NCBI GenBank assembly: GCA_951812925.1
Contig: OX638370.1
Coordinates: 121,968,897-122,032,896 of the forward strand
Direction: 5' to 3'
From: Calliopum simillimum
Taxonomy: Eukaryota > Arthropoda > Insecta > Diptera > Lauxaniidae
DNA length: 64,000 bases
Shown here: positions 1-64,000 of the stretch, in pieces
Numbering within the stretch: position 1 is the first letter of the stretch
Layout: each line of letters starts with the position of its first letter
The notes under the pieces: generated by a model
What the model was told of the DNA's origin: nothing
What the model saw: only the letters and a program-made list of their open reading frames with translations
The model's database searches: none
Translations under genes and position numbers: made by a program

Positions 1-177
1 TAAGTACTGCACACTACTTCCAATCTTTCATTCAAAAAAGATTACTTACCTATTATATTCAAACCTATGAACATACAAATGTCCAATTTAAGTTCTATTC
101 TAGACTTTAAGCTCTAAAATCTAAGTAATTATTTAGTTATATCATAAATACATATAAATAAATATAAAATATTACAG

Positions 178-464
178 ATTTCTTGATGACATCTATAATA
201 TCAAAATTAGATACCATTATGGAAAAACAACCAAAAACCGCAGCAGAACGGTGTAAAGAATATAGAGCACGTAAAAAACAAACTATACCAACGCCCATGA
301 AAAAGCGGCCGAAAACAGCAGCAGAACGCTGTAGAGAATATAGAGCACGTAAAAAAGCTTTAAAAATGCAAAATAAAGTCGACATTCAGGCATGTTCTGA
401 AATACGAATCACTTCGGAATTGGAATTAAATCAATCTTCAAAAGCTCCGCATTTCGGTAATTAA
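178..464 (+). CDS. Exon with two basic AAER repeats (cassette 1, 3' end disrupted)
   Basis: The exon follows an acceptor (tattacag) and reads in phase 1; the first ATG is at 186. Two repeats resembling KTAAERCREYRARKK are separated by a short TPMKKRP linker. The same acceptor, phase and leading residues (FL-TS) recur in the exon at 1090, so the two are duplicates. From about 388 the frame runs into a 204-bp inverted-repeat insertion and stops at 464; the original tail survives as noncoding sequence at 592-660. The function of this repeat is unknown to me; its high Arg/Lys content suggests nucleic-acid binding (inference). No header exon lies upstream in the window, so the 5' part would be to the left. 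It could be a live exon with a new tail or a broken duplicate. Confidence 0.5.
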
Positions 465-591
465 CATCAAATCGGATTTATGTTTCGGTAGGTCGAATAG
501 GAACCAATGGCAAATTTTATTTGTTGAAATACAAATCTGAAGATTGATTTAATTCCGATATCGAAGTTATTTGGATTTAAGAACATGCCTG
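388..591. repeat. Foldback MITE inserted in cassette 1
   Basis: Positions 388-440 and 539-591 are imperfect inverted repeats of about 53 bp, with a perfect CAGGCATGTTCT terminus. The sequence is absent from the paralogous exon at 1090-1514, which gives the empty-site comparison. It introduces the new stop at 462-464. No clear target-site duplication was seen. Confidence 0.75.
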
Positions 592-1089
592 TATGTTAAC
601 GATTTTTCAAAATCGTTCGGAGCTGCAAATCAAGAAAGAAAAATATTTATATGTATATTTAAGTATTATTTACTATATATTTTAGTAAAGTTAGATTATT
701 ATTTAGTTTTGTAGTATAAAATAGTTAATTTATATATCATTTAGGTAATCACTTTGTAAACGCATAAACATTTTATAAACCGTGTTAACCACATTATCAT
801 TCATCAATTGGACACAATATAAATTGTCTATTTCAATGGATAGATGCACACTGTGTTATGTTGTTAGCGCAATCTGAGCATTTTGTTACTGTTTTTCAGT
901 GTTTTATAACATACTTCTGGGATGGTACGAAAAAGTTCAGTGAGCGAGAAAAACTTCAATGCTTAGTGCTAACTTATTATTTCTATTATATTCATATGGT
1001 TTTAGTTTTTACAACTAAAGTTTTGAAACATATGATCCTTAAACCTAAGTATTATTTAATATCTAATCATACAATATAAAATATTACAG
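592..1089. other. Exon tail remnant and AT-rich spacer
   Basis: About 592-660 matches the 3' end of the exon at 1090-1514 (a GATTTTTCAAAATCGTT-like stretch) and is the displaced tail of cassette 1. The remainder is AT-rich; I see no gene in it. Confidence 0.5.
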
Positions 1090-1514
1090 ATTTCTTGGTG
1101 ACATCTCTATCATCAAATAATTATGAAAATTTTGAAATTGCTTATGAAGATGAACTAAGTGCCATTGCGGAAAACCGAGCGAAAACAGCAGCAGAACGCT
1201 CAAGAGAATATAGAGCACGTAAAAAGTTTATGTTTAGGAAAACACCAGCTAAAACATCATCGGAACGTTCAAAAGAATGTAGGGCACGACGTCAAAAAAT
1301 TAATAAAAAAATGAAAATCGCACATAGCATATTTGACATTTCCATACTATGCGAAGAACAACATATAAATACTCCTGTGAAAAAATGTCCAAAAACACCA
1401 GCCGAACGTGCTAAAGCATATAGAGAGCGAAAAAAAGCTTTAAAAATGCAATATGAAGCCGATACTGTAAATGATTTTTCAAAGTGGTTGGGAACTGCAA
1501 TTGAAAAAATATGA
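1090..1514 (+). CDS. Exon with three basic AAER repeats (cassette 2)
   Basis: The exon begins after the acceptor atattacag in phase 1 and stays open to the stop ending at 1514. It holds three repeats: RAKTAAERSREYRARKK, AKTSSERSKECRARR and CPKTPAERAKAYRERKK. There is no in-frame ATG near the start, so an upstream exon must supply translation start. It is the intact duplicate of cassette 1. The repeat type occurs in poorly characterised insect proteins; I do not recognise a function. Stop codon and position suit a terminal exon. Confidence 0.6.
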
Positions 1515-1896
1515 AATAATTTACTACCACCTACTGCTATATTTTATATTGTAAGATTATTATTTAGATTTATAATATATATAGATACGTAAATCATTTA
1601 TTTTTAAATTGTACAATTATAAAATCGCCAAGGTTAGCTGTCGCTATTTCATATTACTCCGAAGTCAAGTATTTTTAAACATACAAAATACATAATACTT
1701 CTGCAAAAAGTATATCATTGTGTTTTTTTTATTATAATTATACGAGAGCTTTAGTTGCATTTGAAAATTATGAGAAAAAATTGTTATTATATACCTAGGG
1801 TGTATTGCATAAGGTAACGAGTCTTCTCGGAGGTGATAGAGGAGGCCTAGACCAATAAAAAATAAGCACAAAATAATTTTTTATTATTAATTTCAG
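1515..1896. other. Intergenic or intronic AT-rich sequence
   Basis: No coding signal was found. From about 1800 the sequence becomes paralogous to 7050-7119, marking the left edge of the duplicated DUF4806 unit. Confidence 0.5.
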
Positions 1897-3605
1897 AATA
1901 TATTGATATGTCAGAGATTTACGATGACGCAAATAGAAGCACCAAACAATTTTATTATGATACTACGAAAGCAACAGAAATTGAAAGTCCACCTGGCACA
2001 TCAGGATTACAATCATATAAGACAGCCCAGGTGAAAGATCTAAAGTCTTCACAGAACTTTTCGACTTCGGCATCAGTACAGAAAATTTTGTTGAATTTAC
2101 CAAGATCAACAGCTGCATTATTTTTGGAACTAGAGGAAGAAGTAAAAAAGGAGGAAAATGAAAGAGCTTTGGTAATAAATTTTATTTTTTTACGATTCTA
2201 ATAAAAAAAAAATAATAATAAGGAAGTGAAACTTATATTTGAAAAGGAGGCGCGACATAAATTGAGTATCTGGATATTCTTCGTTTTGACTACGAAGTTT
2301 AGGAGTGACCTTCGGAAGCATTCAGATATCCCGGGAAAAGAATAAATTAAAGCTTATTGATATTCTGCCATAGAAGCTTTTCCTCTAGTATATCTAGATA
2401 TACTTTGTTTCGACTATGAAGCTTTCGGATGAACTTCGAATGTTCCAAGAAATAAATCGTTGAAAGTTTCTTGTAAATCTGGATATACTTCGTTTTGACT
2501 ATGAAGCCTTCGGGAACCTTCAAATTTGTTGATAGTCCGCCATAGATGTTTACCTCTTGTATATCTAGATAGTCTTCGTTTTGACTTCGGGTGTCCCAGA
2601 AAAATATCAGTTAAGGCAACTTGATAGTCTTTCATAGATAATTTCCCTCTAGTATACCTAGTCATTGGCCCTATGCTCCTCCTAGGAGTTAAAGGAGAAT
2701 ACATACATACATACCTAGATATTCTCCGTTTTGATTATAAAGCCTTCGAGCGAACTTTCGTCAAAATAGCTTCAATGGTTTGCGAGATATAATGGGATGT
2801 AACGAAAAGTGTCGCAAAAATGACTCGCAAAAGTGTCGCGGTCTTGAAATTTTACACCTAACGCAGTCAAAGAAGTTTCACTTCACTTCAAAATTCCACA
2901 CTTTATTTAATTAATAATTCTGTGCAAATAAAACTAACATTAAATGTATTTTAGATCAAAATATTCAAAAATATATCGAACATCACACTCGATAAATATG
3001 TTCGAAGTTGCTTAAAAACTATTGTGACGGACCAGGTAGCTTGTGGTTTTTCGTGGTTTGGCCATTATGGGAATGTACCCGTACATTCCTTCAAGTTAAT
3101 GAATATTATCAAAGGTAAATTTTAATATGTATTATGTTTGTACCCCAATAAGTGAAAATATCCTTAATTCCAAGAAAAAACGCCCATGGAACTATACCTC
3201 TACATTGAACTTTAGCTCGCCACATTTGAGTCTGAATATTTTGAATTTGGGTCTGTTGAATTCAATAAGTATGTATGCAAGCTCAAACAAAAATTTGCCA
3301 AACTAAAGTTGAAAGTAGAAGCATAGTTTCATGAGCATTTTTTTTTCTTCTTAGAATTGGGAGTACTTTCAAGTACAGGATCAAACCGAGGCCGTTTGGA
3401 ATATAGCCCAACCCTAATGTTCATATACTTATATAGTAGTTTTATTGGAATAAATTTAACTTATGAGTGTATATTCATTGCAGAATGTTCAAATGAAAGA
3501 TTTCCGAACTCAAAAGTTGATGATGTTGTATACATAATTAAAAAGTGGTTCCAATATGTAAAGGATAGACAACGCAGAAAGTCCAAATTGCCATTAAATA
3601 AATAA
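1897..3605 (+). CDS. DUF4806-like three-exon module A (headless paralogue, internal deletion)
   Basis: Exons 1897-2171, 2955-3114 and 3484-3605 join in phase (entry phase 1, then 0, then 1) to a TAA at 3605. They match 7120-7490, 8139-8298 and 9959-10080 of the complete ZAD-1 gene. The domain resembles DUF4806: an acidic ELEEEVKKEENERAL start, a middle exon with VACGFSWFGHYGN, and a basic C-terminus ending KSKLPLNK. Compared with copy B, exon 1 lacks about 34 codons forming a Leu/Glu-rich coiled coil just after LQSY; the deletion keeps frame. No ZAD header precedes it within the window. DUF4806 has no assigned function that I know. Confidence 0.6.
2240..2760. repeat. Degenerate minisatellite in intron 1 of module A
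   Basis: Imperfect tandem units of roughly 90 bp carry a motif like ATATACTTCGTTTTGACTAT followed by GAAGC-TTCGG. The same array is at about 7580-7960 in module B. At 2664-2706 it includes a CTCCTAGGAG-centred short repeat followed by CATA units. Confidence 0.55.
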
Positions 3606-4091
3606 CTGTTTTTTAATTCTCAAGTTACCATGTGTATTTCATTTCATTTGTATCAATAATATTATAAAATTGTTAAAACAGGCAGAATTAAGTCCTTTTA
3701 GACGTAATATTAACTTTTTGTGATACGTATGCATAATAATTAACTGTAAACTGCATAAATTATCTAAATTTTTTAATTTTTTTTTTTTCCAATAAATTAT
3801 GTTTATTATTAAAAGTTAAAAATTTAATTTTTATTTTAACCATACGTTTTTTATAAATCAGTTCGTATGCGATACTATTTTAACGAAGCAAAAAACAATT
3901 CGACGTTACGTAAGCGATACCATCAAAAACGAACCGCTTTAATTTTTTTTACCAAAACGTAACTATTTTGCGTACTGAAATTTTTAATAAGGATTTTAGT
4001 CTAAGCTTTAAGAAAAAATACAGATACTTGCAATACTTGTACAATCACAACCAGAAAAGATCGAATAGCGGAGCAATTTAAAAAGGACATC
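3606..4091. other. Spacer paralogous to 10081-10440
   Basis: 3' flank of module A. It is AT-rich and contains AATAAA-like sequences near the stop and at about 3790. No gene was found. Confidence 0.5.
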
Positions 4092-4544
4092 GAGAACCGA
4101 CAACTCGTAACATACAATTTGTGCATTTGTGACGAATAAGAACATAGCTGTAAAAGCTCCGATTGCAATTTCGGATTAATTGAAAAGAATAATATGCGTT
4201 GCGTGTTCGTATACTTCAAGTTTTTGCAAGTTTTTACCCGAAAAGCTTGCAAAAACTTTGAGTAAACGAACTGACTGAATAACTTCACTAAAATACCAAT
4301 GACATGTGTTTTTCAAGCTCTTATCGGAACATTAGAAATTCCATATTTTTGATAAAAAAATTGTTTTTAAATAATCCCGGGATTTGTATGAACTAATCCC
4401 TGGGTTTTTAGGGATTTAAAAAAAGCCAGAATCCCGAGTGGGTAGAAATCAGTTGAACATCGAATAATGCTAGATTCCTGGGACCAGTCTGAACAAATTT
4501 TTCCTATCATTTTTCGACATTCAAAAAATGCTGGGGGCATTAGT

Positions 4545-4653
4545 GGGGGTTATCGTGAATCAATATTCCCGGGGAATTTTTTTCAGACAGCCGTGCATTC
4601 TCTATTGTAGTTTCAGAAAAATTCCTCGGGAATATTGATTCACGATAACCCTC
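4545..4653. repeat. Short foldback element, GGGGGTTATCGTG family
   Basis: 109 bp whose ends are inverted repeats (GGGGGTTATCGTGAATCAAT and its complement), with a central GCATTCTCTATTGTAGT. Related copies are at 24856-24970 and 45578-45677, with half copies near 18311 and 61501. Confidence 0.75.
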
Positions 4654-5572
4654 ATTGTTTTTTTTTTTCTGCACAGTACCTATAGTTCGAATTCAAAATT
4701 AAAACATTTTATTATGCACTCTGCATTTCACTAAATTTTTATAATGGTGAAACTTTGGAGCCAAGATTTGAATAACTACCAATTATTGCGTTGTTTTTGA
4801 AATAAAAACACAGATTTTTAATGCTAAGGCCCTCATTCAGACTCCAAGTGGGACTTGATTTCGCGCACTATAATTAAAACTAAGTTCAAGCCAACAATAT
4901 CATCTGATCCATGCTTGTTTGATAACAAATTAATTTAGTTGCTAATTATAAAGCTTTGGTGAGATTAGTAACATAAGTATTATATAAATTCTTTGTCTCC
5001 TTTCGGTGCCCTACCAAATATGCTTTTCAGTGTTAAAAGCATAAAAAGGGATCAGTGTTGTTTTCACTAACAAAAAGTAGTAGAAGCCTTTCGAGTGCGC
5101 CACAACACAGTTTTAATTTGAGAACCGACAACTCGTAACATACAATTTGTGCATTTGTGACGAATAAGAACATAGCTGTAAAAGCTCCGATTGCAATTTC
5201 GGATTAATTGAAAAGAATAATATGCGTTGCGTGTTCGTATACTTCAAGTTTTTGCAAGTTTTTACCCGAAAAGCTTGCAAAAACTTTGAGTAAACGAACT
5301 GACTGAATAACTTCACTAAAATACCAATGACATGTGTTTTTCAAGCTCTTATCGGAACATTAGAAATTCCATATTTTTGATAAAAAAATTGTTTTTAAAT
5401 AATCCCGGGATTTGTATGAACTAATCCCTGGGTTTTTAGGGATTTAAAAAAAGCCAGAATCCCGAGTGGGTAGAAATCAGTTGAACATCGAATAATGCTA
5501 GATTCCTGGGACCAGTCTGAACAAATTTTTCCTATCATTTTTCGACATTCAAAAAATGCTGGGGGCATTAGT

Positions 5573-5681
5573 GGGGGTTATCGTGAATCAATATTCCCGG
5601 GGAATTTTTTTCAGACAGCCGTGCATTCTCTATTGTAGTTTCAGAAAAATTCCTCGGGAATATTGATTCACGATAACCCTC
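5573..5681. repeat. Second copy of the GGGGGTTATCGTG foldback
   Basis: Same element as at 4545, carried along by the 1,028-bp tandem duplication. Confidence 0.75.
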
Positions 5682-6152
5682 ATTGTTTTTTTTTTCTGCA
5701 CAGTACCTATAGTTCGAATTCAAAATTAAAACATTTTATTATGCACTCTGCATTTCACTAAATTTTTATAATGGTGAAACTTTGGAGCCAAGATTTGAAT
5801 AACTACCAATTATTGCGTTGTTTTTGAAATAAAAACACAGATTTTTAATGCTAAGGCCCTCATTCAGACTCCAAGTGGGACTTGATTTCACGCACTATAA
5901 TTAAAACTAAGTTCAAGCCAACAATATCATCTGATCCATGCTTGTTTGATAACAAATTAATTTAGTTGCTAATTATAAAGCTTTGGTGAGATTAGTAAGA
6001 TAAGTATTATATAAATTCTTTGTCTCCTTTCGGTGCCCTACCAAATATGCTTTTCAGTGTTAAAAGCATAAAAAGGGATCAGTGTTGTTTTCACTAACAA
6101 AAAGTAGTAGAAGCCTTTCGAGTGCGCCACAACACAGTTTTAATTTGTCTTT

Positions 6153-6173
6153 TGTATAAAGTTGGCAACGTTA
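6153..6173 (+). promoter_or_regulatory. Putative core promoter of ZAD-1
   Basis: GTATAAAGTTGGCAACGTTA combines a TATA-like box with the element GTTGGCAACG, about 140 bp before the ATG. The same string precedes ZAD-2 (10664-10684), and GTTGGCAACG precedes ZAD-3 on the minus strand (58592-58601). Conservation across all three headers is the evidence; function is inferred. Confidence 0.5.
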
Positions 6174-6304
6174 GTGCGTGTTTTGTCAGCAATGCAATTT
6201 TTTTTTGTGTTGTCTATACTATACATACTTCAAAGTTAATTAATTAATTAATTGCCTAAAAAACTACTTTCAATCTTAAAGGACAATTTGGCATAAGTAA
6301 AAAA

Positions 6305-9300
6305 ATGTTACAGATTCATCGATATAATTTGCAACATTTTTGTCGTACATGTTTGGGTCAGCTGCAAACGGATGCATCCCATTATCACATTGGCCAGACG
6401 CCGAATCTTACAAAGCTTTTAGTTATTTGTACGTCTTTGAATATCAATGGTGATGATGCAGTGTATCCACAATGGCTGTGTGAAAAGTGCTATGATATGT
6501 TACACAATTTTCGCAACTTCCGCGAAATGACAACACGCTCTGCAGAATTGCAACAGAAGATTGTTAAAGAGTCAACTGATCATTATACAAATCCTGCAAC
6601 TTCCACTTGTGATGAATACCTTCTGGTAAGTACTTACCGACATACTTTAAAAATGTGCTATATATTTGTTTTTTTTTTTTTTTTTTAGACAAATCAGGAT
6701 GTGAAAATTGAAATAGGAGCTACACGTATGTTGGAAAGCTATTGTAGAAATGAGAAAGATAATTTTGATGATATTTTGGACTCAGACTCGTCAGCTCAAT
6801 CTACATCGACAGCAAAAAAACGTAAACAGCACAATGAGTCAGGTAATTATAAAAGCTATAAAAGTTTAACCGTTTTTTATGTAGACACAGCAGTCCTTAA
6901 TATTATTGCATTTAATTTGTGCAGAAAAATAAAAGAAAAGAATAAATAAATAATAAGAAACTTGGAAAGCCAACACACGGTGTAATCACCTTTACCAAAG
7001 GTTTTCAACTTCACACATCAGTCTGTTTTATTGTTTATTTTTTTTTAACGAATCTTCTGGGAGCTGAAAGAGGACTAACAGAAAATAAGCATAAAATAAT
7101 TTTATATTATTAATTCCAGAATATCTTGATATGTCAGAGATTTGCGATGACGCAAATAGAAGCACCGAACAATTTTATTATGATACTACGATAGCAACAG
7201 AAATTGAAAGTCTACCTGGCACATCAGGATTACAATCATATAACCGTTGCGAGACATATAACTTGGTGGAAGAAAATAACGCTATTTTGAAAGAGGCTCT
7301 TAAAGAGCTCAAGTATTTGCGGCAAGAGCAAAAAACTCTGTGTGGAGAGGTACAAGATCTAAAGTCTTCGCAGGACTTTTCGACTTCGGCATCATTACCG
7401 AAAATTTTTTTAAATTTACCAAGACCAACAGCTGCATTATTTTTGGAACTAGAGGAAGAAGTAAAAAAGGAGGAAAATGAAAGAGCTTTGGTAATAAATT
7501 TTATTTTTTACGGTTCTAATAAAATAATAATAAGGAAGTGAAACTTATATTTGAAAAGGAGGCGCGACATCAATTGAATAACTGGATATCCTTCGTTTTG
7601 ACTATGAAGTTTAGAAGAGACCTTCGGAAACATTCAGGTATCCCGGGAAAAGAATAAATTAAAGCTTATTGATATTCTGCCATAGATATATCTGTCTAGG
7701 TATACTTTGTTTCGACTGTGAAGCTTTCGGATGAACTTCGGATGTCCCAAGAAATGAATCATTGAAAATTTCTTGTAAATCTAGATATACTTCGTTTTGA
7801 CTATGAAACCTTCGGGAACCTACAGATGACCCAGAAAATAAATCAGTTAGAATTTGTTGACAGTCCGCCATATATGTTTTACCACTTATATACCTAGATA
7901 TTCTTCTTTTTGACTATAAAGCCTTCGAGCGAACTTCAGGTGTTCCGAAAACCTACCAAGCACGAAATTTCGTCAAAGTAGCTTCTATGGTTTGCGAGAT
8001 ATAATAGAATGACACGAAAAGTGTCGCGGCCTTCAAATTTTACACCTAACGCAGTCAAAGAAGTTTCACTTCAAAAATCCACACTTTACTTATTTAATAA
8101 TATTTGTGCAAATAAAACTAACGTTAAATGTATTTTAGATCAAAACATTCAAAAATATATCGGACATCGCACTCGATAAATATGTTCGAAGTTGCTTAAA
8201 AACTATTGTGACGGACCAGGTAGCTTGTGGTTTTTCGTGGTTTGGCCATCATGAGAATGTACCCGTACATTCCTTCAATTTAATGAATATTATCAAAGGT
8301 AAATTTTAATATGTAGGGTAGAATGGGGAGTTGTGCGACAGGTTTTGTTTCAGGGAAAAAAAAAACTACAATTCATTTTTGTTAGCATCTCAGTATATAC
8401 AATCTCTAGTATCCTTCAAAACACAACTTCTGGCTAGAAGGTTCGATTGAAATTTAAAAGTTATGCTTGTTGGCGCAAAAGACTCGTTTTTGGGGAGTTG
8501 TGCAACACGGAGGGAGTTGTGCAACACGGAGGGAGTTGTGCAACACGGAGGGAGTTGTGCAACACGGAGGGAGTTGTGCAACACGGAGGGAGTTGTGCAA
8601 CACCGAGGGAGTTGTGCAACACGGAGGGAGTTGTGCAACACGGAGGGAGTTGTGCAACACGGAGGGAGTTGTGCAACACGGAGGGAGTTGTGCAACACGG
8701 AGGGAGTTGTGCAACACGGAGGGAGTTGTGCAACACGGAGGGAGTTGTGCAACACAGCTTTAAATTAAAGAAAATTACATATTTTGATGAATATTCTTTA
8801 TTAAATTAACTCTTTGATTGCAGCCACTAAGGCATTGATATCACTCGCTGGTTTTCTGGTCACACGATAGTTATGACGTAGCATGATGACTTTCTACAAA
8901 AATAACGAAAAACCACGAATAAAATCAAGAAAAATACTAAATTTGGGGAAGAAAATCCATCAAATTGCATGAAACATACGAAATATTGACAAAAATGCAA
9001 ACTCTGGCTGAAAACTGTTAAATTTTTGTTGCGCAACTCCCCACTTTCAACATAATCAAAATGGCCACCGCGTCTTCGATACATCGAATGTTTGTGTGTC
9101 ATTACTTTCATGAGTTGGAAGGTTATTCACAAAGGAATGTTTTGTATATATTGACCCTTATGATCAGTTTTAATAAGTCAACACAAGAGGTCAATGAAAC
9201 TTTCCGACAAATTTTTCAACGCACAGTGAAGAGCGACGCGAAGAATATGTGTTGACGCGACGAGTGCTTGTGAAAAAGTTAGATCGTAGCGAGACAAACA

Positions 9301-10080
9301 ATTGACGGTAGTTGGTCACATGACAACTACTGTCATTTGACATTCATCGACGTGTTGCACAACTCCCTCTGTTGCAAAACTCCCTATTCTCCCCTACTTA
9401 TTATGTTTGTTTATTAGAGTAAGCCGACCCCGGCTACCTCAATAAGTGAAAATATCCTTAATTCCAAGAAAAAACGTCCATAGAACTATACGTCTGCATT
9501 AAACTTTAGGTCGCCACATTTGTGTTTGAATATTTTGAATTTGAGAATTTGAGTGAAAATTCGACGAACTAAAGTTGAACGTAGAAGTATAGTTTTATGA
9601 GCACTTTTTTCCTCAGCATTGAGAGTCGTTTGGAAAAAAGCCCAACCCTAATGTTCATATATAAGCCGTTTATTTTGAAAATGGCCTCCATTTCGGAGCA
9701 AAAGTAATGTCATAATATGAATTAGCTGTTCAGAACGAATAAAATTGAATTCTGTCTTCACAAAAAGTTTACCACATTGTGTGGAATTAATGACGTTATG
9801 TTTAAAAAATAGTATCGGGCGAAAAACCGATTATTACAGCACATAATGTGAATGACATTACTTTTGCTCCGAAATGGACTTAGGCCACTTTCAAAATAAA
9901 CGGCTCGTGTATAGTTTTATTGGAATAAATTTAACTTATGAGTGTATATTCATTGCAGAATGTTCAAATGAAAGATTTCCGAACTCAAAAGTTGGTGATG
10001 TTGTATACATAATTAAAAAGTGGTTCCAATATGCAAAGGATAGAGAACGCAAAAAGTCCAAATTGCCATTAAATAAATAA
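6305..10080 (+). CDS. ZAD-DUF4806 gene (ZAD-1 with module B), complete
   Basis: Five exons join in phase: 6305-6625, 6689-6842, 7120-7490, 8139-8298 and 9959-10080, giving 375 codons plus stop. Donors are gtaagt, gtaatt, gtaata and gtaaat; all introns end in ag. Residues 1-75 form a zinc-finger-associated domain with CRTC and CEKC metal pairs, a protein-interaction (dimerisation) domain of insect transcription factors. Exon 2 is acidic and ends in STAKKRK, a likely nuclear signal. Exon 3 holds a Leu/Glu-rich coiled coil, and exons 3-5 a DUF4806-like domain. No C2H2 fingers follow, which is unusual for a ZAD protein. Intron 4 was enlarged by two MITEs (8316-9398, 9664-9905) missing from module A. 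Probably nuclear; exact role unknown. Confidence 0.8.
7580..7960. repeat. Degenerate minisatellite in intron 3 of ZAD-1
   Basis: Paralogous to 2240-2760, with units containing CTTCGTTTTGACTATGAA. It shows that the duplication included the intron. Confidence 0.5.
8316..9398. mobile_element. MITE-like element with TA target duplication and internal satellite
   Basis: Ends are inverted: GGGTAGAATGGGGAGTTGTG on the left; on the right the complement reads TAGGGGAGAATAGGGAGTTT. Flanking TA at 8314-8315 and 9399-9400 matches the single TA of the empty site in the paralogous intron near 3132. It carries no transposase. The terminal motif GGAGTTGTGCAACA is amplified inside as a satellite. Confidence 0.8.
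8492..8755 (+). repeat. 19-bp tandem satellite, about 14 units
   Basis: Unit GGGAGTTGTGCAACACGGA repeats nearly perfectly for 264 bp; one unit has ACACCGA. Overlapping open frames on both strands are a by-product of the repeat and not genes. Confidence 0.97.
9664..9905. mobile_element. 242-bp MITE
   Basis: Terminal inverted repeats start AGCCGTTTATTTTGAAA and continue with GGCC and TCGGAGCAAAAGTAATGTCA. It is absent from the paralogous site near 3430, and sits just before the last ZAD-1 exon. Confidence 0.75.
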
Positions 10081-10663
10081 CTGTTTTTTAATTCTCAAGT
10101 TACCATATGTATTTCATTTCATTTGTATCAATTACTTATATTATAACATTGTTATAACAGGCAGAATTAAGTCCTTTTAGACGTAATATTAACTATTTGT
10201 GATACGTTTGCATAATAATTAACTGTAAACTGTATAAATTATTATTATTATTTTTTTTTTTTTTTCAATAAATAATGTTAATTATTAAAAGTAAAAAATG
10301 GAATTTTTTATTTGCACCATACGTTTTATATGTATATATATATATAAATCAGTTCGTAAGCGATACGATCTTAACGAAGCAAAACATTATTTTTTTTTTT
10401 TTTTTTTTTGCTGCTCAAACCAACATAATTATATAATTGATGATAATAAAGCTTTGGTGAGATTAGTAAGATAAGTATTATATAATTTTTTACACAAAAT
10501 TTTAAATGCATAAAATAATTTTCACCCTAAAACTCTATCCCTTCGGTCCCCTACCAAATATGCTTTTCAGTGTTAAAAGCATAAAAGGGATCAGTGTTGT
10601 TTTCACTAACAAAAAGTAGTAGAAGCCTTTCGTGTGCGCCACAACACCGGTTGATTTGTCTTT
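10081..10663. other. Spacer between ZAD-1 and ZAD-2
   Basis: AT-rich 3' flank with AATAAA near 10268, then sequence homologous to the end of the 1,028-bp repeat. No gene was seen. Confidence 0.5.
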
Positions 10664-10684
10664 TGTATAAAGTTGGCAACGTTA
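10664..10684 (+). promoter_or_regulatory. Putative core promoter of ZAD-2
   Basis: Same GTATAAAGTTGGCAACGTTA string as ZAD-1, 143 bp before the ATG at 10817. Confidence 0.5.
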
Positions 10685-10816
10685 GTGCGTGTTTTGTCAA
10701 CAATGCAATTTTTTTTTGTGTTGTCTATACTATACATACTTCAAAGTTAATTAATTAATTAATTGCCTAAAAAACTACTTTCAATCTTAAAGGACAATTT
10801 GGCATAAGTAAAAAAA

Positions 10817-11356
10817 ATGTTGCAGATTCATCGAAATAATTTGCAACATTTTTGTCGTACATGTTTGGGTCAGCTGCAAACGGATGCATCCAATTATCAC
10901 ATTGGCCAGACGCCGAATCTTACAAAGCTTTTAGTTATTTGTACGTCTTTGAATATCAATGGTGATGATGCAGTGTATCCACAATGGCTGTGTGAAAAGT
11001 GCTATGATATGTTACACAATTTTCGCAACTTCCGCGAAATGACAACACGCTCTGCAGAAATGCTGCAGAAGATTGTTAAAGAGTCGAGTGATCATTATAC
11101 AAATCCTGCAACTTCCACTAGTGATGAATACCTTCTGGTAAGTACTTACCGACATACTTTAAAAATGTGCTATATATATTTGTTTTTTTTTTTTTTTTTT
11201 AGACAAATCAAGATGTGAAAATTGAAATTGGAGCTACACATATGTTGGAAAGCTATTGTAGAAATGAGAAAGATAATTTTGATGATATTTTGGACTCAGA
11301 CTCGTCAGCTCCATCTACATCGACAGCAAAAAAACGTAAACAACAGAATGAATCAG
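10817..11356 (+). CDS. ZAD header exons (ZAD-2)
   Basis: Exons 10817-11137 (phase 0 donor gtaagt) and 11203-11356 (phase 1 donor gtaact) encode a ZAD with CRTC and CEKC pairs and the acidic exon ending STAKKRKQQNES. The protein differs from ZAD-1 at only a few residues (for example SHYH/SNYH, AELQ/AEML), so it is a recent tandem duplicate. It has no DUF4806 module immediately downstream; the next phase-compatible acceptors are the RYREK exon (12790) and the hAT module (13426). Either one or both complete the gene, or the header is orphaned. Confidence 0.8.
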
Positions 11357-11949
11357 GTAACTACAGCTATAAAAGTTAAACCGTTTATATAAAACACAAT
11401 AGTCTCTAGTGCTACATTATTGCATTTAATTTGTGCAGGAAAATAATGGAAAAGAGATTTAAACGAATTTGTTTGGAACCGTTTTTTATTCTAGGAAAAA
11501 AAGTGAATTTTTTTGCTTAGTGACTAAAATGTTTCGAGTTGCCACAGGCCCTTTTCTATGTGATAAAATAATAAGAAACTTTGAAAGCCCTCGCACGGTG
11601 CAAAAAAAAAAATTGTAACAATGTAATTACATGTTTCAGATTTCTCTCAATTAAGTTGCAATATAATTTATCTCTTAGTTAAAAAAGTAGTTTACCTTCT
11701 ATGTTTTGAACAAGATCTTGAAACTGCCCTTTGACCTTAGATATACTCAGCGGGCGTCAAAATGATCTTTATAAGCGTGGAAAAATGACTTATTTTTGTG
11801 TCTTCTTCTTCAGTTCCCTGTACGACCACGGACTATTCCAAAACTAGTTTGTAGACTTCACCTTGAGGCAACCAACTAGTCCAAATTATGGTCCCATCAC
11901 ATATAAAGTATTTAAGTTTTGAATTGTTTGTCATTGGAAGTAACTAATA
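11357..11949. other. Intron or intergenic sequence after ZAD-2
   Basis: No coding signal. Up to about 11,600 it resembles the region after ZAD-1 exon 2. Confidence 0.4.
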
Positions 11950-12176
11950 GAGGAGTGGCCGTACCAAAGGGCCTAAATGCCATTACGAAGCAAAAGTATT
12001 GTCATACATATTAAGTGCCATAATAATCGGGTATTTGACCGGTATCATTTTCAATATAATGGCATCAATTCTACAAAATCAATTTAATTATTTGTGACAA
12101 AATGTAACCAAATTCATATTATGACAATACTTTTGCCTCGTATTGGTACTTATTCCCTTTGGTGCGGCCACTCCTC
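11950..12176. mobile_element. 227-bp MITE
   Basis: Perfect or near-perfect terminal repeats GAGGAGTGGCCGTACCAAAG / CTTTGGTGCGGCCACTCCTC. Its internal AAAAGTATTGTCAT motif resembles the MITE at 9664-9905, so the two may be related. Confidence 0.8.
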
Positions 12177-12789
12177 AATTGTCTCCTTATCCATTACATT
12201 GAGATCAGAAAAAGGTCAATTGTCTCTGCATTACATTCGGACCAGAAAAAGCTCGTTTTTTATTAACTTCAAAAAAATTAATATTATATACAAATTTTAC
12301 ACAAAAACGTCAAAAGGTTTCTTAGTCGAATTTATTTAATTAAAATTTTGTTTACTAATTTTTTTTTATCATTTTATACCTCTCAGTCTAATTGTGTACA
12401 AATTCATAGAAATTTAAAAATTGGAATTGAAAATCACCAAGTGTAGGATTTGAACCCGGGTCTCTCCAGGCATCGCAAGTCATTAGACAAATACTCTTCT
12501 TCACAATCGACAAACTTCCAAACAGTGCCGTAGTCAGTAAAGTTTTAATATCACTGACAGAATCTTTTGGTTCTACTTAATGACGAATTATGCATTACAT
12601 TTGGACCATTTTTGATACAAACGACCGACTTTGCACTACATTTGAACCATGTATCCCTTATTTCAGACAAAATTTCTTTAAAGAAATCAGTTTATTTTCT
12701 GTACGGCAAACTTAATAAAGAAATAAATCCAATGGAAAAACCTGAGTGAAGCTGAATCTTTTTTTTTTTTTTTTTTCTAATTTAAATAG
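12177..12789. other. Noncoding spacer with a tRNA-like B box
   Basis: Minus-strand GGGTTCAAATCC near 12445-12456 looks like a pol III B box, but there is no complete tRNA. No gene was found. Confidence 0.35.
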
Positions 12790-13082
12790 TCGGCAATGTT
12801 GTGAAGCAGGAAGGTATGGCAAACGAAAAAAAGAAAGCAACTTCAAAAGACCGCATGAAACGATATAGAGAAAAACTCAAACTAAATCCTGAACTTTTTA
12901 GAGCACAATCGGAAAAAAATAAAAACTATCAAACAAAATATTGGAATAAACTTAAAACGGATCCTGATAAATGCAAGAAAATTAAATCTACAGCATATGC
13001 AAGATTAAAAAAATGGAGAGAAAAGAAAAAGAAACCAATTGAAGGGGAACAACTATATTTTCCTTGCCCAGATTTTACCTAA
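12790..13082 (+). CDS. Lys/Arg-rich RYREK exon (terminal cassette)
   Basis: The acceptor follows a poly-T tract and aaatag at 12789; the exon reads phase 1 (TC GGC AAT) to TAA at 13082, with an ATG at 12816. The protein is extremely basic and has the motif MKRYREKLKLNPE plus a second degenerate copy ending KKWREKKKKP. Such RYREKLK-NP repeats occur in uncharacterised arthropod proteins and recall the AAER repeats of 178-1514. AATAAA follows at about 13126. It lies 1.4 kb downstream of ZAD-2 and is phase-compatible with it. Function unknown; nucleic-acid binding is a guess from charge. Confidence 0.6.
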
Positions 13083-13425
13083 GTGAAGCTGTAGTATTTA
13101 TTAAAGAAGAATTTGAATTTTTAAAATAAATTTTTTTTATTTTATTTACGTTTTTCTTTTTGAACTTTGGAAAACCTGCTAGTGATAGTTTTTTTGTTGC
13201 ATTCATTATGTTTAAATCATAAAATTTAATTGAAAAATTCTAGCAATTTCTCTATCGCTCTTAGTAACAAGACCTCTTGACTTGGTATTGACAAATTCTA
13301 GAGTTATTTAGACAAAAACCTTTCATTGCACAAAACTTTTACGTTTACAATCCATTATCTGAAGCATAGACTTTAGAGTTCTTATTCTTAATAATTATTT
13401 TTAATAATAATAATGAACTTTTAAG

Positions 13426-16400
13426 ATGAGGAATATACTAGCTACGATATGGATACAGAAACACGATACAACTTAAATTGTGAAACATCATCAAATTTAA
13501 TGGATAGAACACTTACACCACATGCGTACGTGAAAAGCGATTAAGCCGATTAAAATGAGAAATTAAAATGGTTCATTTAAATTTGCTTGTGTAAAATAAA
13601 ATAATAAAAAGTTCAACAAAAACTTCAACAGTAAAAAGTTCGATACCTTAAAAAGTTTTCGTGAAATTTTATTAGAAAAGAAACTCCCTTGTTTATTCGT
13701 TGAGATGAATAGAATGACTGCAAGTTCAATCAAATAAATGCAATTTAATCATAGATTAAATATTTTTGTATACAGGATTTCCACTCCAAGTTAAACCTTT
13801 TCCTCACCGAATTGTGATATTTTTTCAATTCAATTTTTACTTTTTCCAAATCAATTTAAACTTTCTCCAAATCATTTTGAACTTTTTCCAAATCAAAATA
13901 AAATTTGTCCAAATAAAAATAATTTATTCCCAAATCAAATTAACCTCCCTTTTTATACCCTACACCCAGGGTATATTCACTTTGTCCTTCCGTTTGTAAC
14001 GCAGAGAAGGGGGCGTGCCAGATATAAAAAAGTATATATATTCCTGATCAGCGTCACCTCCTGAATCGATATAGCCATGTCCGTCTGTCTGGCTGGCTGG
14101 GTGGCTGGCTGGCTGGGTGGCTGGCTGACTGTGTGTTGAAATACACTTTTTGGGAAAACTGGGCAAGATAATTCAATGAAATTTGGTACACTGCCTCCGT
14201 TGTCAAAGATAGCTCGGGGGAATGAAAATGAGCGAAATTGGTCAACGGACACGCCTACCGCCCATACAAAAAATATATTCAAAATGCAATTTTAGGAGTA
14301 TTTTTCACGACAAAGCAACCAAAATACGCATAAATACTAAGAATTGTAAGCGCAAGCTCTGAGAAAAAACTGAACGAATTCGGACAAGAGGGCGTGGCAC
14401 CTCCCATATAAGCAAAAGCTTTAAAACGCTGTACTGAAAGCGTTTTTTGAGATATTCGAACCAAATTCGACTCAGACACTAAGAATTATAAATAAAAGCT
14501 CTCAACAAAAATTGGGTGAAATCGGACAAGGGGGCGTGGCACCTCCCATATAAGCAATAGTTTCAAAAGGCTATACTGTAAGAGTTTTTTGAGATAATCC
14601 AACCAAACTTCACTCAAACACATAAGACTATAAATGCACGCTCTAAGCTAAAGCTAGACGAACTCGGACAAGAGGGCGTGGCACCCCCTATATAAGCAAA
14701 AGCTGAAAACGTTTTTCACTCAGACACTAAAAACTATAAATGCAAGCTCTGGACAAAAACTGGGTGAACTCAGACAAGAGAGCGTAGCACCTCCCATAAG
14801 AGCAAAATTTTAAAAATACTTCAGTGTAGGGTATTTAATGTTTGGCCAGGCCAAATTTTACACCCTTACTAGTTTTCAAATTTCAAATTTAAATTTTTTC
14901 CAAATCAAAATAGTGCAGTCAAGTTAGGTAAAAACAGGTATTCATTTCTAATTTTGTTGAACATGCACCGATTTTGATCCGGCAGGGCTCATTTTGTTCG
15001 TAATAAAATTTTAAACAAAACCAACACATTAGTTTTTTCCGGCCTTTCCCCAAAATTTCTGTAGTCCCCCGTGAACCCTCAAAATCAGATAAATTCCATA
15101 AAACTGTTCTAAAATGCAAAATGTTACAAATATTTTTAATTTTGAGTTGTATTAACTTTTTATAGTTATTGCTTAAATAATAAACAAATCAAAAACACAA
15201 AAAAATTTTTGGTAAACTTCACTTTTTATAGTATAAAAAACAATATCCCACACCGACCGTATAAATTCATTCAATGTAACAAGACTTCTAGGCTAAACTG
15301 TAACGATTTTTTCCCATTTTTGGTGCTTAAAATGGGTATGTACGCAGTTTTCCGGGCGCCATTTTGAGTTTTTTCATTTTCCAACATCATATTTGGATTC
15401 AGCAATCTAGAGAACCCCGTGAATAGCATAACTTTCCATTCTTAAGCATTTTAGAACAGTTTTATTGATTTTAGCCGATTTTGAAGGTTCACGGGGGACT
15501 AAAGAAGTTTTGAGGAAAAGCCGCAAAAAACTAATGTGTTGGTTTTGTTCTAAATTTTATTAGAAACAAAATGAGCCCTGTCGGATCAAAATCGGTGCAT
15601 GTTCAACAAAATTAGAAATGAATACCTAATTTGCCTGCACTAAAATAAACTTTTTCCAGCTCAAATTTTTTGAAAATTTGATTTGGAAACTTTTAGACGG
15701 AGAGCCAGCGCTTGGCTGACCCTCCTCATAGTATCAAAGCTGAATTTTTTTGTGAGTGTTCTTCCAATAGTAGGTATGAACTTCTGTTCTAGTGAATTCC
15801 TGAGAGGTGGTGCCTACGTGAGATATCGGGCGCAAAAGGTCGAGAAAAACAGTTTTTTGCAAATATCTCGCTAACGGTTATATCTACGAAAAAACAAACT
15901 TCCACAATTTTGTAGCTCATTAAATTTCATATCGAAAAGTGGTGCAAGTTTTTTTCGCACGACCTATAGTTTAGGAGATATGGTCCAGTGAAATTGGACT
16001 TTCCAACCCAACATATAAAATCCATAATTTTTTTTCTTCTAGTCGGCCTATTTTATAGTTTCAAATTATGCACCAAAATTCGAGACCGATTTCACTGTCG
16101 TACAAAAAGTTATTCAGGCACAAGGGTCAAGAAAATTAGTATCTCGCTAACGCTTATTTCTACAAAAAAATGGTTCTCCACAATTTTGTAGCTCAGAAAA
16201 TTTCATATCAAAAAGTGGTGCAAATTATTTTCGTACGACCGCATGCAAGTGTTCATAATATGAATGTTGATTTTCAAAGTACTCTAACTACGCCTACGTC
16301 ATAGAATCATGGCTGAATTTTTTTGTGGGTATTCTTCTAATAAGGAATTCTATTTTTTGTTTTAGTTAAATCGTGAGAGATGGTGCCTTCGCGAAATATC

Positions 16401-18863
16401 GGGTGCAAAAGTCGAGAAAATCAGTTTTTTGAAAATTGATTTTGAAATTACTATAACTATGCCTACGTCATGGTATCATGGCTGCATTTTTTTGTGGGTA
16501 TTCTTCCAATAGTGGGTACTGACTTTTGTTTCAGTCAAACCGTGAGAGGTGGTGCCTTCGTGAGATATCGGGTGCGGAAGGTAGAGAAAATCAGTTTTTT
16601 GAAAGTTGATTTTCAAATTACTATAACTATGATCGATGTCTCGCGAAGGCACCACCTCTCACGGTTTGACTAAAACAAAAGTTGGTACCCACTACTGGAA
16701 AAATACCAACAAAAAAATTCAACCATGATACTATGACGTAGGCGTAGTTATAGTGCTTTGAAAATCAACACTCATATTATGAACACTTGCATGCGGAAAA
16801 TACCTTAAAATAGGATATCTCCTAAGCTGTGGATCGTACGAAAACAACTTGCACCACTTTTTGGTATGAAATTTTCTGAGCTACAAAATTGTGGAGAAAA
16901 ATTTTTTTGTAGACATAAGCGTAATCGAGATACTAATTTTCTCGACCTTTGTGCCTGAATAACTTTTTGAACGACAGTGAAATTGGTCTCGAATTTTGGT
17001 GCATACTTTGAAACTATAAAATAGACCGACTAAAGGAAAAAAAATATGGATTTTATGTGTTGGATCGGAAGGTCCAATTTCACTGGACCATATCTCCTAA
17101 ACTATAGGTCGTGCGAAAACAATTTGCACCATTTTTCGATATGAAATTTAATGAGCTACAAAATTGTGGAAACTATTTTTTTTGTAGATGTAACCGTTAG
17201 CGAAATATTTGCAAAAAACTGTTTTTCTCGACCTTTTGCGCCCGATATCTCACGTAGGCACCACCTCTCAGGAATTCACTAGAACAGAAGTTCATACCTA
17301 CTATTGGAAGAACACTCACAAAAAAATTCAGCTTTGATACTATGAGGAGGGTCAGCCAAGCGCTGGCTCTTAGTCTATTTATTTTGATTTGGAAAAAGAT
17401 TATTTTTAATCGGAAGAGGATGAATTTGGTGTGAAAAGGTTTAACTTGAAAGGAAATAAGTTTATTCGCAATAAGTTTTAGTGCCTTGAAACCAAAAATT
17501 TTAATCGGCTTATTTGATATCTAAAAGATATTTCATTAATATGCACTTTTATTTAGCTTATATAAAGTCAAAAAAAATGTATACACGGATGGATTACCCT
17601 TGCCATATATACTTTCCTGTGGATTTTTTGTGGTGGTAACTGAGGTGAGATTGTTTTGAAAAAGTATGTGTATTTACAAAAACAAGTTGTTATTTGCAGT
17701 TGAATAGTTCTAAACATGAAATAGTTTCTGGTGGTTGCATAGCAGAATGTCAAATTTGTAAAATAAAACTTCGAGGATCCAAAAGGGTGACATCAAATTT
17801 TTTACAACATTTAAAAACTAAACACCCAAAACATCATAATGAATACTTACTACAAAAAAAGAGTGATGTATTGCCAAGTCGCGCTGAAACAAAACACAAG
17901 AAATTTGAAGCAAAAATATTGAAGTTTGTTGTAACAACATTCTCACCACTGTCAATAGTGGAGCACCCAGCATTTGTAATGTTATTTGAAAATGAAAATG
18001 TTTCTCTTCGTTGTATATCAAATCTTTTAGATTTGAAATATTCGGATATGACAACGAGAATTAAAAGCGACTTAAATTTGGTAAGATAGAATTTGAGCAA
18101 AATAAATGGCGTTAGGTAATAACACCCACTTAAATAACGCAAAAAAAAAAAAAACGAAATAACCCCCAAATTATTTTCATATACGAGGGGCCTAACAAAA
18201 GTTCGCTTAGTTGAATTGAAAAAACTTTTAAATTTAATTTTTTAAATTTATAACGTTATTTTTCATCCATTTGTATTTTTTCAACGTAATCGCCATTCAT
18301 TTTGATACTTCCCCGGGAGTCGTGATTCACGATAACCCCCATTATCTCCTCATTGCTGTTGAAGACTCTCCCTCTCAAATTTTTTTTATTTTTGGAAACA
18401 ACCAGAAGTCACAAGGCGCTGGATCTGGGGAATAAAGAGCTGGACGAATTTCTTCGACGCCAGAAAGAAAAATAAAATCGGTCGTTTTTTCAGCAGTGTG
18501 CGCCAGCGCATTATCGTGAAGTAGAAAGTACCAGCGTAGCTCCTTTTTTTGGCGTTTTCCCAATAAACTTTGGAAAACTTTTGGTAAGCAGGTTTCAGTA
18601 TACCACTAAGCAGTAACCGTCTGACCTTTTTTCAAAGGAATAACAGCTACAACTTTCTCTCTGGTGAATTAAACTGATATCATTACTTTTGTTGCTGACT
18701 TTTTATACCCTACACCCAGGGTATATTCACTTTGTCCTTCCGTTTGTAACGCAGAGAAGGAGGCGTGGCAGGTATAGAAAAGTATATATATTCTTGATCA
18801 GCGTCACCTCCTGAGTCGATATAGCCATGTCCGTCCGTCTGTCTGGCTGGCTGGCTGGCTGGG

Positions 18864-18901
<38 letters not shown>

Positions 18902-21900
18902 TGTGTTGAAATACTCTTTTTGGGAAAACTGAGCAAGATAATTCAATGAAAATTGGTACACTACCTCCGTCGTCAAAGTTAGCTCGGGGGATTGAAAATG
19001 AGCAAAATCGGTCAACGGACACGCCTACCGCCCATACAAAAATTATATTCAAAATGCAATTTTAGGAGTATTTTTCACGACAATGCAACCACAATACATA
19101 TAAGTACTACGAATTGTATGCGCAAGCTCTGATAAAATTTTGAGCGAATTCGGACAAGAGGGCGTGGCACCTCCCATATAAGCAAAAGCTTCAAAACGCT
19201 ATACTGAAAGCGTTTTTTGAGATATTCGAACCAAATTTGACTCAGACACTAAGAATTATAAATAAAAGCTCTCAGCAAAAATTGGGTGAAATCAGACAAG
19301 GGGGCGTGGCACCTCCCATATAAGCAAAAGATTCAAAATGCTATACTGAAAGAGTTTTTTGAGATAATCCAACTAAATTTCACTCTGACACTAAAAACTA
19401 TAAATGCAAGCTCTGAACAAAAACTGGGTGTACTCGGGCAAGAGGGCGTGGCACCTCCCATATAAGCAAACTTTTCAAAATACTGCAGTGTAGGGTATTT
19501 ATTTTTTGGCCAGGCCAAAATTTACACCCTTACTAGTTTTTGCTTTACTTTAACAGGTGGACTTGCACTTTCTGGGCTCCATACCATGGATTGTTGTTTG
19601 GTTTCAGGGTCGTACTTCTAAAACCATGCTTCATCACCTGTTACAATTTTCTTGAAGGTAATAGACCCTCCGTTTTTGAGTTTTTCAAGAAAATACTTAG
19701 CAAAACGTACACGTGCCTCTTTTTGAGCATCACTTAAAATTCTAGGAACCCATCGTGCAGATTTCTCCGCGTATCCAAGATCATTTTTTAATATTTGCGA
19801 TACAGCCATGGCATTCAAGCCCAGTTCCTCAGCAATGATTTCCTGGGTCAATCTTGGATCTTCGTCAATTTAAGACTTAACCAGCGCTACACATTCATAA
19901 TCAGTCGAAGATTTTGGGCGGCCTTCTCGAGGTTCGTCCTCCACAGAAAAATGACCTGTCTGGAATCTTCGGGACCACTTTAAAATAGTCACGAGGGATG
20001 GCGCATTAACTTTAAATGCTATTTGGCATTCATTGAATATTTCCATAGGCTTGAGCTTACGTCGAAATCCAAAAAGAATAGCAAACCGAATCTCTTGCTG
20101 CGTTGGCATTGGAATATCTGCTGACATTGTTTCACGAATTTTACGTTTTCTTCTCTCCATTTTGACCGATCTTTCTGAAAATTAAAATGATATGTCGTAA
20201 GACTATGATAAATAATACGCAATTTTTTGATTTACTAAAAATTTATAAAATGACACCAACTAAGCGAACTTTTGTTAGGCCCTACGTAAATTTGGGCGAT
20301 ATCATTTTTAAAACAACGTTCAAATTTGGTTTTATTTCGTTTTTTTTTGGGCGTTTTTTTTTTAAATAACGCCCAAAAAACACCTAAATTTTGGGCGTTA
20401 TTTCCAAAATAATTAACACCCACCTTTGGGCGTTATTTCGTACATTATTTCCTTACGCCGCAGTAAATATATCAGGGATGATAAAAGGTAATTCTGATAT
20501 ACTAAATTACTAAAACTTTTTTTTGTTCTTTCAATACATATGTACAATTTTACAGGTAAATGACGTCTGCTGTACGGCAGACATTTGGATTGGTCGACGA
20601 AAATCATTTTTTGGCTATACATGTCATTGGATAAATGCTGAATTTAAAAGAGAATCAGCTGCCTTGACTTGCTTTCGTTTCAGTAGCAGTAGTCCACTAA
20701 ATATTGATGATTCCATTCACGCAACAAATCAAATTTATGGAATTACCAAGGAAAAGTTAGTGTGTGTCGTAAACGACAATGGCAGTAATTTTTTAAACTT
20801 TTTCGATGTGTCTGGAATTAAAAGTAAGCGTTGTTAGAAATTGAGTCCTTCCCTAAAACTCTTGAACATTTGCCCAATTCACATATTTCAAAAAAATACA
20901 AGGTATTTTACATTTTCAGATTCAAGTATTAAGCTTAATGATACGGAGCTCGATAGCGACTTAGATGATGAAACTATAGTATTTCAATCAACATTTAATC
21001 AGTTAAATAACTTTAAGACACTGCAATGTGCTAATAAAAACCTTAACTTGTTGGCCACTACTGATTTCATGAATTCGCTGGAAAATTATTCCGAGGAATT
21101 TCAAATGCATCTAAATGTCATGAAAAAGTAAGTTTTGTAAAGATACTTTTTTTACTTGAGGTATGACATAAAATTGTTTTTATTTTGTAGGTGCAATGCA
21201 ATTTGGAGTAAGTGCAACAGACCTAAGATTGCAGAAAAAATTTCTCCACCGCTAAGGACACCGATTGTAACGCGTGGTAACTCACTTTATGACGCAATAA
21301 AACATTTATTGAATCATACATTACATGTGAATGAAATAACGACTGCGCTCGATGTTGAAAGTCTCAGTACTACAGACATAGCTTATTTACATGAATTAAT
21401 TAGATTTTTACAGCCTATTGCTGAAGCTTTAGATTTTTTACAAAAAGAAGAAGACTCATATTATGGTTATTTAGTGCCGACATTGCTAACTCTAAAGGTG
21501 AAAATAAAAAAATTCTTGTCGTTTTCTGAAGCAAAACATTTCAAAAAACTTGTGAAACACATGGAAGACATGCTGGTGGAGAGGTTTAAATCAATTTTTG
21601 AAATTGAATCATCTGCATATGGTGCCGTCGTTGCAGCAATAACATGCCCAACTTTAAAGTTATTGAATTGTGATAAATTGATACAGATTTGGCAAGAGAC
21701 TGCACCGACAGTTTCAGTTTCAACGCTTAAAGCTATATTCCTAGAAGTGGTGCAAACCTGTGAATCACATGTTGCTAATGATGACATTGAAACAAAAAGA
21801 GTGCGATCGGGAGTTCTAAATCATCCATTTTTCGATTTGCTCGAACGTGACGATGATAGTATGCATGATTTTTTTATGTTTTAAATAAATTTCTGTTTAA

Positions 21901-22189
21901 AATTTTTTATCTTATCCATCTATTTTTAGAGTCTTCTAAAGGGAATTCCAATTTACAAGAGCTCAGTAATTTTTGTTTGGACGCCGACAACACAATGGGC
22001 TGTTTGAATAAATATCCGCTTATTAAAAACGCATTTTTTAAATTTAACACTCCAATTTCATCTTCTGCGCCCGTTGAGCGTTTATTTTCCTTTACTGGAA
22101 TAGTAAACAATTATCGTTGGGAAAGTTTAATGAGTAACAATTTTGAAAAACTCGTTTTAGCAAATTCAAATGGAAGATATTTTAAATAA
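13426..22189 (+). CDS. hAT transposase-derived module, seven exons, intact frame (hAT-1)
   Basis: Exons 13426-13525, 17557-17635, 17700-18080, 20556-20823, 20920-21127, 21191-21858 and 21930-22189 join in phase with no stop, about 653 residues after a phase-1 entry. Features in order: acidic leader, BED finger (CQIC then HLKTKHP), CTADIW with the first hAT aspartate, VNDNGSNF with the second, CANKNLNLLATTD, and the C-terminal dimerisation motif SSSAPVERLFSFTG. It resembles the exon at 27028-29126. The first two exons are the weakest, chosen by phase and alignment to hAT-2. Introns 1 and 3 hold large transposon insertions. Multiple introns and an open frame argue for a host-retained gene; an autonomous hAT with introns is the alternative. 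Confidence 0.65.
13950..14875 (+). mobile_element. Mini-me-type noncoding element, copy 1
   Basis: Starts TTTTTATACCCTACACCCAG. It carries a TA-rich run, the conserved core GATCAGCGTCACCTCCTGA, a pyrimidine-rich CCGTCTGTCTGG-type microsatellite expanded as GGCT, then three GGGCGTGGCACCTCCCATAT repeats, and ends near CACCCTTACTAGTTTT. The layout (TA tract, core, GTCY tract) matches what is known of dipteran mini-me elements. It closely matches 18700-19541. Confidence 0.7.
14921..15643. mobile_element. 0.7-kb hairpin element
   Basis: 14921-15100 and 15470-15643 are inverted copies (for example TTGTTGAACATGCACCGATT and its complement). The spacer contains no open gene. Confidence 0.75.
15695..17376. 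mobile_element. 1.7-kb near-perfect palindrome
   Basis: Two arms of about 800 bp begin AGAC(GG/TA)AGAGCCAGCG and meet near 16,630. Arms contain repeated phrases such as GCAAATATCTCGCTAACG and TATAGTTTAGGAGATATG, also found at 24124-24700 and 50922-53605. There is no transposase; it is a foldback-type non-autonomous element. Confidence 0.85.
18184..20286 (-). mobile_element. Mariner element inside hAT-1 intron, broken
   Basis: TIRs GGGCCTAACAAAAGTTCGCT occur at both ends with TA at 18182-18183 and 20287-20288. The minus-strand transposase is in pieces: N-terminal helix-turn-helix part (19870-20160, with REGRPK), a middle part with IVTGDEAWF (19618-19851), and a C-terminal part with HDNALAHTA and YSPDPAPCDFWLFP (18375-18563). 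Stops and frame changes separate them, and a mini-me element (18700-19541) splits the catalytic region. A half foldback (18311-18340) is also inside. It is inactive. Confidence 0.9.
18700..19541 (+). mobile_element. Mini-me-type element, copy 2, inside mariner
   Basis: Nearly the same as 13950-14875, with a longer GGCT tract (about 18850-18900). Inserting it interrupted the mariner transposase, so it is the youngest of the three nested layers. Confidence 0.75.
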
Positions 22190-22613
22190 ATTTTTATTTT
22201 TACATCATTAATTTTTATTGATTTTGTAAAGTCTCCTAATGGAGATTTCTTAATTTTGAATTAAAATTTCCCACAAATGAGACGTAAAATTGTCTACAAC
22301 AAACACAATATATCAATATTTTTTAAATTTCTCGGAATCACAACAACCATGAAAAATAGTTTTGTTTTTTTTTTTTCATACACGCAAGAATCGAACTCAA
22401 TGTTGACGTGACATAGTGGATCATCAGTCGTTGTTGTTGTTTTATGTTGGTTTCGTAGAAAGAAAAAAATCCACAAAAACAATTTTCCATCGGTGTTGTA
22501 ATTCCCAAAAATTTGGAAAATTATTAAAATACAGATTTTGTTTGTTTTAGGCGAGCCAAAGTTGGCTCATTTTTGTTCTACGCTTACAGCCTTGGTCCGT
22601 ATATTTAATTATA
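22190..22613. other. Convergent intergenic sequence
   Basis: Lies between the stop of hAT-1 (+) and the stop of the - strand DUF4806 module. No gene. Confidence 0.5.
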
Positions 22614-23226
22614 CTAGTTATGCGCCTCTTTTTTGTTGTAAGTATGCCGGTACATTTTACTTTTACTGCTACGAAAGCCTTTTTTCATGAGCTCCTCATA
22701 TTGGGAAAACCCAATATCTGGTCCATTCACGGCGTCTTAGTGGTAAAAAAAAAGAAAATTCAATTTTAAAGATTCTGTTTAAATTTACTTGAAACTTACA
22801 AAAGAAAAATTCATTGAAAAATTTTAATGATTTTACAGGAAATTTTTTTTGTCGTCCATCCCAATTGACATGCATCAATGCATTTTCGTTAAATAATAAA
22901 TGAATGCTCTTGGGTATCGCTGTGCTGCCAACAATAGCGCGCGTATAATCAAGCTATGCAAAGATACAAAAAGGTAGTCTAATAACAGAATGATTTTTTA
23001 CTACGTACCAGTTCATCATCCGAATAATTTGATAAATGCTGGTCTAAAGCCTTAACTTCGTCCAAGTCTTTAAGCGGGAAAATTTTTAAATTATTTGTTG
23101 GCTTAAATAACAGCGCTGACATTTTTTCCAGCATAACTTTTTGGTATTTTAAAGCATTCTTAATAGCCGTCATGTCCTTGTTTAAGTCCTTCATATTTGT
23201 TATCAATTCATTGTTGTTGTCTTTCT
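22614..23226 (-). CDS. DUF4806-like three-exon module C
   Basis: Minus-strand exons 23226-23009, 22953-22800 and 22735-22614 join in phase (entry phase 1; donors gtacgt and gtaagt) to TAG. Exon 1 has an N-terminal coiled coil and FPLKDLDEVKALDQHLSN, the usual DUF4806 opening. Exon 2 carries HVNWDGRQKKFPVKSLKFF, and exon 3 a basic tail ending in NKKEAHN. Exon lengths (218, 154, 122) resemble modules A and B (371/275, 160, 122), so the architecture is shared although the sequence is divergent. No local start codon upstream of the acceptor was found, so it needs a 5' header; ZAD-3 is the only - strand candidate in the window. Confidence 0.65.
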
Positions 23227-23488
23227 CTGAAATTATGACAAAAAAAATAATTTACTTATTTGCGAAGTAATAATAATTTACTTATTTACCTAAAATCTAC
23301 AATTTTCTTTTCACTTCCACATTCCGCATCTTAGGAATAATAAGTTTTTTTTTTTTTTTTGGATTTTTTCATGCAAGAATGAGTTATATACCCTTTATCA
23401 TAAAAGCGCCATTTAAAATTTAAAATATTTTTCTTACAAAAAATGCAATCAGAAAACATTTGACAGTGAATCAATCACATAATCTTTA

Positions 23489-23741
23489 GGTTTACACGTG
23501 TCCAACATAACTCTACGCTACAAGTTTAACCTTAAACTACAATTCGTTACAATTGAAATAGAGGCACTGCCCGGTTTACACGTGTCCAACATAACTCTAC
23601 GCTACAAATTTAACCTTAAACTACAATTCGTTACAATTGTAATAGAGGCACTGCCCGGTTTACACGTGTCCAACATAACTCTACGCTACAAATTTAACCT
23701 TAAACTACAATTCGTTACAATTGAAATAGAGGCACTGTCCG
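23489..23741 (+). repeat. 84-bp minisatellite, three units
   Basis: Units start at 23489, 23573 and 23657 (GGTTTACACGTGTCCAACAT). The period is a multiple of three, so a frame stays open, but there is no sign of a gene. Confidence 0.9.
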
Positions 23742-24855
23742 GTGGCGAGCTACACGACGATTCATCGATGACAAATAGAGAAAATTAAATCAAAGGGGAC
23801 AAACGGAGACATTTGTTCGACTTCATGCATGAACTTTTCGAACAAATGTCCTAAAAACACTAATATGACTTATGCTGATAATGACACGGAGTCGTCAGTG
23901 TGCTAGCGACTCGTAGCAGACAATGTCACTCATGATTAAATCACTTATGCTTAGACTTCTGAGTGATTTGTAGAGGAAAATATTATCGAGAATGATTTTG
24001 TCACAAAAACGTCAGCAAAAATGGAGAAAAAAAATGTTTTTTAAAGTTTTGTATTTGTTTTGATTTATTAATTAAATATATTTTAATTAACATTTATTAA
24101 ATAACCAATCTTATAAAACTTTTTTTTTGAAATTTGTTTTCGTACGATTTATAGTTTAAGAGATATAGCCCAGTGAAATTGAACCTCCCGATACATAAAT
24201 TTATATGCATTATTTTTTCAGTCTTTCTATTTTGTAGTTTAAAAGTAGATACTAAAATTCGAGAACGATATCACTGCCGCACAAAAAGTTATTGTGATTC
24301 AAACGTCGGGAAAATCAATGTTCCACAAACGGCTACTTTAACATAAAAATTATAGAAAATTTTCTATGAAAAAGTTATGAAGACCGTTTTTGTACGACTT
24401 ATAGTTTAGTAGATACCCTGTACTCATAAACTGTGAGTTGTAAAAAAAATATTTACGTATTTTCTATAGAAAATCATCTGAGCTACAGAAAAATGGACCA
24501 ACATTTTTTTGTAGAAATAACCCTTAGCAAGATATTTGCGAAAAACTAATTTTTTCGACCTTTAGCATACAATATCTCAGGTAAGCATCACCTTTCAACA
24601 TTTGACTACACCAAAAATTCATATATAGGTACTACTGGCAGGGCACCCATAAAAAAATTCAGATTTGATACTATGACGTAGGTAGTGGCAATTTTCAGGT
24701 CATCGAAATCAAACTATTTTCTTCTTGAAAATTCACTTATCCAAAACAAAATTCTCGGTGATATTCTTCATGACTAAGTCTAGACAGACATCTATAGAAA
24801 AGACATAAAATTCAGACTTGTTACTCTATTTTAAGCCTTTTTTTAAGAACATATG
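23742..24855. other. Decayed repeat-rich spacer
   Basis: 24124-24700 resembles one arm of the 15695-17376 palindrome (cgtacgacttatagtttag phrases). No gene. Confidence 0.45.
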
Positions 24856-24970
24856 GGGGGTTATCGTGAATACAAATTCCCGAGGAGTTTTTCTCAAAGT
24901 TCCATGCATTCTCCAATGTAGTCTAAGAAAAATTCCCCGGGAATACGTATATTTATTCACGATAACCCGC
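24856..24970. repeat. GGGGGTTATCGTG foldback, copy 3
   Basis: 115 bp; same TIR and central GCATTCTCCAATGTAGT as the 4545 copy. Confidence 0.7.
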
Positions 24971-26088
24971 ATGAACTCACCACAAAATGATAAGTCTGGA
25001 TCGTATTTATTATTAATTTAAAAATTTAAATTAAAATCTATCTTTTTAATTAAATGAACCACATGTTTTAAGAAAACATAAATAATTTTTCATTTTTTAT
25101 ATCAATTCGCTTTATTGGCACTATGCTCCTCCTAGGAGTAAAAGGAGAATACAATTCGCTTGACAAATTGACAGCAAAAATAACAATCGGTTGTATCCTT
25201 GACTTTTACCTCGTTGATAGCGATATGTAACAGACAATGTCATCCAGCCGCCAACTTGCTATCGACTTTTAACAGACAATGAATTTTACGGATTCAACAG
25301 CTCAAAGACAGAGAATACTTACATACTTCCAGACAATCTCATTACGATTCATCGACGAAATTGTCAATGGATAATGTCGTTTAATTTTTTATCTGGACTT
25401 ACAATTGCTATACGTATTACTTGAAATTGTAAATATCACATTTTTCTATAATAAAAAACATAATTCTTGATTAAATAAACATTTTCCCTTTTATTCCAAT
25501 TTATTACACAAAATAATCAAATTTACAAATATATGATATTTTATGTCCTTTGATCTACCATTTCTTATGTAAAATTAATATGGTGCTCTCAATGCGAAAA
25601 CAATGAAGAAACTCCATCTGCTATGGTCTTGGTCTTGGTTACGATGATCATCAAGACCAAGACTGCTTTTTAGTCTTGCAAATTTTTAGTTAATAGGTCT
25701 GTCACGCCCCTTTCAAACATAAAATCATATCTCAATTCGAAATTTGGCACCTTCAAAACCCAACTGCTTTAAATAAGGAATACTCAACAATCTTTAGAAA
25801 TTTTTTCAAGACCAAGACCGAGACCAAGACTTAATATCTAAACCAAGACTCAATGTGCAAGGTCAAGTCCAAGACTGCTATGGTCTTGGTTTGTTCATCA
25901 CTATCCTTATTAAACTGAACCGCTTGACAATTTTAAACGAATCGTTTCACTTTTTGCGATTTTTGCAGTTATTGCATTATTGTGGGCTTCTTTACCGTGC
26001 GGAAAACTGTGTGATGCCAAAATACCACTAAAATACCAAAATATTCGATAATTAAGAAAAATCTTATCTCCAAACTGTAATTTTTTCA
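24971..26088. other. Repeat-rich spacer
   Basis: Holds a CTCCTAGGAG short repeat at about 25113-25152 and a region (25620-25900) rich in CTTGGTCTTGGT on both strands; the latter motif recurs near 50500. No gene. Confidence 0.45.
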
Positions 26089-26470
26089 AGAGCGCTACTG
26101 TCCTATCTCCACTGAATATTCAAATAAGTCACATTTTTAAAAAAATTCTTCGTTTTTTCGTGTTTTCTTTTTACCACATTTTAGTGGAAAAAATTCAAAA
26201 AATGTACTAAATACGTTGTTTATTTCAATAGTAGTGGAATTCTATATAAGGGCAAAAGTAATGGCATACTATAAATTGACTGGAATTTCTTTAGAAATTA
26301 ATAAAATTGGTTAAAAACATTAAATTATGTTAAAATATATTATAGGTAAAAATATTGCATGCATCGTCATATTAAAATAGCAGCCAATCCTAAATAACCA
26401 CTGTTTGAAATCTTCTTTTGGCATTTCCCAACGATTGGAAAAATGGAGATAGGACTATAGCGCTCTAAGG
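26089..26470. mobile_element. Small hairpin element
   Basis: Inverted ends GAGCGCTACTGTCCTATCTC and its near complement at about 26445-26468. Confidence 0.55.
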
Positions 26471-26559
26471 TATCGATATGTACTTTTCGATGCTAAACAA
26501 AAGAATGAAATTGCTCTGCATCGCCAGGACTTCGAGATTTCATAACTCGAAAGTGGACA

Positions 26560-26905
26560 TCATAGCTATAACAATTTTTCATGGGTGTTGTACGCTCGTC
26601 TTATTGAAAATGAGTGAAATCGGTTAGCCGACACGCCTACCAGCCACACAAAAAATATATTCAAAACGAAATATTTACAGCATTATTCACGATGGAGCAA
26701 CCAAAATATACATAAATACTAGGTTAAAGCTCTGAGCAAAAATAAAAGGGTGAAGTCGTACAAGATGGCGTGGCACTCCTGAAATAAGCAAAATGCTATC
26801 CTAAGTGAATTTGGCCATGAGAGCATGGCACCTCCCGTACCAACAAAATTTTCAAAAGACTGCAGAGTAGGGTATATAATTTTTGGCCAGGCAAGAAGCA
26901 AGAAT
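26560..26905 (+). mobile_element. Truncated mini-me-type element
   Basis: Matches the 3' two-thirds of the copies at 13950 and 18700 (GACACGCCTACC, GGCGTGGCACTCC, TTTTTGGCCAGG) but lacks the core and microsatellites. Confidence 0.6.
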
Positions 26906-27027
26906 ATCTCAAAATGCAGATGAGAGTTTTGTTATAATTTTTCACACACTCAGGGCACCTTAAATAAAAGCATAAAATCCATGTAGAATAGTGTAATTAT
27001 TATTGAAAAATACATACATACATATTT

Positions 27028-29126
27028 CTAATTGTCAAGATTACACTTTAATAGGGCTCTTTTTTCAAACATTTCATCAAATAACTCCGGGTCACTGGAC
27101 ATATTGTGCATGGTTGTCAACAAAAATGGAATTTCCAAAAGCCTTGACGATGATAAAGGCGTATTATGTTTTATGAATATTGCCTTTATTTCTGGATAAC
27201 GATGAAGAATCTCAACATGCTGGCTTTTCTCCGCAAAGAAATTTGTCATCATTAAATTGGCTTTATATAATTGCAATTGATTTGTTACTGTCAGTGAATC
27301 GTCAGAGTCCGAATCAGAGCCAAAGTCAAACCACGAGTCGTCACATTTAGATATAGAGGGTTTCTTATCGATATCTACAGTTTCATTTAGATTTTCATTT
27401 ATTGCTTTTGAAATGGCGCTTTTAAATATTTTCAATATCCCCTCAGCATCTGAACTCCCTAAACATGTAAGCCATGAATCCTTGAAACGTGGATGGGACA
27501 AGGCAGCAAGTGCTGCATTTTCTGCTTCCTGTGTAATTAATTTATAATAGCATTCAAATCGTATGGCAATACTTTCTTCATATGCCTTAACAAGCGCATT
27601 GCAATAAACGAAATCTTTCTTCTTTTGGATTTTCTGAAATTTTAATCTCAAAGCCATAAGCGTTGGCAGCACATAGCCATAAAAAGAATTTTCATCGCTC
27701 TGTATGATTTCCAAAGCTTTTGCAATCGGTGTTGTACAAACTAAATATTCTTGTATATACTGATATTCTGCTTCTTCAAAGGGCTGCGGCATATTTAGCA
27801 CCTGTTGTAGCTTAAGCATTTTTTCTTTTAATTTGGAAATTTGTTCCAAAGCATTGAAAATTGTATTAAAATTGCTTTCATCAGGACATTGCAATGTACA
27901 TTGTAGGATTTGTTGCGTTATTTCCTCTGTTTCTGGGCGGCATGCCGCTATCCAGAGTTTAACACATTTTTGCATGACATTTTTGTGCATATTTGATAGT
28001 GGAGTGTCATACGCTTTTAACACTTTGATGGCGTCCATAGTTGCACATAATGTTAAGATATATGCAAAATAATTCAAATGCCCAGGAATTGTAGCTAAAC
28101 ATTTTCCTATCTCCTCAGGTGGAAGTGATTCAGTCGATTGTGTTTTATTTTCTTCATTATCTATCATATCGCTGTCAAAAAGGTTTACTCCGAGTGCCTT
28201 AAACATCTCGACCAAGTTACTGCCATTGTTGGTAAGGGAGGCTACAATTTTATTTTCATTGAGATTGAAATATGCGTTCACTGCCTTTGCTGTCTTCAGT
28301 ATGCGTTCGTGACTCGGTATATTTCTATATCTTTTACAATCCAATGTTATTGACTTTCTAGTTAGCTCAGCGGTTACCCAATGTGCAGACATTACCACAA
28401 TAGTGTCACTATTACTAGACCATATATCAGCTGTAGTACATATGTTATCAATATAATCATTATGCAATTCAGCTTTTATTTTATTTATTTGCCTTACATA
28501 ATAATTTTCAATAGCGAATTTCAATTCTTTTTTGTTCATAACTTTGAGACCGTTTTCCAAATCTGTGAAAGTTCTTATAAAGTATGGATCTTCAACAATT
28601 TCTAGCGGTATCATGGAGTGTATAAAGAATTTGGTAATATTTGTATTGAATTGTTCAAGGTTTGTCAGTATTTGCTTCGGAATGAATTTAGTCCACCTCT
28701 TCTTATCGCTACCTGATGTATCATTATCTGTTATCACTTTCTCCTTTTTCTTATGTTGTAAATGTATTTTATATTCTTGCACACATTCCTGTCCATGTTT
28801 CCTTTTCAAGTGACTTAAAAAGTTCGATGAACAATTGTTATAACCCCGTAGCTTAACACTATGTGGCCAACATTTCATGCACATTGCTACAATACTGCTA
28901 TCGGTGGATTCTTCTGGTACATATTTGAAAAATGTACCATCCAAAAAGTTTAATCGGGATAATGACGCATATGAAGTAGGAACTGCGGATGTAGATGATG
29001 ACGCAGCTGTTGATTCTGGTTCCTGTCGTTCAAAAGTTTCCGAAATGTTCATAGAAGTGTTGCTGTTTTCAGATTCATCCATATCAATGTTAGATATTTC
29101 ATGCTTTACATTACGCCTACGTTGAC
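27028..29126 (-). CDS. hAT transposase-derived exon, probably domesticated (hAT-2)
   Basis: A single exon opens after acceptor ttattcag at 29127, entry phase 1, with the first ATG at 29082 (684 residues from there) and TAG at 27028. Order: Ser/Glu-rich leader, BED finger (CMKC, HLKRKHG), CTTADIWSS with the first catalytic Asp, ASLTNNGSN where the usual second Asp (TDNGSN) is Asn, FYGYVLPTL, and a degenerate dimerisation tail NTPLSSSRLLEIPFL instead of the usual ERLFS. The uninterrupted frame with lost catalytic and dimerisation residues suggests a host DNA-binding protein and not an active transposase. Fourteen residues are open upstream of the ATG, consistent with splicing from an upstream header. 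Closest in the window to hAT-1. Confidence 0.8.
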
Positions 29127-29819
29127 CTGAATAAGAAAAACAAAGTTAATTGTACAGTGGAAGGTACTTGTGAATTAAATGCTGCAATTATAATTTATTG
29201 CTAATCAAAAAGTAAATATTTGTTCAATAAACTTTTATATGGTATTTCAATTTTGAGATAAATAGGTCATTAATTTTCATCGAGGTTCATCCTTAAATTA
29301 AGTTTCGCAAAATTAATAAAATTAATTGATCTTATCTGTAAAAACAAAAAAAATCTATAGGAACTACTTATGCGCAAAAAGAAATGTTATTAAGAAAAAA
29401 TTTCTGTAGCGAAAAGTTTACGCAATTCAAATCTATAACTTTTACAGAATGTGGAACCAAAAATCAGAGGTCAGAGCGTCATTTGATGGTTTAATTCGGA
29501 TTGACTTGAACCATGTTATTTGAATACACACGTATAAAAGCAATTTTAACCCGTATCGAAACTTTTCAGCGTGCCACCATTTAAGACTTTCTTAATGCGA
29601 ATTAGGCATACGGCAGTTGTTTCATACATTTCATTTTGCATCCAGAGTTACCAACTAAATCTACTTGAAGTTTCAAGAATAATAGGGTAAGATGTCTACA
29701 AACTTTCAAGTACGAGTACTTATTTACCAGCCCATACATTTTTCTATAGCACATCCCATTAAAATATCTATGAAAAACGTTAACACATCATTCATATACC
29801 TCCTTTTCTCTCGATCTCC
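29127..29819. other. Spacer
   Basis: No gene or clear repeat recognised. Confidence 0.4.
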
Positions 29820-30235
29820 TCAGAGCTTGGACGCTTTTTGAAGCAAATGACAAATTTTTGTCATCTGCAAAGAGTGGATTGAATTAATGGTCGACGGCAG
29901 AAGGTCATCGACGTAAACAGGGAAAAAAGACTGGGATATGACGAAACCCTCGAGAACTCTAGCGTTAATAGAATATTCGTTAGATGTGAAACCGTCTACA
30001 ACAACACGTATAGAACGGCCACTGTAGAAGCTCATTATCGAAGGAGCGAAGAAATTACCGACGCCATATACAATTAGTATTCAGAGTGACAACCATACTT
30101 TCACCAAGAAGGTGAAGGCTTGTAACGCTCTCCATAATTTTGGAGAGCACTGACCATATTGCAAAGGGGTCGATAATTATAAGGGTTGGTGGCCTCGCCT
30201 ATTTTGGAAACTGGCTAGACATTAGCAACCTTCTA
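29820..30235 (-). pseudogene. Non-LTR retrotransposon reverse transcriptase remnant
   Basis: Minus-strand translation shows RT motifs of a jockey/CR1-like LINE in two frames: GEATNPYNYRPL near 30200 and RSIRVVVDGFTSNEYSINA...VYVDDLLPS at 29860-30020. Typical RTs have a conserved F/YADD motif, here altered, and the frame breaks; the fragment is dead. Confidence 0.8.
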
Positions 30236-30643
30236 ACATGTTGCAAATTCAGCATAAGTGTATGTAGGAAATGCCTGTGTTGAGGCTCACTTTCACAATA
30301 CATGCACAATACATGTGAAGATGCATTTCGTGCTGAATCGTAGCATTACAGCAGAATTGCATACATACCTGGTACAGCTCTGCTAATATATAAAAGAATA
30401 GGTTAGGTCACATCTTCATAGAAATGCATTTTTCCTCACCCAGAAAAATATGGGTATCAATAATATTTTGCAATGTTGTCGGAACTTTGCTTACGCTTAC
30501 TTTAAAAATGTAATAGCTTCAATATTATTCGTGCTTCAGCATTAGACATAGCTATGGTAACTATAAACAAATATACAGCATAGCTAATTTTTTAAGAAAT
30601 TAAAGCGTAAAGTTGTTTTCGTAAAATTTTTTGCTTAGCAAAG
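30236..30643. other. Upstream region of trehalase
   Basis: No gene. Contains a short local repeat (ACAATACATG) near 30293-30313. Confidence 0.4.
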
Positions 30644-30652
30644 TATATATAA
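30644..30652 (+). promoter_or_regulatory. TATA box of the trehalase gene
   Basis: TATATATAA lies about 30 bp before a plausible start at TTACACAGT (about 30674). Spacing fits a TATA-type insect promoter. Confidence 0.55.
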
Positions 30653-30788
30653 ATTGCAATTGAATTTCAACGTTACACAGTTTTCCTCACTTACTTAAGT
30701 TGCAGTTCGTCAATACAAAAGACCAATTAATTGATTTGCATTGCACAGCTGCAACTTTAGTCAGACGCGTTGATATTCCGAATCACTC

Positions 30789-30803
30789 ATGTATTATGAA
30801 TAA
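30789..30803 (+). promoter_or_regulatory. Four-codon upstream ORF overlapping the trehalase start
   Basis: ATG TAT TAT GAA TAA is the first ATG after the inferred transcription start and overlaps the ATG at 30796 in another frame. It may reduce use of the 30796 start and favour ATG 30907 (inference). Confidence 0.45.
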
Positions 30804-32553
30804 TCATACATTAAAAATTAGATCACTTTCTTCAAAATGCAGCAAAGCAGATACATCAAGAAATTCGACAGCCACAAGCACTAATTACAAAAAAAACCAG
30901 CTCACAATGAATATCCGAACACCTGTTCGACAGGAAAAAATTTACTGCCATGGACCCCTATTACATACTGTGCAAATGGCCAAATTATATCAGGACTCAA
31001 AAACGTTTGTTGACAAAAAACTCAAGTTCTCGCCAGAGACAACAATGTCCAAATTTACATCATTTATGGAAGCAAAAAACAACAATCCAACTGCGAACGA
31101 ATTAAGGGAATTTGTTGATGCACATTTTGATGAATTGGGCAAAGAGTTCGTACCATGGCTTCCAGACGATTGGCAAGAAGTTCCAGCATTTTTGACTCAT
31201 ATACAGGATCCTGAACTAAAGCAGTGGGGCTCTGAGCTCAATGCAATTTGGAAGGATCTTGGACGTAAAATGATTAGTGATGTGCATGAGAATCCAGAGT
31301 ATTATTCAATTATACCCGTTGAGCACCCAGTAATAGTACCGGGTGGACGTTTTACTGAGTTTTATCATTGGGATTCATATTGGATAATACGTGGCTTGCT
31401 CTATTCGGAAATGCATCAAACTGCAAAAGGCATGCTGAAAAATTTTTTATCAATTGTAGAGCGTTTTGGCATGGTACCAAATGGTGGACGTGTCTATTAT
31501 ACTAAACGCTCACAGCCACCTCTGCTAGCAGCTATGATCAAATCGTACGTTGACTTTACTGAAGACAAAATATTTGCCATTGATTCGGTGCAATTATTGG
31601 AACACGAATTTGAATACTGGATGAACAACCGTACTGTTCAAGCTAAGGGCCATAATATGGCTGTTTATGGTGATGCATCTGTTGGGCCACGCCCTGAGTC
31701 TTATCGCGAAGATGTTGAAAGTGCAGCTAATTTTGATACTGAGGCAGCTAAGGAAGATCACTACTCAGAACTTAAGGCCGCTGCTGAGTCGGGCATGGAC
31801 TTTTGTTCACGTTGGTTTTTCAATGAAGACGGCAGCAATACAGGGAATTTGACACATCTGAAAACACGGTCTATTATACCGGTGGAGTTAAATGCAATTT
31901 TATATTGGAACGCTAAAATAATTACAGAGTTCCACATTTTGGCAAATAATACACCTAAAATTATAGAATATGAGAAAAAAGCAGAGAAGATTTTAGAAGG
32001 CATTCAAGCCGTGCACTGGAATGAGGAAGTCGGTGCGTGGCTGGATTACGACATGATCAACAATGAGCATCGTGATTACTTTGTGCCAACAAATTTATCT
32101 CCACTGTGGGTTAAAGCATACAATATTTCCGATTCCGAAAAAATATCGACAGCAGTATTAAAATACATTGAGAAACATAACTTGGATACGTATCCTGGTG
32201 GTGTCCCAAACACACTCCAGAATACAGGCGAACAATGGGACTACCCAAATGTTTGGTCACCAATGCAGTACATACTTGTTGATGGACTCGAATCTTTAGG
32301 AACAATCGAAGCTAAAAACTTATCAAGACGCTGGGCTGAACGTTGGGTTAAATCGAATTTTGAAGCGTACAAGGAAAAGCGCGCTATGTTTGAAAAGTAT
32401 AATGCCGAAAAGTTTGGTGGTCATGGAGGTGGGGGTGAATATGAAATACAAAAAGGATTTGGTTGGTCGAATGGTGTTATCATTGAATTTTTAACAAAAT
32501 ACGGATGTCATATGATACTTACAAATAGTAACAACTCAAAAGGTGATAATTAA
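30796..32553 (+). CDS. Treh: Trehalase (GH37), intronless
   Basis: Hydrolyses trehalose, the insect blood sugar, to two glucose. Both family signatures are present: PGGRFTEFYHWDSYW (the residue just after the C-terminal Y also conserved) and QWDYPNVWSP, plus the RSQPPL and GPRPESYREDVE arginine segments and the glycine-rich GGGGEY with the catalytic base Glu. In the acid motif the usual GWDFSSRW reads GMDFCSRW: the Asp is kept but Trp is Met. The earliest in-frame ATG is 30796 (585 residues); homology starts only near IYCHGPLL, so ATG 30907 (548 residues) is also possible. No signal peptide or C-terminal membrane anchor is seen, suggesting a cytoplasmic or atypical form. The gene has its own TATA box and poly(A) signal and lies on the strand opposite to the flanking cassettes. 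Whether this is Treh itself or a paralogue (or retrocopy) cannot be told. Confidence 0.95.
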   Translation: MNNHTLKIRSLSSKCSKADTSRNSTATSTNYKKNQLTMNIRTPVRQEKIYCHGPLLHTVQMAKLYQDSKTFVDKKLKFSPETTMSKFTSFMEAKNNNPTANELREFVDAHFDELGKEFVPWLPDDWQEVPAFLTHIQDPELKQWGSELNAIWKDLGRKMISDVHENPEYYSIIPVEHPVIVPGGRFTEFYHWDSYWIIRGLLYSEMHQTAKGMLKNFLSIVERFGMVPNGGRVYYTKRSQPPLLAAMIKSYVDFTEDKIFAIDSVQLLEHEFEYWMNNRTVQAKGHNMAVYGDASVGPRPESYREDVESAANFDTEAAKEDHYSELKAAAESGMDFCSRWFFNEDGSNTGNLTHLKTRSIIPVELNAILYWNAKIITEFHILANNTPKIIEYEKKAEKILEGIQAVHWNEEVGAWLDYDMINNEHRDYFVPTNLSPLWVKAYNISDSEKISTAVLKYIEKHNLDTYPGGVPNTLQNTGEQWDYPNVWSPMQYILVDGLESLGTIEAKNLSRRWAERWVKSNFEAYKEKRAMFEKYNAEKFGGHGGGGEYEIQKGFGWSNGVIIEFLTKYGCHMILTNSNNSKGDN

Positions 32554-32578
32554 TTGTGTATAGTGATTTTACAAAATT

Positions 32579-32584
32579 AATAAA
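32579..32584 (+). terminator. Trehalase poly(A) signal
   Basis: AATAAA starts 25 nt after the stop codon. Confidence 0.6.
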
Positions 32585-32631
32585 ATTTGCCAAAAAGTCA
32601 TCGTAAATGTAATGTTGTATTTCATATTATA

Positions 32632-33355
32632 ATTACCCTGTCGGAAGAACATAAACCGGTTACAAAAAAAAGTTGGAAACGTAGTTAAAAAGCAACCGGT
32701 TTGAAACTGGTTTAAATTATATGCTGGAAAAACCACTTTGACTTTAATTTTTAAAATTTAGTCTCAAATTTTTTTATTTTCCTTGCTGAGATTGTCAAAT
32801 TATCAAGAAATTCATTCAAATTCATTTTCACAATATTTTTTTTCTTTAAGCTTCTATTTAATTTTCATTAATGTTCTAACTTAGAATAATACTAATTCTA
32901 AGATATTTTTTATTATTTAATATTATTAACAGTTTAATATTTGTCTTTGAAACTTGAGTTCCCATATGAATCCCCAATGAATGTTTCAATTAAATTGAAA
33001 ACATATATGTATATTATTGAAGTTCTTGTAGTGGAATTGCAACTACTTAACTAGTTTTTAAATCAGATTTGGTCATTTGACTATTTACCAATTGAAAAAA
33101 GATCAATTTTAAACCAGTTGAAAATATATGCAGTGTAGGGCAATTAACTATTTACCGATTTAAAATAAACCGGTTTTAAACCAGTTGAAAATATATGCAG
33201 AGTAGGACAATTGCCCTGCCCCTATGACATCGCCATGTTAAATAAACCAGTCTCTTGCAAGGAAAAAAGTCAGAATTTCAACCGGTTGTGGTTGAAAAAA
33301 AAGTAGTTTTAAACCGCTTTTAAACCAGTTGAATTTCCTATAGGGTAACTACATT
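32632..33355. mobile_element. AAACCGGTT-rich MITE
   Basis: Inverted ends (TTACCCTGTCGGAA / complement of TTCCTATAGGGTAA), many AAACCGGTTT and AAACCAGTT motifs, and a tandem duplication of about 66 bp near 33100-33220. No coding capacity; starts about 80 bp after trehalase. Confidence 0.65.
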
Positions 33356-33572
33356 AAAAAATCTTGAAAGTGTCATTTATGCTCACAAGTGCAAATCCAC
33401 TTATCTCAAATAGACCTTTTAATGACCAGGTCCGAAATAAAACTAAGACAAATCGAAGTAATGGTGCTTACTAAAACTTTCACCGAAGCATATGGCGAGC
33501 TGGCATGATACTTGCCTTAAGTCGTTAAAGGGCTAAACAAATCGTATGGAGACGATCAATATTTGGACTTAA

Positions 33573-34192
33573 CCCTTGCACGGATAAAGATGAAAAATAA
33601 AACACATGTGTTTTGTTGGTATACAATTAAAATGGTTTTATTGAAATAAAATAATAAAAAATTAAGGTGTGCAATATACATTGTTTATGTTTTATGGTGT
33701 GATATGACGCTCGTGATAATCCATGAAACAATTTTTGGCCCTTGAGAAACATAAATGTAAGTTACATTTTGTACAAAAAGTGTGAGTCTCAGATTTCTTG
33801 CACAGTTTGCATGATTTTTTTGAACCCCAATAAGGAATATGGTTCAGTTGGTCATACCTTATGCCCTCGAGGGGGTGTACTGCTCTTTTACCAACTGCTC
33901 GTTTAGGTAGTCCCAAATGAAACCACCAATCATTTTCTGAAATACAACAACAAAACATTAATACTTTTTTTTCAAGTAAGAGTAACAAAATAACTACTTT
34001 TTGAAATTGAAATTTTATTATTCTAAATTCCACAATACTTAATGCGTCTGTTTTCGCTACGGTTAACACTCATTGGAATCGATGAGTGCGCCCAGTCAAT
34101 GACAAAAGAACGCATATCTGAACGCGCAACAAACACATGATTTGATAAAGAATAAGCAAAGACTTCTGCAGACGGTCCTGCCCGTCAAAGGG
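33573..34192. mobile_element. 620-bp piggyBac-type deletion derivative containing an exon
   Basis: TTAA at 33569-33572 and 34193-34196 flank termini CCCTTGCACGG and (complement) CCCTTTGACGGGC, as expected of piggyBac elements with TTAA target duplication. It retains only the last coding exon (33692-33936, -), with its acceptor. Subterminal CACATG motifs occur on both sides. Confidence 0.8.
33692..33936 (-). CDS. piggyBac-type cysteine-rich terminal exon C
   Basis: Acceptor gtatttcag, entry phase 1, ending TAA at 33692. The 80 residues contain RYDQLNHIPYWG, then CKLCKK, CTKCNLHLC and CF--YH, the C-terminal zinc-binding cysteine-rich domain of piggyBac transposases that binds element ends. No catalytic DDE part is nearby. 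It lies inside a TTAA-flanked element, so the exon came with a piggyBac insertion. It could be the leftover 3' exon of a dead element, or be spliced to a host 5' exon such as ZAD-3. Confidence 0.7.
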
Positions 34193-34626
34193 TTAATTTA
34201 GCAGCCCAACATTAATTATGAGGCTCTTCTTTTTTAAGTGTTGAAATAGAAAATGTTTTTCCTAGAGCTTTCCTTAGAACTCTTCAAAGCAGTTATTAAC
34301 CCATCAGTTCTCCTTTTAAATATACTTCTTGTAAACGAGATCATGTTATTTCAATCAAGCGCCTTGGTCCCACCGTAACTGTAATATCTAACATTACCTG
34401 CATTGTGCACGGAACACACCTGTCAGTCGTATAAAGCATTCTTTTAAATTTCATAGAAACTAAAAATATAAACCATTAAATAAAAGTTTGGAATTTTTAT
34501 TTTTTTTGACTAGTAAAAAATTTACAAAAATTTGCTTACATTAGAAATCTCAAGTATTTTAGAAACAAATGTCATTGCTCGTAAAGATATGTACATACAT
34601 TCCTCAAACTCAACTATGTACTACAA
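34193..34626. other. Spacer between terminal exons
   Basis: No gene recognised. Confidence 0.4.
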
Positions 34627-34862
34627 CTAGTGAATCAAATTAAAGCAGTCTAGGCACATTTGCGGTAATCCCGGACACTGTTGACAGTAAGTATTTACAG
34701 ATTTTGCTCGTCGTCGTGCAATCTCACGGCCTTCTTTTTGCTTAAGATTAGAGTAACAATGATGACATAATCTGCGTATTCTTTTTCCTTTATCGTCGAT
34801 TCGTTGCGCAAAATAATGTCTATCTGGATGATAAGAGCTCGCAAAAATATGTTGTTCAGTAG
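34627..34862 (-). CDS. piggyBac-type cysteine-rich terminal exon B
   Basis: Acceptor tttttaag at 34863, entry phase 1, open to TAG at 34627. Cysteines: LCHHC, YCQQC and MCLDCF, spaced like a piggyBac C-terminal cross-brace zinc domain but of a different subfamily from exons A and C; a basic segment EIARRRAKS lies between the pairs. No start codon at the front. A terminal exon by its stop codon. Confidence 0.6.
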
Positions 34863-35076
34863 CTTAAAAATATAAAAATAAAAAAGGAGTCAGTTATATA
34901 TGACTGACGTGGCACCACAAGCAAAAATTGTAACTAAGTAGATGTAGCAGATTTTTTTTTTGTATATCACACCATTTGCAATGCAAAGAAAGGAACAACC
35001 ATTATTTTCTTTTTTGCTATAAATACTTTATAATTGATAGTTCACAATGTTGATACAAATTTTATTTTGTACTAAA

Positions 35077-35375
35077 TCATTTTAAATGTAAATGAAATTT
35101 TAAAAAACAATTTTTTTCTCTTGTCAAGCATAAATGGATTTTACATTTTGAACACTGTATGCGCGATTTTCCAGTGCAATGCTGTAGTTTACATCGGGTT
35201 GCATGATTGATATTATCATGTGGAGGGAAATGACCGATTTTATCAAATCTAATATCGGCTATTGGACGCATTTCAGCTTTGTAACAGGAATTATATGGTT
35301 GATATTCCTTCGCTTGCATAAGTGGTCTCCCAAGTTTTTTGCATTCCATTTTGTCCTTAGTTGCTTGTACAAACT
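35077..35375 (-). CDS. piggyBac-type cysteine-rich terminal exon A
   Basis: Acceptor cacttctag at 35376, entry phase 1, open to TGA at 35077. It begins with the KKLGRPLMQ linker usual before the domain in piggyBac-like proteins, then IRFDKIGHFPPH, CKLQHC, CSKCKIHLC and CFLKFH. No transposase core is present. Third member of a tight row of similar terminal exons sharing entry phase. Confidence 0.65.
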
Positions 35376-35530
35376 CTAGAAGTGACAAAAATACAATTTC
35401 CTTTTACTCAATCCAAGTAGCAATGCATATTTAAAGATAAAAGGTTCCAGGTGTTTAGTTCTTATTAAATTTTCTCAAATATGTATGTGAAAATTGTGTG
35501 TACTATGATTTTTATTATTTTTCTTAATAC

Positions 35531-36941
35531 AGGGGTGGAATCGGCTAAGGTGATAGTTGATAGTCGCAATTTTGATCATCGTTTTTGATTACCAACTTTT
35601 CTTTGCTCTGTGTAAAGCGATCACAGAATAATGTTTGATAAGTGGCAACGCTTAGAATTTTGAAGTTTAATTTGAATTTTAATTTGAAGTATAATTGGTA
35701 AACAGAAAAATAACGCACCAAATGCTACAATTTATACAGAAACAATTCCAGACTTTAGTGAACCAAAAGCACTTTTGACTCAGAAGTACCACTTTTAAGT
35801 ACAGAAAGGCTTGATCTTTCCCCATGATGGTGAAAATGATGCGATTAACCAATACACAAGCAACTTTTTCCAATCTGGAAGTGCTTAATGATGATGACCA
35901 ATGGTGTGATTGGGACCTATTCTAAATTGTAAAAACTGAGATTGGCGTAGAAAGCATTGCAAGTCCTGGAGAGGCTGTTGTTCCAAGCGATCAACAATGA
36001 TGAAAAGACTATACATGAAAGCAAGTCTACAGATGCAATTAGGAGACGTCTTTCTGCTGCTTCTTCTGACACCACTGATATAAGTGGATTTGTTAGGCAA
36101 AGCTTAAGAGCTGGCATGCGGAGGGACCGCTTCCCACCGACAATTTAGTCGTGTGTGTGAACCAGCTCTAACCAATGCAAAACACAGTATGAATTTATCT
36201 ACTGTTAGACGTTCTATTGATGCAAATGAAACTGAGCCTGATCAAAGCAAAATACTTTCTACACAAGTTCCTTGTCCATACTTTATGCGTTAATATGGTT
36301 TGAAAGGAAATTGTCCAAGAATAGAGAAATAGAGCGAAACCGTGAAATAAATTTTTGTTGTTTTAAAGAATGTAATTTAAACCATGAATTTATTTTGAAG
36401 TATTTTACATTTATCTATTTTTTTAAAGTTTCTTATTCATCGTAACTCTAAAGGTTGTTAATTTCAATTGAATTAAGTCCCCGGAAAATTTGTATAAATA
36501 TCCTCCACATAAAAAATCAACATTGAGTTATTTGTAATGTCTCAAAAAGGTTTCAATTGCAACTTCTTTAATCTTTAATTAAAAAAGGTATATTTTAATC
36601 AAAATCTTCAAAAGGCTACTCCCAGCTTTGGTTGAAGCGCCTTGTCACGATGGTATTAGGAAAATTTGAAACAATTACTGAAAAATACTATTTTGGTAAT
36701 TTTCTTCTTAAAAACTTCTTTATGGCGTTAAATATTTCTAAAATATATAAAAACGATACCAAAATAGCTATCGCTTGAAACTGACACAAAAACTGTGACT
36801 ATCAAACTGACAATAACCTTACGCAGAGCAAAATGCGATAGTTGATAGTCAACAATCAAAAATCAAAGTTGATAATCACCTTACACAGGGCAAATGTGTG
36901 ATTTTTGATAATCAACAATCAACTTAGCCGATTCCACTCCA
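35531..36941. mobile_element. TIR element carrying a captured gene fragment
   Basis: 18-bp ends GGGGTGGAATCGGCTAAG (35532) and GGAGTGGAATCGGCTAAG (complement of 36923-36940). Subterminal GATAGTTGATAGTC repeats lie at both sides. The middle (35690-36360) is gene-like, not transposase. Confidence 0.75.
35690..36360 (+). pseudogene. Captured host-gene fragment, identity unknown
   Basis: Reading frames with stops and shifts include LIFPHDGENDAINQYTSNFF, then IRRRLSAASSDTTDISGFV with RAGMRRDRFPPT, then SILDANETEPDQ-like and VPCPYFMR segments, followed by AATAAA near 36348. The composition and poly(A) signal look like the 3' part of an ordinary gene. I do not recognise it. Confidence 0.45.
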
Positions 36942-37689
36942 GATATCAGTAACTTTTCTTTGTTTATAAGTAGAAGCACTATGGCCGTTTCGCCGCAAAA
37001 ATGTGACTTTTTATGTGTTTTTCCTTGTTTAGGCTAAGATATCTCAAAAACCGTATGAGATACAGCAATTTTAAGGCCGGATTCGGATTTAGCATTGCAA
37101 AATACATTAGATATAACTATTTTGATATTTGTTTGTTGCGTTTATTTTTCTGAAATTTTTTTATTTTATATGGGATATGTATTTTTGTGATATTTCGCGA
37201 GGATGATCAGCTATGATTTCGGGGTTCGCATTTTTCAGACCACTAAACTAATACAAATGAAACCCCATTCACAGATTTTCTCCACATACTCAAAAAACCT
37301 ATCGACTGTTCAAGAGCACCGTGTATTGAGTTAAGTAATGCAATTTTGTTAAATGTTTACGCTTTAATTTTTATTCAATGCGGGCCACTTTCCCTAAGGC
37401 ACTCAGAATTAAATAAATTAAAATATATGTTGAAATCCGCTAACAAAACGCTCATCAACTGATGATACATTATAAAAATGATGCAATCGATCTCATTCTA
37501 GATATCCGTAAATGATTCTTATCATATTTATAAAATATACAACATAAATATCATTTGTAATGCTAATATATTAAGTTGAGCTCCAATTCAAATCGGTATA
37601 TATCACATATGGAGCTGATAACATATTTTCACAATTTTGAAAACTATGCCACTTTTTCTCCTCGGCTGGCATCTTGATTTTGCCGTTGT

Positions 37690-38796
37690 TTAACTAACTG
37701 CAATCCACCATAAGCGCTGCAAACTTAGCGGCAGAATAAAAGTAATACAGGCAACGGACACAATAAAAGTTTTGGTACTGGTTGTTTGACGCTTGAGGTG
37801 ACAACAGCCTCGATAGATTTTTTATCCACGCATAGTGGTATCGGATGAGCTCGGCCTCACCTTCATCATTGTTATTTTTTTCATCAACATACAACTTCTG
37901 CACTATGAAAAGGTTTAGCGGCACGTGATAAGATAAGAAGACATCACAGTGTAGCTCTTCTTAACCTTCATGACTATTTGCAGGGTAGAGGGCTGAAATG
38001 ATTGCCTAATCGAAACATGAGTCCTTGTAATTTTTTAAGCTGGCAATGGTATATATGATGATCCAAGCTATGGAGTGAACTTGTTCATGTTGACTGCCAA
38101 GTTTTTAATGGCAGCTAACGTAAATCCGCTATCCCGCTCCTGAAACTCCTCGAGCTTTTTTAGGATACTATCTCGGATGTGGTCGTTAAACCACACACTA
38201 AGACCAGTTTCCCGATAAATGACTTCGTTCTGAGTGTTCATAAATTTTTTCACATAAACCTCCTCTCCACCCTTGATGATACGGAATTCCCCTCGAAATA
38301 CGACATTCACCTTAAGTGGCAGCTCGCCAACCAAAGTATTTTTTATCTGCCTTTGGAAGACTCCACTGCAGTCTTGAAGGAAAGTTTTCGGTTCTTTGTG
38401 AACCAAGTTCACAATTACCCCCGTATGCATTCTGTAAATTAACTTATGTAAAATATCATATAATTCTAAGGAAAATATAAATTACATTACATCAAAAGCT
38501 AACTTGACATTTTCCCACTTCACTCGTGTTGAGTCCCAACTTTGCCTTCCAGTACCTCGGGGAACGTCCGCGCCATTAAAAAAATTGCAATGCTTTAGCT
38601 GAGTACGATAGGTTCGCACAAGAGCTATCGCTGATGTTCTGCTTCCAACCATTGCTCTCCGCAAATGACCATCCCGTAGGGTTTGTAAGGCTTTGGAGCA
38701 CTCCTTGACAGCTATTTTTATCAGCTCCTAGTCACTTTGTCCACACTCAAGCGCCATCTTCGCGCTTGTAACAATTTTTTTTACTTTTTGGTTCAT
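37690..38796 (-). pseudogene. Decayed gene fragment of a DNA-polymerase-B-associated (Polinton-like) family
   Basis: Minus-strand pieces: 38796-38490 (ending WENVKLAFDV, one in-frame TAG), 38433-38060 (LKVNVVF-GEF, FMNTQNEVIYRETGLSVWF, KLEEFQERDSGFTL) and 37924-37690 (RYHYAWIKNLSRLLSPQ, CVRCLYYF). The NTKN/EFQERDSGW/HY-WIK pattern is familiar from insect proteins lying upstream of a protein-primed B-family DNA polymerase in large DNA transposons and related viruses. The polymerase part itself is not present. Identification is from memory of the pattern. Confidence 0.5.
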
Positions 38797-39272
38797 TGCT
38801 GAAAATAAATTTAATATTATGGGTGTGAATTTCGCGAAATACATTATAATTAGTATTCCAGTCGGTTATTTAAGTAGAATTGAAAATATTATACACACTT
38901 TTTCAATTTATAAAATAAATAAATAAAACAAAATATTTAATTAGCTTCAGAGCGGAGAGCTATTTTATTAGTCTTGTCTTGTCTCTATGATAGTTGTGAT
39001 TCAACCCACTAATCCAATCAATATGATTGCTATTTATCTCATAAATAACGTAAACATGTTGTGAATCATAGATGCACATACTTCACTAGAGCCCGATTTG
39101 CGAAGCTTAAGATGCATTTTTTTAATTTAATTTTATTATACACATTATCGCCTGAGTTCTGTTTTACTCCATACGCCGATTCGTTAAAAAAGCCAAAAGC
39201 ACATTAACTGTTTCGACACAAATACATGTTATTTGTTTTCGGGGCAAACGAGAATTTGGGCGACAATATGTA
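38797..39272. other. Spacer
   Basis: No gene recognised. Confidence 0.4.
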
Positions 39273-40366
39273 CCCAGTGTGCCAAACGGACTCGTTTCGG
39301 ATCCGTAACGGGTTCATATTTTCGTTCTTTTTATCCGTTACGGAATCCGTTACGTATCCGTTACTGATCCGTTTGCGGGAAGGATTCCTAAAAAAAAAAC
39401 GAATCGTTTATTCTTCGTTTATGGATCCGTTTCGAACCTGTAACGTACATCAAAAACGAATTCAAAACGGATTCGCTTTTAATAATGTTAATGCTGCTTA
39501 TAAAAAAAAAATGAAAACAGGGTGAAGCGCTTATTTTTAATTAAAAAAAAAAACAAAATAACAAAAAAAAAAAAAAATTACTAGCCCGGCCGTGAGTCGA
39601 ACTCAGACTCCCGAGTAGTACTCTTTCATATACGAGACGTTAGACAACTAGGCTATTGACCGAACTGATGTTTACTTAACTGATGTAGACTTATTTGATG
39701 TTGAGATTTAAAGTTAGAATACTTATAAAAAAACAACAGAAATTTGTTTAATATACAGTGTTGTTTTAATTCCATTCTTTTGATAAAAAATGTTATATAC
39801 TCAAATTTGGAATCAAAAACATTTTTTCAAACAGAGTTTGAAAAGTTTACAAAAAATCATACGCAATAAAATAAAAAGAAAAAAAAAACAAATCAAAAAT
39901 ATTTTTTTTTATCATAAAAATTAAATAAAACAAATCCGTTTTGAGTTCGTATTTGAAGTATTTACGGAATCGAAACGGATTTGCCCAGGTTCGAATCCTA
40001 CCAGAGGTGGATTTTTACCCTTTATTTTTCTTTTTATTATTTTTTAATTGCTAATAGGCGCATCAAAACGGTTTTTTTCTGTAAATATACAGCATTAACA
40101 TATTTAAAAGCAAATCCGTTTTGAATTCGTTTTTACATAAGTTTCGGATTCGAAACGGGCCCGCACTGCGGAATTTAATTTTTTTTATTCGCTAATAAGC
40201 GCTTCAAAATGTTTTTTTTTTTTATCTAAGCGAAGCGTTTTGAATTCGTTTTTGATGTACGTTACGGGTTCGAAATGGATCCGTTACCGCGGATTACGTT
40301 TTTTATACCTTTATGAACTCGTAATGGATTCGAAACGGATCCTCATCCGTTTTTGTGCACATTGGG
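39273..40366. mobile_element. TA-flanked 1.1-kb non-autonomous element
   Basis: TIR CCCAGTGTGCCAAACGG / CCCAATGTGCACAAAAACGG with TA at 39271-39272 and 40367-40368. Both ends are full of GAAACGGATCC and CCGTTACG subrepeats. No transposase. Internal tRNA-like B boxes (GAGTTCGACTC, GGTTCGAATCC) at about 39610 and 39990 are noted. Confidence 0.8.
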
Positions 40367-40896
40367 TAAATTCTTTTCAAATTTCCAAATTGTTTTTAAG
40401 TTTTCCCAAATGTTTTCAATTTGTTTACAAATTTTAAAAATCCATATAAATTTTATACAATCTCAGCTCAGTCCCAAAATAACATATACATACTAAATTC
40501 TAGAGATGCAACGGATAGTGATTTCATCAGCTACCGGACGCCGGATATCTGGTTAACTTTGATGGTCTCTACTCTTAGGGAAAGTGGCCCCCCATTGAAT
40601 AAAATATATTATTACAGTAAAAATTATAAAAAATTGCATTACTCACCTCAATACTGTCTGGATGCTTTCCTTACATGTGTTGATAATTACCTCTAAAATA
40701 ATAAAATAATTATATTGTCTCATGCATGGTATATGGATATATCCATGCAAAATTTGTTGGTTCCCGATTTCACAAAATTGCGACAAAGAAGAATTGTGAC
40801 AAGACATTAACATAACGTAGAGATTGCTTTCTCACCACACATGCAAGCTTTATACCTAAGCCACCAGCTGGCATTTGTGGTGAAAAATGCGACCAT

Positions 40897-42522
40897 GTCG
40901 AGCCCTAACCGCAATAGTAGCGTATGCGACAAAAAGCAAATTTTACAGGAGAGAGTTTTTTTCATTTTTTTTCGAACATGCTTGGCGGATTTTTTTGAAA
41001 AGTTAAATGCAGTCTATATTAGACCTCATATAAATAATAGACGCGTTTTTAAATTGATTTTGTGCATATTTCACTCATTTATGGCGCATACGACATTTTC
41101 GCAGTCACTCTTGGCGAAGACTGAAATTAAAATGTGGCGCATACGTTTTTTGAAATTACATGGTTTTGCGTTTGAAGAATACATTTGTTACATTTATTTA
41201 ATACACAAAAAGAAATTTGTAACAATCTGAACGGTTGAAATTGTACCAACCCACAAAAACGGTCAGATTGACTGTAATATTGTTAATTTACAGTACTATT
41301 TTGTATTAAAAACTTACAAAATATCACACACACACATCGTTTGAACTTGGTTTTACTCCGATGTAGTCCCATTCCAGGTCTTTTTTTTGCGAAGTTATTC
41401 ATAGAGGTCCAAATAGACAGAAAAAGTTTTTTTTTTAAATCGGTCAACGAGCTGATCGATTTTCCGAGTCGAATTCAGGTTACCAAATGGTCTTCACATT
41501 GTTTCTGCATTAAACAAAAAAGTTTGACCCAAACTCACTAAAAACTGGGTGTGCAGTTAGTTTTCTGTTTATTTGTAGATTCAAAAATATTGTTTTTGGA
41601 AATTTTAACTGATCGCGTTAACGAGATATTGTATTTTTAAAAACTTTTTTTTGAAATTTTTTGTTAAAAAAAAAATTAGCAACGGACGAAAACAAAAAAA
41701 AATCATCTTCAATGTAAATTTTGATGTAGAATCCGAATCTGGTCTTAGAATTGCTATATCTGAAATAGTTTGAGAGAAATTCTAGCCTAAAGACTAATTT
41801 TCCATCCATTTTGTGAAAAGTTAAAATAAAATTTTTTTTTATTCTTTTGAGGTTATATAATAGAACTAGGAAATCCCTAGCCATAAAACATTAAAAAACA
41901 CCTTGAAGCTCTATTATTTTATTTCAAAACCCAGATATAATTTAATATCGATATATTTTTTCTTCTTCGAATTATTCTAACCTGAAAAGGTGAAAAAAGA
42001 AAAATCCACGTTTTTTTGATATTTCAGCTTACGATATTTCGAAGACAAAAAAAGATATCGATATAATTCAAACTGATTTTTAAAGTAAAAGACTGGGGCT
42101 TTGAGCTTCATTTTCAATCCTTCGAGCTAACTTTTACAACGAACCCTCTTTACAAAATTTCATCGAATTATCTAAGTTTTCCCGTGAATAATATTTCCAC
42201 GGACACACAAACATCCATCCAAACAGACGGACATGACGATACCGACTTAAAAGGTGATTCTGACGAGGAATATATATACTTTTCCATACCTGCCACGCCT
42301 CCTTCTCTGGTTTTTGAGGTGCTTACGTTCTTTTTGCGGTCAACAAAAAAACATTTGTGGCTCTTACGACATAATTGAAATTGCGATATCTTTGTTAATA
42401 CACAAAATTCAGTTTTAATATTTGGCATATAGATGTGAATGACATTTTAGAACATATTTGCATCAAAAAAAAAAATTTCGAAAAAATGTCGCATACGCTA
42501 CTGTTGCGGTTAGGGCTCGATG
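40897..42522. mobile_element. 1.6-kb inverted-repeat element
   Basis: TCGAGCCCTAACCGCAATAG at 40898 and its complement at about 42500-42520. At 42190-42310 (minus strand) it includes a mini-me-type core with GTCCGTCTGTTTGG. The rest is low complexity with no gene. Confidence 0.6.
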
Positions 42523-43319
42523 TAAGAAGTCGTATTTTTGCGGCAAAACCGGCAAAGTGCTTCTACTGCGACTCTCCAAAATAAATTCGCAAACATGTAG
42601 CGTCAGTAAACGAAACCCACAAGATGATTTTTAAAGCAAAAAATAAACCACGCAGTATTTTTTTAATATTTATTTTTACATTTTAGTTTGAGTTAAAAAA
42701 AGAAAAATAATTAATATACCTATATACAAATGGCGAGATGAAAATATTTGCAAATTTTTATCCAATTATCGGTCGGTCATAATTTGGGTGCCGGCAAAAA
42801 TATATCGTTTTTTTTATTTTTTTTCCAAAGTTTGCAGTTCCTTTCTGAAAGAAGGATCTGGCAAATCTGAAATTAGCCATACAACTACCAAAAAGCACAA
42901 AGAGAGGTCAAACCGCCTAACGGGTGGTTAAACACCAATAGATTTACACTTGAACATATGACGATTTTTGGGTAAAATTACGATCCTTGTGGCAACGTTG
43001 GTCTTATATTTCATCATCAAATAATGTACTACCTTTCCAACAAGCAACTCCTGAACTTCTTTAAAGGCCATGAAACGCACTTTAAAATTGATAAGTCTTT
43101 CCAATTTAATTCAAATGTTGATATTGATTAACATTATTCAATGATTCCTTCGCCTTAGCCTAGGCTGTATAATTTATATCATGTTCAGAGTCGAAAAATT
43201 AGTGACTTAAATCAGGCTCATTTAGTACATCTGTTAAGAACCCATAATAATACTGGTAGTACTTTTTGTGGAGCATCGATTTAAGAAACGATAAATAGAA
43301 ATAGGTTTTAGCATTCAAT
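42523..43319. other. Spacer
   Basis: No convincing gene. Confidence 0.35.
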
Positions 43320-43780
43320 CTCACCTGCTATATACACCGTTTTCATTTGCTACGAGGCGCAATCGTTTTTTAAAGTTTTCGAACCAGCATTTGCTAGCTG
43401 AAAATTTATGTTCTGGTGGTTTTTTTGATGCAGTTTAGCGTAAATTATAAGAGATTTTTCTTTGATTGTTTTGCTGTCCGCATACATTTGCATCTTCGCG
43501 CAATTGTCTATCCATAAGAGATTTTTCCATTTTTTCTATTAACATATCTCGTACACGATATACTTGTCTCGCAAATAAAGATGTTCCAGCCTTAATGCTC
43601 TCTCTTATTTTGTGTTCATTCCTTTAGCGATTTTGCAACAAATGCTCCATTTTTCTCACTTTCGAAGGCCATTCAAAATTTTAATTTTCTCTTGCAAAGA
43701 CATAGATTTTTTTTTAAGTAGTTGCTTCTTATCTTTATTTCCAACGTTTGTAGTCAAAGAGAGCTTCTTTCCTTTCTTGG
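43320..43780 (-). pseudogene. Decayed CENP-B/jerky-type helix-turn-helix cassette
   Basis: After acceptor atttgtag at 43781 the minus strand reads, entry phase 1, into KKGKKLSLTTNVG and MSLQEKIKILNGL, the typical start of CENP-B/pogo/jerky DNA-binding domains. Later ADSKTIKEKSLIIYAKLH (the ...IKEKA... helix) follows. Several stops (first after LRK) interrupt it. It is the remains of a transposase N-terminus. Confidence 0.55.
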
Positions 43781-44398
43781 CTACAAATAATTTTTATTTG
43801 AAAAAATAAAACATAATATCAAAACTAATATTTAATCATAGATTTAACCATATTTATATAAATTCGTTTTTTTTGCCATCGCCTTTCGTTCATCTTATGA
43901 ATGATTTGAGTTTACCAAGTGCAGGTATAATTTTTTATTGTTGTTAAATACAGGATCATATATTTTTTTCAAAATCATTTATTAAAACGAAAAAAGTATG
44001 AGGGAATTTGGGACACAACTTCAAAGCCACCTGGCAGTTAGAAAAAATATGCAAAACTTTTGAGAAAATTTGCTGGAGTTTTCTTTCAATATTTTACCTA
44101 CTATGCCTTAACATGATAAATGCAAAACATGTACATAAATAATTTACCAATGCATTTGTTGATATAAGCGATTAGCCGGTGAATAGAATTCGTTTCGTAT
44201 AATGATAAGTTTAGTTTGGGCCTTATAATTTGGTATAATGAAAACAGTTTTAAATTTTAAAAGTTAACAGAAATTATATTATTTATTTTACTTCTTTTTT
44301 TTCATTTATGTTCTTAAAACTAGCTGATACAAACTTAATGTAACCAATATTTTTTTTTTTAAATAAATAGATGAAATGAACCATGTGAAACAAAAATT
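43781..44398. other. 3' flank of the 44399 exon
   Basis: Contains minus-strand AATAAA at 44282-44287, about 112 nt past the stop of the transposase-like exon, a plausible poly(A) signal. No gene. Confidence 0.45.
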
Positions 44399-45261
44399 TT
44401 ACTCATCACTAACGTCACTTGCCAGTCCATAATCTTCGTCATCTTCGGGAACTAAAGTGCTCGACAAAGACACCTTGGTTTCATCACAAAGTCGACAATA
44501 GTCGGAATGTCGCCGTTTAAAAGTTAGATTATATTCAGTGTTGAAGATTTGTCTGAAAACGTATTGACTGACGAACGGCTGCTTCTTAAATTCACGAGGT
44601 TCTTTATATGCGCCATACAATTCTACCAAACTCAATGTGTGGTGCAAATATTTTCGCTGTGAGTTGTAGCGCCCACAATGTGATTCATATGATGGAATGG
44701 AATCGATGAATTTTCGCACATCATTTTTTAGAACTACAGATGTTTTATTGTAAGGAGGAAATTTACCGCGATTTTCCAAGGCACCTGGATTTGACTGTGA
44801 TGATTTTAGTGCTCTATGAATTCGGCTTGGCGTGATCTGTAGGCATTTCAAATAGAAATCTCGGCAGACTTCTTGCTGTAAGCCGCTGTCATTTTCAAAT
44901 GAGTAAATATGATGGAAATCTTTGCCACTTATTTTGATTAATGGATATTTAGACGATTTTCTTTCTTTTACAGGTTTTCGTATCACGGTTTGACGAATAA
45001 AACTGGTCTTTTGAGACCAAGACATGTTGTTATAAAAGTCCTCAAAAATCTTCTTTTGGCGGTCAATAGCAATTTTGGTGGGGCAGCTTTGAATTGGAAT
45101 TGTATTTTTTGTAGCCATACATTTGCAAATCGTTTGCTCATTGAATAATGTTGCTGCAATTATCTTCGTATTGGTTTTTCTCTCTGCACCATGCTCAACA
45201 AGCTCTTTTCGAACATATGACTTATGTTTCTGAAACATTCGCATTCTTTTATGAGGCAGAA
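44399..45261 (-). CDS. Transposase-like N-terminal half, terminal exon
   Basis: Acceptor tctttacag at 45262; reads 287 codons to TGA. It joins in phase to the exon at 46251-46373. Recognisable stretches: GKFPPYNKTS, SHCGRYNSQRKYL, VFRQIFNTEYNLTF and YCRLCDE, the N-terminal half of a large family of uncharacterised insect proteins (transposase-like, often paired with a C-terminal DUF7869-type domain; name uncertain). The usual C-terminal half is missing and the protein ends in an acidic EDDEDYGL tail, so it is a truncated, perhaps co-opted, version. The preceding exon contains a stop codon. Confidence 0.55.
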
Positions 45262-45577
45262 CTGTAAAGAAATTTATAAAATATTTTAATAAATTTTTTG
45301 GTCATTGACTTTATGAATTACATTTCTTCATCGAGACCAATTAGATTTGTTTGGTTTAAGTACTTACCATAATTATTTTCTTTGTCCGAAAACATTAATT
45401 CGTGAGGTGCTGTATTTTTCGTGTTACAATACCTAACGCATACCTAATCGTTTTCTAAGGATTTGTACCTACACTTTTCCAACTAAACTCTTTTATAAAA
45501 TGCATAAAAAGGAAATGGGGAAAAAGAACAATCCAAGCTCACCATTAAAGCTGCCTGACGATTAGAAAATACATATT

Positions 45578-45677
45578 GGGGGTTATCAATATTCCCGGGG
45601 AATTTTCTTAGACTACAATAGAGAATGCACGGAAGTCTGAGAAAATTCTGCGGGAATATTTATTCACAATAACCCCC
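45578..45677. repeat. GGGGGTTAT foldback, copy 4
   Basis: 100 bp; GGGGGTTAT...ATAACCCCC ends and a central GAGAATGCAC. Confidence 0.65.
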
Positions 45678-46250
45678 ATTTTGGAAAACTCAACGGAACA
45701 CACGTTTTTTGTGGGTATTTTATCTAAAAAAAAAAACAGTGCATAGTTGCTTTAATATTCGAGATATTATTTTTTTACATAGGTTTCTTCATTCAATAAT
45801 AACGCTCGAAACATTAATTCATCTTTCAAATTTTAACCTGAACCGTAGTTATTATTTACGTATGTCTAGAACCAAGCCGACGATATGTACCTTAAAAAAT
45901 CAGGATTCTTGTTTTGGAATTAATTTTTTATTATTAAATTAATCGTTTCATTAAAACTATTTATATATTCATAATAAATAAAAAATGTTAGCTTTTCACT
46001 CGAAAAAGAAAACACACCTCGTCCTACTATTACAATTTTTTTCAGAATCTTTTTGTGGTTGTATTTAATCCATTCAGGCCAATGATTATAAAACACTAAA
46101 TGATTAATATTCTATGAACCGTATTCAGTTCCGTCGAATCGGATGCATAAAGAACCTGATACTGGTTCGATTGATGTTGATAAATCACTTAAATCTGCTG
46201 GGATTTAATAATTCAAAATATAAAAAAATACTATTAAAAATGCTACTTAC

Positions 46251-46373
46251 CATTATCTAATTCTATAAGGTTAAAATATCTTGGTGTCCAAGTGTTATCA
46301 TATTTTTATTCAACATCACTAAAATCAACATTAGAATCTTCTAAGATGCCAAAGATACTTTGACTACGGATTT
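46251..46373 (-). pseudogene. Linking exon with in-frame TAA
   Basis: Acceptor aattcag at 46374 and donor gtaagt at 46250 bracket 123 nt. Read in the phase set by both neighbours (47033 donor, phase 1; 45261 acceptor, phase 1) it gives SQSIFGILEDSNVDFSDVE, then TAA at 46306-46308, then YDNTWTPRYFNLIELDN. Matching splice sites and phases on both sides imply it was once open; the TAA would truncate ZAD-3 before the transposase-like part. Confidence 0.55.
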
Positions 46374-47032
46374 CTGAATTATATTTTTTTCTTTTTTTTT
46401 GTCTTAAAACCACATAACACTGATGTGAGTGAAAATTAAAATGTGCAGTAACACGTTCCCAATAGAATTCGAAAAAAATCTTGAAGCAATTTTAAATGAT
46501 TGCTAGCTACGCAAAAAAAAAAAAAAAAAAAAAACGTTCCAACATGCAAACTAGAATATGCACAAAAAAATACAGCCCTAAAAACTTTATTTCGCATATT
46601 TAGAAATCGTTCCTCCATTTCTTTGCAATTTGCACAATCGATTTTTTTTGTTAATGAATATTCGGAATGTAAATGACGCGTTAACATAACATAATACGAA
46701 TGAGCGTTGTAGGTCTGAAAAATGCGGCTAAAAACCATTGGTTATCTTAATCTCAAGCAAGATGAAATATTTCTAAGTAACTTTTTTTTTCATTCTCGTA
46801 TCGTATCGATGAGTTCCTATTTATTTGGAAAAGACGATTTTAAATACATAATACGTATTTATACTGATCGATTTGTGAAGGATTTATCTTTGTGTACACT
46901 TAAATTTGATAATTAAAAACCATAGCCTTTTTGATCCTTAACCTGGCTACATTGAATGCTCCAAAAATGCAAGTACAAGACACCAATTCAACTCCTACCC
47001 TAATAAATAAATATTATTCAAAATAAACTTAC
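46374..47032. other. Intron sequence
   Basis: No gene. Includes a poly-A/T tract at about 46515. Confidence 0.4.
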
Positions 47033-47294
47033 CAGTGGCATGCTGCGAAACTATATGGTCATCTAAGCTCTGAAGAGTTTTAAATTCGGTATTGCAGCCA
47101 TAAAATTTACATAAAAATTTTTCATTATCCGTATTGTCTGGAATTTTTCGTTTTTTCGCAGTTGATGTGGTAGGAGCCGATGAATCAGAATCATTTGCGT
47201 AGTCGTCGGTGGTATCAGCTGTTTTATTATTTGTTATATTATTTTCTTCCAAAATTTCATGAACTTCAAATTCCATTTTTATTTCAGGATTGTT
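47033..47294 (-). CDS. ZAD-3 header exon 2 with one C2H2 finger
   Basis: Acceptor atttacag, donor gtaagt, phase 0 in and 1 out. Begins NNPEIKME, homologous to TNQDVKIE of ZAD-1/2 exon 2, keeps DSDSSAPTTSTAKKRK, then adds a C-x4-C-x12-H-x4-H finger (CKFYGC...HIVSQH) not present in ZAD-1/2. Probable nuclear signal KKRK. Its phase-1 donor fits all - strand cassettes downstream. Confidence 0.8.
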
Positions 47295-47731
47295 CTGTAA
47301 ATATTGTAAAGAAAATTCATTTAGGATATTTTCGCCTAAAAGTCGTTTATATTATTTATTAACACCCAACGGAAAGATAAAAGTTAATAAATCTAATAAC
47401 TTATAGAAAAACTGGAATTTTTGTGAAATCGAACTCAAAATTTTTAAAAACTTCCACGGAAGCGTATTTTGTATACTTCCAAATGTGTGTGTATTTGCCA
47501 CAAAAGTATAATATTAACGAGTTACAACAGCAGGACGATGCATAACAAGGGAAAAAAAATTAGATCTTTTTCTGTGATATTCAACAAATCTGTTTTGTTT
47601 GGTAGCTAATATTGTAAATATTTAACATTTTCTTTGTCGAATTTAAAGTTTGCTTAAACGTTTGAAGTAAGGCGAGATAAAAACTAAAAGAGTTACAGGA
47701 GAATACATACAACTCATAGTTTTAGTAACAA

Positions 47732-48325
47732 TAGGTCCGTTCGTTCAAAAAAAACTTTATAAATATTTGTAAATATATTATTGATTAAATATTTATAAAG
47801 TTTTACCACAAAAAGCGTTCGTTGAAACAAAAACTTGATATTTGCGTCACAAAAAATGAGAGTAAAAAACAGCTGATCATTTCCCCTCCAAATAAAAATT
47901 TAAATTTTTACCCAGAAAAATTTTTTCTGGGCAAAACTTGAAGACTGTCAAATAAAAATTATTTGTCAGAAGTTGTTTACATTTTGAAAAAAAAAAAATA
48001 AAATTTGAAAAATAAATTAAAAGCAAAACGTATTTCTGTGCTTTGTGTTAGCAAAAAAAAAAAAAATTTGATGAAGTTAAGGAAGGATGTTGATGATTTT
48101 TTCAGCACGTTTTAATACACCAAAATAGGTAATTAAATGTGCACTAACAGGTGTTCTGACCTTTTTATTTATTTTCTTGGCAGTCTTCAATTTTTTCCCA
48201 TTTTTGCGTTCGTTGATTTTTTGTGGTGTTTTCAGCTACTCAGAGATATTTCTGTTCTTAGTCTCAAAAAATTTTTAATATGACAGTCTTCAAGTTTTAC
48301 CACAAATTTTCAACGAACGGACCTA
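47732..48325. mobile_element. TAGGTCCGTTCG MITE, copy 1
   Basis: TIR TAGGTCCGTTCGTTCAAAAA and complement ...TTTTCAACGAACGGACCTA. About 594 bp, noncoding. Confidence 0.8.
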
Positions 48326-48328
48326 AAA

Positions 48329-48903
48329 TAGGTCCGTTTGTTCAAAAAAAACTTTATAAATATTTGTAAATATTTATAAAGTTTTACCACAAAAAGCGTT
48401 CGTTGAAACTAAAACTTGATATTTGCGTCACAAAAAATGAGAGTAAAAAACAGCTGATCATTTCCCCTCCAAATAAAAATTTAAATTTTTACCCAGAAAA
48501 ATTTTTTCTGGACAAAACTTGAAGACTGTCAAATAAAAATTATTTGTCAGAAGTTGTTTACATTTTGAAAAAAAAAAATAAAATTTGAAAAATAAATTAA
48601 AAGAAAAACGTATTTCTGTGCATTGTGTTAACATAAAATAAAAATTTGATGAAGTTAAGGAAGGATGTTGGTGATTTTTGCAGCACGTTTTAATACACCA
48701 AAATAGGTAATTAAATGTGCACTAACAGGTGTTCTGACTTTTTTATTTATTTTCTTGGCAGTCTTCAATTTTTTCCCATTTTTGCGTTCGTTCATTTTTT
48801 GTGGTGTTTTCAGCTACTCAGAGATATTTCTGTTCTTAGTCTCAAAAAATTTTTAATATGACAGTCTTCAAGTTTTACCACAAATTTTCAACGAACGAAC
48901 CTA
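48329..48903. mobile_element. TAGGTCCGTTYG MITE, copy 2
   Basis: Same element in the same orientation, separated from copy 1 by three A bases; over 95 per cent alike by eye. A head-to-tail pair. Confidence 0.8.
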
Positions 48904-49385
48904 TTATTGGAAACCTAATCTATCTCCTTTCATTTAACAATTATGCCGAGATTTTATTAATGTTCATCAAGGGATTCAGAACTTATACAGGTTTTTCATA
49001 AAAGATATATTCCGATCTTCGAATGACTATACCTCCGAAACAATGTCCGTGCCGTCAAATCTTTGATTAAGAGTTTGTGCTTTTTGAACGGATTTAGGAA
49101 TCCGTACTATTGTGTCAGATCTAAAACAACTGACACAAATATAATAATACACAAAAAATGCGGTGGTCCTTTACCATTTCAGTATTTTTTTTTATAGAGA
49201 TTATCTTGCTTGGCCCGCTTCCACATTTTACATAGGCGCACATTTTTTCGAAACTCCTTTGTCTCCATAAAAGAATTAATTTGAAATCCGCACAAACTTA
49301 TATCAGAGGCATAAATTCAGGAGGTGTACGATCATATAATTAAATGAGAGGCACTTAGAAAACTAATCTGGGTTTGTTTGATATT

Positions 49386-50334
49386 GGGTGCTATTATTGA
49401 TTCCGTTCGATAAGGAAATTTTCGCGGAAAGAAATATCGTTCGATATGAAAACTACTATTATTGATTCCGACAGTAGTGGAATATCGAATGAAAATATTG
49501 GGAGCCCTGAAATAAGAACATCTCTAACATTTTGACAGATGACAAAGGATAAAAAAAAAAAAATAAACAAAAGTGTAAACAGATAAATCTTGTAAAAATT
49601 TAATAATTTTGTAAAAATATAAACAATTAAATGGATACAATAGCGTTTTTTGACAGTGATAGCGACAGCGACGATCGCGTTAATCTCAGAATTGAGAGAA
49701 AAATATTGAGGCTCAATTCTGGGGACATATTTCAACTGAGGGACATAGAGTGAGTTAGAACATGTTAATTTGAATAATTGCGCTTGCTTAATTAAAAAAA
49801 AATTTTAATTTACAGCTTCCAACGAAATTTCCGCCTAAATAAAGTGGCATTTAACTCGCTCCAAAATTTTTTTAGCTCTGCAGACTGCCGCTGTGTAAAT
49901 CCACCAGCAATATCCGAGTTTTCTTGCATTTGTTGCATCATAATTTGTAGTTGGTGCCTATTTGTATATTTCTCCCGCTTATTCCTAAAAAATTTTAAAT
50001 TTCAAGCACATATATTAATATATTCATCAATAACTACGGCGTAATTAACAAAAAAACTTACATTTTTAACTTTTTATAGTCTTTCCGACACAAAAATTTA
50101 GCGGAAAGAAATTACTGAAAAATATCTATCCGTCGGAATCAAGAATACACAAAAATAAACGTCACTTCGATGTCAGGGATGTTAAATTTCTCAAATTACG
50201 TGCGGAACCAATAATGCCAAATTTATCTGTTTTGCGGAAGAGTAATGACAGATGTATCGAATTTTCGGAATCAATAATAGCAAAATTTGCTTCCGCGCGG
50301 AAAATGCTTTCCGACGGAATCAATAATAGCACCC
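49386..50334 (+). mobile_element. Harbinger-type deletion derivative with ATT target duplication
   Basis: TIR GGGTGCTATTATTGATTCCG at both ends, flanked by ATT. The + strand keeps the transposase start MDTIAFFDSDSDSDD... (49631), an intron with GTGAGT donor, then FQRNFRLNKVAF, typical of PIF/Harbinger. The minus strand near 49860-49960 keeps HQLQIMMQQMQENSDIAGGF, the end of the Myb/SANT-like second protein. The catalytic core is deleted. Confidence 0.75.
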
Positions 50335-50921
50335 ATTATGATTTTTTGAGATAAAATGGCTTCTGTGCAAAATTTAACTGACGATTCACTTTTATTCCAG
50401 TTTATCTCGTTCAAAGAATCCTTAAGATACAGGCCTGTTCCGGAATCCCTGCAATTTCAATTACTTTTCGTTTTGAAACGGTTACTTACACGACAAAAAG
50501 TATCAAGATCTCTTGATCTTGGTCTCGTATATTGAGTCTTGGTCTTGATCTTGGGCATTGTGTCTTTTCTTTTTTCTTCTAGTTGGTTACTTTTTGGCTA
50601 ACAAATATGGTTAATTTTTATGGAGCATAAGATTTCGAATCAAACTGTTCTAAATACTTACTTCCGATCGTAGGTACTACTCATCGTTTTCATAAAAAAA
50701 ACTTTCAAAATGAAAAGTAACCGATCGGATTCTTCAACAGACCTGATAATTAACCTTTTGAACATTTCGTTCGATTATATCTGTGGCAATAAGGAAAATC
50801 AGCTAAGTCGATGTTCGATAAATATCAAAGCAACATAAATGCTATTCATATAAAAAAAAATTAAACTGCTTTGTTTTCTAATCAAAAATCGGGTTAAGAA
50901 GTTTTTTCTTCCTGCCACATA
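50335..50921. other. Intron sequence of ZAD-3
   Basis: Contains a CTTGGTCTTG-rich stretch near 50490-50560 like 25620-25900. No gene. Confidence 0.4.
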
Positions 50922-52263
50922 TAGCCCAGGAAAATAAGACATTTTCTGCGAAAAAATTCCCAGTGGAAATTTTTCACCGGAATTGTCTTTATTTATGCAT
51001 GATACACAAACTGTGAAAAGTCCATTGCAAAGTCGTGTGCGCATAAAAAGTTATTAAGGCTCAAAGGTCGCTAAAATCAGTTTTTTGCAAATATCTCGCT
51101 AATGCTAACTTTTACAGAAAAATATTGGTCTACAATTTTTTAGCACAGAAAATTTCCTACAAAAATATTTGCGTACGACTTCTAGTTTAGAAGATCACCC
51201 AATTTAAAAAGTTGTTAACAGTTATGATATGAAATACTAGTTATGAGTTCATATTAAAATATCTTACTTTTTAAATTGCCATATTTCTTCAATGAGAAGT
51301 TGCACCAACAAAATTGAAACACCGTTTAAAAGATAATTTGATTTTCTATATAGCGTACTTATTTTTTTTTCGAACAACCCATGACCTTAAAGATATTCGT
51401 GAAAAACCGTTAAGACTTCAAAAATACTGGTTTTTTTAAGGATATCTGCGAATTGGTAAGTACTACGATTAAAAGTAATGGGATCAAATTTGTAGAAAAT
51501 CGCAATATCTACATAAAATAAGCGATATGTGTACACATAGAAGTAACCGTTTAGAAGATATTCCAAAATACCAAATGCCAAAAAAACCGGTTTCTATTGA
51601 ATATCTTCTATACGGTTACTTCTATGTGTACACATATCGCTTATTTTTTGTAGATCTTGTAATTCTCTACAAATATGGTCCCATTACTTTTTATCGTAGT
51701 ACTTACCAATTCGCAGATATCCTTAAAAAACCTGTAATTACGAAACCTTAACGGTTATTCAAGAATATTTTTAAGGTCATAAGCCGTTCGAAAAAAAAAA
51801 TTTCTACAGTATATAGAAAATTAAATTATCTTTCAAACGGCATTTTAATTTTGTTTGTACAACTTCTCATTGAAGAGTTATTGCAATTTAAAAAGTAAGA
51901 TATTTTAATATGAACTCATAGGTAGTATTTCATATAACTGTTAACAACTTTTTAAATTGGGTGATCTCCTAAACTAGAAGTCGTACGCAAATACTTTTAA
52001 TGTACTTTTGTAGGAAATTTCCTGTGCTACAAAATTGGAGACCAACATTTTTCTGTAAAAGTTAGCATTAGCGAGATATTTGCAAAAAACTGATTTTAGC
52101 GACCTTTGAGCCTTAATAACTTTTTATGCGCACACGACTTTGCAATGGACTTTTCACAGTTTGTGTATCATGCATAAATAAAGACAATTCCGGTGAAAAA
52201 TTTCCACTGGGAATTTTTTCGCACAGAAGCTCTTTTTTCGTCTTATTTTCCTGGGCTAATATA
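50922..52263. mobile_element. 1.34-kb palindrome
   Basis: Arms start TATAGCCCAGGAAAATAAGA and end with the complement; centre near 51,592. Arms carry GCAAATATCTCGCTAATG as in the 15695 palindrome. No gene. Confidence 0.85.
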
Positions 52264-52289
52264 TGACTCTGTTGTTATCAGTAATAGAA

Positions 52290-53605
52290 CAATCATTTGG
52301 GAGAAAAAAATGATGTTACCTGGAAAGTTTTGCGGGATTTCCGCAAATGAGTTATTTTATAGATTTCGGTGTGCTCTTTCAGAATTTCAACTTTGCTACC
52401 TCGTATCGTGTTCGCTCGAGCCGCCATATTGGACAATGTTGTAGCTTATAAAATTTTCTATAAAAATGACCTTTAAATTGTTTTCGCACGACTTATAACT
52501 CAGGAGATATCTTTATTCAAAATTTTAGAAAAATTAGTAAATTGTGAATGCCACTTATGACTAGGCAGAGTGATGTGTCAAGCTTATAATTATGATAACT
52601 TATGAACGGTGAGTCGCACGTTTAAAATAGAAACACCTTTTTATAGGGAATAACTTGCGCTACAAGTTACATATTATTTTTTTTCATATCACCTATAGTT
52701 AAGGAGATATTTTTCCCACAAACCTAAAATTTTGAAAAAAAATGTTTTTTCAAAATGGCTCCTAAACGGTTTGTCCTAGAAAAAAAATTGTCGATGCATT
52801 TTGTAGAACGTTCAATTTCCTATAAGAGTCTCTTCGAGCTGTTTTTTCGTCAGACTTACCCTTCATGAGATATCGCGACTTGAAAATCATTCCAAATTGA
52901 ACATAGTAGGGCGCATAGAACAATATTCAATTTTGAATGATTTTCAAGACGCTATATCTCATGAAGGATAAGTCTGACGAAAAAACAGCTCGGAGAGACC
53001 CTTATAGGGAATTGAACGTTCTACAAAATGCATGGACAATTTTTTTTCTACGACAAACCGTTTAGGAGCCATTTTGAAAAAACTTTTTTTTTCAAAATTT
53101 TATGTTTGTTGGAAAAATATCTCCTTAACTATAGGTGATATGAAAAAAAGTAATATGTAACTTGTAGCGCAAGTTATTCCCTATAAATAGGTGTTTTTAT
53201 TTTAAACGTGCGACTCACCGTTCATAAGTTTAGTAATTATAAGCTTGACACATCACTGTGCCTACTCATAAGTGACATTCACAATTTACTAATATTTCTA
53301 AAACTTTGAATAAGGATATCTCCTGAGTTATAAGTCGTACGAAAACAATTCAAAGCTAATTTTAATAGAAAATTTTATAAGCTACAATATTGTTCTAAAA
53401 AATTTTTCTCTAAATATAACCGTTAAAGAGATATTTGTAAAAAAACTGATTTTGGACGCCATTTTTCCAATATGGCGGCTCGAGCGAACACGATACGAGG
53501 TAGCAAAGTTAAAATTCTGAAAGAGCACATCGAAATCTATAAAATAACTCATTTGCGGAAATCCCGCAAAACTTTCCAGGTAAAACTACCAAATGACTGT
53601 ACTAT
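52290..53605. mobile_element. 1.3-kb palindrome, adjacent
   Basis: Arms contain ACCTGGAAAGTTTTGCGGG and CTCGAGCCGCCATATTGG; centre near 52,945. A distinct sequence from its neighbour, but the same class. No gene. Confidence 0.85.
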
Positions 53606-54296
53606 AATTGAAAAATAAAAAAATAATAATAATTATATTGAATATACGAGAATTCCAAAGGCAGTTAGCCCCTTAATTTTTAACAATTTTTCGTTTTCGT
53701 ACTTTTGTAGTTTTTTGTTTTTTTTAGAGTAAATTCTACTTACTCTCTGAAATTTTCTTGTTAACCTCTTCGGGTAAAAAGTACACATATGTGCACTTAC
53801 GTTTTCCTTTTCAAAAATATTCTGATCTTTCGTTATTTCTCTTTACTATAGTCAAAATGGAAAGAGAAAATGTTCTCCTTATTTTGTACTCATTTATTTT
53901 CTCTGTTTACATTCTTCCCGCGTGTTTTTTTCAATCATTTTTGCAAGCATGTGGCAGAAAAAAAGTTCTCTCGTTGGCAATTAAAAAAGTGGTAGTAAAT
54001 AAAAAATTTATTGGTAAAAAGTGAAAGATTAGTGAAAAACAATCTTAACTGAAACTGTGCGTTTTGAAATTAAAAAAAAAATAATAATAATGTAAAAGAT
54101 ATCAGTCGCTAAATGAAAGTGCACATATGTGCACTGTGGGTGTTTACATGTAAAAAATTGCAAATTTGCCGCTGCCGCCATGTACACATATGTGTACTTT
54201 GGATGGACTTGCATACAAAAATAGTGAACCATTATTCAGTTTTTTTTTTTTTGAATTTTCGCCTACTTTATTTTCAGTTTCAATTTAAAAATATTA

Positions 54297-54423
54297 AGGG
54301 TATTCATTAAATCGTATAAATGCCTCGAAAACCTCGTAAACTCGTAATAATTGTCAAAATCAATACGAACTTTTGCAGTTTTACGAGACTTTCGAGGCTT
54401 TTACACGTTTTAAAGAACACCCC
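54297..54423. repeat. Small hairpin inside piggyBac
   Basis: About 127 bp with inverted CCTCGAAAACCTCGTAAA / TTTACGAGACTTTCGAGG; sits just upstream of the transposase N-terminus. Confidence 0.6.
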
Positions 54424-54439
54424 AATTTTATTTTCGAAC

Positions 54440-56240
54440 AAAACTAGATATAACCAAGAAGCTCAGTGACAAAGAGATTGACGATTTTTTAAATGATAGT
54501 GATGCTGAACTATCTGAAGAAGAAAACGATATTTACGAGGCCATCCTTCAGCAAGTGCAGGATTCTTTCGAAGATTGTGTTATTGAGCAGTTAGACGAAA
54601 ACGTTCTTATTCAACAAGCGCAAGTAGATTGTGTTGAAGAAAACATTGCCGAAATCGCTTCTACCAATTGTGCATCAACTGATGCTGCTCGGTCGCAAAA
54701 TTTAAAGTGGCTAAATAAAGGGTAGCAATACAAATGGTCCTTAATGATTTCCTTCTTATACGGTATGTTTTCTTTGGTTTCCTTAGGTTTTCTGCTCAAC
54801 CTTCATGTGATAATTTACTCCTTTATGATGATGATACTCCAGAAAGTATTTTAGACGCCTTTATGGAATATTTAGGAATGCCTTTTTGGGAACAAACCGC
54901 ACTAGTTACAAATTGCCATGCATTTCAGGAATTAAACCACCAATTCTTAAATACTTCTGCAGAAGAACTTTTGCATTTGACAGGATGTCATATTCTCATG
55001 GGATGTTTAGGATATCCGCAGCTAAAAATGTATTGGTCTAATGAGTTTCGGGTTGCAAAAATTGCCGATTGTATGTCTAGAAACCGGTTTTGTCAACTTC
55101 GACGCTTCCTGCGATTTTCTGAAGAAATTGAAAACTGCAAGTCAGATCGACTTTGGAAAATAAGACCATTTCTTGAACCTATCCTGAAGAAATGTAAGAC
55201 ATTGCCCATTCCGTATCATATATCGGTTGATGAGCAGATGATCCCATTTTCAGGACGATGCGCATTCCGTCAATATATGCCTGCAAAACCAAATCCACTT
55301 GGTCTTAAAAATTTCGTACTTGCTGCCAGTGACGGTTTAGTTTTGAATTTTCATATTTATACTGGTAAAGGATCTGTAGATGCTTCTTACTAATATCATA
55401 CCACATGAAGGCTGTGTATATACAGATAGATTTTTTACAAGTTTAAAATGTATCGAAGTTCTTAGAGAAAATAATATTTACCAAACTGGTACAGTTATGA
55501 AGAATCGCATTGGACCTGTCATAAACAAATTTAAAGATGATAAAGTTTTGAAGAGAGGTGAGTGGGACGAATTGGTACGAGAAGACGACCAGATCACTGC
55601 AGTCAAATGGAAGGACAACAAAAGTGTGCTTCTTTTATCTTCATATGTTGGAGCTCAGCCAGAAGTTGAATGTCAGCGGTGGTCTAAAGAACATGCTTCG
55701 AGAATCACGTTACCTCAACCAGCCGTTGTAAGTATGTACAACAAATATATGGGCGGAGTAGATCTCTGTGACCGTTACATTGAATATTATCGGTCTTATT
55801 TGCGTACTAAGAAGTGGACAGTAAGAGCCTTCAACCATTTCATTGATTTTGTTATAGTTAACTGCTGGATAATGCATAATAGGCAGCATTATAAGAAGAT
55901 AAAGACACTTCTCGATTATAAACTGCACGTGGGAAAATGCTTGATAGGCTTTTCAAGTAAAGCGCGAGAAGCGAGTGCCTCAAAGCAATCAAATCCAATT
56001 TCACAGTTTGAAAATGATTTGACCGAATGCAGTAAACGCAGGAAAGTGTACATGCCACTGGTTGCAGAAGAACGATTCGATGGTTTTGAGCACTGTCCAA
56101 AGTTTGTTGAATCAAACTATGCATCTAAATGTCGGAACTCAGGCTGCACTTCAAGAACTCGTACAATGTGCACAAAATGTAATTTGTATCTTTGTACTAA
56201 TAGCAATAATTGCTTTTTAAAATACCATCAAAAATCATAA
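54440..56240 (+). pseudogene. piggyBac transposase with one frameshift
   Basis: An acidic N-terminal exon (to 54721) joins across a 65-nt intron (54722-54786) to the core. Core pieces are 54787-55393 and, one frame over, 55380-56240. Visible: VDEQMIPFSG (first Asp), YTDRFFTS (second), NKYMGGVDLCDR (third), then the C-terminal cysteine-rich domain (CRNSGC, CTKCNLYLC, CFLKYH). The frame changes near 55380 after TGKGSVDA, with a TAA in the first frame, so this copy cannot make full-length enzyme. No clear start ATG is seen in frame upstream. Confidence 0.85.
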
Positions 56241-57076
56241 AAATATATAAGTATATGCATTTAATCATTTGGATACTGCTAAATTCTTATTTCACCATAT
56301 GTGATCAATGTTTTGTTCCTTTTTTTATATATCATATATATATTTACTTCTTAAAAGTTCAAACAATAGTAATACTAGATAAAAATTTAAATGAATTCTC
56401 TTTTTTTTTAAGTTCTTAAACATTAGAGGTATTCACGATCTAGAGTAACGTCCTGAGAAACAGAGTAACAGGGTAATAGTGCACAACCACAACAACAAAA
56501 TATACGTAAGTTACTCTGTTACTCTTTTACCCTTTTAGTCAAGCTATTTTCTAGTGTAAAATAATCTTACACTTTTGCCTTTTTTTTTACTATTTCTATT
56601 TCTATAGAAACGTTTGAACTTGTTTATGATTGAGAGGCAATTTTCGTTCATCAAAAATAAAAATTTGAATGAGAGCAAAATATTCAATTAAAAAATTTTT
56701 TTTTTTGTTGGCAGCTAAAATTATTTTGAGAAACAAAAAGCAAATATAAGTGCAAAGTATTGAGTATGCTCACTATTCAGAGTAACTGAGTTCACTTTTA
56801 CCCTGTTACTCAGCTTGTTACTCCAGATCGTGAATAACTCTATTGTTAATTTTTATTTCAATTAAATTTTGAATAAAAGCAATGAAAAAAAAATTCGAAT
56901 TTTTCATGGAAGATCAACCGAAGTGCACATATGTGTACCTTTAAAAACTATTATTTACAAAATTTTTTTTAAAATTTTTTTCGCAGAAATGAGTTATTTG
57001 GACCCAATTTAGTAAAAATAACTCTTCAAAAGTTATATTTCACTTGTATTTTGGGTGCGGGATCGAAGAGGTTAAC

Positions 57077-57955
57077 AATTGAGGGGGTTAGAAGCAAAGG
57101 GGTACAAGTAACAAAAAGTAAATTTTGAGTTAAATATAGTTAAAGTTAACGTTGCTTCATAAATTGCAGAGTGAGTTAAAAAATAAAATATTGCACGTCA
57201 AATAACATTTAAAGTATGCTCCATCTAATGTTTTTTTCAAATTTTTTCTATGAGTCCCCCTTTAAAAGTTATAAGTATTTCAGTGAAAGCCTACACCATT
57301 TTACTCAAATTTTTTTTTGTAGTAAAAATGGAGTAAAGTTAGCACCGTGTAGCAACTAACATAGCAAAAGAAAAAACTAAGTACCATAACTCTAAGAATC
57401 TTTAAAACGTTCTCTGTTAAAGGTATTTTTAAAATTTTTATAGAGGTCCGCTTTTAAAAGTTATTAGTATTTTACTGAAAGCCTACCGCACTCGTTACTT
57501 TTCATTTCAAAACGAAAATATTTTATTCAATATTTTAAACTCGTTTAGAAGCAAAGGGGTACCATTCGGTAGACTTTCACTAAAGTACTAATAACTTTTA
57601 AAAACAAACCTCTAGAAAATTTTTAAAAAATACCATAAAAAGGGAATTTTTCAAGGATTCTTAAAAATGAGGTATTTAATTTTTTCTTAACCTATGTTAG
57701 ATGATACGCTGCGCTAACTTTGCTTCTTATTTACTAGAAAAAAATTTTTTTGAATTTTGTTTTAAAGCAAAACTATAATTTTGTGAACTTGCTTACCTTA
57801 ATGGGGCTCTATAGAGGTGTAGAAACACAAAAGCTTAAGTAATGTTTGTTTCATAAATAAAGCAAAGCTTCCACTACCTATTCTCATACTTAACTCAATT
57901 TTTCGTAATTTGTCACTTGTACCCCTTTGCTTCTAACCCACTCAATTGTTAACAA
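57077..57955. mobile_element. 0.9-kb hairpin element split by piggyBac
   Basis: CAATTGAGGGGGTTAGAAGC at 57077 pairs with its complement near 57930-57950; the outer GTTAAC of the left arm was the piggyBac target. No gene. Confidence 0.6.
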
Positions 57956-58083
57956 TTTTTTGAACGCGAACAAAGCTATTATTTGTGAAAATAAATAAAT
58001 GAAAATGAAATGAATGAAGTATGGTTTAAACTGAATTGGGGTTTTGGGAGCTTATGTAAAGTTTAACCATCAATTTTACTCAC

Positions 58084-58476
58084 CGAATCACTCGTATCAT
58101 TCAAGTACCCATCCTCGTTAATTGCACTATTTGAGGCAGCATTTTGGTCTTCAAGCTCTTTCTCAGTCAGCACCACTTCTTGCTCTTCCCCATCTTTTTT
58201 TAATACAATTTCTCGCAAGACTTCAGCAGATTGTTGTGCCATATCGCGGAAATCACGAAACTGCTGCATCGTATCATAACATTTTTTACACAAACTTTGT
58301 GGGTATATTCCATCGGTATCTTCGTTTATATTTAATGAAGTGCAAACAATTAGCAACTTTGTTAAATTGGGTGTCTGGCTGATGTTGAAGTTTGATGATG
58401 CGGTCGGCGACGACTGAAAGTGATCCAGGCAAGTTCGACAGAAAGATTGCAGATTACTTCGCCGCATTTTTATCAT
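58084..58476 (-). CDS. ZAD-3 header exon 1
   Basis: ATG at 58476 (a second at 58467 aligns better with ZAD-1), donor gtgagt at 58083, phase 0. The ZAD has CRTC and CKKC pairs with the same spacing and the conserved QTPNLTKLL--CTSLNIN run shared with ZAD-1/2; after it comes an acidic stretch (DGEEQEVVLTEKELEDQ). It joins in phase to 47294 over a 10.8-kb intron filled with transposons. GTTGGCAACG lies 116 bp upstream, as for ZAD-1/2. A ZAD transcription-factor-like protein; partner cassettes unresolved. Confidence 0.8.
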
Positions 58477-58591
58477 GATTTGTTGTTAAAGTAGGTCTAT
58501 TTTATTTTATTTTATGTTAATATTGCGTTCTTCACTTTAATTAAAATCGTGAGCAAATCAAGACGCGAAAATAATGGATGTTTATGTATAA

Positions 58592-58601
58592 CGTTGCCAA
58601 C
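58592..58601 (-). promoter_or_regulatory. GTTGGCAACG promoter element of ZAD-3
   Basis: Ten-base identity with the elements before ZAD-1 and ZAD-2 although ZAD-3 is otherwise diverged. Confidence 0.45.
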
Positions 58602-58765
58602 TACTCGAAATCAGTGTTGCAGAATTTAATTTCGTACATTTTTACAATTGATGAAAAGTGTATGGAAAGAATTACTTTTTTCACGTATTTGGAGTAGATT
58701 GTAAAATGGTAGTCTGAAGACAAATTGTCAGTACCTCAGGAATTGTATCCTAATTAGAGGACAGA

Positions 58766-60950
58766 TACTTCGATTTCCGATGCCCCCGATTTGACTATAT
58801 TTTTTCATAAATCGACCCAAAATTAGTCAAAAAATTAAATGAATTTTTTTGAAATCTGGCTTCGTTTTCGAGATATCGAAACTTTAGAAATACAACAATA
58901 ATAAAGCAATTTGGTAAAATTGCAGCCTTGCGGCTTTTCGTATTTATAAGGGTATAAAAAAAATTTTGCCAAAAATGCCTTATTTTGGACTCCCACATTA
59001 CAAAAATGGTGGGGGAGCTCATCGCTCGGATCTGGTTTCGGAGATATAGACATCGGAAGATCCGGATATATCTTCTATGTAAACCGCTATAAGTTGGGAA
59101 CCCCTGGATGGATTTTAATAATATTGGTGTCATATGAAAGGTATTTTACCGTGCTATATAATTGTCCCATAAAGTTTTTAATTCTGAGTAATATTTTTCG
59201 GGATATGACAATTTTTCAAAAATTCAGGCTATTTACCCCTACTCTTAACTTACCCTTAATGATCCACGGCCGAAGGCCGCCGCGAAGCCGGTGTTGGATT
59301 TTTGGGAGTTTTAAATCCTGAGTTGCGGCCGCAGGCCGACCACTTACCCCTACTTTTGTATAAAATTTGTTGTAGTAGTAGTAAAGTTGTTCTTGTTGTC
59401 TTCTTACAACGTCTAAAATAAGGTAAGTCAAAATCCGCGGTTTTTTGCGTTTTTTGCGAAAACTTTTTTGTTGTTGTAGTACCGTAAGCAGGGGTGACTT
59501 TGATACAAGTTTGTATGTATGTATGTATTCTCCTTTAACTCCTAGGAGGAGCATAGGGCCAAGCTAAAAAAATCCACAAAAACAAGTTAAAAATCCATTG
59601 CAAATTAGAAAATAAAAAATACTTGATTCAAAAAATTTAAAAAAGAAAAGAAATTCTTAGTAGGTAACTTCAAAAATTCCTCTTTTGTTAAAGGGCTTCG
59701 GTGGCTTAATTTTTTGCAAAATTACCTAAATAAATAATAACAAATATCCTTTTTGGGTTCTCATTAAAATATTAAATTGTTTTAAAAAGATCGAAAGGAA
59801 AAAATAATTTCACTTTGGCGAAAGACTCGACTTTATTTTCACTACAGTTCACCACACCCAGTGTTTTGGGCGTCAATATGGCCCGAATGGGTTTCTATTG
59901 AGCCAGCCTAACAATACAAAGTTTTTTGGGGGTGACTTTCTACCGGTCCAAAGTCACCCCAAAAACGTTGTTTTCTAGAATACTCCAATATAAAAATGCA
60001 TTAAAAATACTTAGAGGCAAATATATTCATGAAAATCGATTGATTAGGGAAGAAAATTAAACAATAATTTTAGAGATATCATTCACCCACCGCCAGCAAT
60101 TTTCCTTCTAGTCAATAAGTAGTAATTTTCTGAGCGTTGAAAAATGCTACATAAGACAACTTTTCGAAAATGCACCAATATATCTGAAAGTTCGCGCTCA
60201 AATCAAATATTGAAAACAGACGCTAAAAGCTAATACTTCAAGGTAACACATTGACCAAATACAAATCGATAACTAGTCCTCGAGATGAAAATATTACGAT
60301 TTTAATCTTTTTTTTCTTGCCGGTTAAAGTCGCCCCCAGATGTCAAAGTCACCCCTGCTTACGGTATATCAAACACGGGCTTCGCTAGCCACAGTAGTTT
60401 TACATAAGAGAAGGGGTAAGTGGGCGGTCTGCGGCCGCAACTCAGGATTTAAAACTCCCAAAAATCCAAGACCGGCTTCGCGGCGGCCTTCGGCCGTGGA
60501 TCAGTAAGGATAAGTTAAGAATAGGGGTAAATAGCCTGAATTTTTGAAAAATTGTCATATCTCGAAAAATATTACTCAGAATTAAAAACTTTGTGCGACA
60601 ATTATATAGCACGGTAAAATACCTTTCATATAACACCAATATTATTAAAATCCATCCAGGGGTTCCCAACTTATAGCGGTTTACATAGAAGATATATCCG
60701 GATCTTCCGATGGCTATATCTCCAAAATCACGCAAAATTCTAGAGCTCCCCCGCCATTTTTGTAATGTGAAAGTCCAAAATAAGCCATTTTTGACAACAT
60801 TTTTTTTCTACCCTTATAAATACGAAAATCCGCTAAACTGCAATTTTACCAGCAATTTTACAACATTCAATACCTCGAAAATAAAGCGAGATATCAATTC
60901 TACTTCAATCAAAATTCTACTCGACGTGCAACAGAAATCGAAGTAGCGCC
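58766..60950. mobile_element. 2.2-kb nested hairpin element
   Basis: Outer arms of about 560 bp (58766-59350 and 60410-60950; for example ATCCACGGCCGAAGGCCGCC) enclose inner arms TACCGTAAGCAGGGGTGACT (59481) and its complement (60343-60365). A CTCCTAGGAG short repeat is at 59520-59565. It lies between the ZAD-3 promoter and PIG-N. No gene. Confidence 0.8.
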
Positions 60951-61457
60951 CCTGATTAGGGGTGTTAGTAAAATCAATTAACTACTTTATAGGAAATATA
61001 ATGCATCTGATTAGCTTAATCTCATCAGCGTCATTATTATTTAATTTCTTTTTTTTCGTATGTGGTAGATATTTAATTTTATAAAAATAAAACTTGGCTG
61101 TCAAACAACATCATTAAACTTTTAATAAGAAAGTAATTTTATTTTTTCAATTATTTGCATAGCAAAGGAAGTAATTTTACAGAGATTTCGAGTAAATTAC
61201 AATAATTTTTTTAACGTTAACTATGCAATAAGCATGTAAGTGTATTCCTTTCTCCAATAGCTTGCGTTCAATGTGTGTCAACTCGGAAATACTCTAAACC
61301 AAGTTGAGCGAGTTCAAAATTCGTACGAACCGAGTTGACCGATGTGAAAGTTGAGCCGCGTGAACTCGAGTTTCCTAAATCGAGTAGACTTAACTAATTT
61401 TGAAAAGAAGAATATGCGTTATGAATGTTAAATTAATAAGAATTTATTATGATGGAT
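60951..61457. other. Spacer
   Basis: No gene recognised. Confidence 0.4.
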
Positions 61458-61676
61458 TCACGTACAATACAATTTCACGTAAAAAGTATTGGAACACACA
61501 GGGGGTAATCGTGAGTCAATATTCCCCACAATGTACTCCGTCTTGCCAAGCATGTCTGCAAACAAGTTGTCGGTATCTAGTTTAAGCTTAAGAAAATCAG
61601 CTGTCATTGCTAAACAGCTGATGGCCACGACCGATGCATTCGGTTTTATTGTAGCCAAATCAAATTTGGCAGACAT
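61458..61676 (-). CDS. Small unidentified ORF, possibly a 5' exon
   Basis: ATG in good context (caaaATG) and about 49 plausible residues: MSAKFDLATIKPNASVVAIS then LAMTADFLKLKLDTDN. The frame then enters a half copy of the GGGGGTTATCGTG foldback (61501-61527), so the 3' part is probably not original. It could be a truncated gene remnant. Not recognised. Confidence 0.35.
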   Translation of the reverse strand: MSAKFDLATIKPNASVVAISCLAMTADFLKLKLDTDNLFADMLGKTEYIVGNIDSRLPPVCSNTFYVKLYCT

Positions 61677-62105
61677 TTTGTTGCAAATTATAATTGTATT
61701 GCTTTTACTTTTTTTTTATTCCTATTATACTTTTAACCACTTTTTTTATCTAAACCAAGTATTTTACATTTATTTTATTCTTTTTTTTTCATCTGCTTAT
61801 TCCCATTGTTGGCGGAATGCCAGCAGCTTCACCCAACTGACCAAGACCAACTGAGTTTGTAGATTCATTAGAACTTATTATTTTATTAATGCATATTTTA
61901 TATTCATTTTTGCACTTTCACAAAAAAAATGGTAATCCTTTTTGGATATTCACCAGGATTTGATATTGTTTAAAGCTTCCGTCTTCCGTTTTTGTATCAA
62001 TTTGTAAATATACTAATAATAAAGTTACCAAATCGCCCATCGTTTTCCTTATTTTGTGCGAAAACAAAATGAAAAAATGTAAATGTAGAAAAACCAACAA
62101 TTTTT
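61677..62105. other. Spacer
   Basis: No gene recognised. Confidence 0.4.
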
Positions 62106-62330
62106 AATTTCTAATTTGACAGTTGTTTGTCGTTGTTGTTGTAGGTACCAGCTGGTACGTACAACAATTGACAGTTGTCTAATTTCTAATTTGACAGTTG
62201 TTGTTCAGTTGTTGTTGTAGGTACCAGCTGGTACGTACAACAATTGACAGTTGTTGTTCAGTTGTTGTTGTACGTACCAGCTGGTACCTACAACAACAAC
62301 TGAACAACAACTGTCAAATTAGAAATTAGA
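62106..62330. repeat. Triple palindromic repeat beside the PIG-N start
   Basis: GGTACCAGCTGGTAC occurs three times (about 62144, 62220, 62276) between GACAGTTGTTGTTCAGTTG units; outer TAATTTCTAATTTGACAG at the left is matched by its complement at 62313-62330. It ends about 30 bp before the PIG-N ATG. Confidence 0.85.
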
Positions 62331-62359
62331 CGTTTCTTGAACAGTGCACTTACTTTGAA

Positions 62360-63146
62360 ATGTGGATTTTAAATGCAATAATTATACACGTACTGCTGTT
62401 AGGATCAATTTTTGTGATATACTTTCGTTCACCTGTGCTACGAGGACTACGTCCTCAAAATGCGGTGGTTATTCCTGCCGGCGAGGAGCCACCCGCGAAA
62501 CGTTTAGTGCTTCTGGTTACTGATGGATTGCGTGCTGAATCATTTTTTAAAAATGATTGTGGTGATATTCAATTTATACGAAAATTAATACAAAAACAGG
62601 GTTTGGTTGGCATTTCTCAAACCCATGTGCCAACAGAATCGAGACCTGGCCATATTGCTCTGATAGCTGGCCTCTACGAGGATCCTTCGGCTGTAACGCG
62701 CGGCTGGAAAGAGAATCCCATTGATTTCGATAACGTTTTCAATCGCAGTGCGAAAACTTATGCATGGGGTGCCAATGATGTATTGCATATTTTTTCACGA
62801 ATCACAAGTGATCAACGGATGTTTATCGATGCCTACGATCATGATTTGGATTTTTCTGGACGTGATAAAACCTATGAACTGGATGAATGGGTATTTAGAA
62901 AAGTTAAATTTTTCTTAAACCGCAAAGCTGAGGAATTGCTTGCTGAACATCAGACAATTTATTTTCTTCATCTGCTCGGCTTAGATTCTGCAGGTCATAT
63001 TCATAAACCCGATTCGGAGTTATTCCTGAAGAATCTTCATAATACCGATAGAGGCATATATGATATATATAATACATTCCAAAATATTTTCTCCGATAAC
63101 AAAACTGCATTTATACTGACTTCAGATCATGGAATGACAAATTCAG
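62360..63146 (+). CDS. PIG-N: PIG-N (GPI ethanolamine phosphate transferase 1), first exon
   Basis: Adds ethanolamine phosphate to the first mannose of GPI anchors in the ER lumen. The 262 codons start with a membrane segment (WILNAIIIHVLLLGSIFVIYF), then the alkaline-phosphatase-like catalytic domain: LLVTDGLRAE (metal Asp), HVPTESRPGH (Thr nucleophile), HLLGLDSAGHIHKP and ILTSDHGM (metal ligands). The exon ends in phase 1 at donor gtaatt (63147) just before the expected SHG motif. Remaining exons are beyond the window; the intron seen contains mariner debris. Full proteins are about 900 residues. Confidence 0.93.
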
Positions 63147-63479
63147 GTAATTTTAATTAGATTAAGCGTATAAAAATGATGGTAATGGTATTTAGTAACG
63201 ATGATATTGAGAGCAGCTTTCCTAGAAGCGCATCATTTATTTCCAAAAGAAATCATTTTAAAAATCCATTACAAAACTTAGCAACGATTTTAGTATCACA
63301 TAGTCTATCAAAAATATCGCATTATGTTAAGTACAAGGGAAAATTTGTAAGTCCGCGGAATGGGGGGTAAGGAGTGGAATTAAAAACACAAGCTTATTTT
63401 CCTGTTTCATATATTCTTCTGCCACCGTAATGCGTTTTTCGCATCATTGGTATTTCAACTATCGTCGACCAAACAAGTC

Positions 63480-63950
63480 AATCCCGAATAAAATCTAAAA
63501 TATGAACCAAATCGAGTATCGCGCTGTTATAAATTTCCTCACTAAGCAAAGAAAATCAGTTCAAACCATACTTAAAGAGATGACATCCTTCAGAGATGGA
63601 GTACGAATTGTTACTAGGGACGAAACGTGTGTTCATCATTATGAACCTGAGTCCAAACAGGAGTCTTTGCTGTGGCATAAAAAAGCACACCACTATCCAA
63701 GAAGTTTAAGGTGCCACAGTGGGCCAGGAAAATCATGGCGACAGTCTTTTGAGACACAGAAGCGCAGAAGCGTTTCTGTTGATCGTTTACAAAGATAAAG
63801 ATGTCTCTAAGCTTCAATCTAAGGGTGGTGTAAGAAAGCCTTCAAAAACAATAGGGAAAATTCCTGTTGCGGTGACCGCCCAGCAGAAGGTCAAATGCTC
63901 GGCGTATCAAAATATCCACGATCCAAGACAAATGAAACTGATTCTAAGAT
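63480..63950 (+). pseudogene. Rearranged mariner transposase fragments in PIG-N intron
   Basis: MNQIEYRAVINFLTKQ (N-terminus, 63502) jumps directly to RIVTRDETCVHHYEPESKQ (catalytic region), followed in another frame by GGVRKPSKTIGKIPVAVTAQQ, which normally lies between them. Internal deletion and scrambled order; dead. Confidence 0.75.
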
Positions 63951-64000
63951 AACTTTACTTCGTTCATTTGCATCAATTAACCATCAACGCACTAGTTATG

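Follow-up and report, generated by a model that had tools for sequence, protein, structure and literature searches.

Candidate arrays of alternative 3′ exons behind ZAD starts

Our best reading of this region, in which our confidence is evenly balanced, has five ZAD genes clustered together, with alternative 3′ terminal exons that would be spliced in cis behind ZAD starts in two candidate arrays. The material was a window of 64,000 nt from Calliopum simillimum (GCA_951812925.1, OX638370.1, positions 121,968,897-122,032,896), together with its flanks; 264 kb were scored. Negative coordinates (-18833, -17710, -5861 and -1194) refer to the left flank, and 74847 lies beyond the other end of the window. 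Candidate terminal exons ('cassettes') in phase 1 number five on the minus strand and four on the plus strand, with mediocre acceptors in 4/9. Once the flanks are included, a ZAD start ('header') precedes every convincing cassette on the cassette's own strand, so that trans-splicing is unnecessary.

The proposed arrangement starts from headers -18833 and 58476. Exon 2 of both runs through a single C2H2 finger into the H-x-T-G linker, where a strong phase-1 donor ends it, and both resemble ZAD-zinc-finger genes whose finger arrays have been lost. The open donor would serve several downstream 3′ terminal exons of the same strand, more than one of which would be used, each with a domain of its own. 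Nearly all cassettes carry their own stop, so each transcript would have one end. The cassettes would be alternative last exons in the manner of lola or mod(mdg4), here with cis-splicing and a ZAD start. The products would be ZAD proteins with a common dimerisation start and differing DNA-binding ends.

ZAD headers

Five paralogous ZAD headers are spread across ~94 kb (-18833, 6305, 10817, 58476 and 74847). The original prediction of three headers in the window, each ending in a phase-1 donor after exon 2, was borne out. The Pfam scan (matches listed at E 0.01) placed zf-AD (PF07776) above cut-off in 3/3 header ORFs, with BTB absent from the matches of all three, and the donors after last exon bases 6842, 11356 and 47033 reached the 99.3-99.9 percentile among all scored GT in the 264 kb. 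In all three the first intron is in phase 0. Header A (6305..6842, plus strand; zf-AD E 2e-11) consists of exon 1 at 6305-6625, which holds the ZAD, and exon 2 at 6689-6842, followed by the donor at 6843 (99.4 percentile). Header B (10817..11356, plus strand; zf-AD E 5.5e-12) has exon 1 at 10817-11137, exon 2 at 11203-11356 and its donor at 11357 (99.3 percentile). The two share 94% amino acid identity, and 94% DNA identity over 6025-6941 of A; judged by sequence, header B is a recent tandem duplicate of header A. Header C (47033..58476, minus strand; zf-AD E 2.8e-11) has its ZAD in exon 1 at 58476-58084, while exon 2 at 47294-47033 terminates with one C2H2 finger plus H-A-T-G before the donor at 47032 (99.9 percentile). 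The header at -18833 (left flank, plus strand; donor -17710), in which one C2H2 finger was recognised by eye, would head cassettes -5861, -1194, 178 and 1090. The dN/dS of ZAD exon pairs was 0.23 and 0.25 in 2/3 pairs tried and 0.51 in the young pair 6305/10817.

No C-terminal C2H2 array was found with a strict pattern over 264 kb, which detects only header C's own finger; the donors thus seem to require another type of 3′ exon. The pattern is not exhaustive, and the finger of header -18833 escapes it.

Not all headers form arrays, since header 74847 looks like one ordinary multi-exon gene. We rejected it as a three-cassette array: its ZAD is followed by three FLYWCH-like exons in series with phase-2 joins (by eye), and the phase-2 acceptors of the FLYWCH-like exons rank second in their own ORFs. 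'FLYWCH-like' denotes resemblance only, with 15.7 and 16.3 bits for PF04500 against a cut-off of 23.6 in 2/3 exons; the first exon, scanned by itself, had no match at E 0.01.

A separate ZAD-DUF4806 gene of the same genome, at C1:43.31 Mb, has a weak phase-1 donor (0.2) after the linker, a phase-1 acceptor (2.0) 0.2 kb further on and then DUF4806 exons. As proposed for the locus studied here, it has a phase-1 junction between ZAD linker and DUF4806 exon; in contrast to that locus, the header adjoins the DUF4806 exons, and no array was present within the 3.2 kb read. Sister headers lie at C5:48.6-48.8 Mb, where the one 3.2-kb locus read resembles an ordinary ZAD gene, its finger array following a phase-0 intron.

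Searches with the predicted proteins returned 0/78 candidates for header C at E 1e-5 (5.8 billion sequences) and 0/2994 for header plus cassette at E 1e-6; these cut-offs are strict for a library of that size (a lone 45-bit ZAD match fails) and the candidates were proteins of similar length only, so orthologues are possible. Insects are represented in the library: the nearest match for trehalase was Teleopsis dalmanni at 75%. A PDB sequence search with the ZAD gave a weak match (7pok, E 0.06), and NCBIfam returned nothing for the 3/3 proteins submitted.

Cassettes of the plus and minus strands

The candidate plus-strand array comprises header -18833, with its ZAD and one finger, and cassettes -5861 and -1194 in the left flank and 178 and 1090 in the window; three of the four carry basic repeats. 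The cassette at 178..464 (AAERxxEYRARKK repeat) has a weak phase-1 acceptor and an in-exon stop, and that at 1090..1514, also with a weak acceptor, has three repeats. The first of these precedes the first ATG, so an internal start would drop that repeat. The tandem cassettes -1194, 178 and 1090 share the acceptor TTACAG|ATTTC, though their ends differ. The dN/dS values of the basic-repeat exons were 0.53 and 0.35, from uncertain alignments. A further basic-repeat exon occurs amid ZADs at C5:87.63 Mb of the same genome (match E 0.002), and its best acceptor is in phase 1.

In the candidate minus-strand array, header C with its ZAD and one C2H2 finger precedes a DUF4806 exon, a transposase-like one and three that are cysteine-rich and of piggyBac type (CRD). 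The CRD cassettes lie at 35077..35375 and 33692..33936, both with a strong phase-1 acceptor, and at 34627..34862, a Cys-rich exon with resemblance to the piggyBac CRD, where a phase-1 AAG acceptor follows a long T tract and zf-Tnp_2 remained below cut-off (E 0.01). In 34862 and 33936 the first Met stands at the far end and the Cys motif lies before or across it; therefore neither can encode the motif from an internal ATG. Cassette 35375 matches, at 41%, the tail of the resident piggyBac-type copy at 55380-56240 (E 3e-14), and nearly all of its relatives scored in the genome are at or below 48%. Being related to that tail and compatible in phase with the header donor, the CRD exons are candidates for a host-transposase fusion. 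A structure prediction of the CRD was unusable (pLDDT 51), and a PDB sequence search with it gave nothing relevant. CRD matches near other ZADs were inspected by eye.

The transposase-like cassette (27028..29126, minus strand; 698-699 codons) has the best acceptor of the set (99.9 percentile, phase 1). We take it to be BED/hAT-like; Pfam gave zf-BED only at E 0.41. Among 64 scored of 240 candidates, its nearest genome relatives were at or below 31%, none of them close. Inverted repeats around it were scattered pairs only. The DUF4806 cassette (22800..23226, minus strand) consists of exon 23226-23009, a phase-0 intron and exon 22953-22800, after which a gtaagt donor leads us to expect a further exon. 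Joined, the two exons match PF16064 at E 2.4e-11 (44.2 bits against a cut-off of 25). The DUF4806 label of the original prediction thus held for 23226 but not for 7120, which has no Pfam match at E 0.01.

Repeats and transposon copies

The locus is rich in transposons. A piggyBac-type copy with a frame break (54414..56240, plus strand) lies in intron 1 of header C on the opposite strand; two of its ORFs, each scanned separately, match DDE_Tnp_1_7 (E 2e-31 and 3e-25). A repeat copy at 44399..45395 (minus strand) has its own ATG mini-exon (45395-45368) and a phase-1 intron; its ORF at 45301-44399 was rejected as a cassette despite a phase-1 acceptor, as a C2 relative has the same ATG exon and donor.

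Several other candidates were set aside. Cassette 1897..2171 (plus strand, phase-1 acceptor) is a copy of a dispersed repeat rather than a native cassette, and 7120..7490 (plus strand), 277 bp past the header A donor, is likewise a dispersed-repeat copy that may still be exonised; the two gave dN/dS of 0.6-0.9 in 3/3 comparisons. Immediately before a dispersed relative of 7120 at C1:5.84 Mb, a candidate ATG mini-exon with a phase-1 donor was recognised by eye. Cassette 12790 (plus strand) falls within a recently copied 410-bp piece (12705..13114), 98.8% identical to C3:102.33 Mb. Places 13426, 46373 and 43780 have weak acceptors and frames of only 38, 21 and 40 codons, respectively, and 43780 has no Pfam match. 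Genome searches covered 35375, 34862, 1090, -1194 and 29126, and no recent copies of these five were found.

Acceptors, phase and start codons

Thirteen phase-1 cassettes had been predicted, and all 13 AG acceptors are present, each opening a phase-1 frame. On a Drosophila-like matrix, untrained on these data, six are strong and reach at least the 97th percentile among all AG (1897, 7120, 35375, 33936, 29126 and 23226); 178, 1090, 12790 and 34862 lie at the 66-86 percentile, and 13426, 46373 and 43780 at 33-60. The acceptors of -1194, 178, 1090 and the minus-strand 34862 are mediocre. Three of the 13 places are empty behind the acceptor, and three are repeat or recent copies. The proposed acceptor is the top-scoring AG in 9/14 ORFs (the longer ORFs of the earlier list plus added ones), the exceptions being -1194, where it ranks third, 12790, the 17649 ORF and two FLYWCH-like exons.

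Agreement in phase is less telling than it had appeared. Phase 1 was expected in one third of cases by chance, but the best acceptor was in phase 1 in 184/415 control ORFs (44%), the controls being scorable ORFs from these 264 kb, both coding and non-coding. With an acceptor score of at least 3.2, phase 1 was found in 31/67 controls and in all seven of the 14 scanned ORFs that reached that score, five of them non-repeats (-5861, 35375, 33936, 29126 and 23226). Because there are only a few independent families (basic-repeat, CRD, transposase-like and DUF4806), phase alone is weak evidence (0.44^4 = 0.04).

Nor do most cassettes lack a start, as had been proposed: an ATG is absent from the first 15 full codons in only 5/13 (1090, 34862, 33936, 46373 and 43780). 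With repeats included, 11/16 acceptor places have such an ATG, which could serve a separate gene. A poly(A) hexamer within 250 nt past the stop, present in 12/16 against 52% of random stretches, is of little help. Twelve cassettes (13426, 46373 and 43780 not among them) were scanned over 1.5 kb for an ATG mini-exon followed by a strong phase-1 donor; 11 had none, and the sole candidate for the twelfth, 7120, was header exon 2 itself. The repeat at 45395 was the positive control; the scan is near chance (70/600 random places were positive) and weaker donors would escape it.

Alternative explanations

The main rival, which we regard as a serious though less probable account, is an ordinary, partly decaying tandem ZAD cluster in which every header would be joined constitutively to a single 3′ end, for example -18833 to -5861 and 58476 to the DUF4806 exon at 23226; the rest would be transposon relics or orphan exons left by gene copies since lost, with the phase inherited or due to chance. 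It gains from the paralogy of the headers, two of which are recent tandem duplicates, from the repeat or recent-copy nature of 1897, 7120 and 12790, with the dN/dS values of the first two, from the fragments 13426, 46373 and 43780, and from the C1 gene, where ZAD-DUF4806 is a simple structure. Decay would hardly leave, however, the frames of -1194 (156 codons), 1090 (140), 34862 (77), 33936 (80) and 29126, which are open in AT-rich DNA (29-34% GC in those within the window) despite strong divergence from the relatives found. It is improbable that the cassettes are genes in their own right, each with a promoter and first exon of its own and near the ZAD genes by accident. An early ATG in 8/13 listed cassettes fits it, as do the mini-exon candidates at the 7120 relative and the 45395 repeat; against it stand the near-chance mini-exon scan, negative for 11/12 cassettes, and cassettes 34862 and 33936, which cannot start internally.

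A lola- or mod(mdg4)-like locus with unrestricted trans-splicing between headers and cassettes of either strand is very unlikely. Four headers donate and the cassettes accept in phase 1, and in mod(mdg4) both strands carry acceptors according to part of PMC4667647, but each convincing cassette has an upstream header on its own strand. The lola-like logic originally proposed survives in part: a shared ZAD start and mutually exclusive terminal exons of one phase are the best reading for some of the list (the basic-repeat, CRD, transposase-like and DUF4806 cassettes), but five headers, three repeat or recent-copy cassettes and three unsupported ones do not make one lola-like locus. Cis-spliced alternative ends remain our preferred reading. 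A more specific form of it, which we put forward tentatively, is that the phase-1 donor of the broken finger linker acted as a capture port, which would have taken up a piggyBac CRD three times and a transposase-like exon, the DUF4806 end being ancestral; the locus would then be a ZAD counterpart of lola, built by serial transposase capture.

Comparison with known systems

ZAD-ZNF genes number 91 in D. melanogaster and are partly clustered, according to part of PMC7655104, and five D. melanogaster ZAD proteins without C2H2 are mentioned in excerpts of the insect literature (PMC7655104, PMC9810180). The ZAD start, tandem clusters and lineage-specific expansion are shared with the present region; here, in contrast, the finger array is absent beyond one finger. 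Alternative 3′ ends occur in mosquito cucoid, whose shorter isoforms are described, in the portion of PMC9810180 consulted, as lacking some fingers and not as having different domains. No comparable ZAD locus was described among the matches listed in the open-licence literature (titles and abstract starts). If the preferred reading is true, a ZAD start exchanging whole DNA-binding ends by splicing would be a second route, comparable with transposase capture in vertebrates, and a non-BTB case for studying the choice of alternative last exons.

In primate CSB-PGBD3, a piggyBac-derived element within a gene forms an alternative 3′ terminal exon (PMC3902484, in part). There a transposase domain is involved and in one gene, whereas here only the C-terminal cysteine-rich domain is present, in three consecutive exons downstream of a ZAD. 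In vertebrate transposase capture (KRABINER among others; Cosby et al. 2021, as described in PMC8616336), alternative splicing links host regulatory domains to transposase-derived DNA-binding domains; in the candidate arrays the insect ZAD replaces KRAB/SCAN, and each start has several candidate captured ends. With mod(mdg4) and lola of Drosophila the arrays would share a common interaction-domain start followed by several terminal exons, each encoding a different DNA-binding end. They differ in a ZAD rather than BTB start, five duplicated headers and no need for trans-splicing, features known here from sequence alone, and in their ends: CRD, transposase-like, DUF4806 and basic repeats, where those of mod(mdg4) are mostly FLYWCH in the accessible parts of PMC4667647 and PMC11426971. 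The region is a plausible, unproven ZAD version of the known strategy of one start and many regulators.

ZAD headers and neighbouring genes

The window (C3:121,968,897–122,032,896; C1 to C5 are contigs of the same 690 Mb genome) was read together with the adjoining 100 kb to the left and to the right (264 kb in all), left-flank positions being negative. Five paralogous ZAD headers lie within ~94 kb at -18833 (+), 6305 (+), 10817 (+), 58476 (-) and 74847 (+). Those at 6305, 10817 and 58476 had been proposed in the original prediction, each with a phase-1 donor past exon 2, and are real. In these three and in -18833, ZAD exon 1 ends in phase 0 and exon 2 at a phase-1 donor (last exon bases 6842, 11356 and 47033, respectively; donor at -17710 in -18833) at the 99.3–99.9 percentile among 26,634 scored GT. 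By eye, exon 1 of -18833 is spliced at a GC donor. Headers 6305 and 10817 are 94% identical in DNA across 0.9 kb and are recent tandem duplicates.

Exon 2 ends directly past a single C2H2 finger, inside H-A-T-G in 58476 and H-D-T-G in -18833, the point at which the TGEKP linker of finger arrays would carry on. A ZAD relative on C5 has a phase-0 intron followed by a finger array. The sole match to a strict C2H2 pattern over the 264 kb was the finger of 58476; the pattern missed the -18833 finger and hence is not exhaustive. For these reasons 58476 and -18833 look like ZAD-ZNF genes truncated past the first finger. A sister cluster of ZAD headers, 34–55% identical, lies at C5:48.59–48.81 Mb.

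A trehalase ORF at 30664–32553 (+) stays open over 629 codons (PF01204, E 2.4e-174) and is nearest to the trehalase of Teleopsis dalmanni, a stalk-eyed fly (75%). It runs antisense to the minus-strand ZAD gene, within that gene's long second intron, and could represent either a nested gene or a retrocopy. A phosphodiesterase-type domain at 62330–63160 (+; PF01663, E 2.7e-18) is followed in the right flank by a long membrane-protein-like ORF (64427–66421), presumably together a PIG-N type gene. A tandem repeat at 8390–8809 has long open frames in six frames.

Acceptor quality and phase

Every AG was scored with a Drosophila-like acceptor matrix. All 13 phase-1 cassette acceptors of the original prediction are present in the sequence, and six stand at or above the 97th percentile. 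Another four are at 66–86 and three at 33–60; these last, 13426 (+), 46373 (-) and 43780 (-), have no supporting feature and were rejected as cassettes. The proposed acceptor was the top AG in 9 of 14 ORFs scanned. The best score was at least 3.2 in seven of the 14, all in phase 1, two of them repeats.

Chance agreement with phase 1 had been put at one in three, which is too low: the 264 kb also supplied 415 control ORFs that could be scored, and the strongest acceptor close to their start was phase 1 in 184 (44%), and in 31 of the 67 scoring at least 3.2. Coding sequence here is in any case richer in phase-1 AG (239/554 in cassette and header bodies, 97/210 in the trehalase and neighbouring phosphodiesterase-like ORFs). 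Phase by itself is therefore of modest weight for header-to-cassette splicing.

Candidate cassettes and repeat copies

Minus-strand frames that are open and convincing past 47033 are three with a piggyBac-type cysteine-rich domain (35375, 34862 and 33936), 29126 and 23226, 11.7 to 23.8 kb downstream. Those at 35375 and 33936 resemble a piggyBac-type transposase tail (41% and 38% against the window's own copy, PF13843). With 150 of 246 candidates scored, almost every genome match of 35375 beyond the locus is at most 48% identical, many being in ORFs of 350–726 codons. Cassette 34862 keeps three C-x2-C pairs and the final H, with a Pfam match under cut-off; C4 holds two distantly related sequences (45% and 41%), and C2 a weakly matching one. 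The 699 open codons of 29126 follow the strongest acceptor of the set; they match no Pfam family at its cut-off, and of 240 candidate relatives the 64 that were scored are at most 31% identical. The cassette is tentatively labelled BED/hAT-like, partly for its weak resemblance (44% over 39 residues) to an ORF at 17649 that contains a BED domain (E 1.5e-5 for zf-BED). On the opposite strand from 29126, 17649–22189 (+) is a transposase-like sequence in pieces, containing this BED domain and distantly related to the cassette. Joined to a second exon at 22953, 23226 encodes DUF4806 (E 2.4e-11), copies of which are scattered across the genome (33 matches); those matched by 23226 are at most 47% identical. 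An independent, stand-alone ZAD-DUF4806 gene at C1:43.307–43.313 Mb (loci L002 and L046, of which the sequence of L002 was read) has a weak phase-1 donor (0.2) past its ZAD exon and an acceptor, likewise in phase 1 (2.0), ahead of the DUF4806 exons.

Past -17710 on the plus strand, the convincing open frames are -5861, -1194, 178 and 1090, 11.8 to 18.8 kb downstream. TTACAG|ATTTC is kept in three tandem plus-strand cassettes despite diverged ends. Genome searches with 1090 and -1194 found no recent copies and, outside the locus, one weak match (1090; 36%, E 0.002) at C5:87.63 Mb, an exon between ZADs whose best acceptor is again phase 1. There (L035, minus strand), a tandem pair of exons carrying repeats of the SQRSKEYRERKK/STQRSKELRERQK type lies between ZADs and adjoins C2H2 exons. 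Two transposase ORFs, presumably pogo/Tigger-like, lie at -13230 to -6830 (+), in the long candidate intron that separates header -18833 from its first cassette; the one tested matches DDE_1 (PF03184, E 1e-14). None of the cassettes searched (1090, -1194, 35375, 34862, 29126 and 23226) resembles a recent repeat copy.

Other sequences are repeat or recent copies. Relatives of 7120 and 1897, 77–93% identical, occur on C1 (two) and C4 and have in common the exon plus 34 bases ahead of the acceptor; dN/dS was 0.92, 0.62 and 0.82 in three comparisons involving a window copy. Close upstream of the relative at C1:5.84 Mb lies, by eye, a candidate ATG mini-exon that ends in a phase-1 donor. The best junction of the original prediction, 6842–7120, is thus a donor beside a repeat insertion, though one that may still be used. 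A 410-bp piece containing 12790 is 98.8% identical to C3:102.33 Mb. The sequence 45301–44399, absent from the original list, accepts phase 1 and was rejected: it is a repeat with its own start, since an 82%-identical C2 relative has the same ATG mini-exon and donor. Taken with that mini-exon (44399–45395, -), this repeat ORF is intact over 287 codons, has 101 matches in the genome and matches no Pfam family.

Are the cassettes spliced to the headers?

The open phase-1 donors would need a 3′ exon, and our best reading is splicing in cis in two arrays, minus cassettes from 58476 and plus cassettes from -18833, which form the credible core of the proposal. Counted in favour of this reading are the phase-1 junction of the C1 ZAD-DUF4806 gene and the TTACAG|ATTTC kept in three plus-strand cassettes. 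Every convincing cassette save the DUF4806 pair has an in-exon stop, so that the cassettes would be mutually exclusive. An early ATG is present in those other than 34862, 33936 and 1090; the first methionine of 34862 and 33936 lies too far in to retain the Cys motif, and that of 1090 lies downstream of the first of three repeats. A scan for ATG mini-exons with a strong phase-1 donor within 1.5 kb had a hit at 1 of 12 cassettes, namely 7120, whose hit is exon 2 of the header, and another at the repeat used as positive control. Since 70 of 600 random places also have one, the scan finds no separate cassette starts but does not show that there are none. A poly(A) hexamer comes after 12 of 16 stops, compared with 52% of random stretches, and this decides nothing.

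A decaying ZAD cluster is a serious rival, possible in our judgement rather than probable. Counted against cassette splicing are the mediocre acceptors at -1194, 178, 1090 and 34862, and basic-repeat dN/dS values (0.53 and 0.35, both comparisons) that come from poor alignments. So is the fifth header, which looks like a plain gene: its ZAD is followed by three FLYWCH-like exons in series with phase-2 joins, by eye (74847–78801, +, right flank), whose Pfam scores are under cut-off. The cross-strand trans-splicing proposed originally is not called for, because the convincing cassettes have an upstream header on their own strand: -18833, in the left flank, for 178 and 1090, and 58476 for all on the minus strand.

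Comparison with known systems

Of the proposed lola/mod(mdg4) logic with a ZAD, real headers and two credible cis arrays remain; the cassette list is mixed, the chance level was wrong and trans-splicing is not needed. If true, the working would be the same as in lola and mod(mdg4); the candidate locus is not a member and lacks a BTB. The DNA-binding part of 74847 resembles that of mod(mdg4) in being FLYWCH-like, but its start is a ZAD. A survey of eight insect species gives mod(mdg4)-like events as the sole conserved trans-splicing (PMC4667647). Among ZAD genes, cucoid isoforms with alternative 3′ ends are described with some fingers missing (PMC9810180), and five D. melanogaster ZAD proteins are without a C2H2 finger (PMC7655104). 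Mechanistically close to the candidate ZAD arrays is CSB-PGBD3, in which a piggyBac element serves as an alternative 3′ terminal exon (PMC3902484); vertebrate transposase capture is similarly close (PMC8616336).
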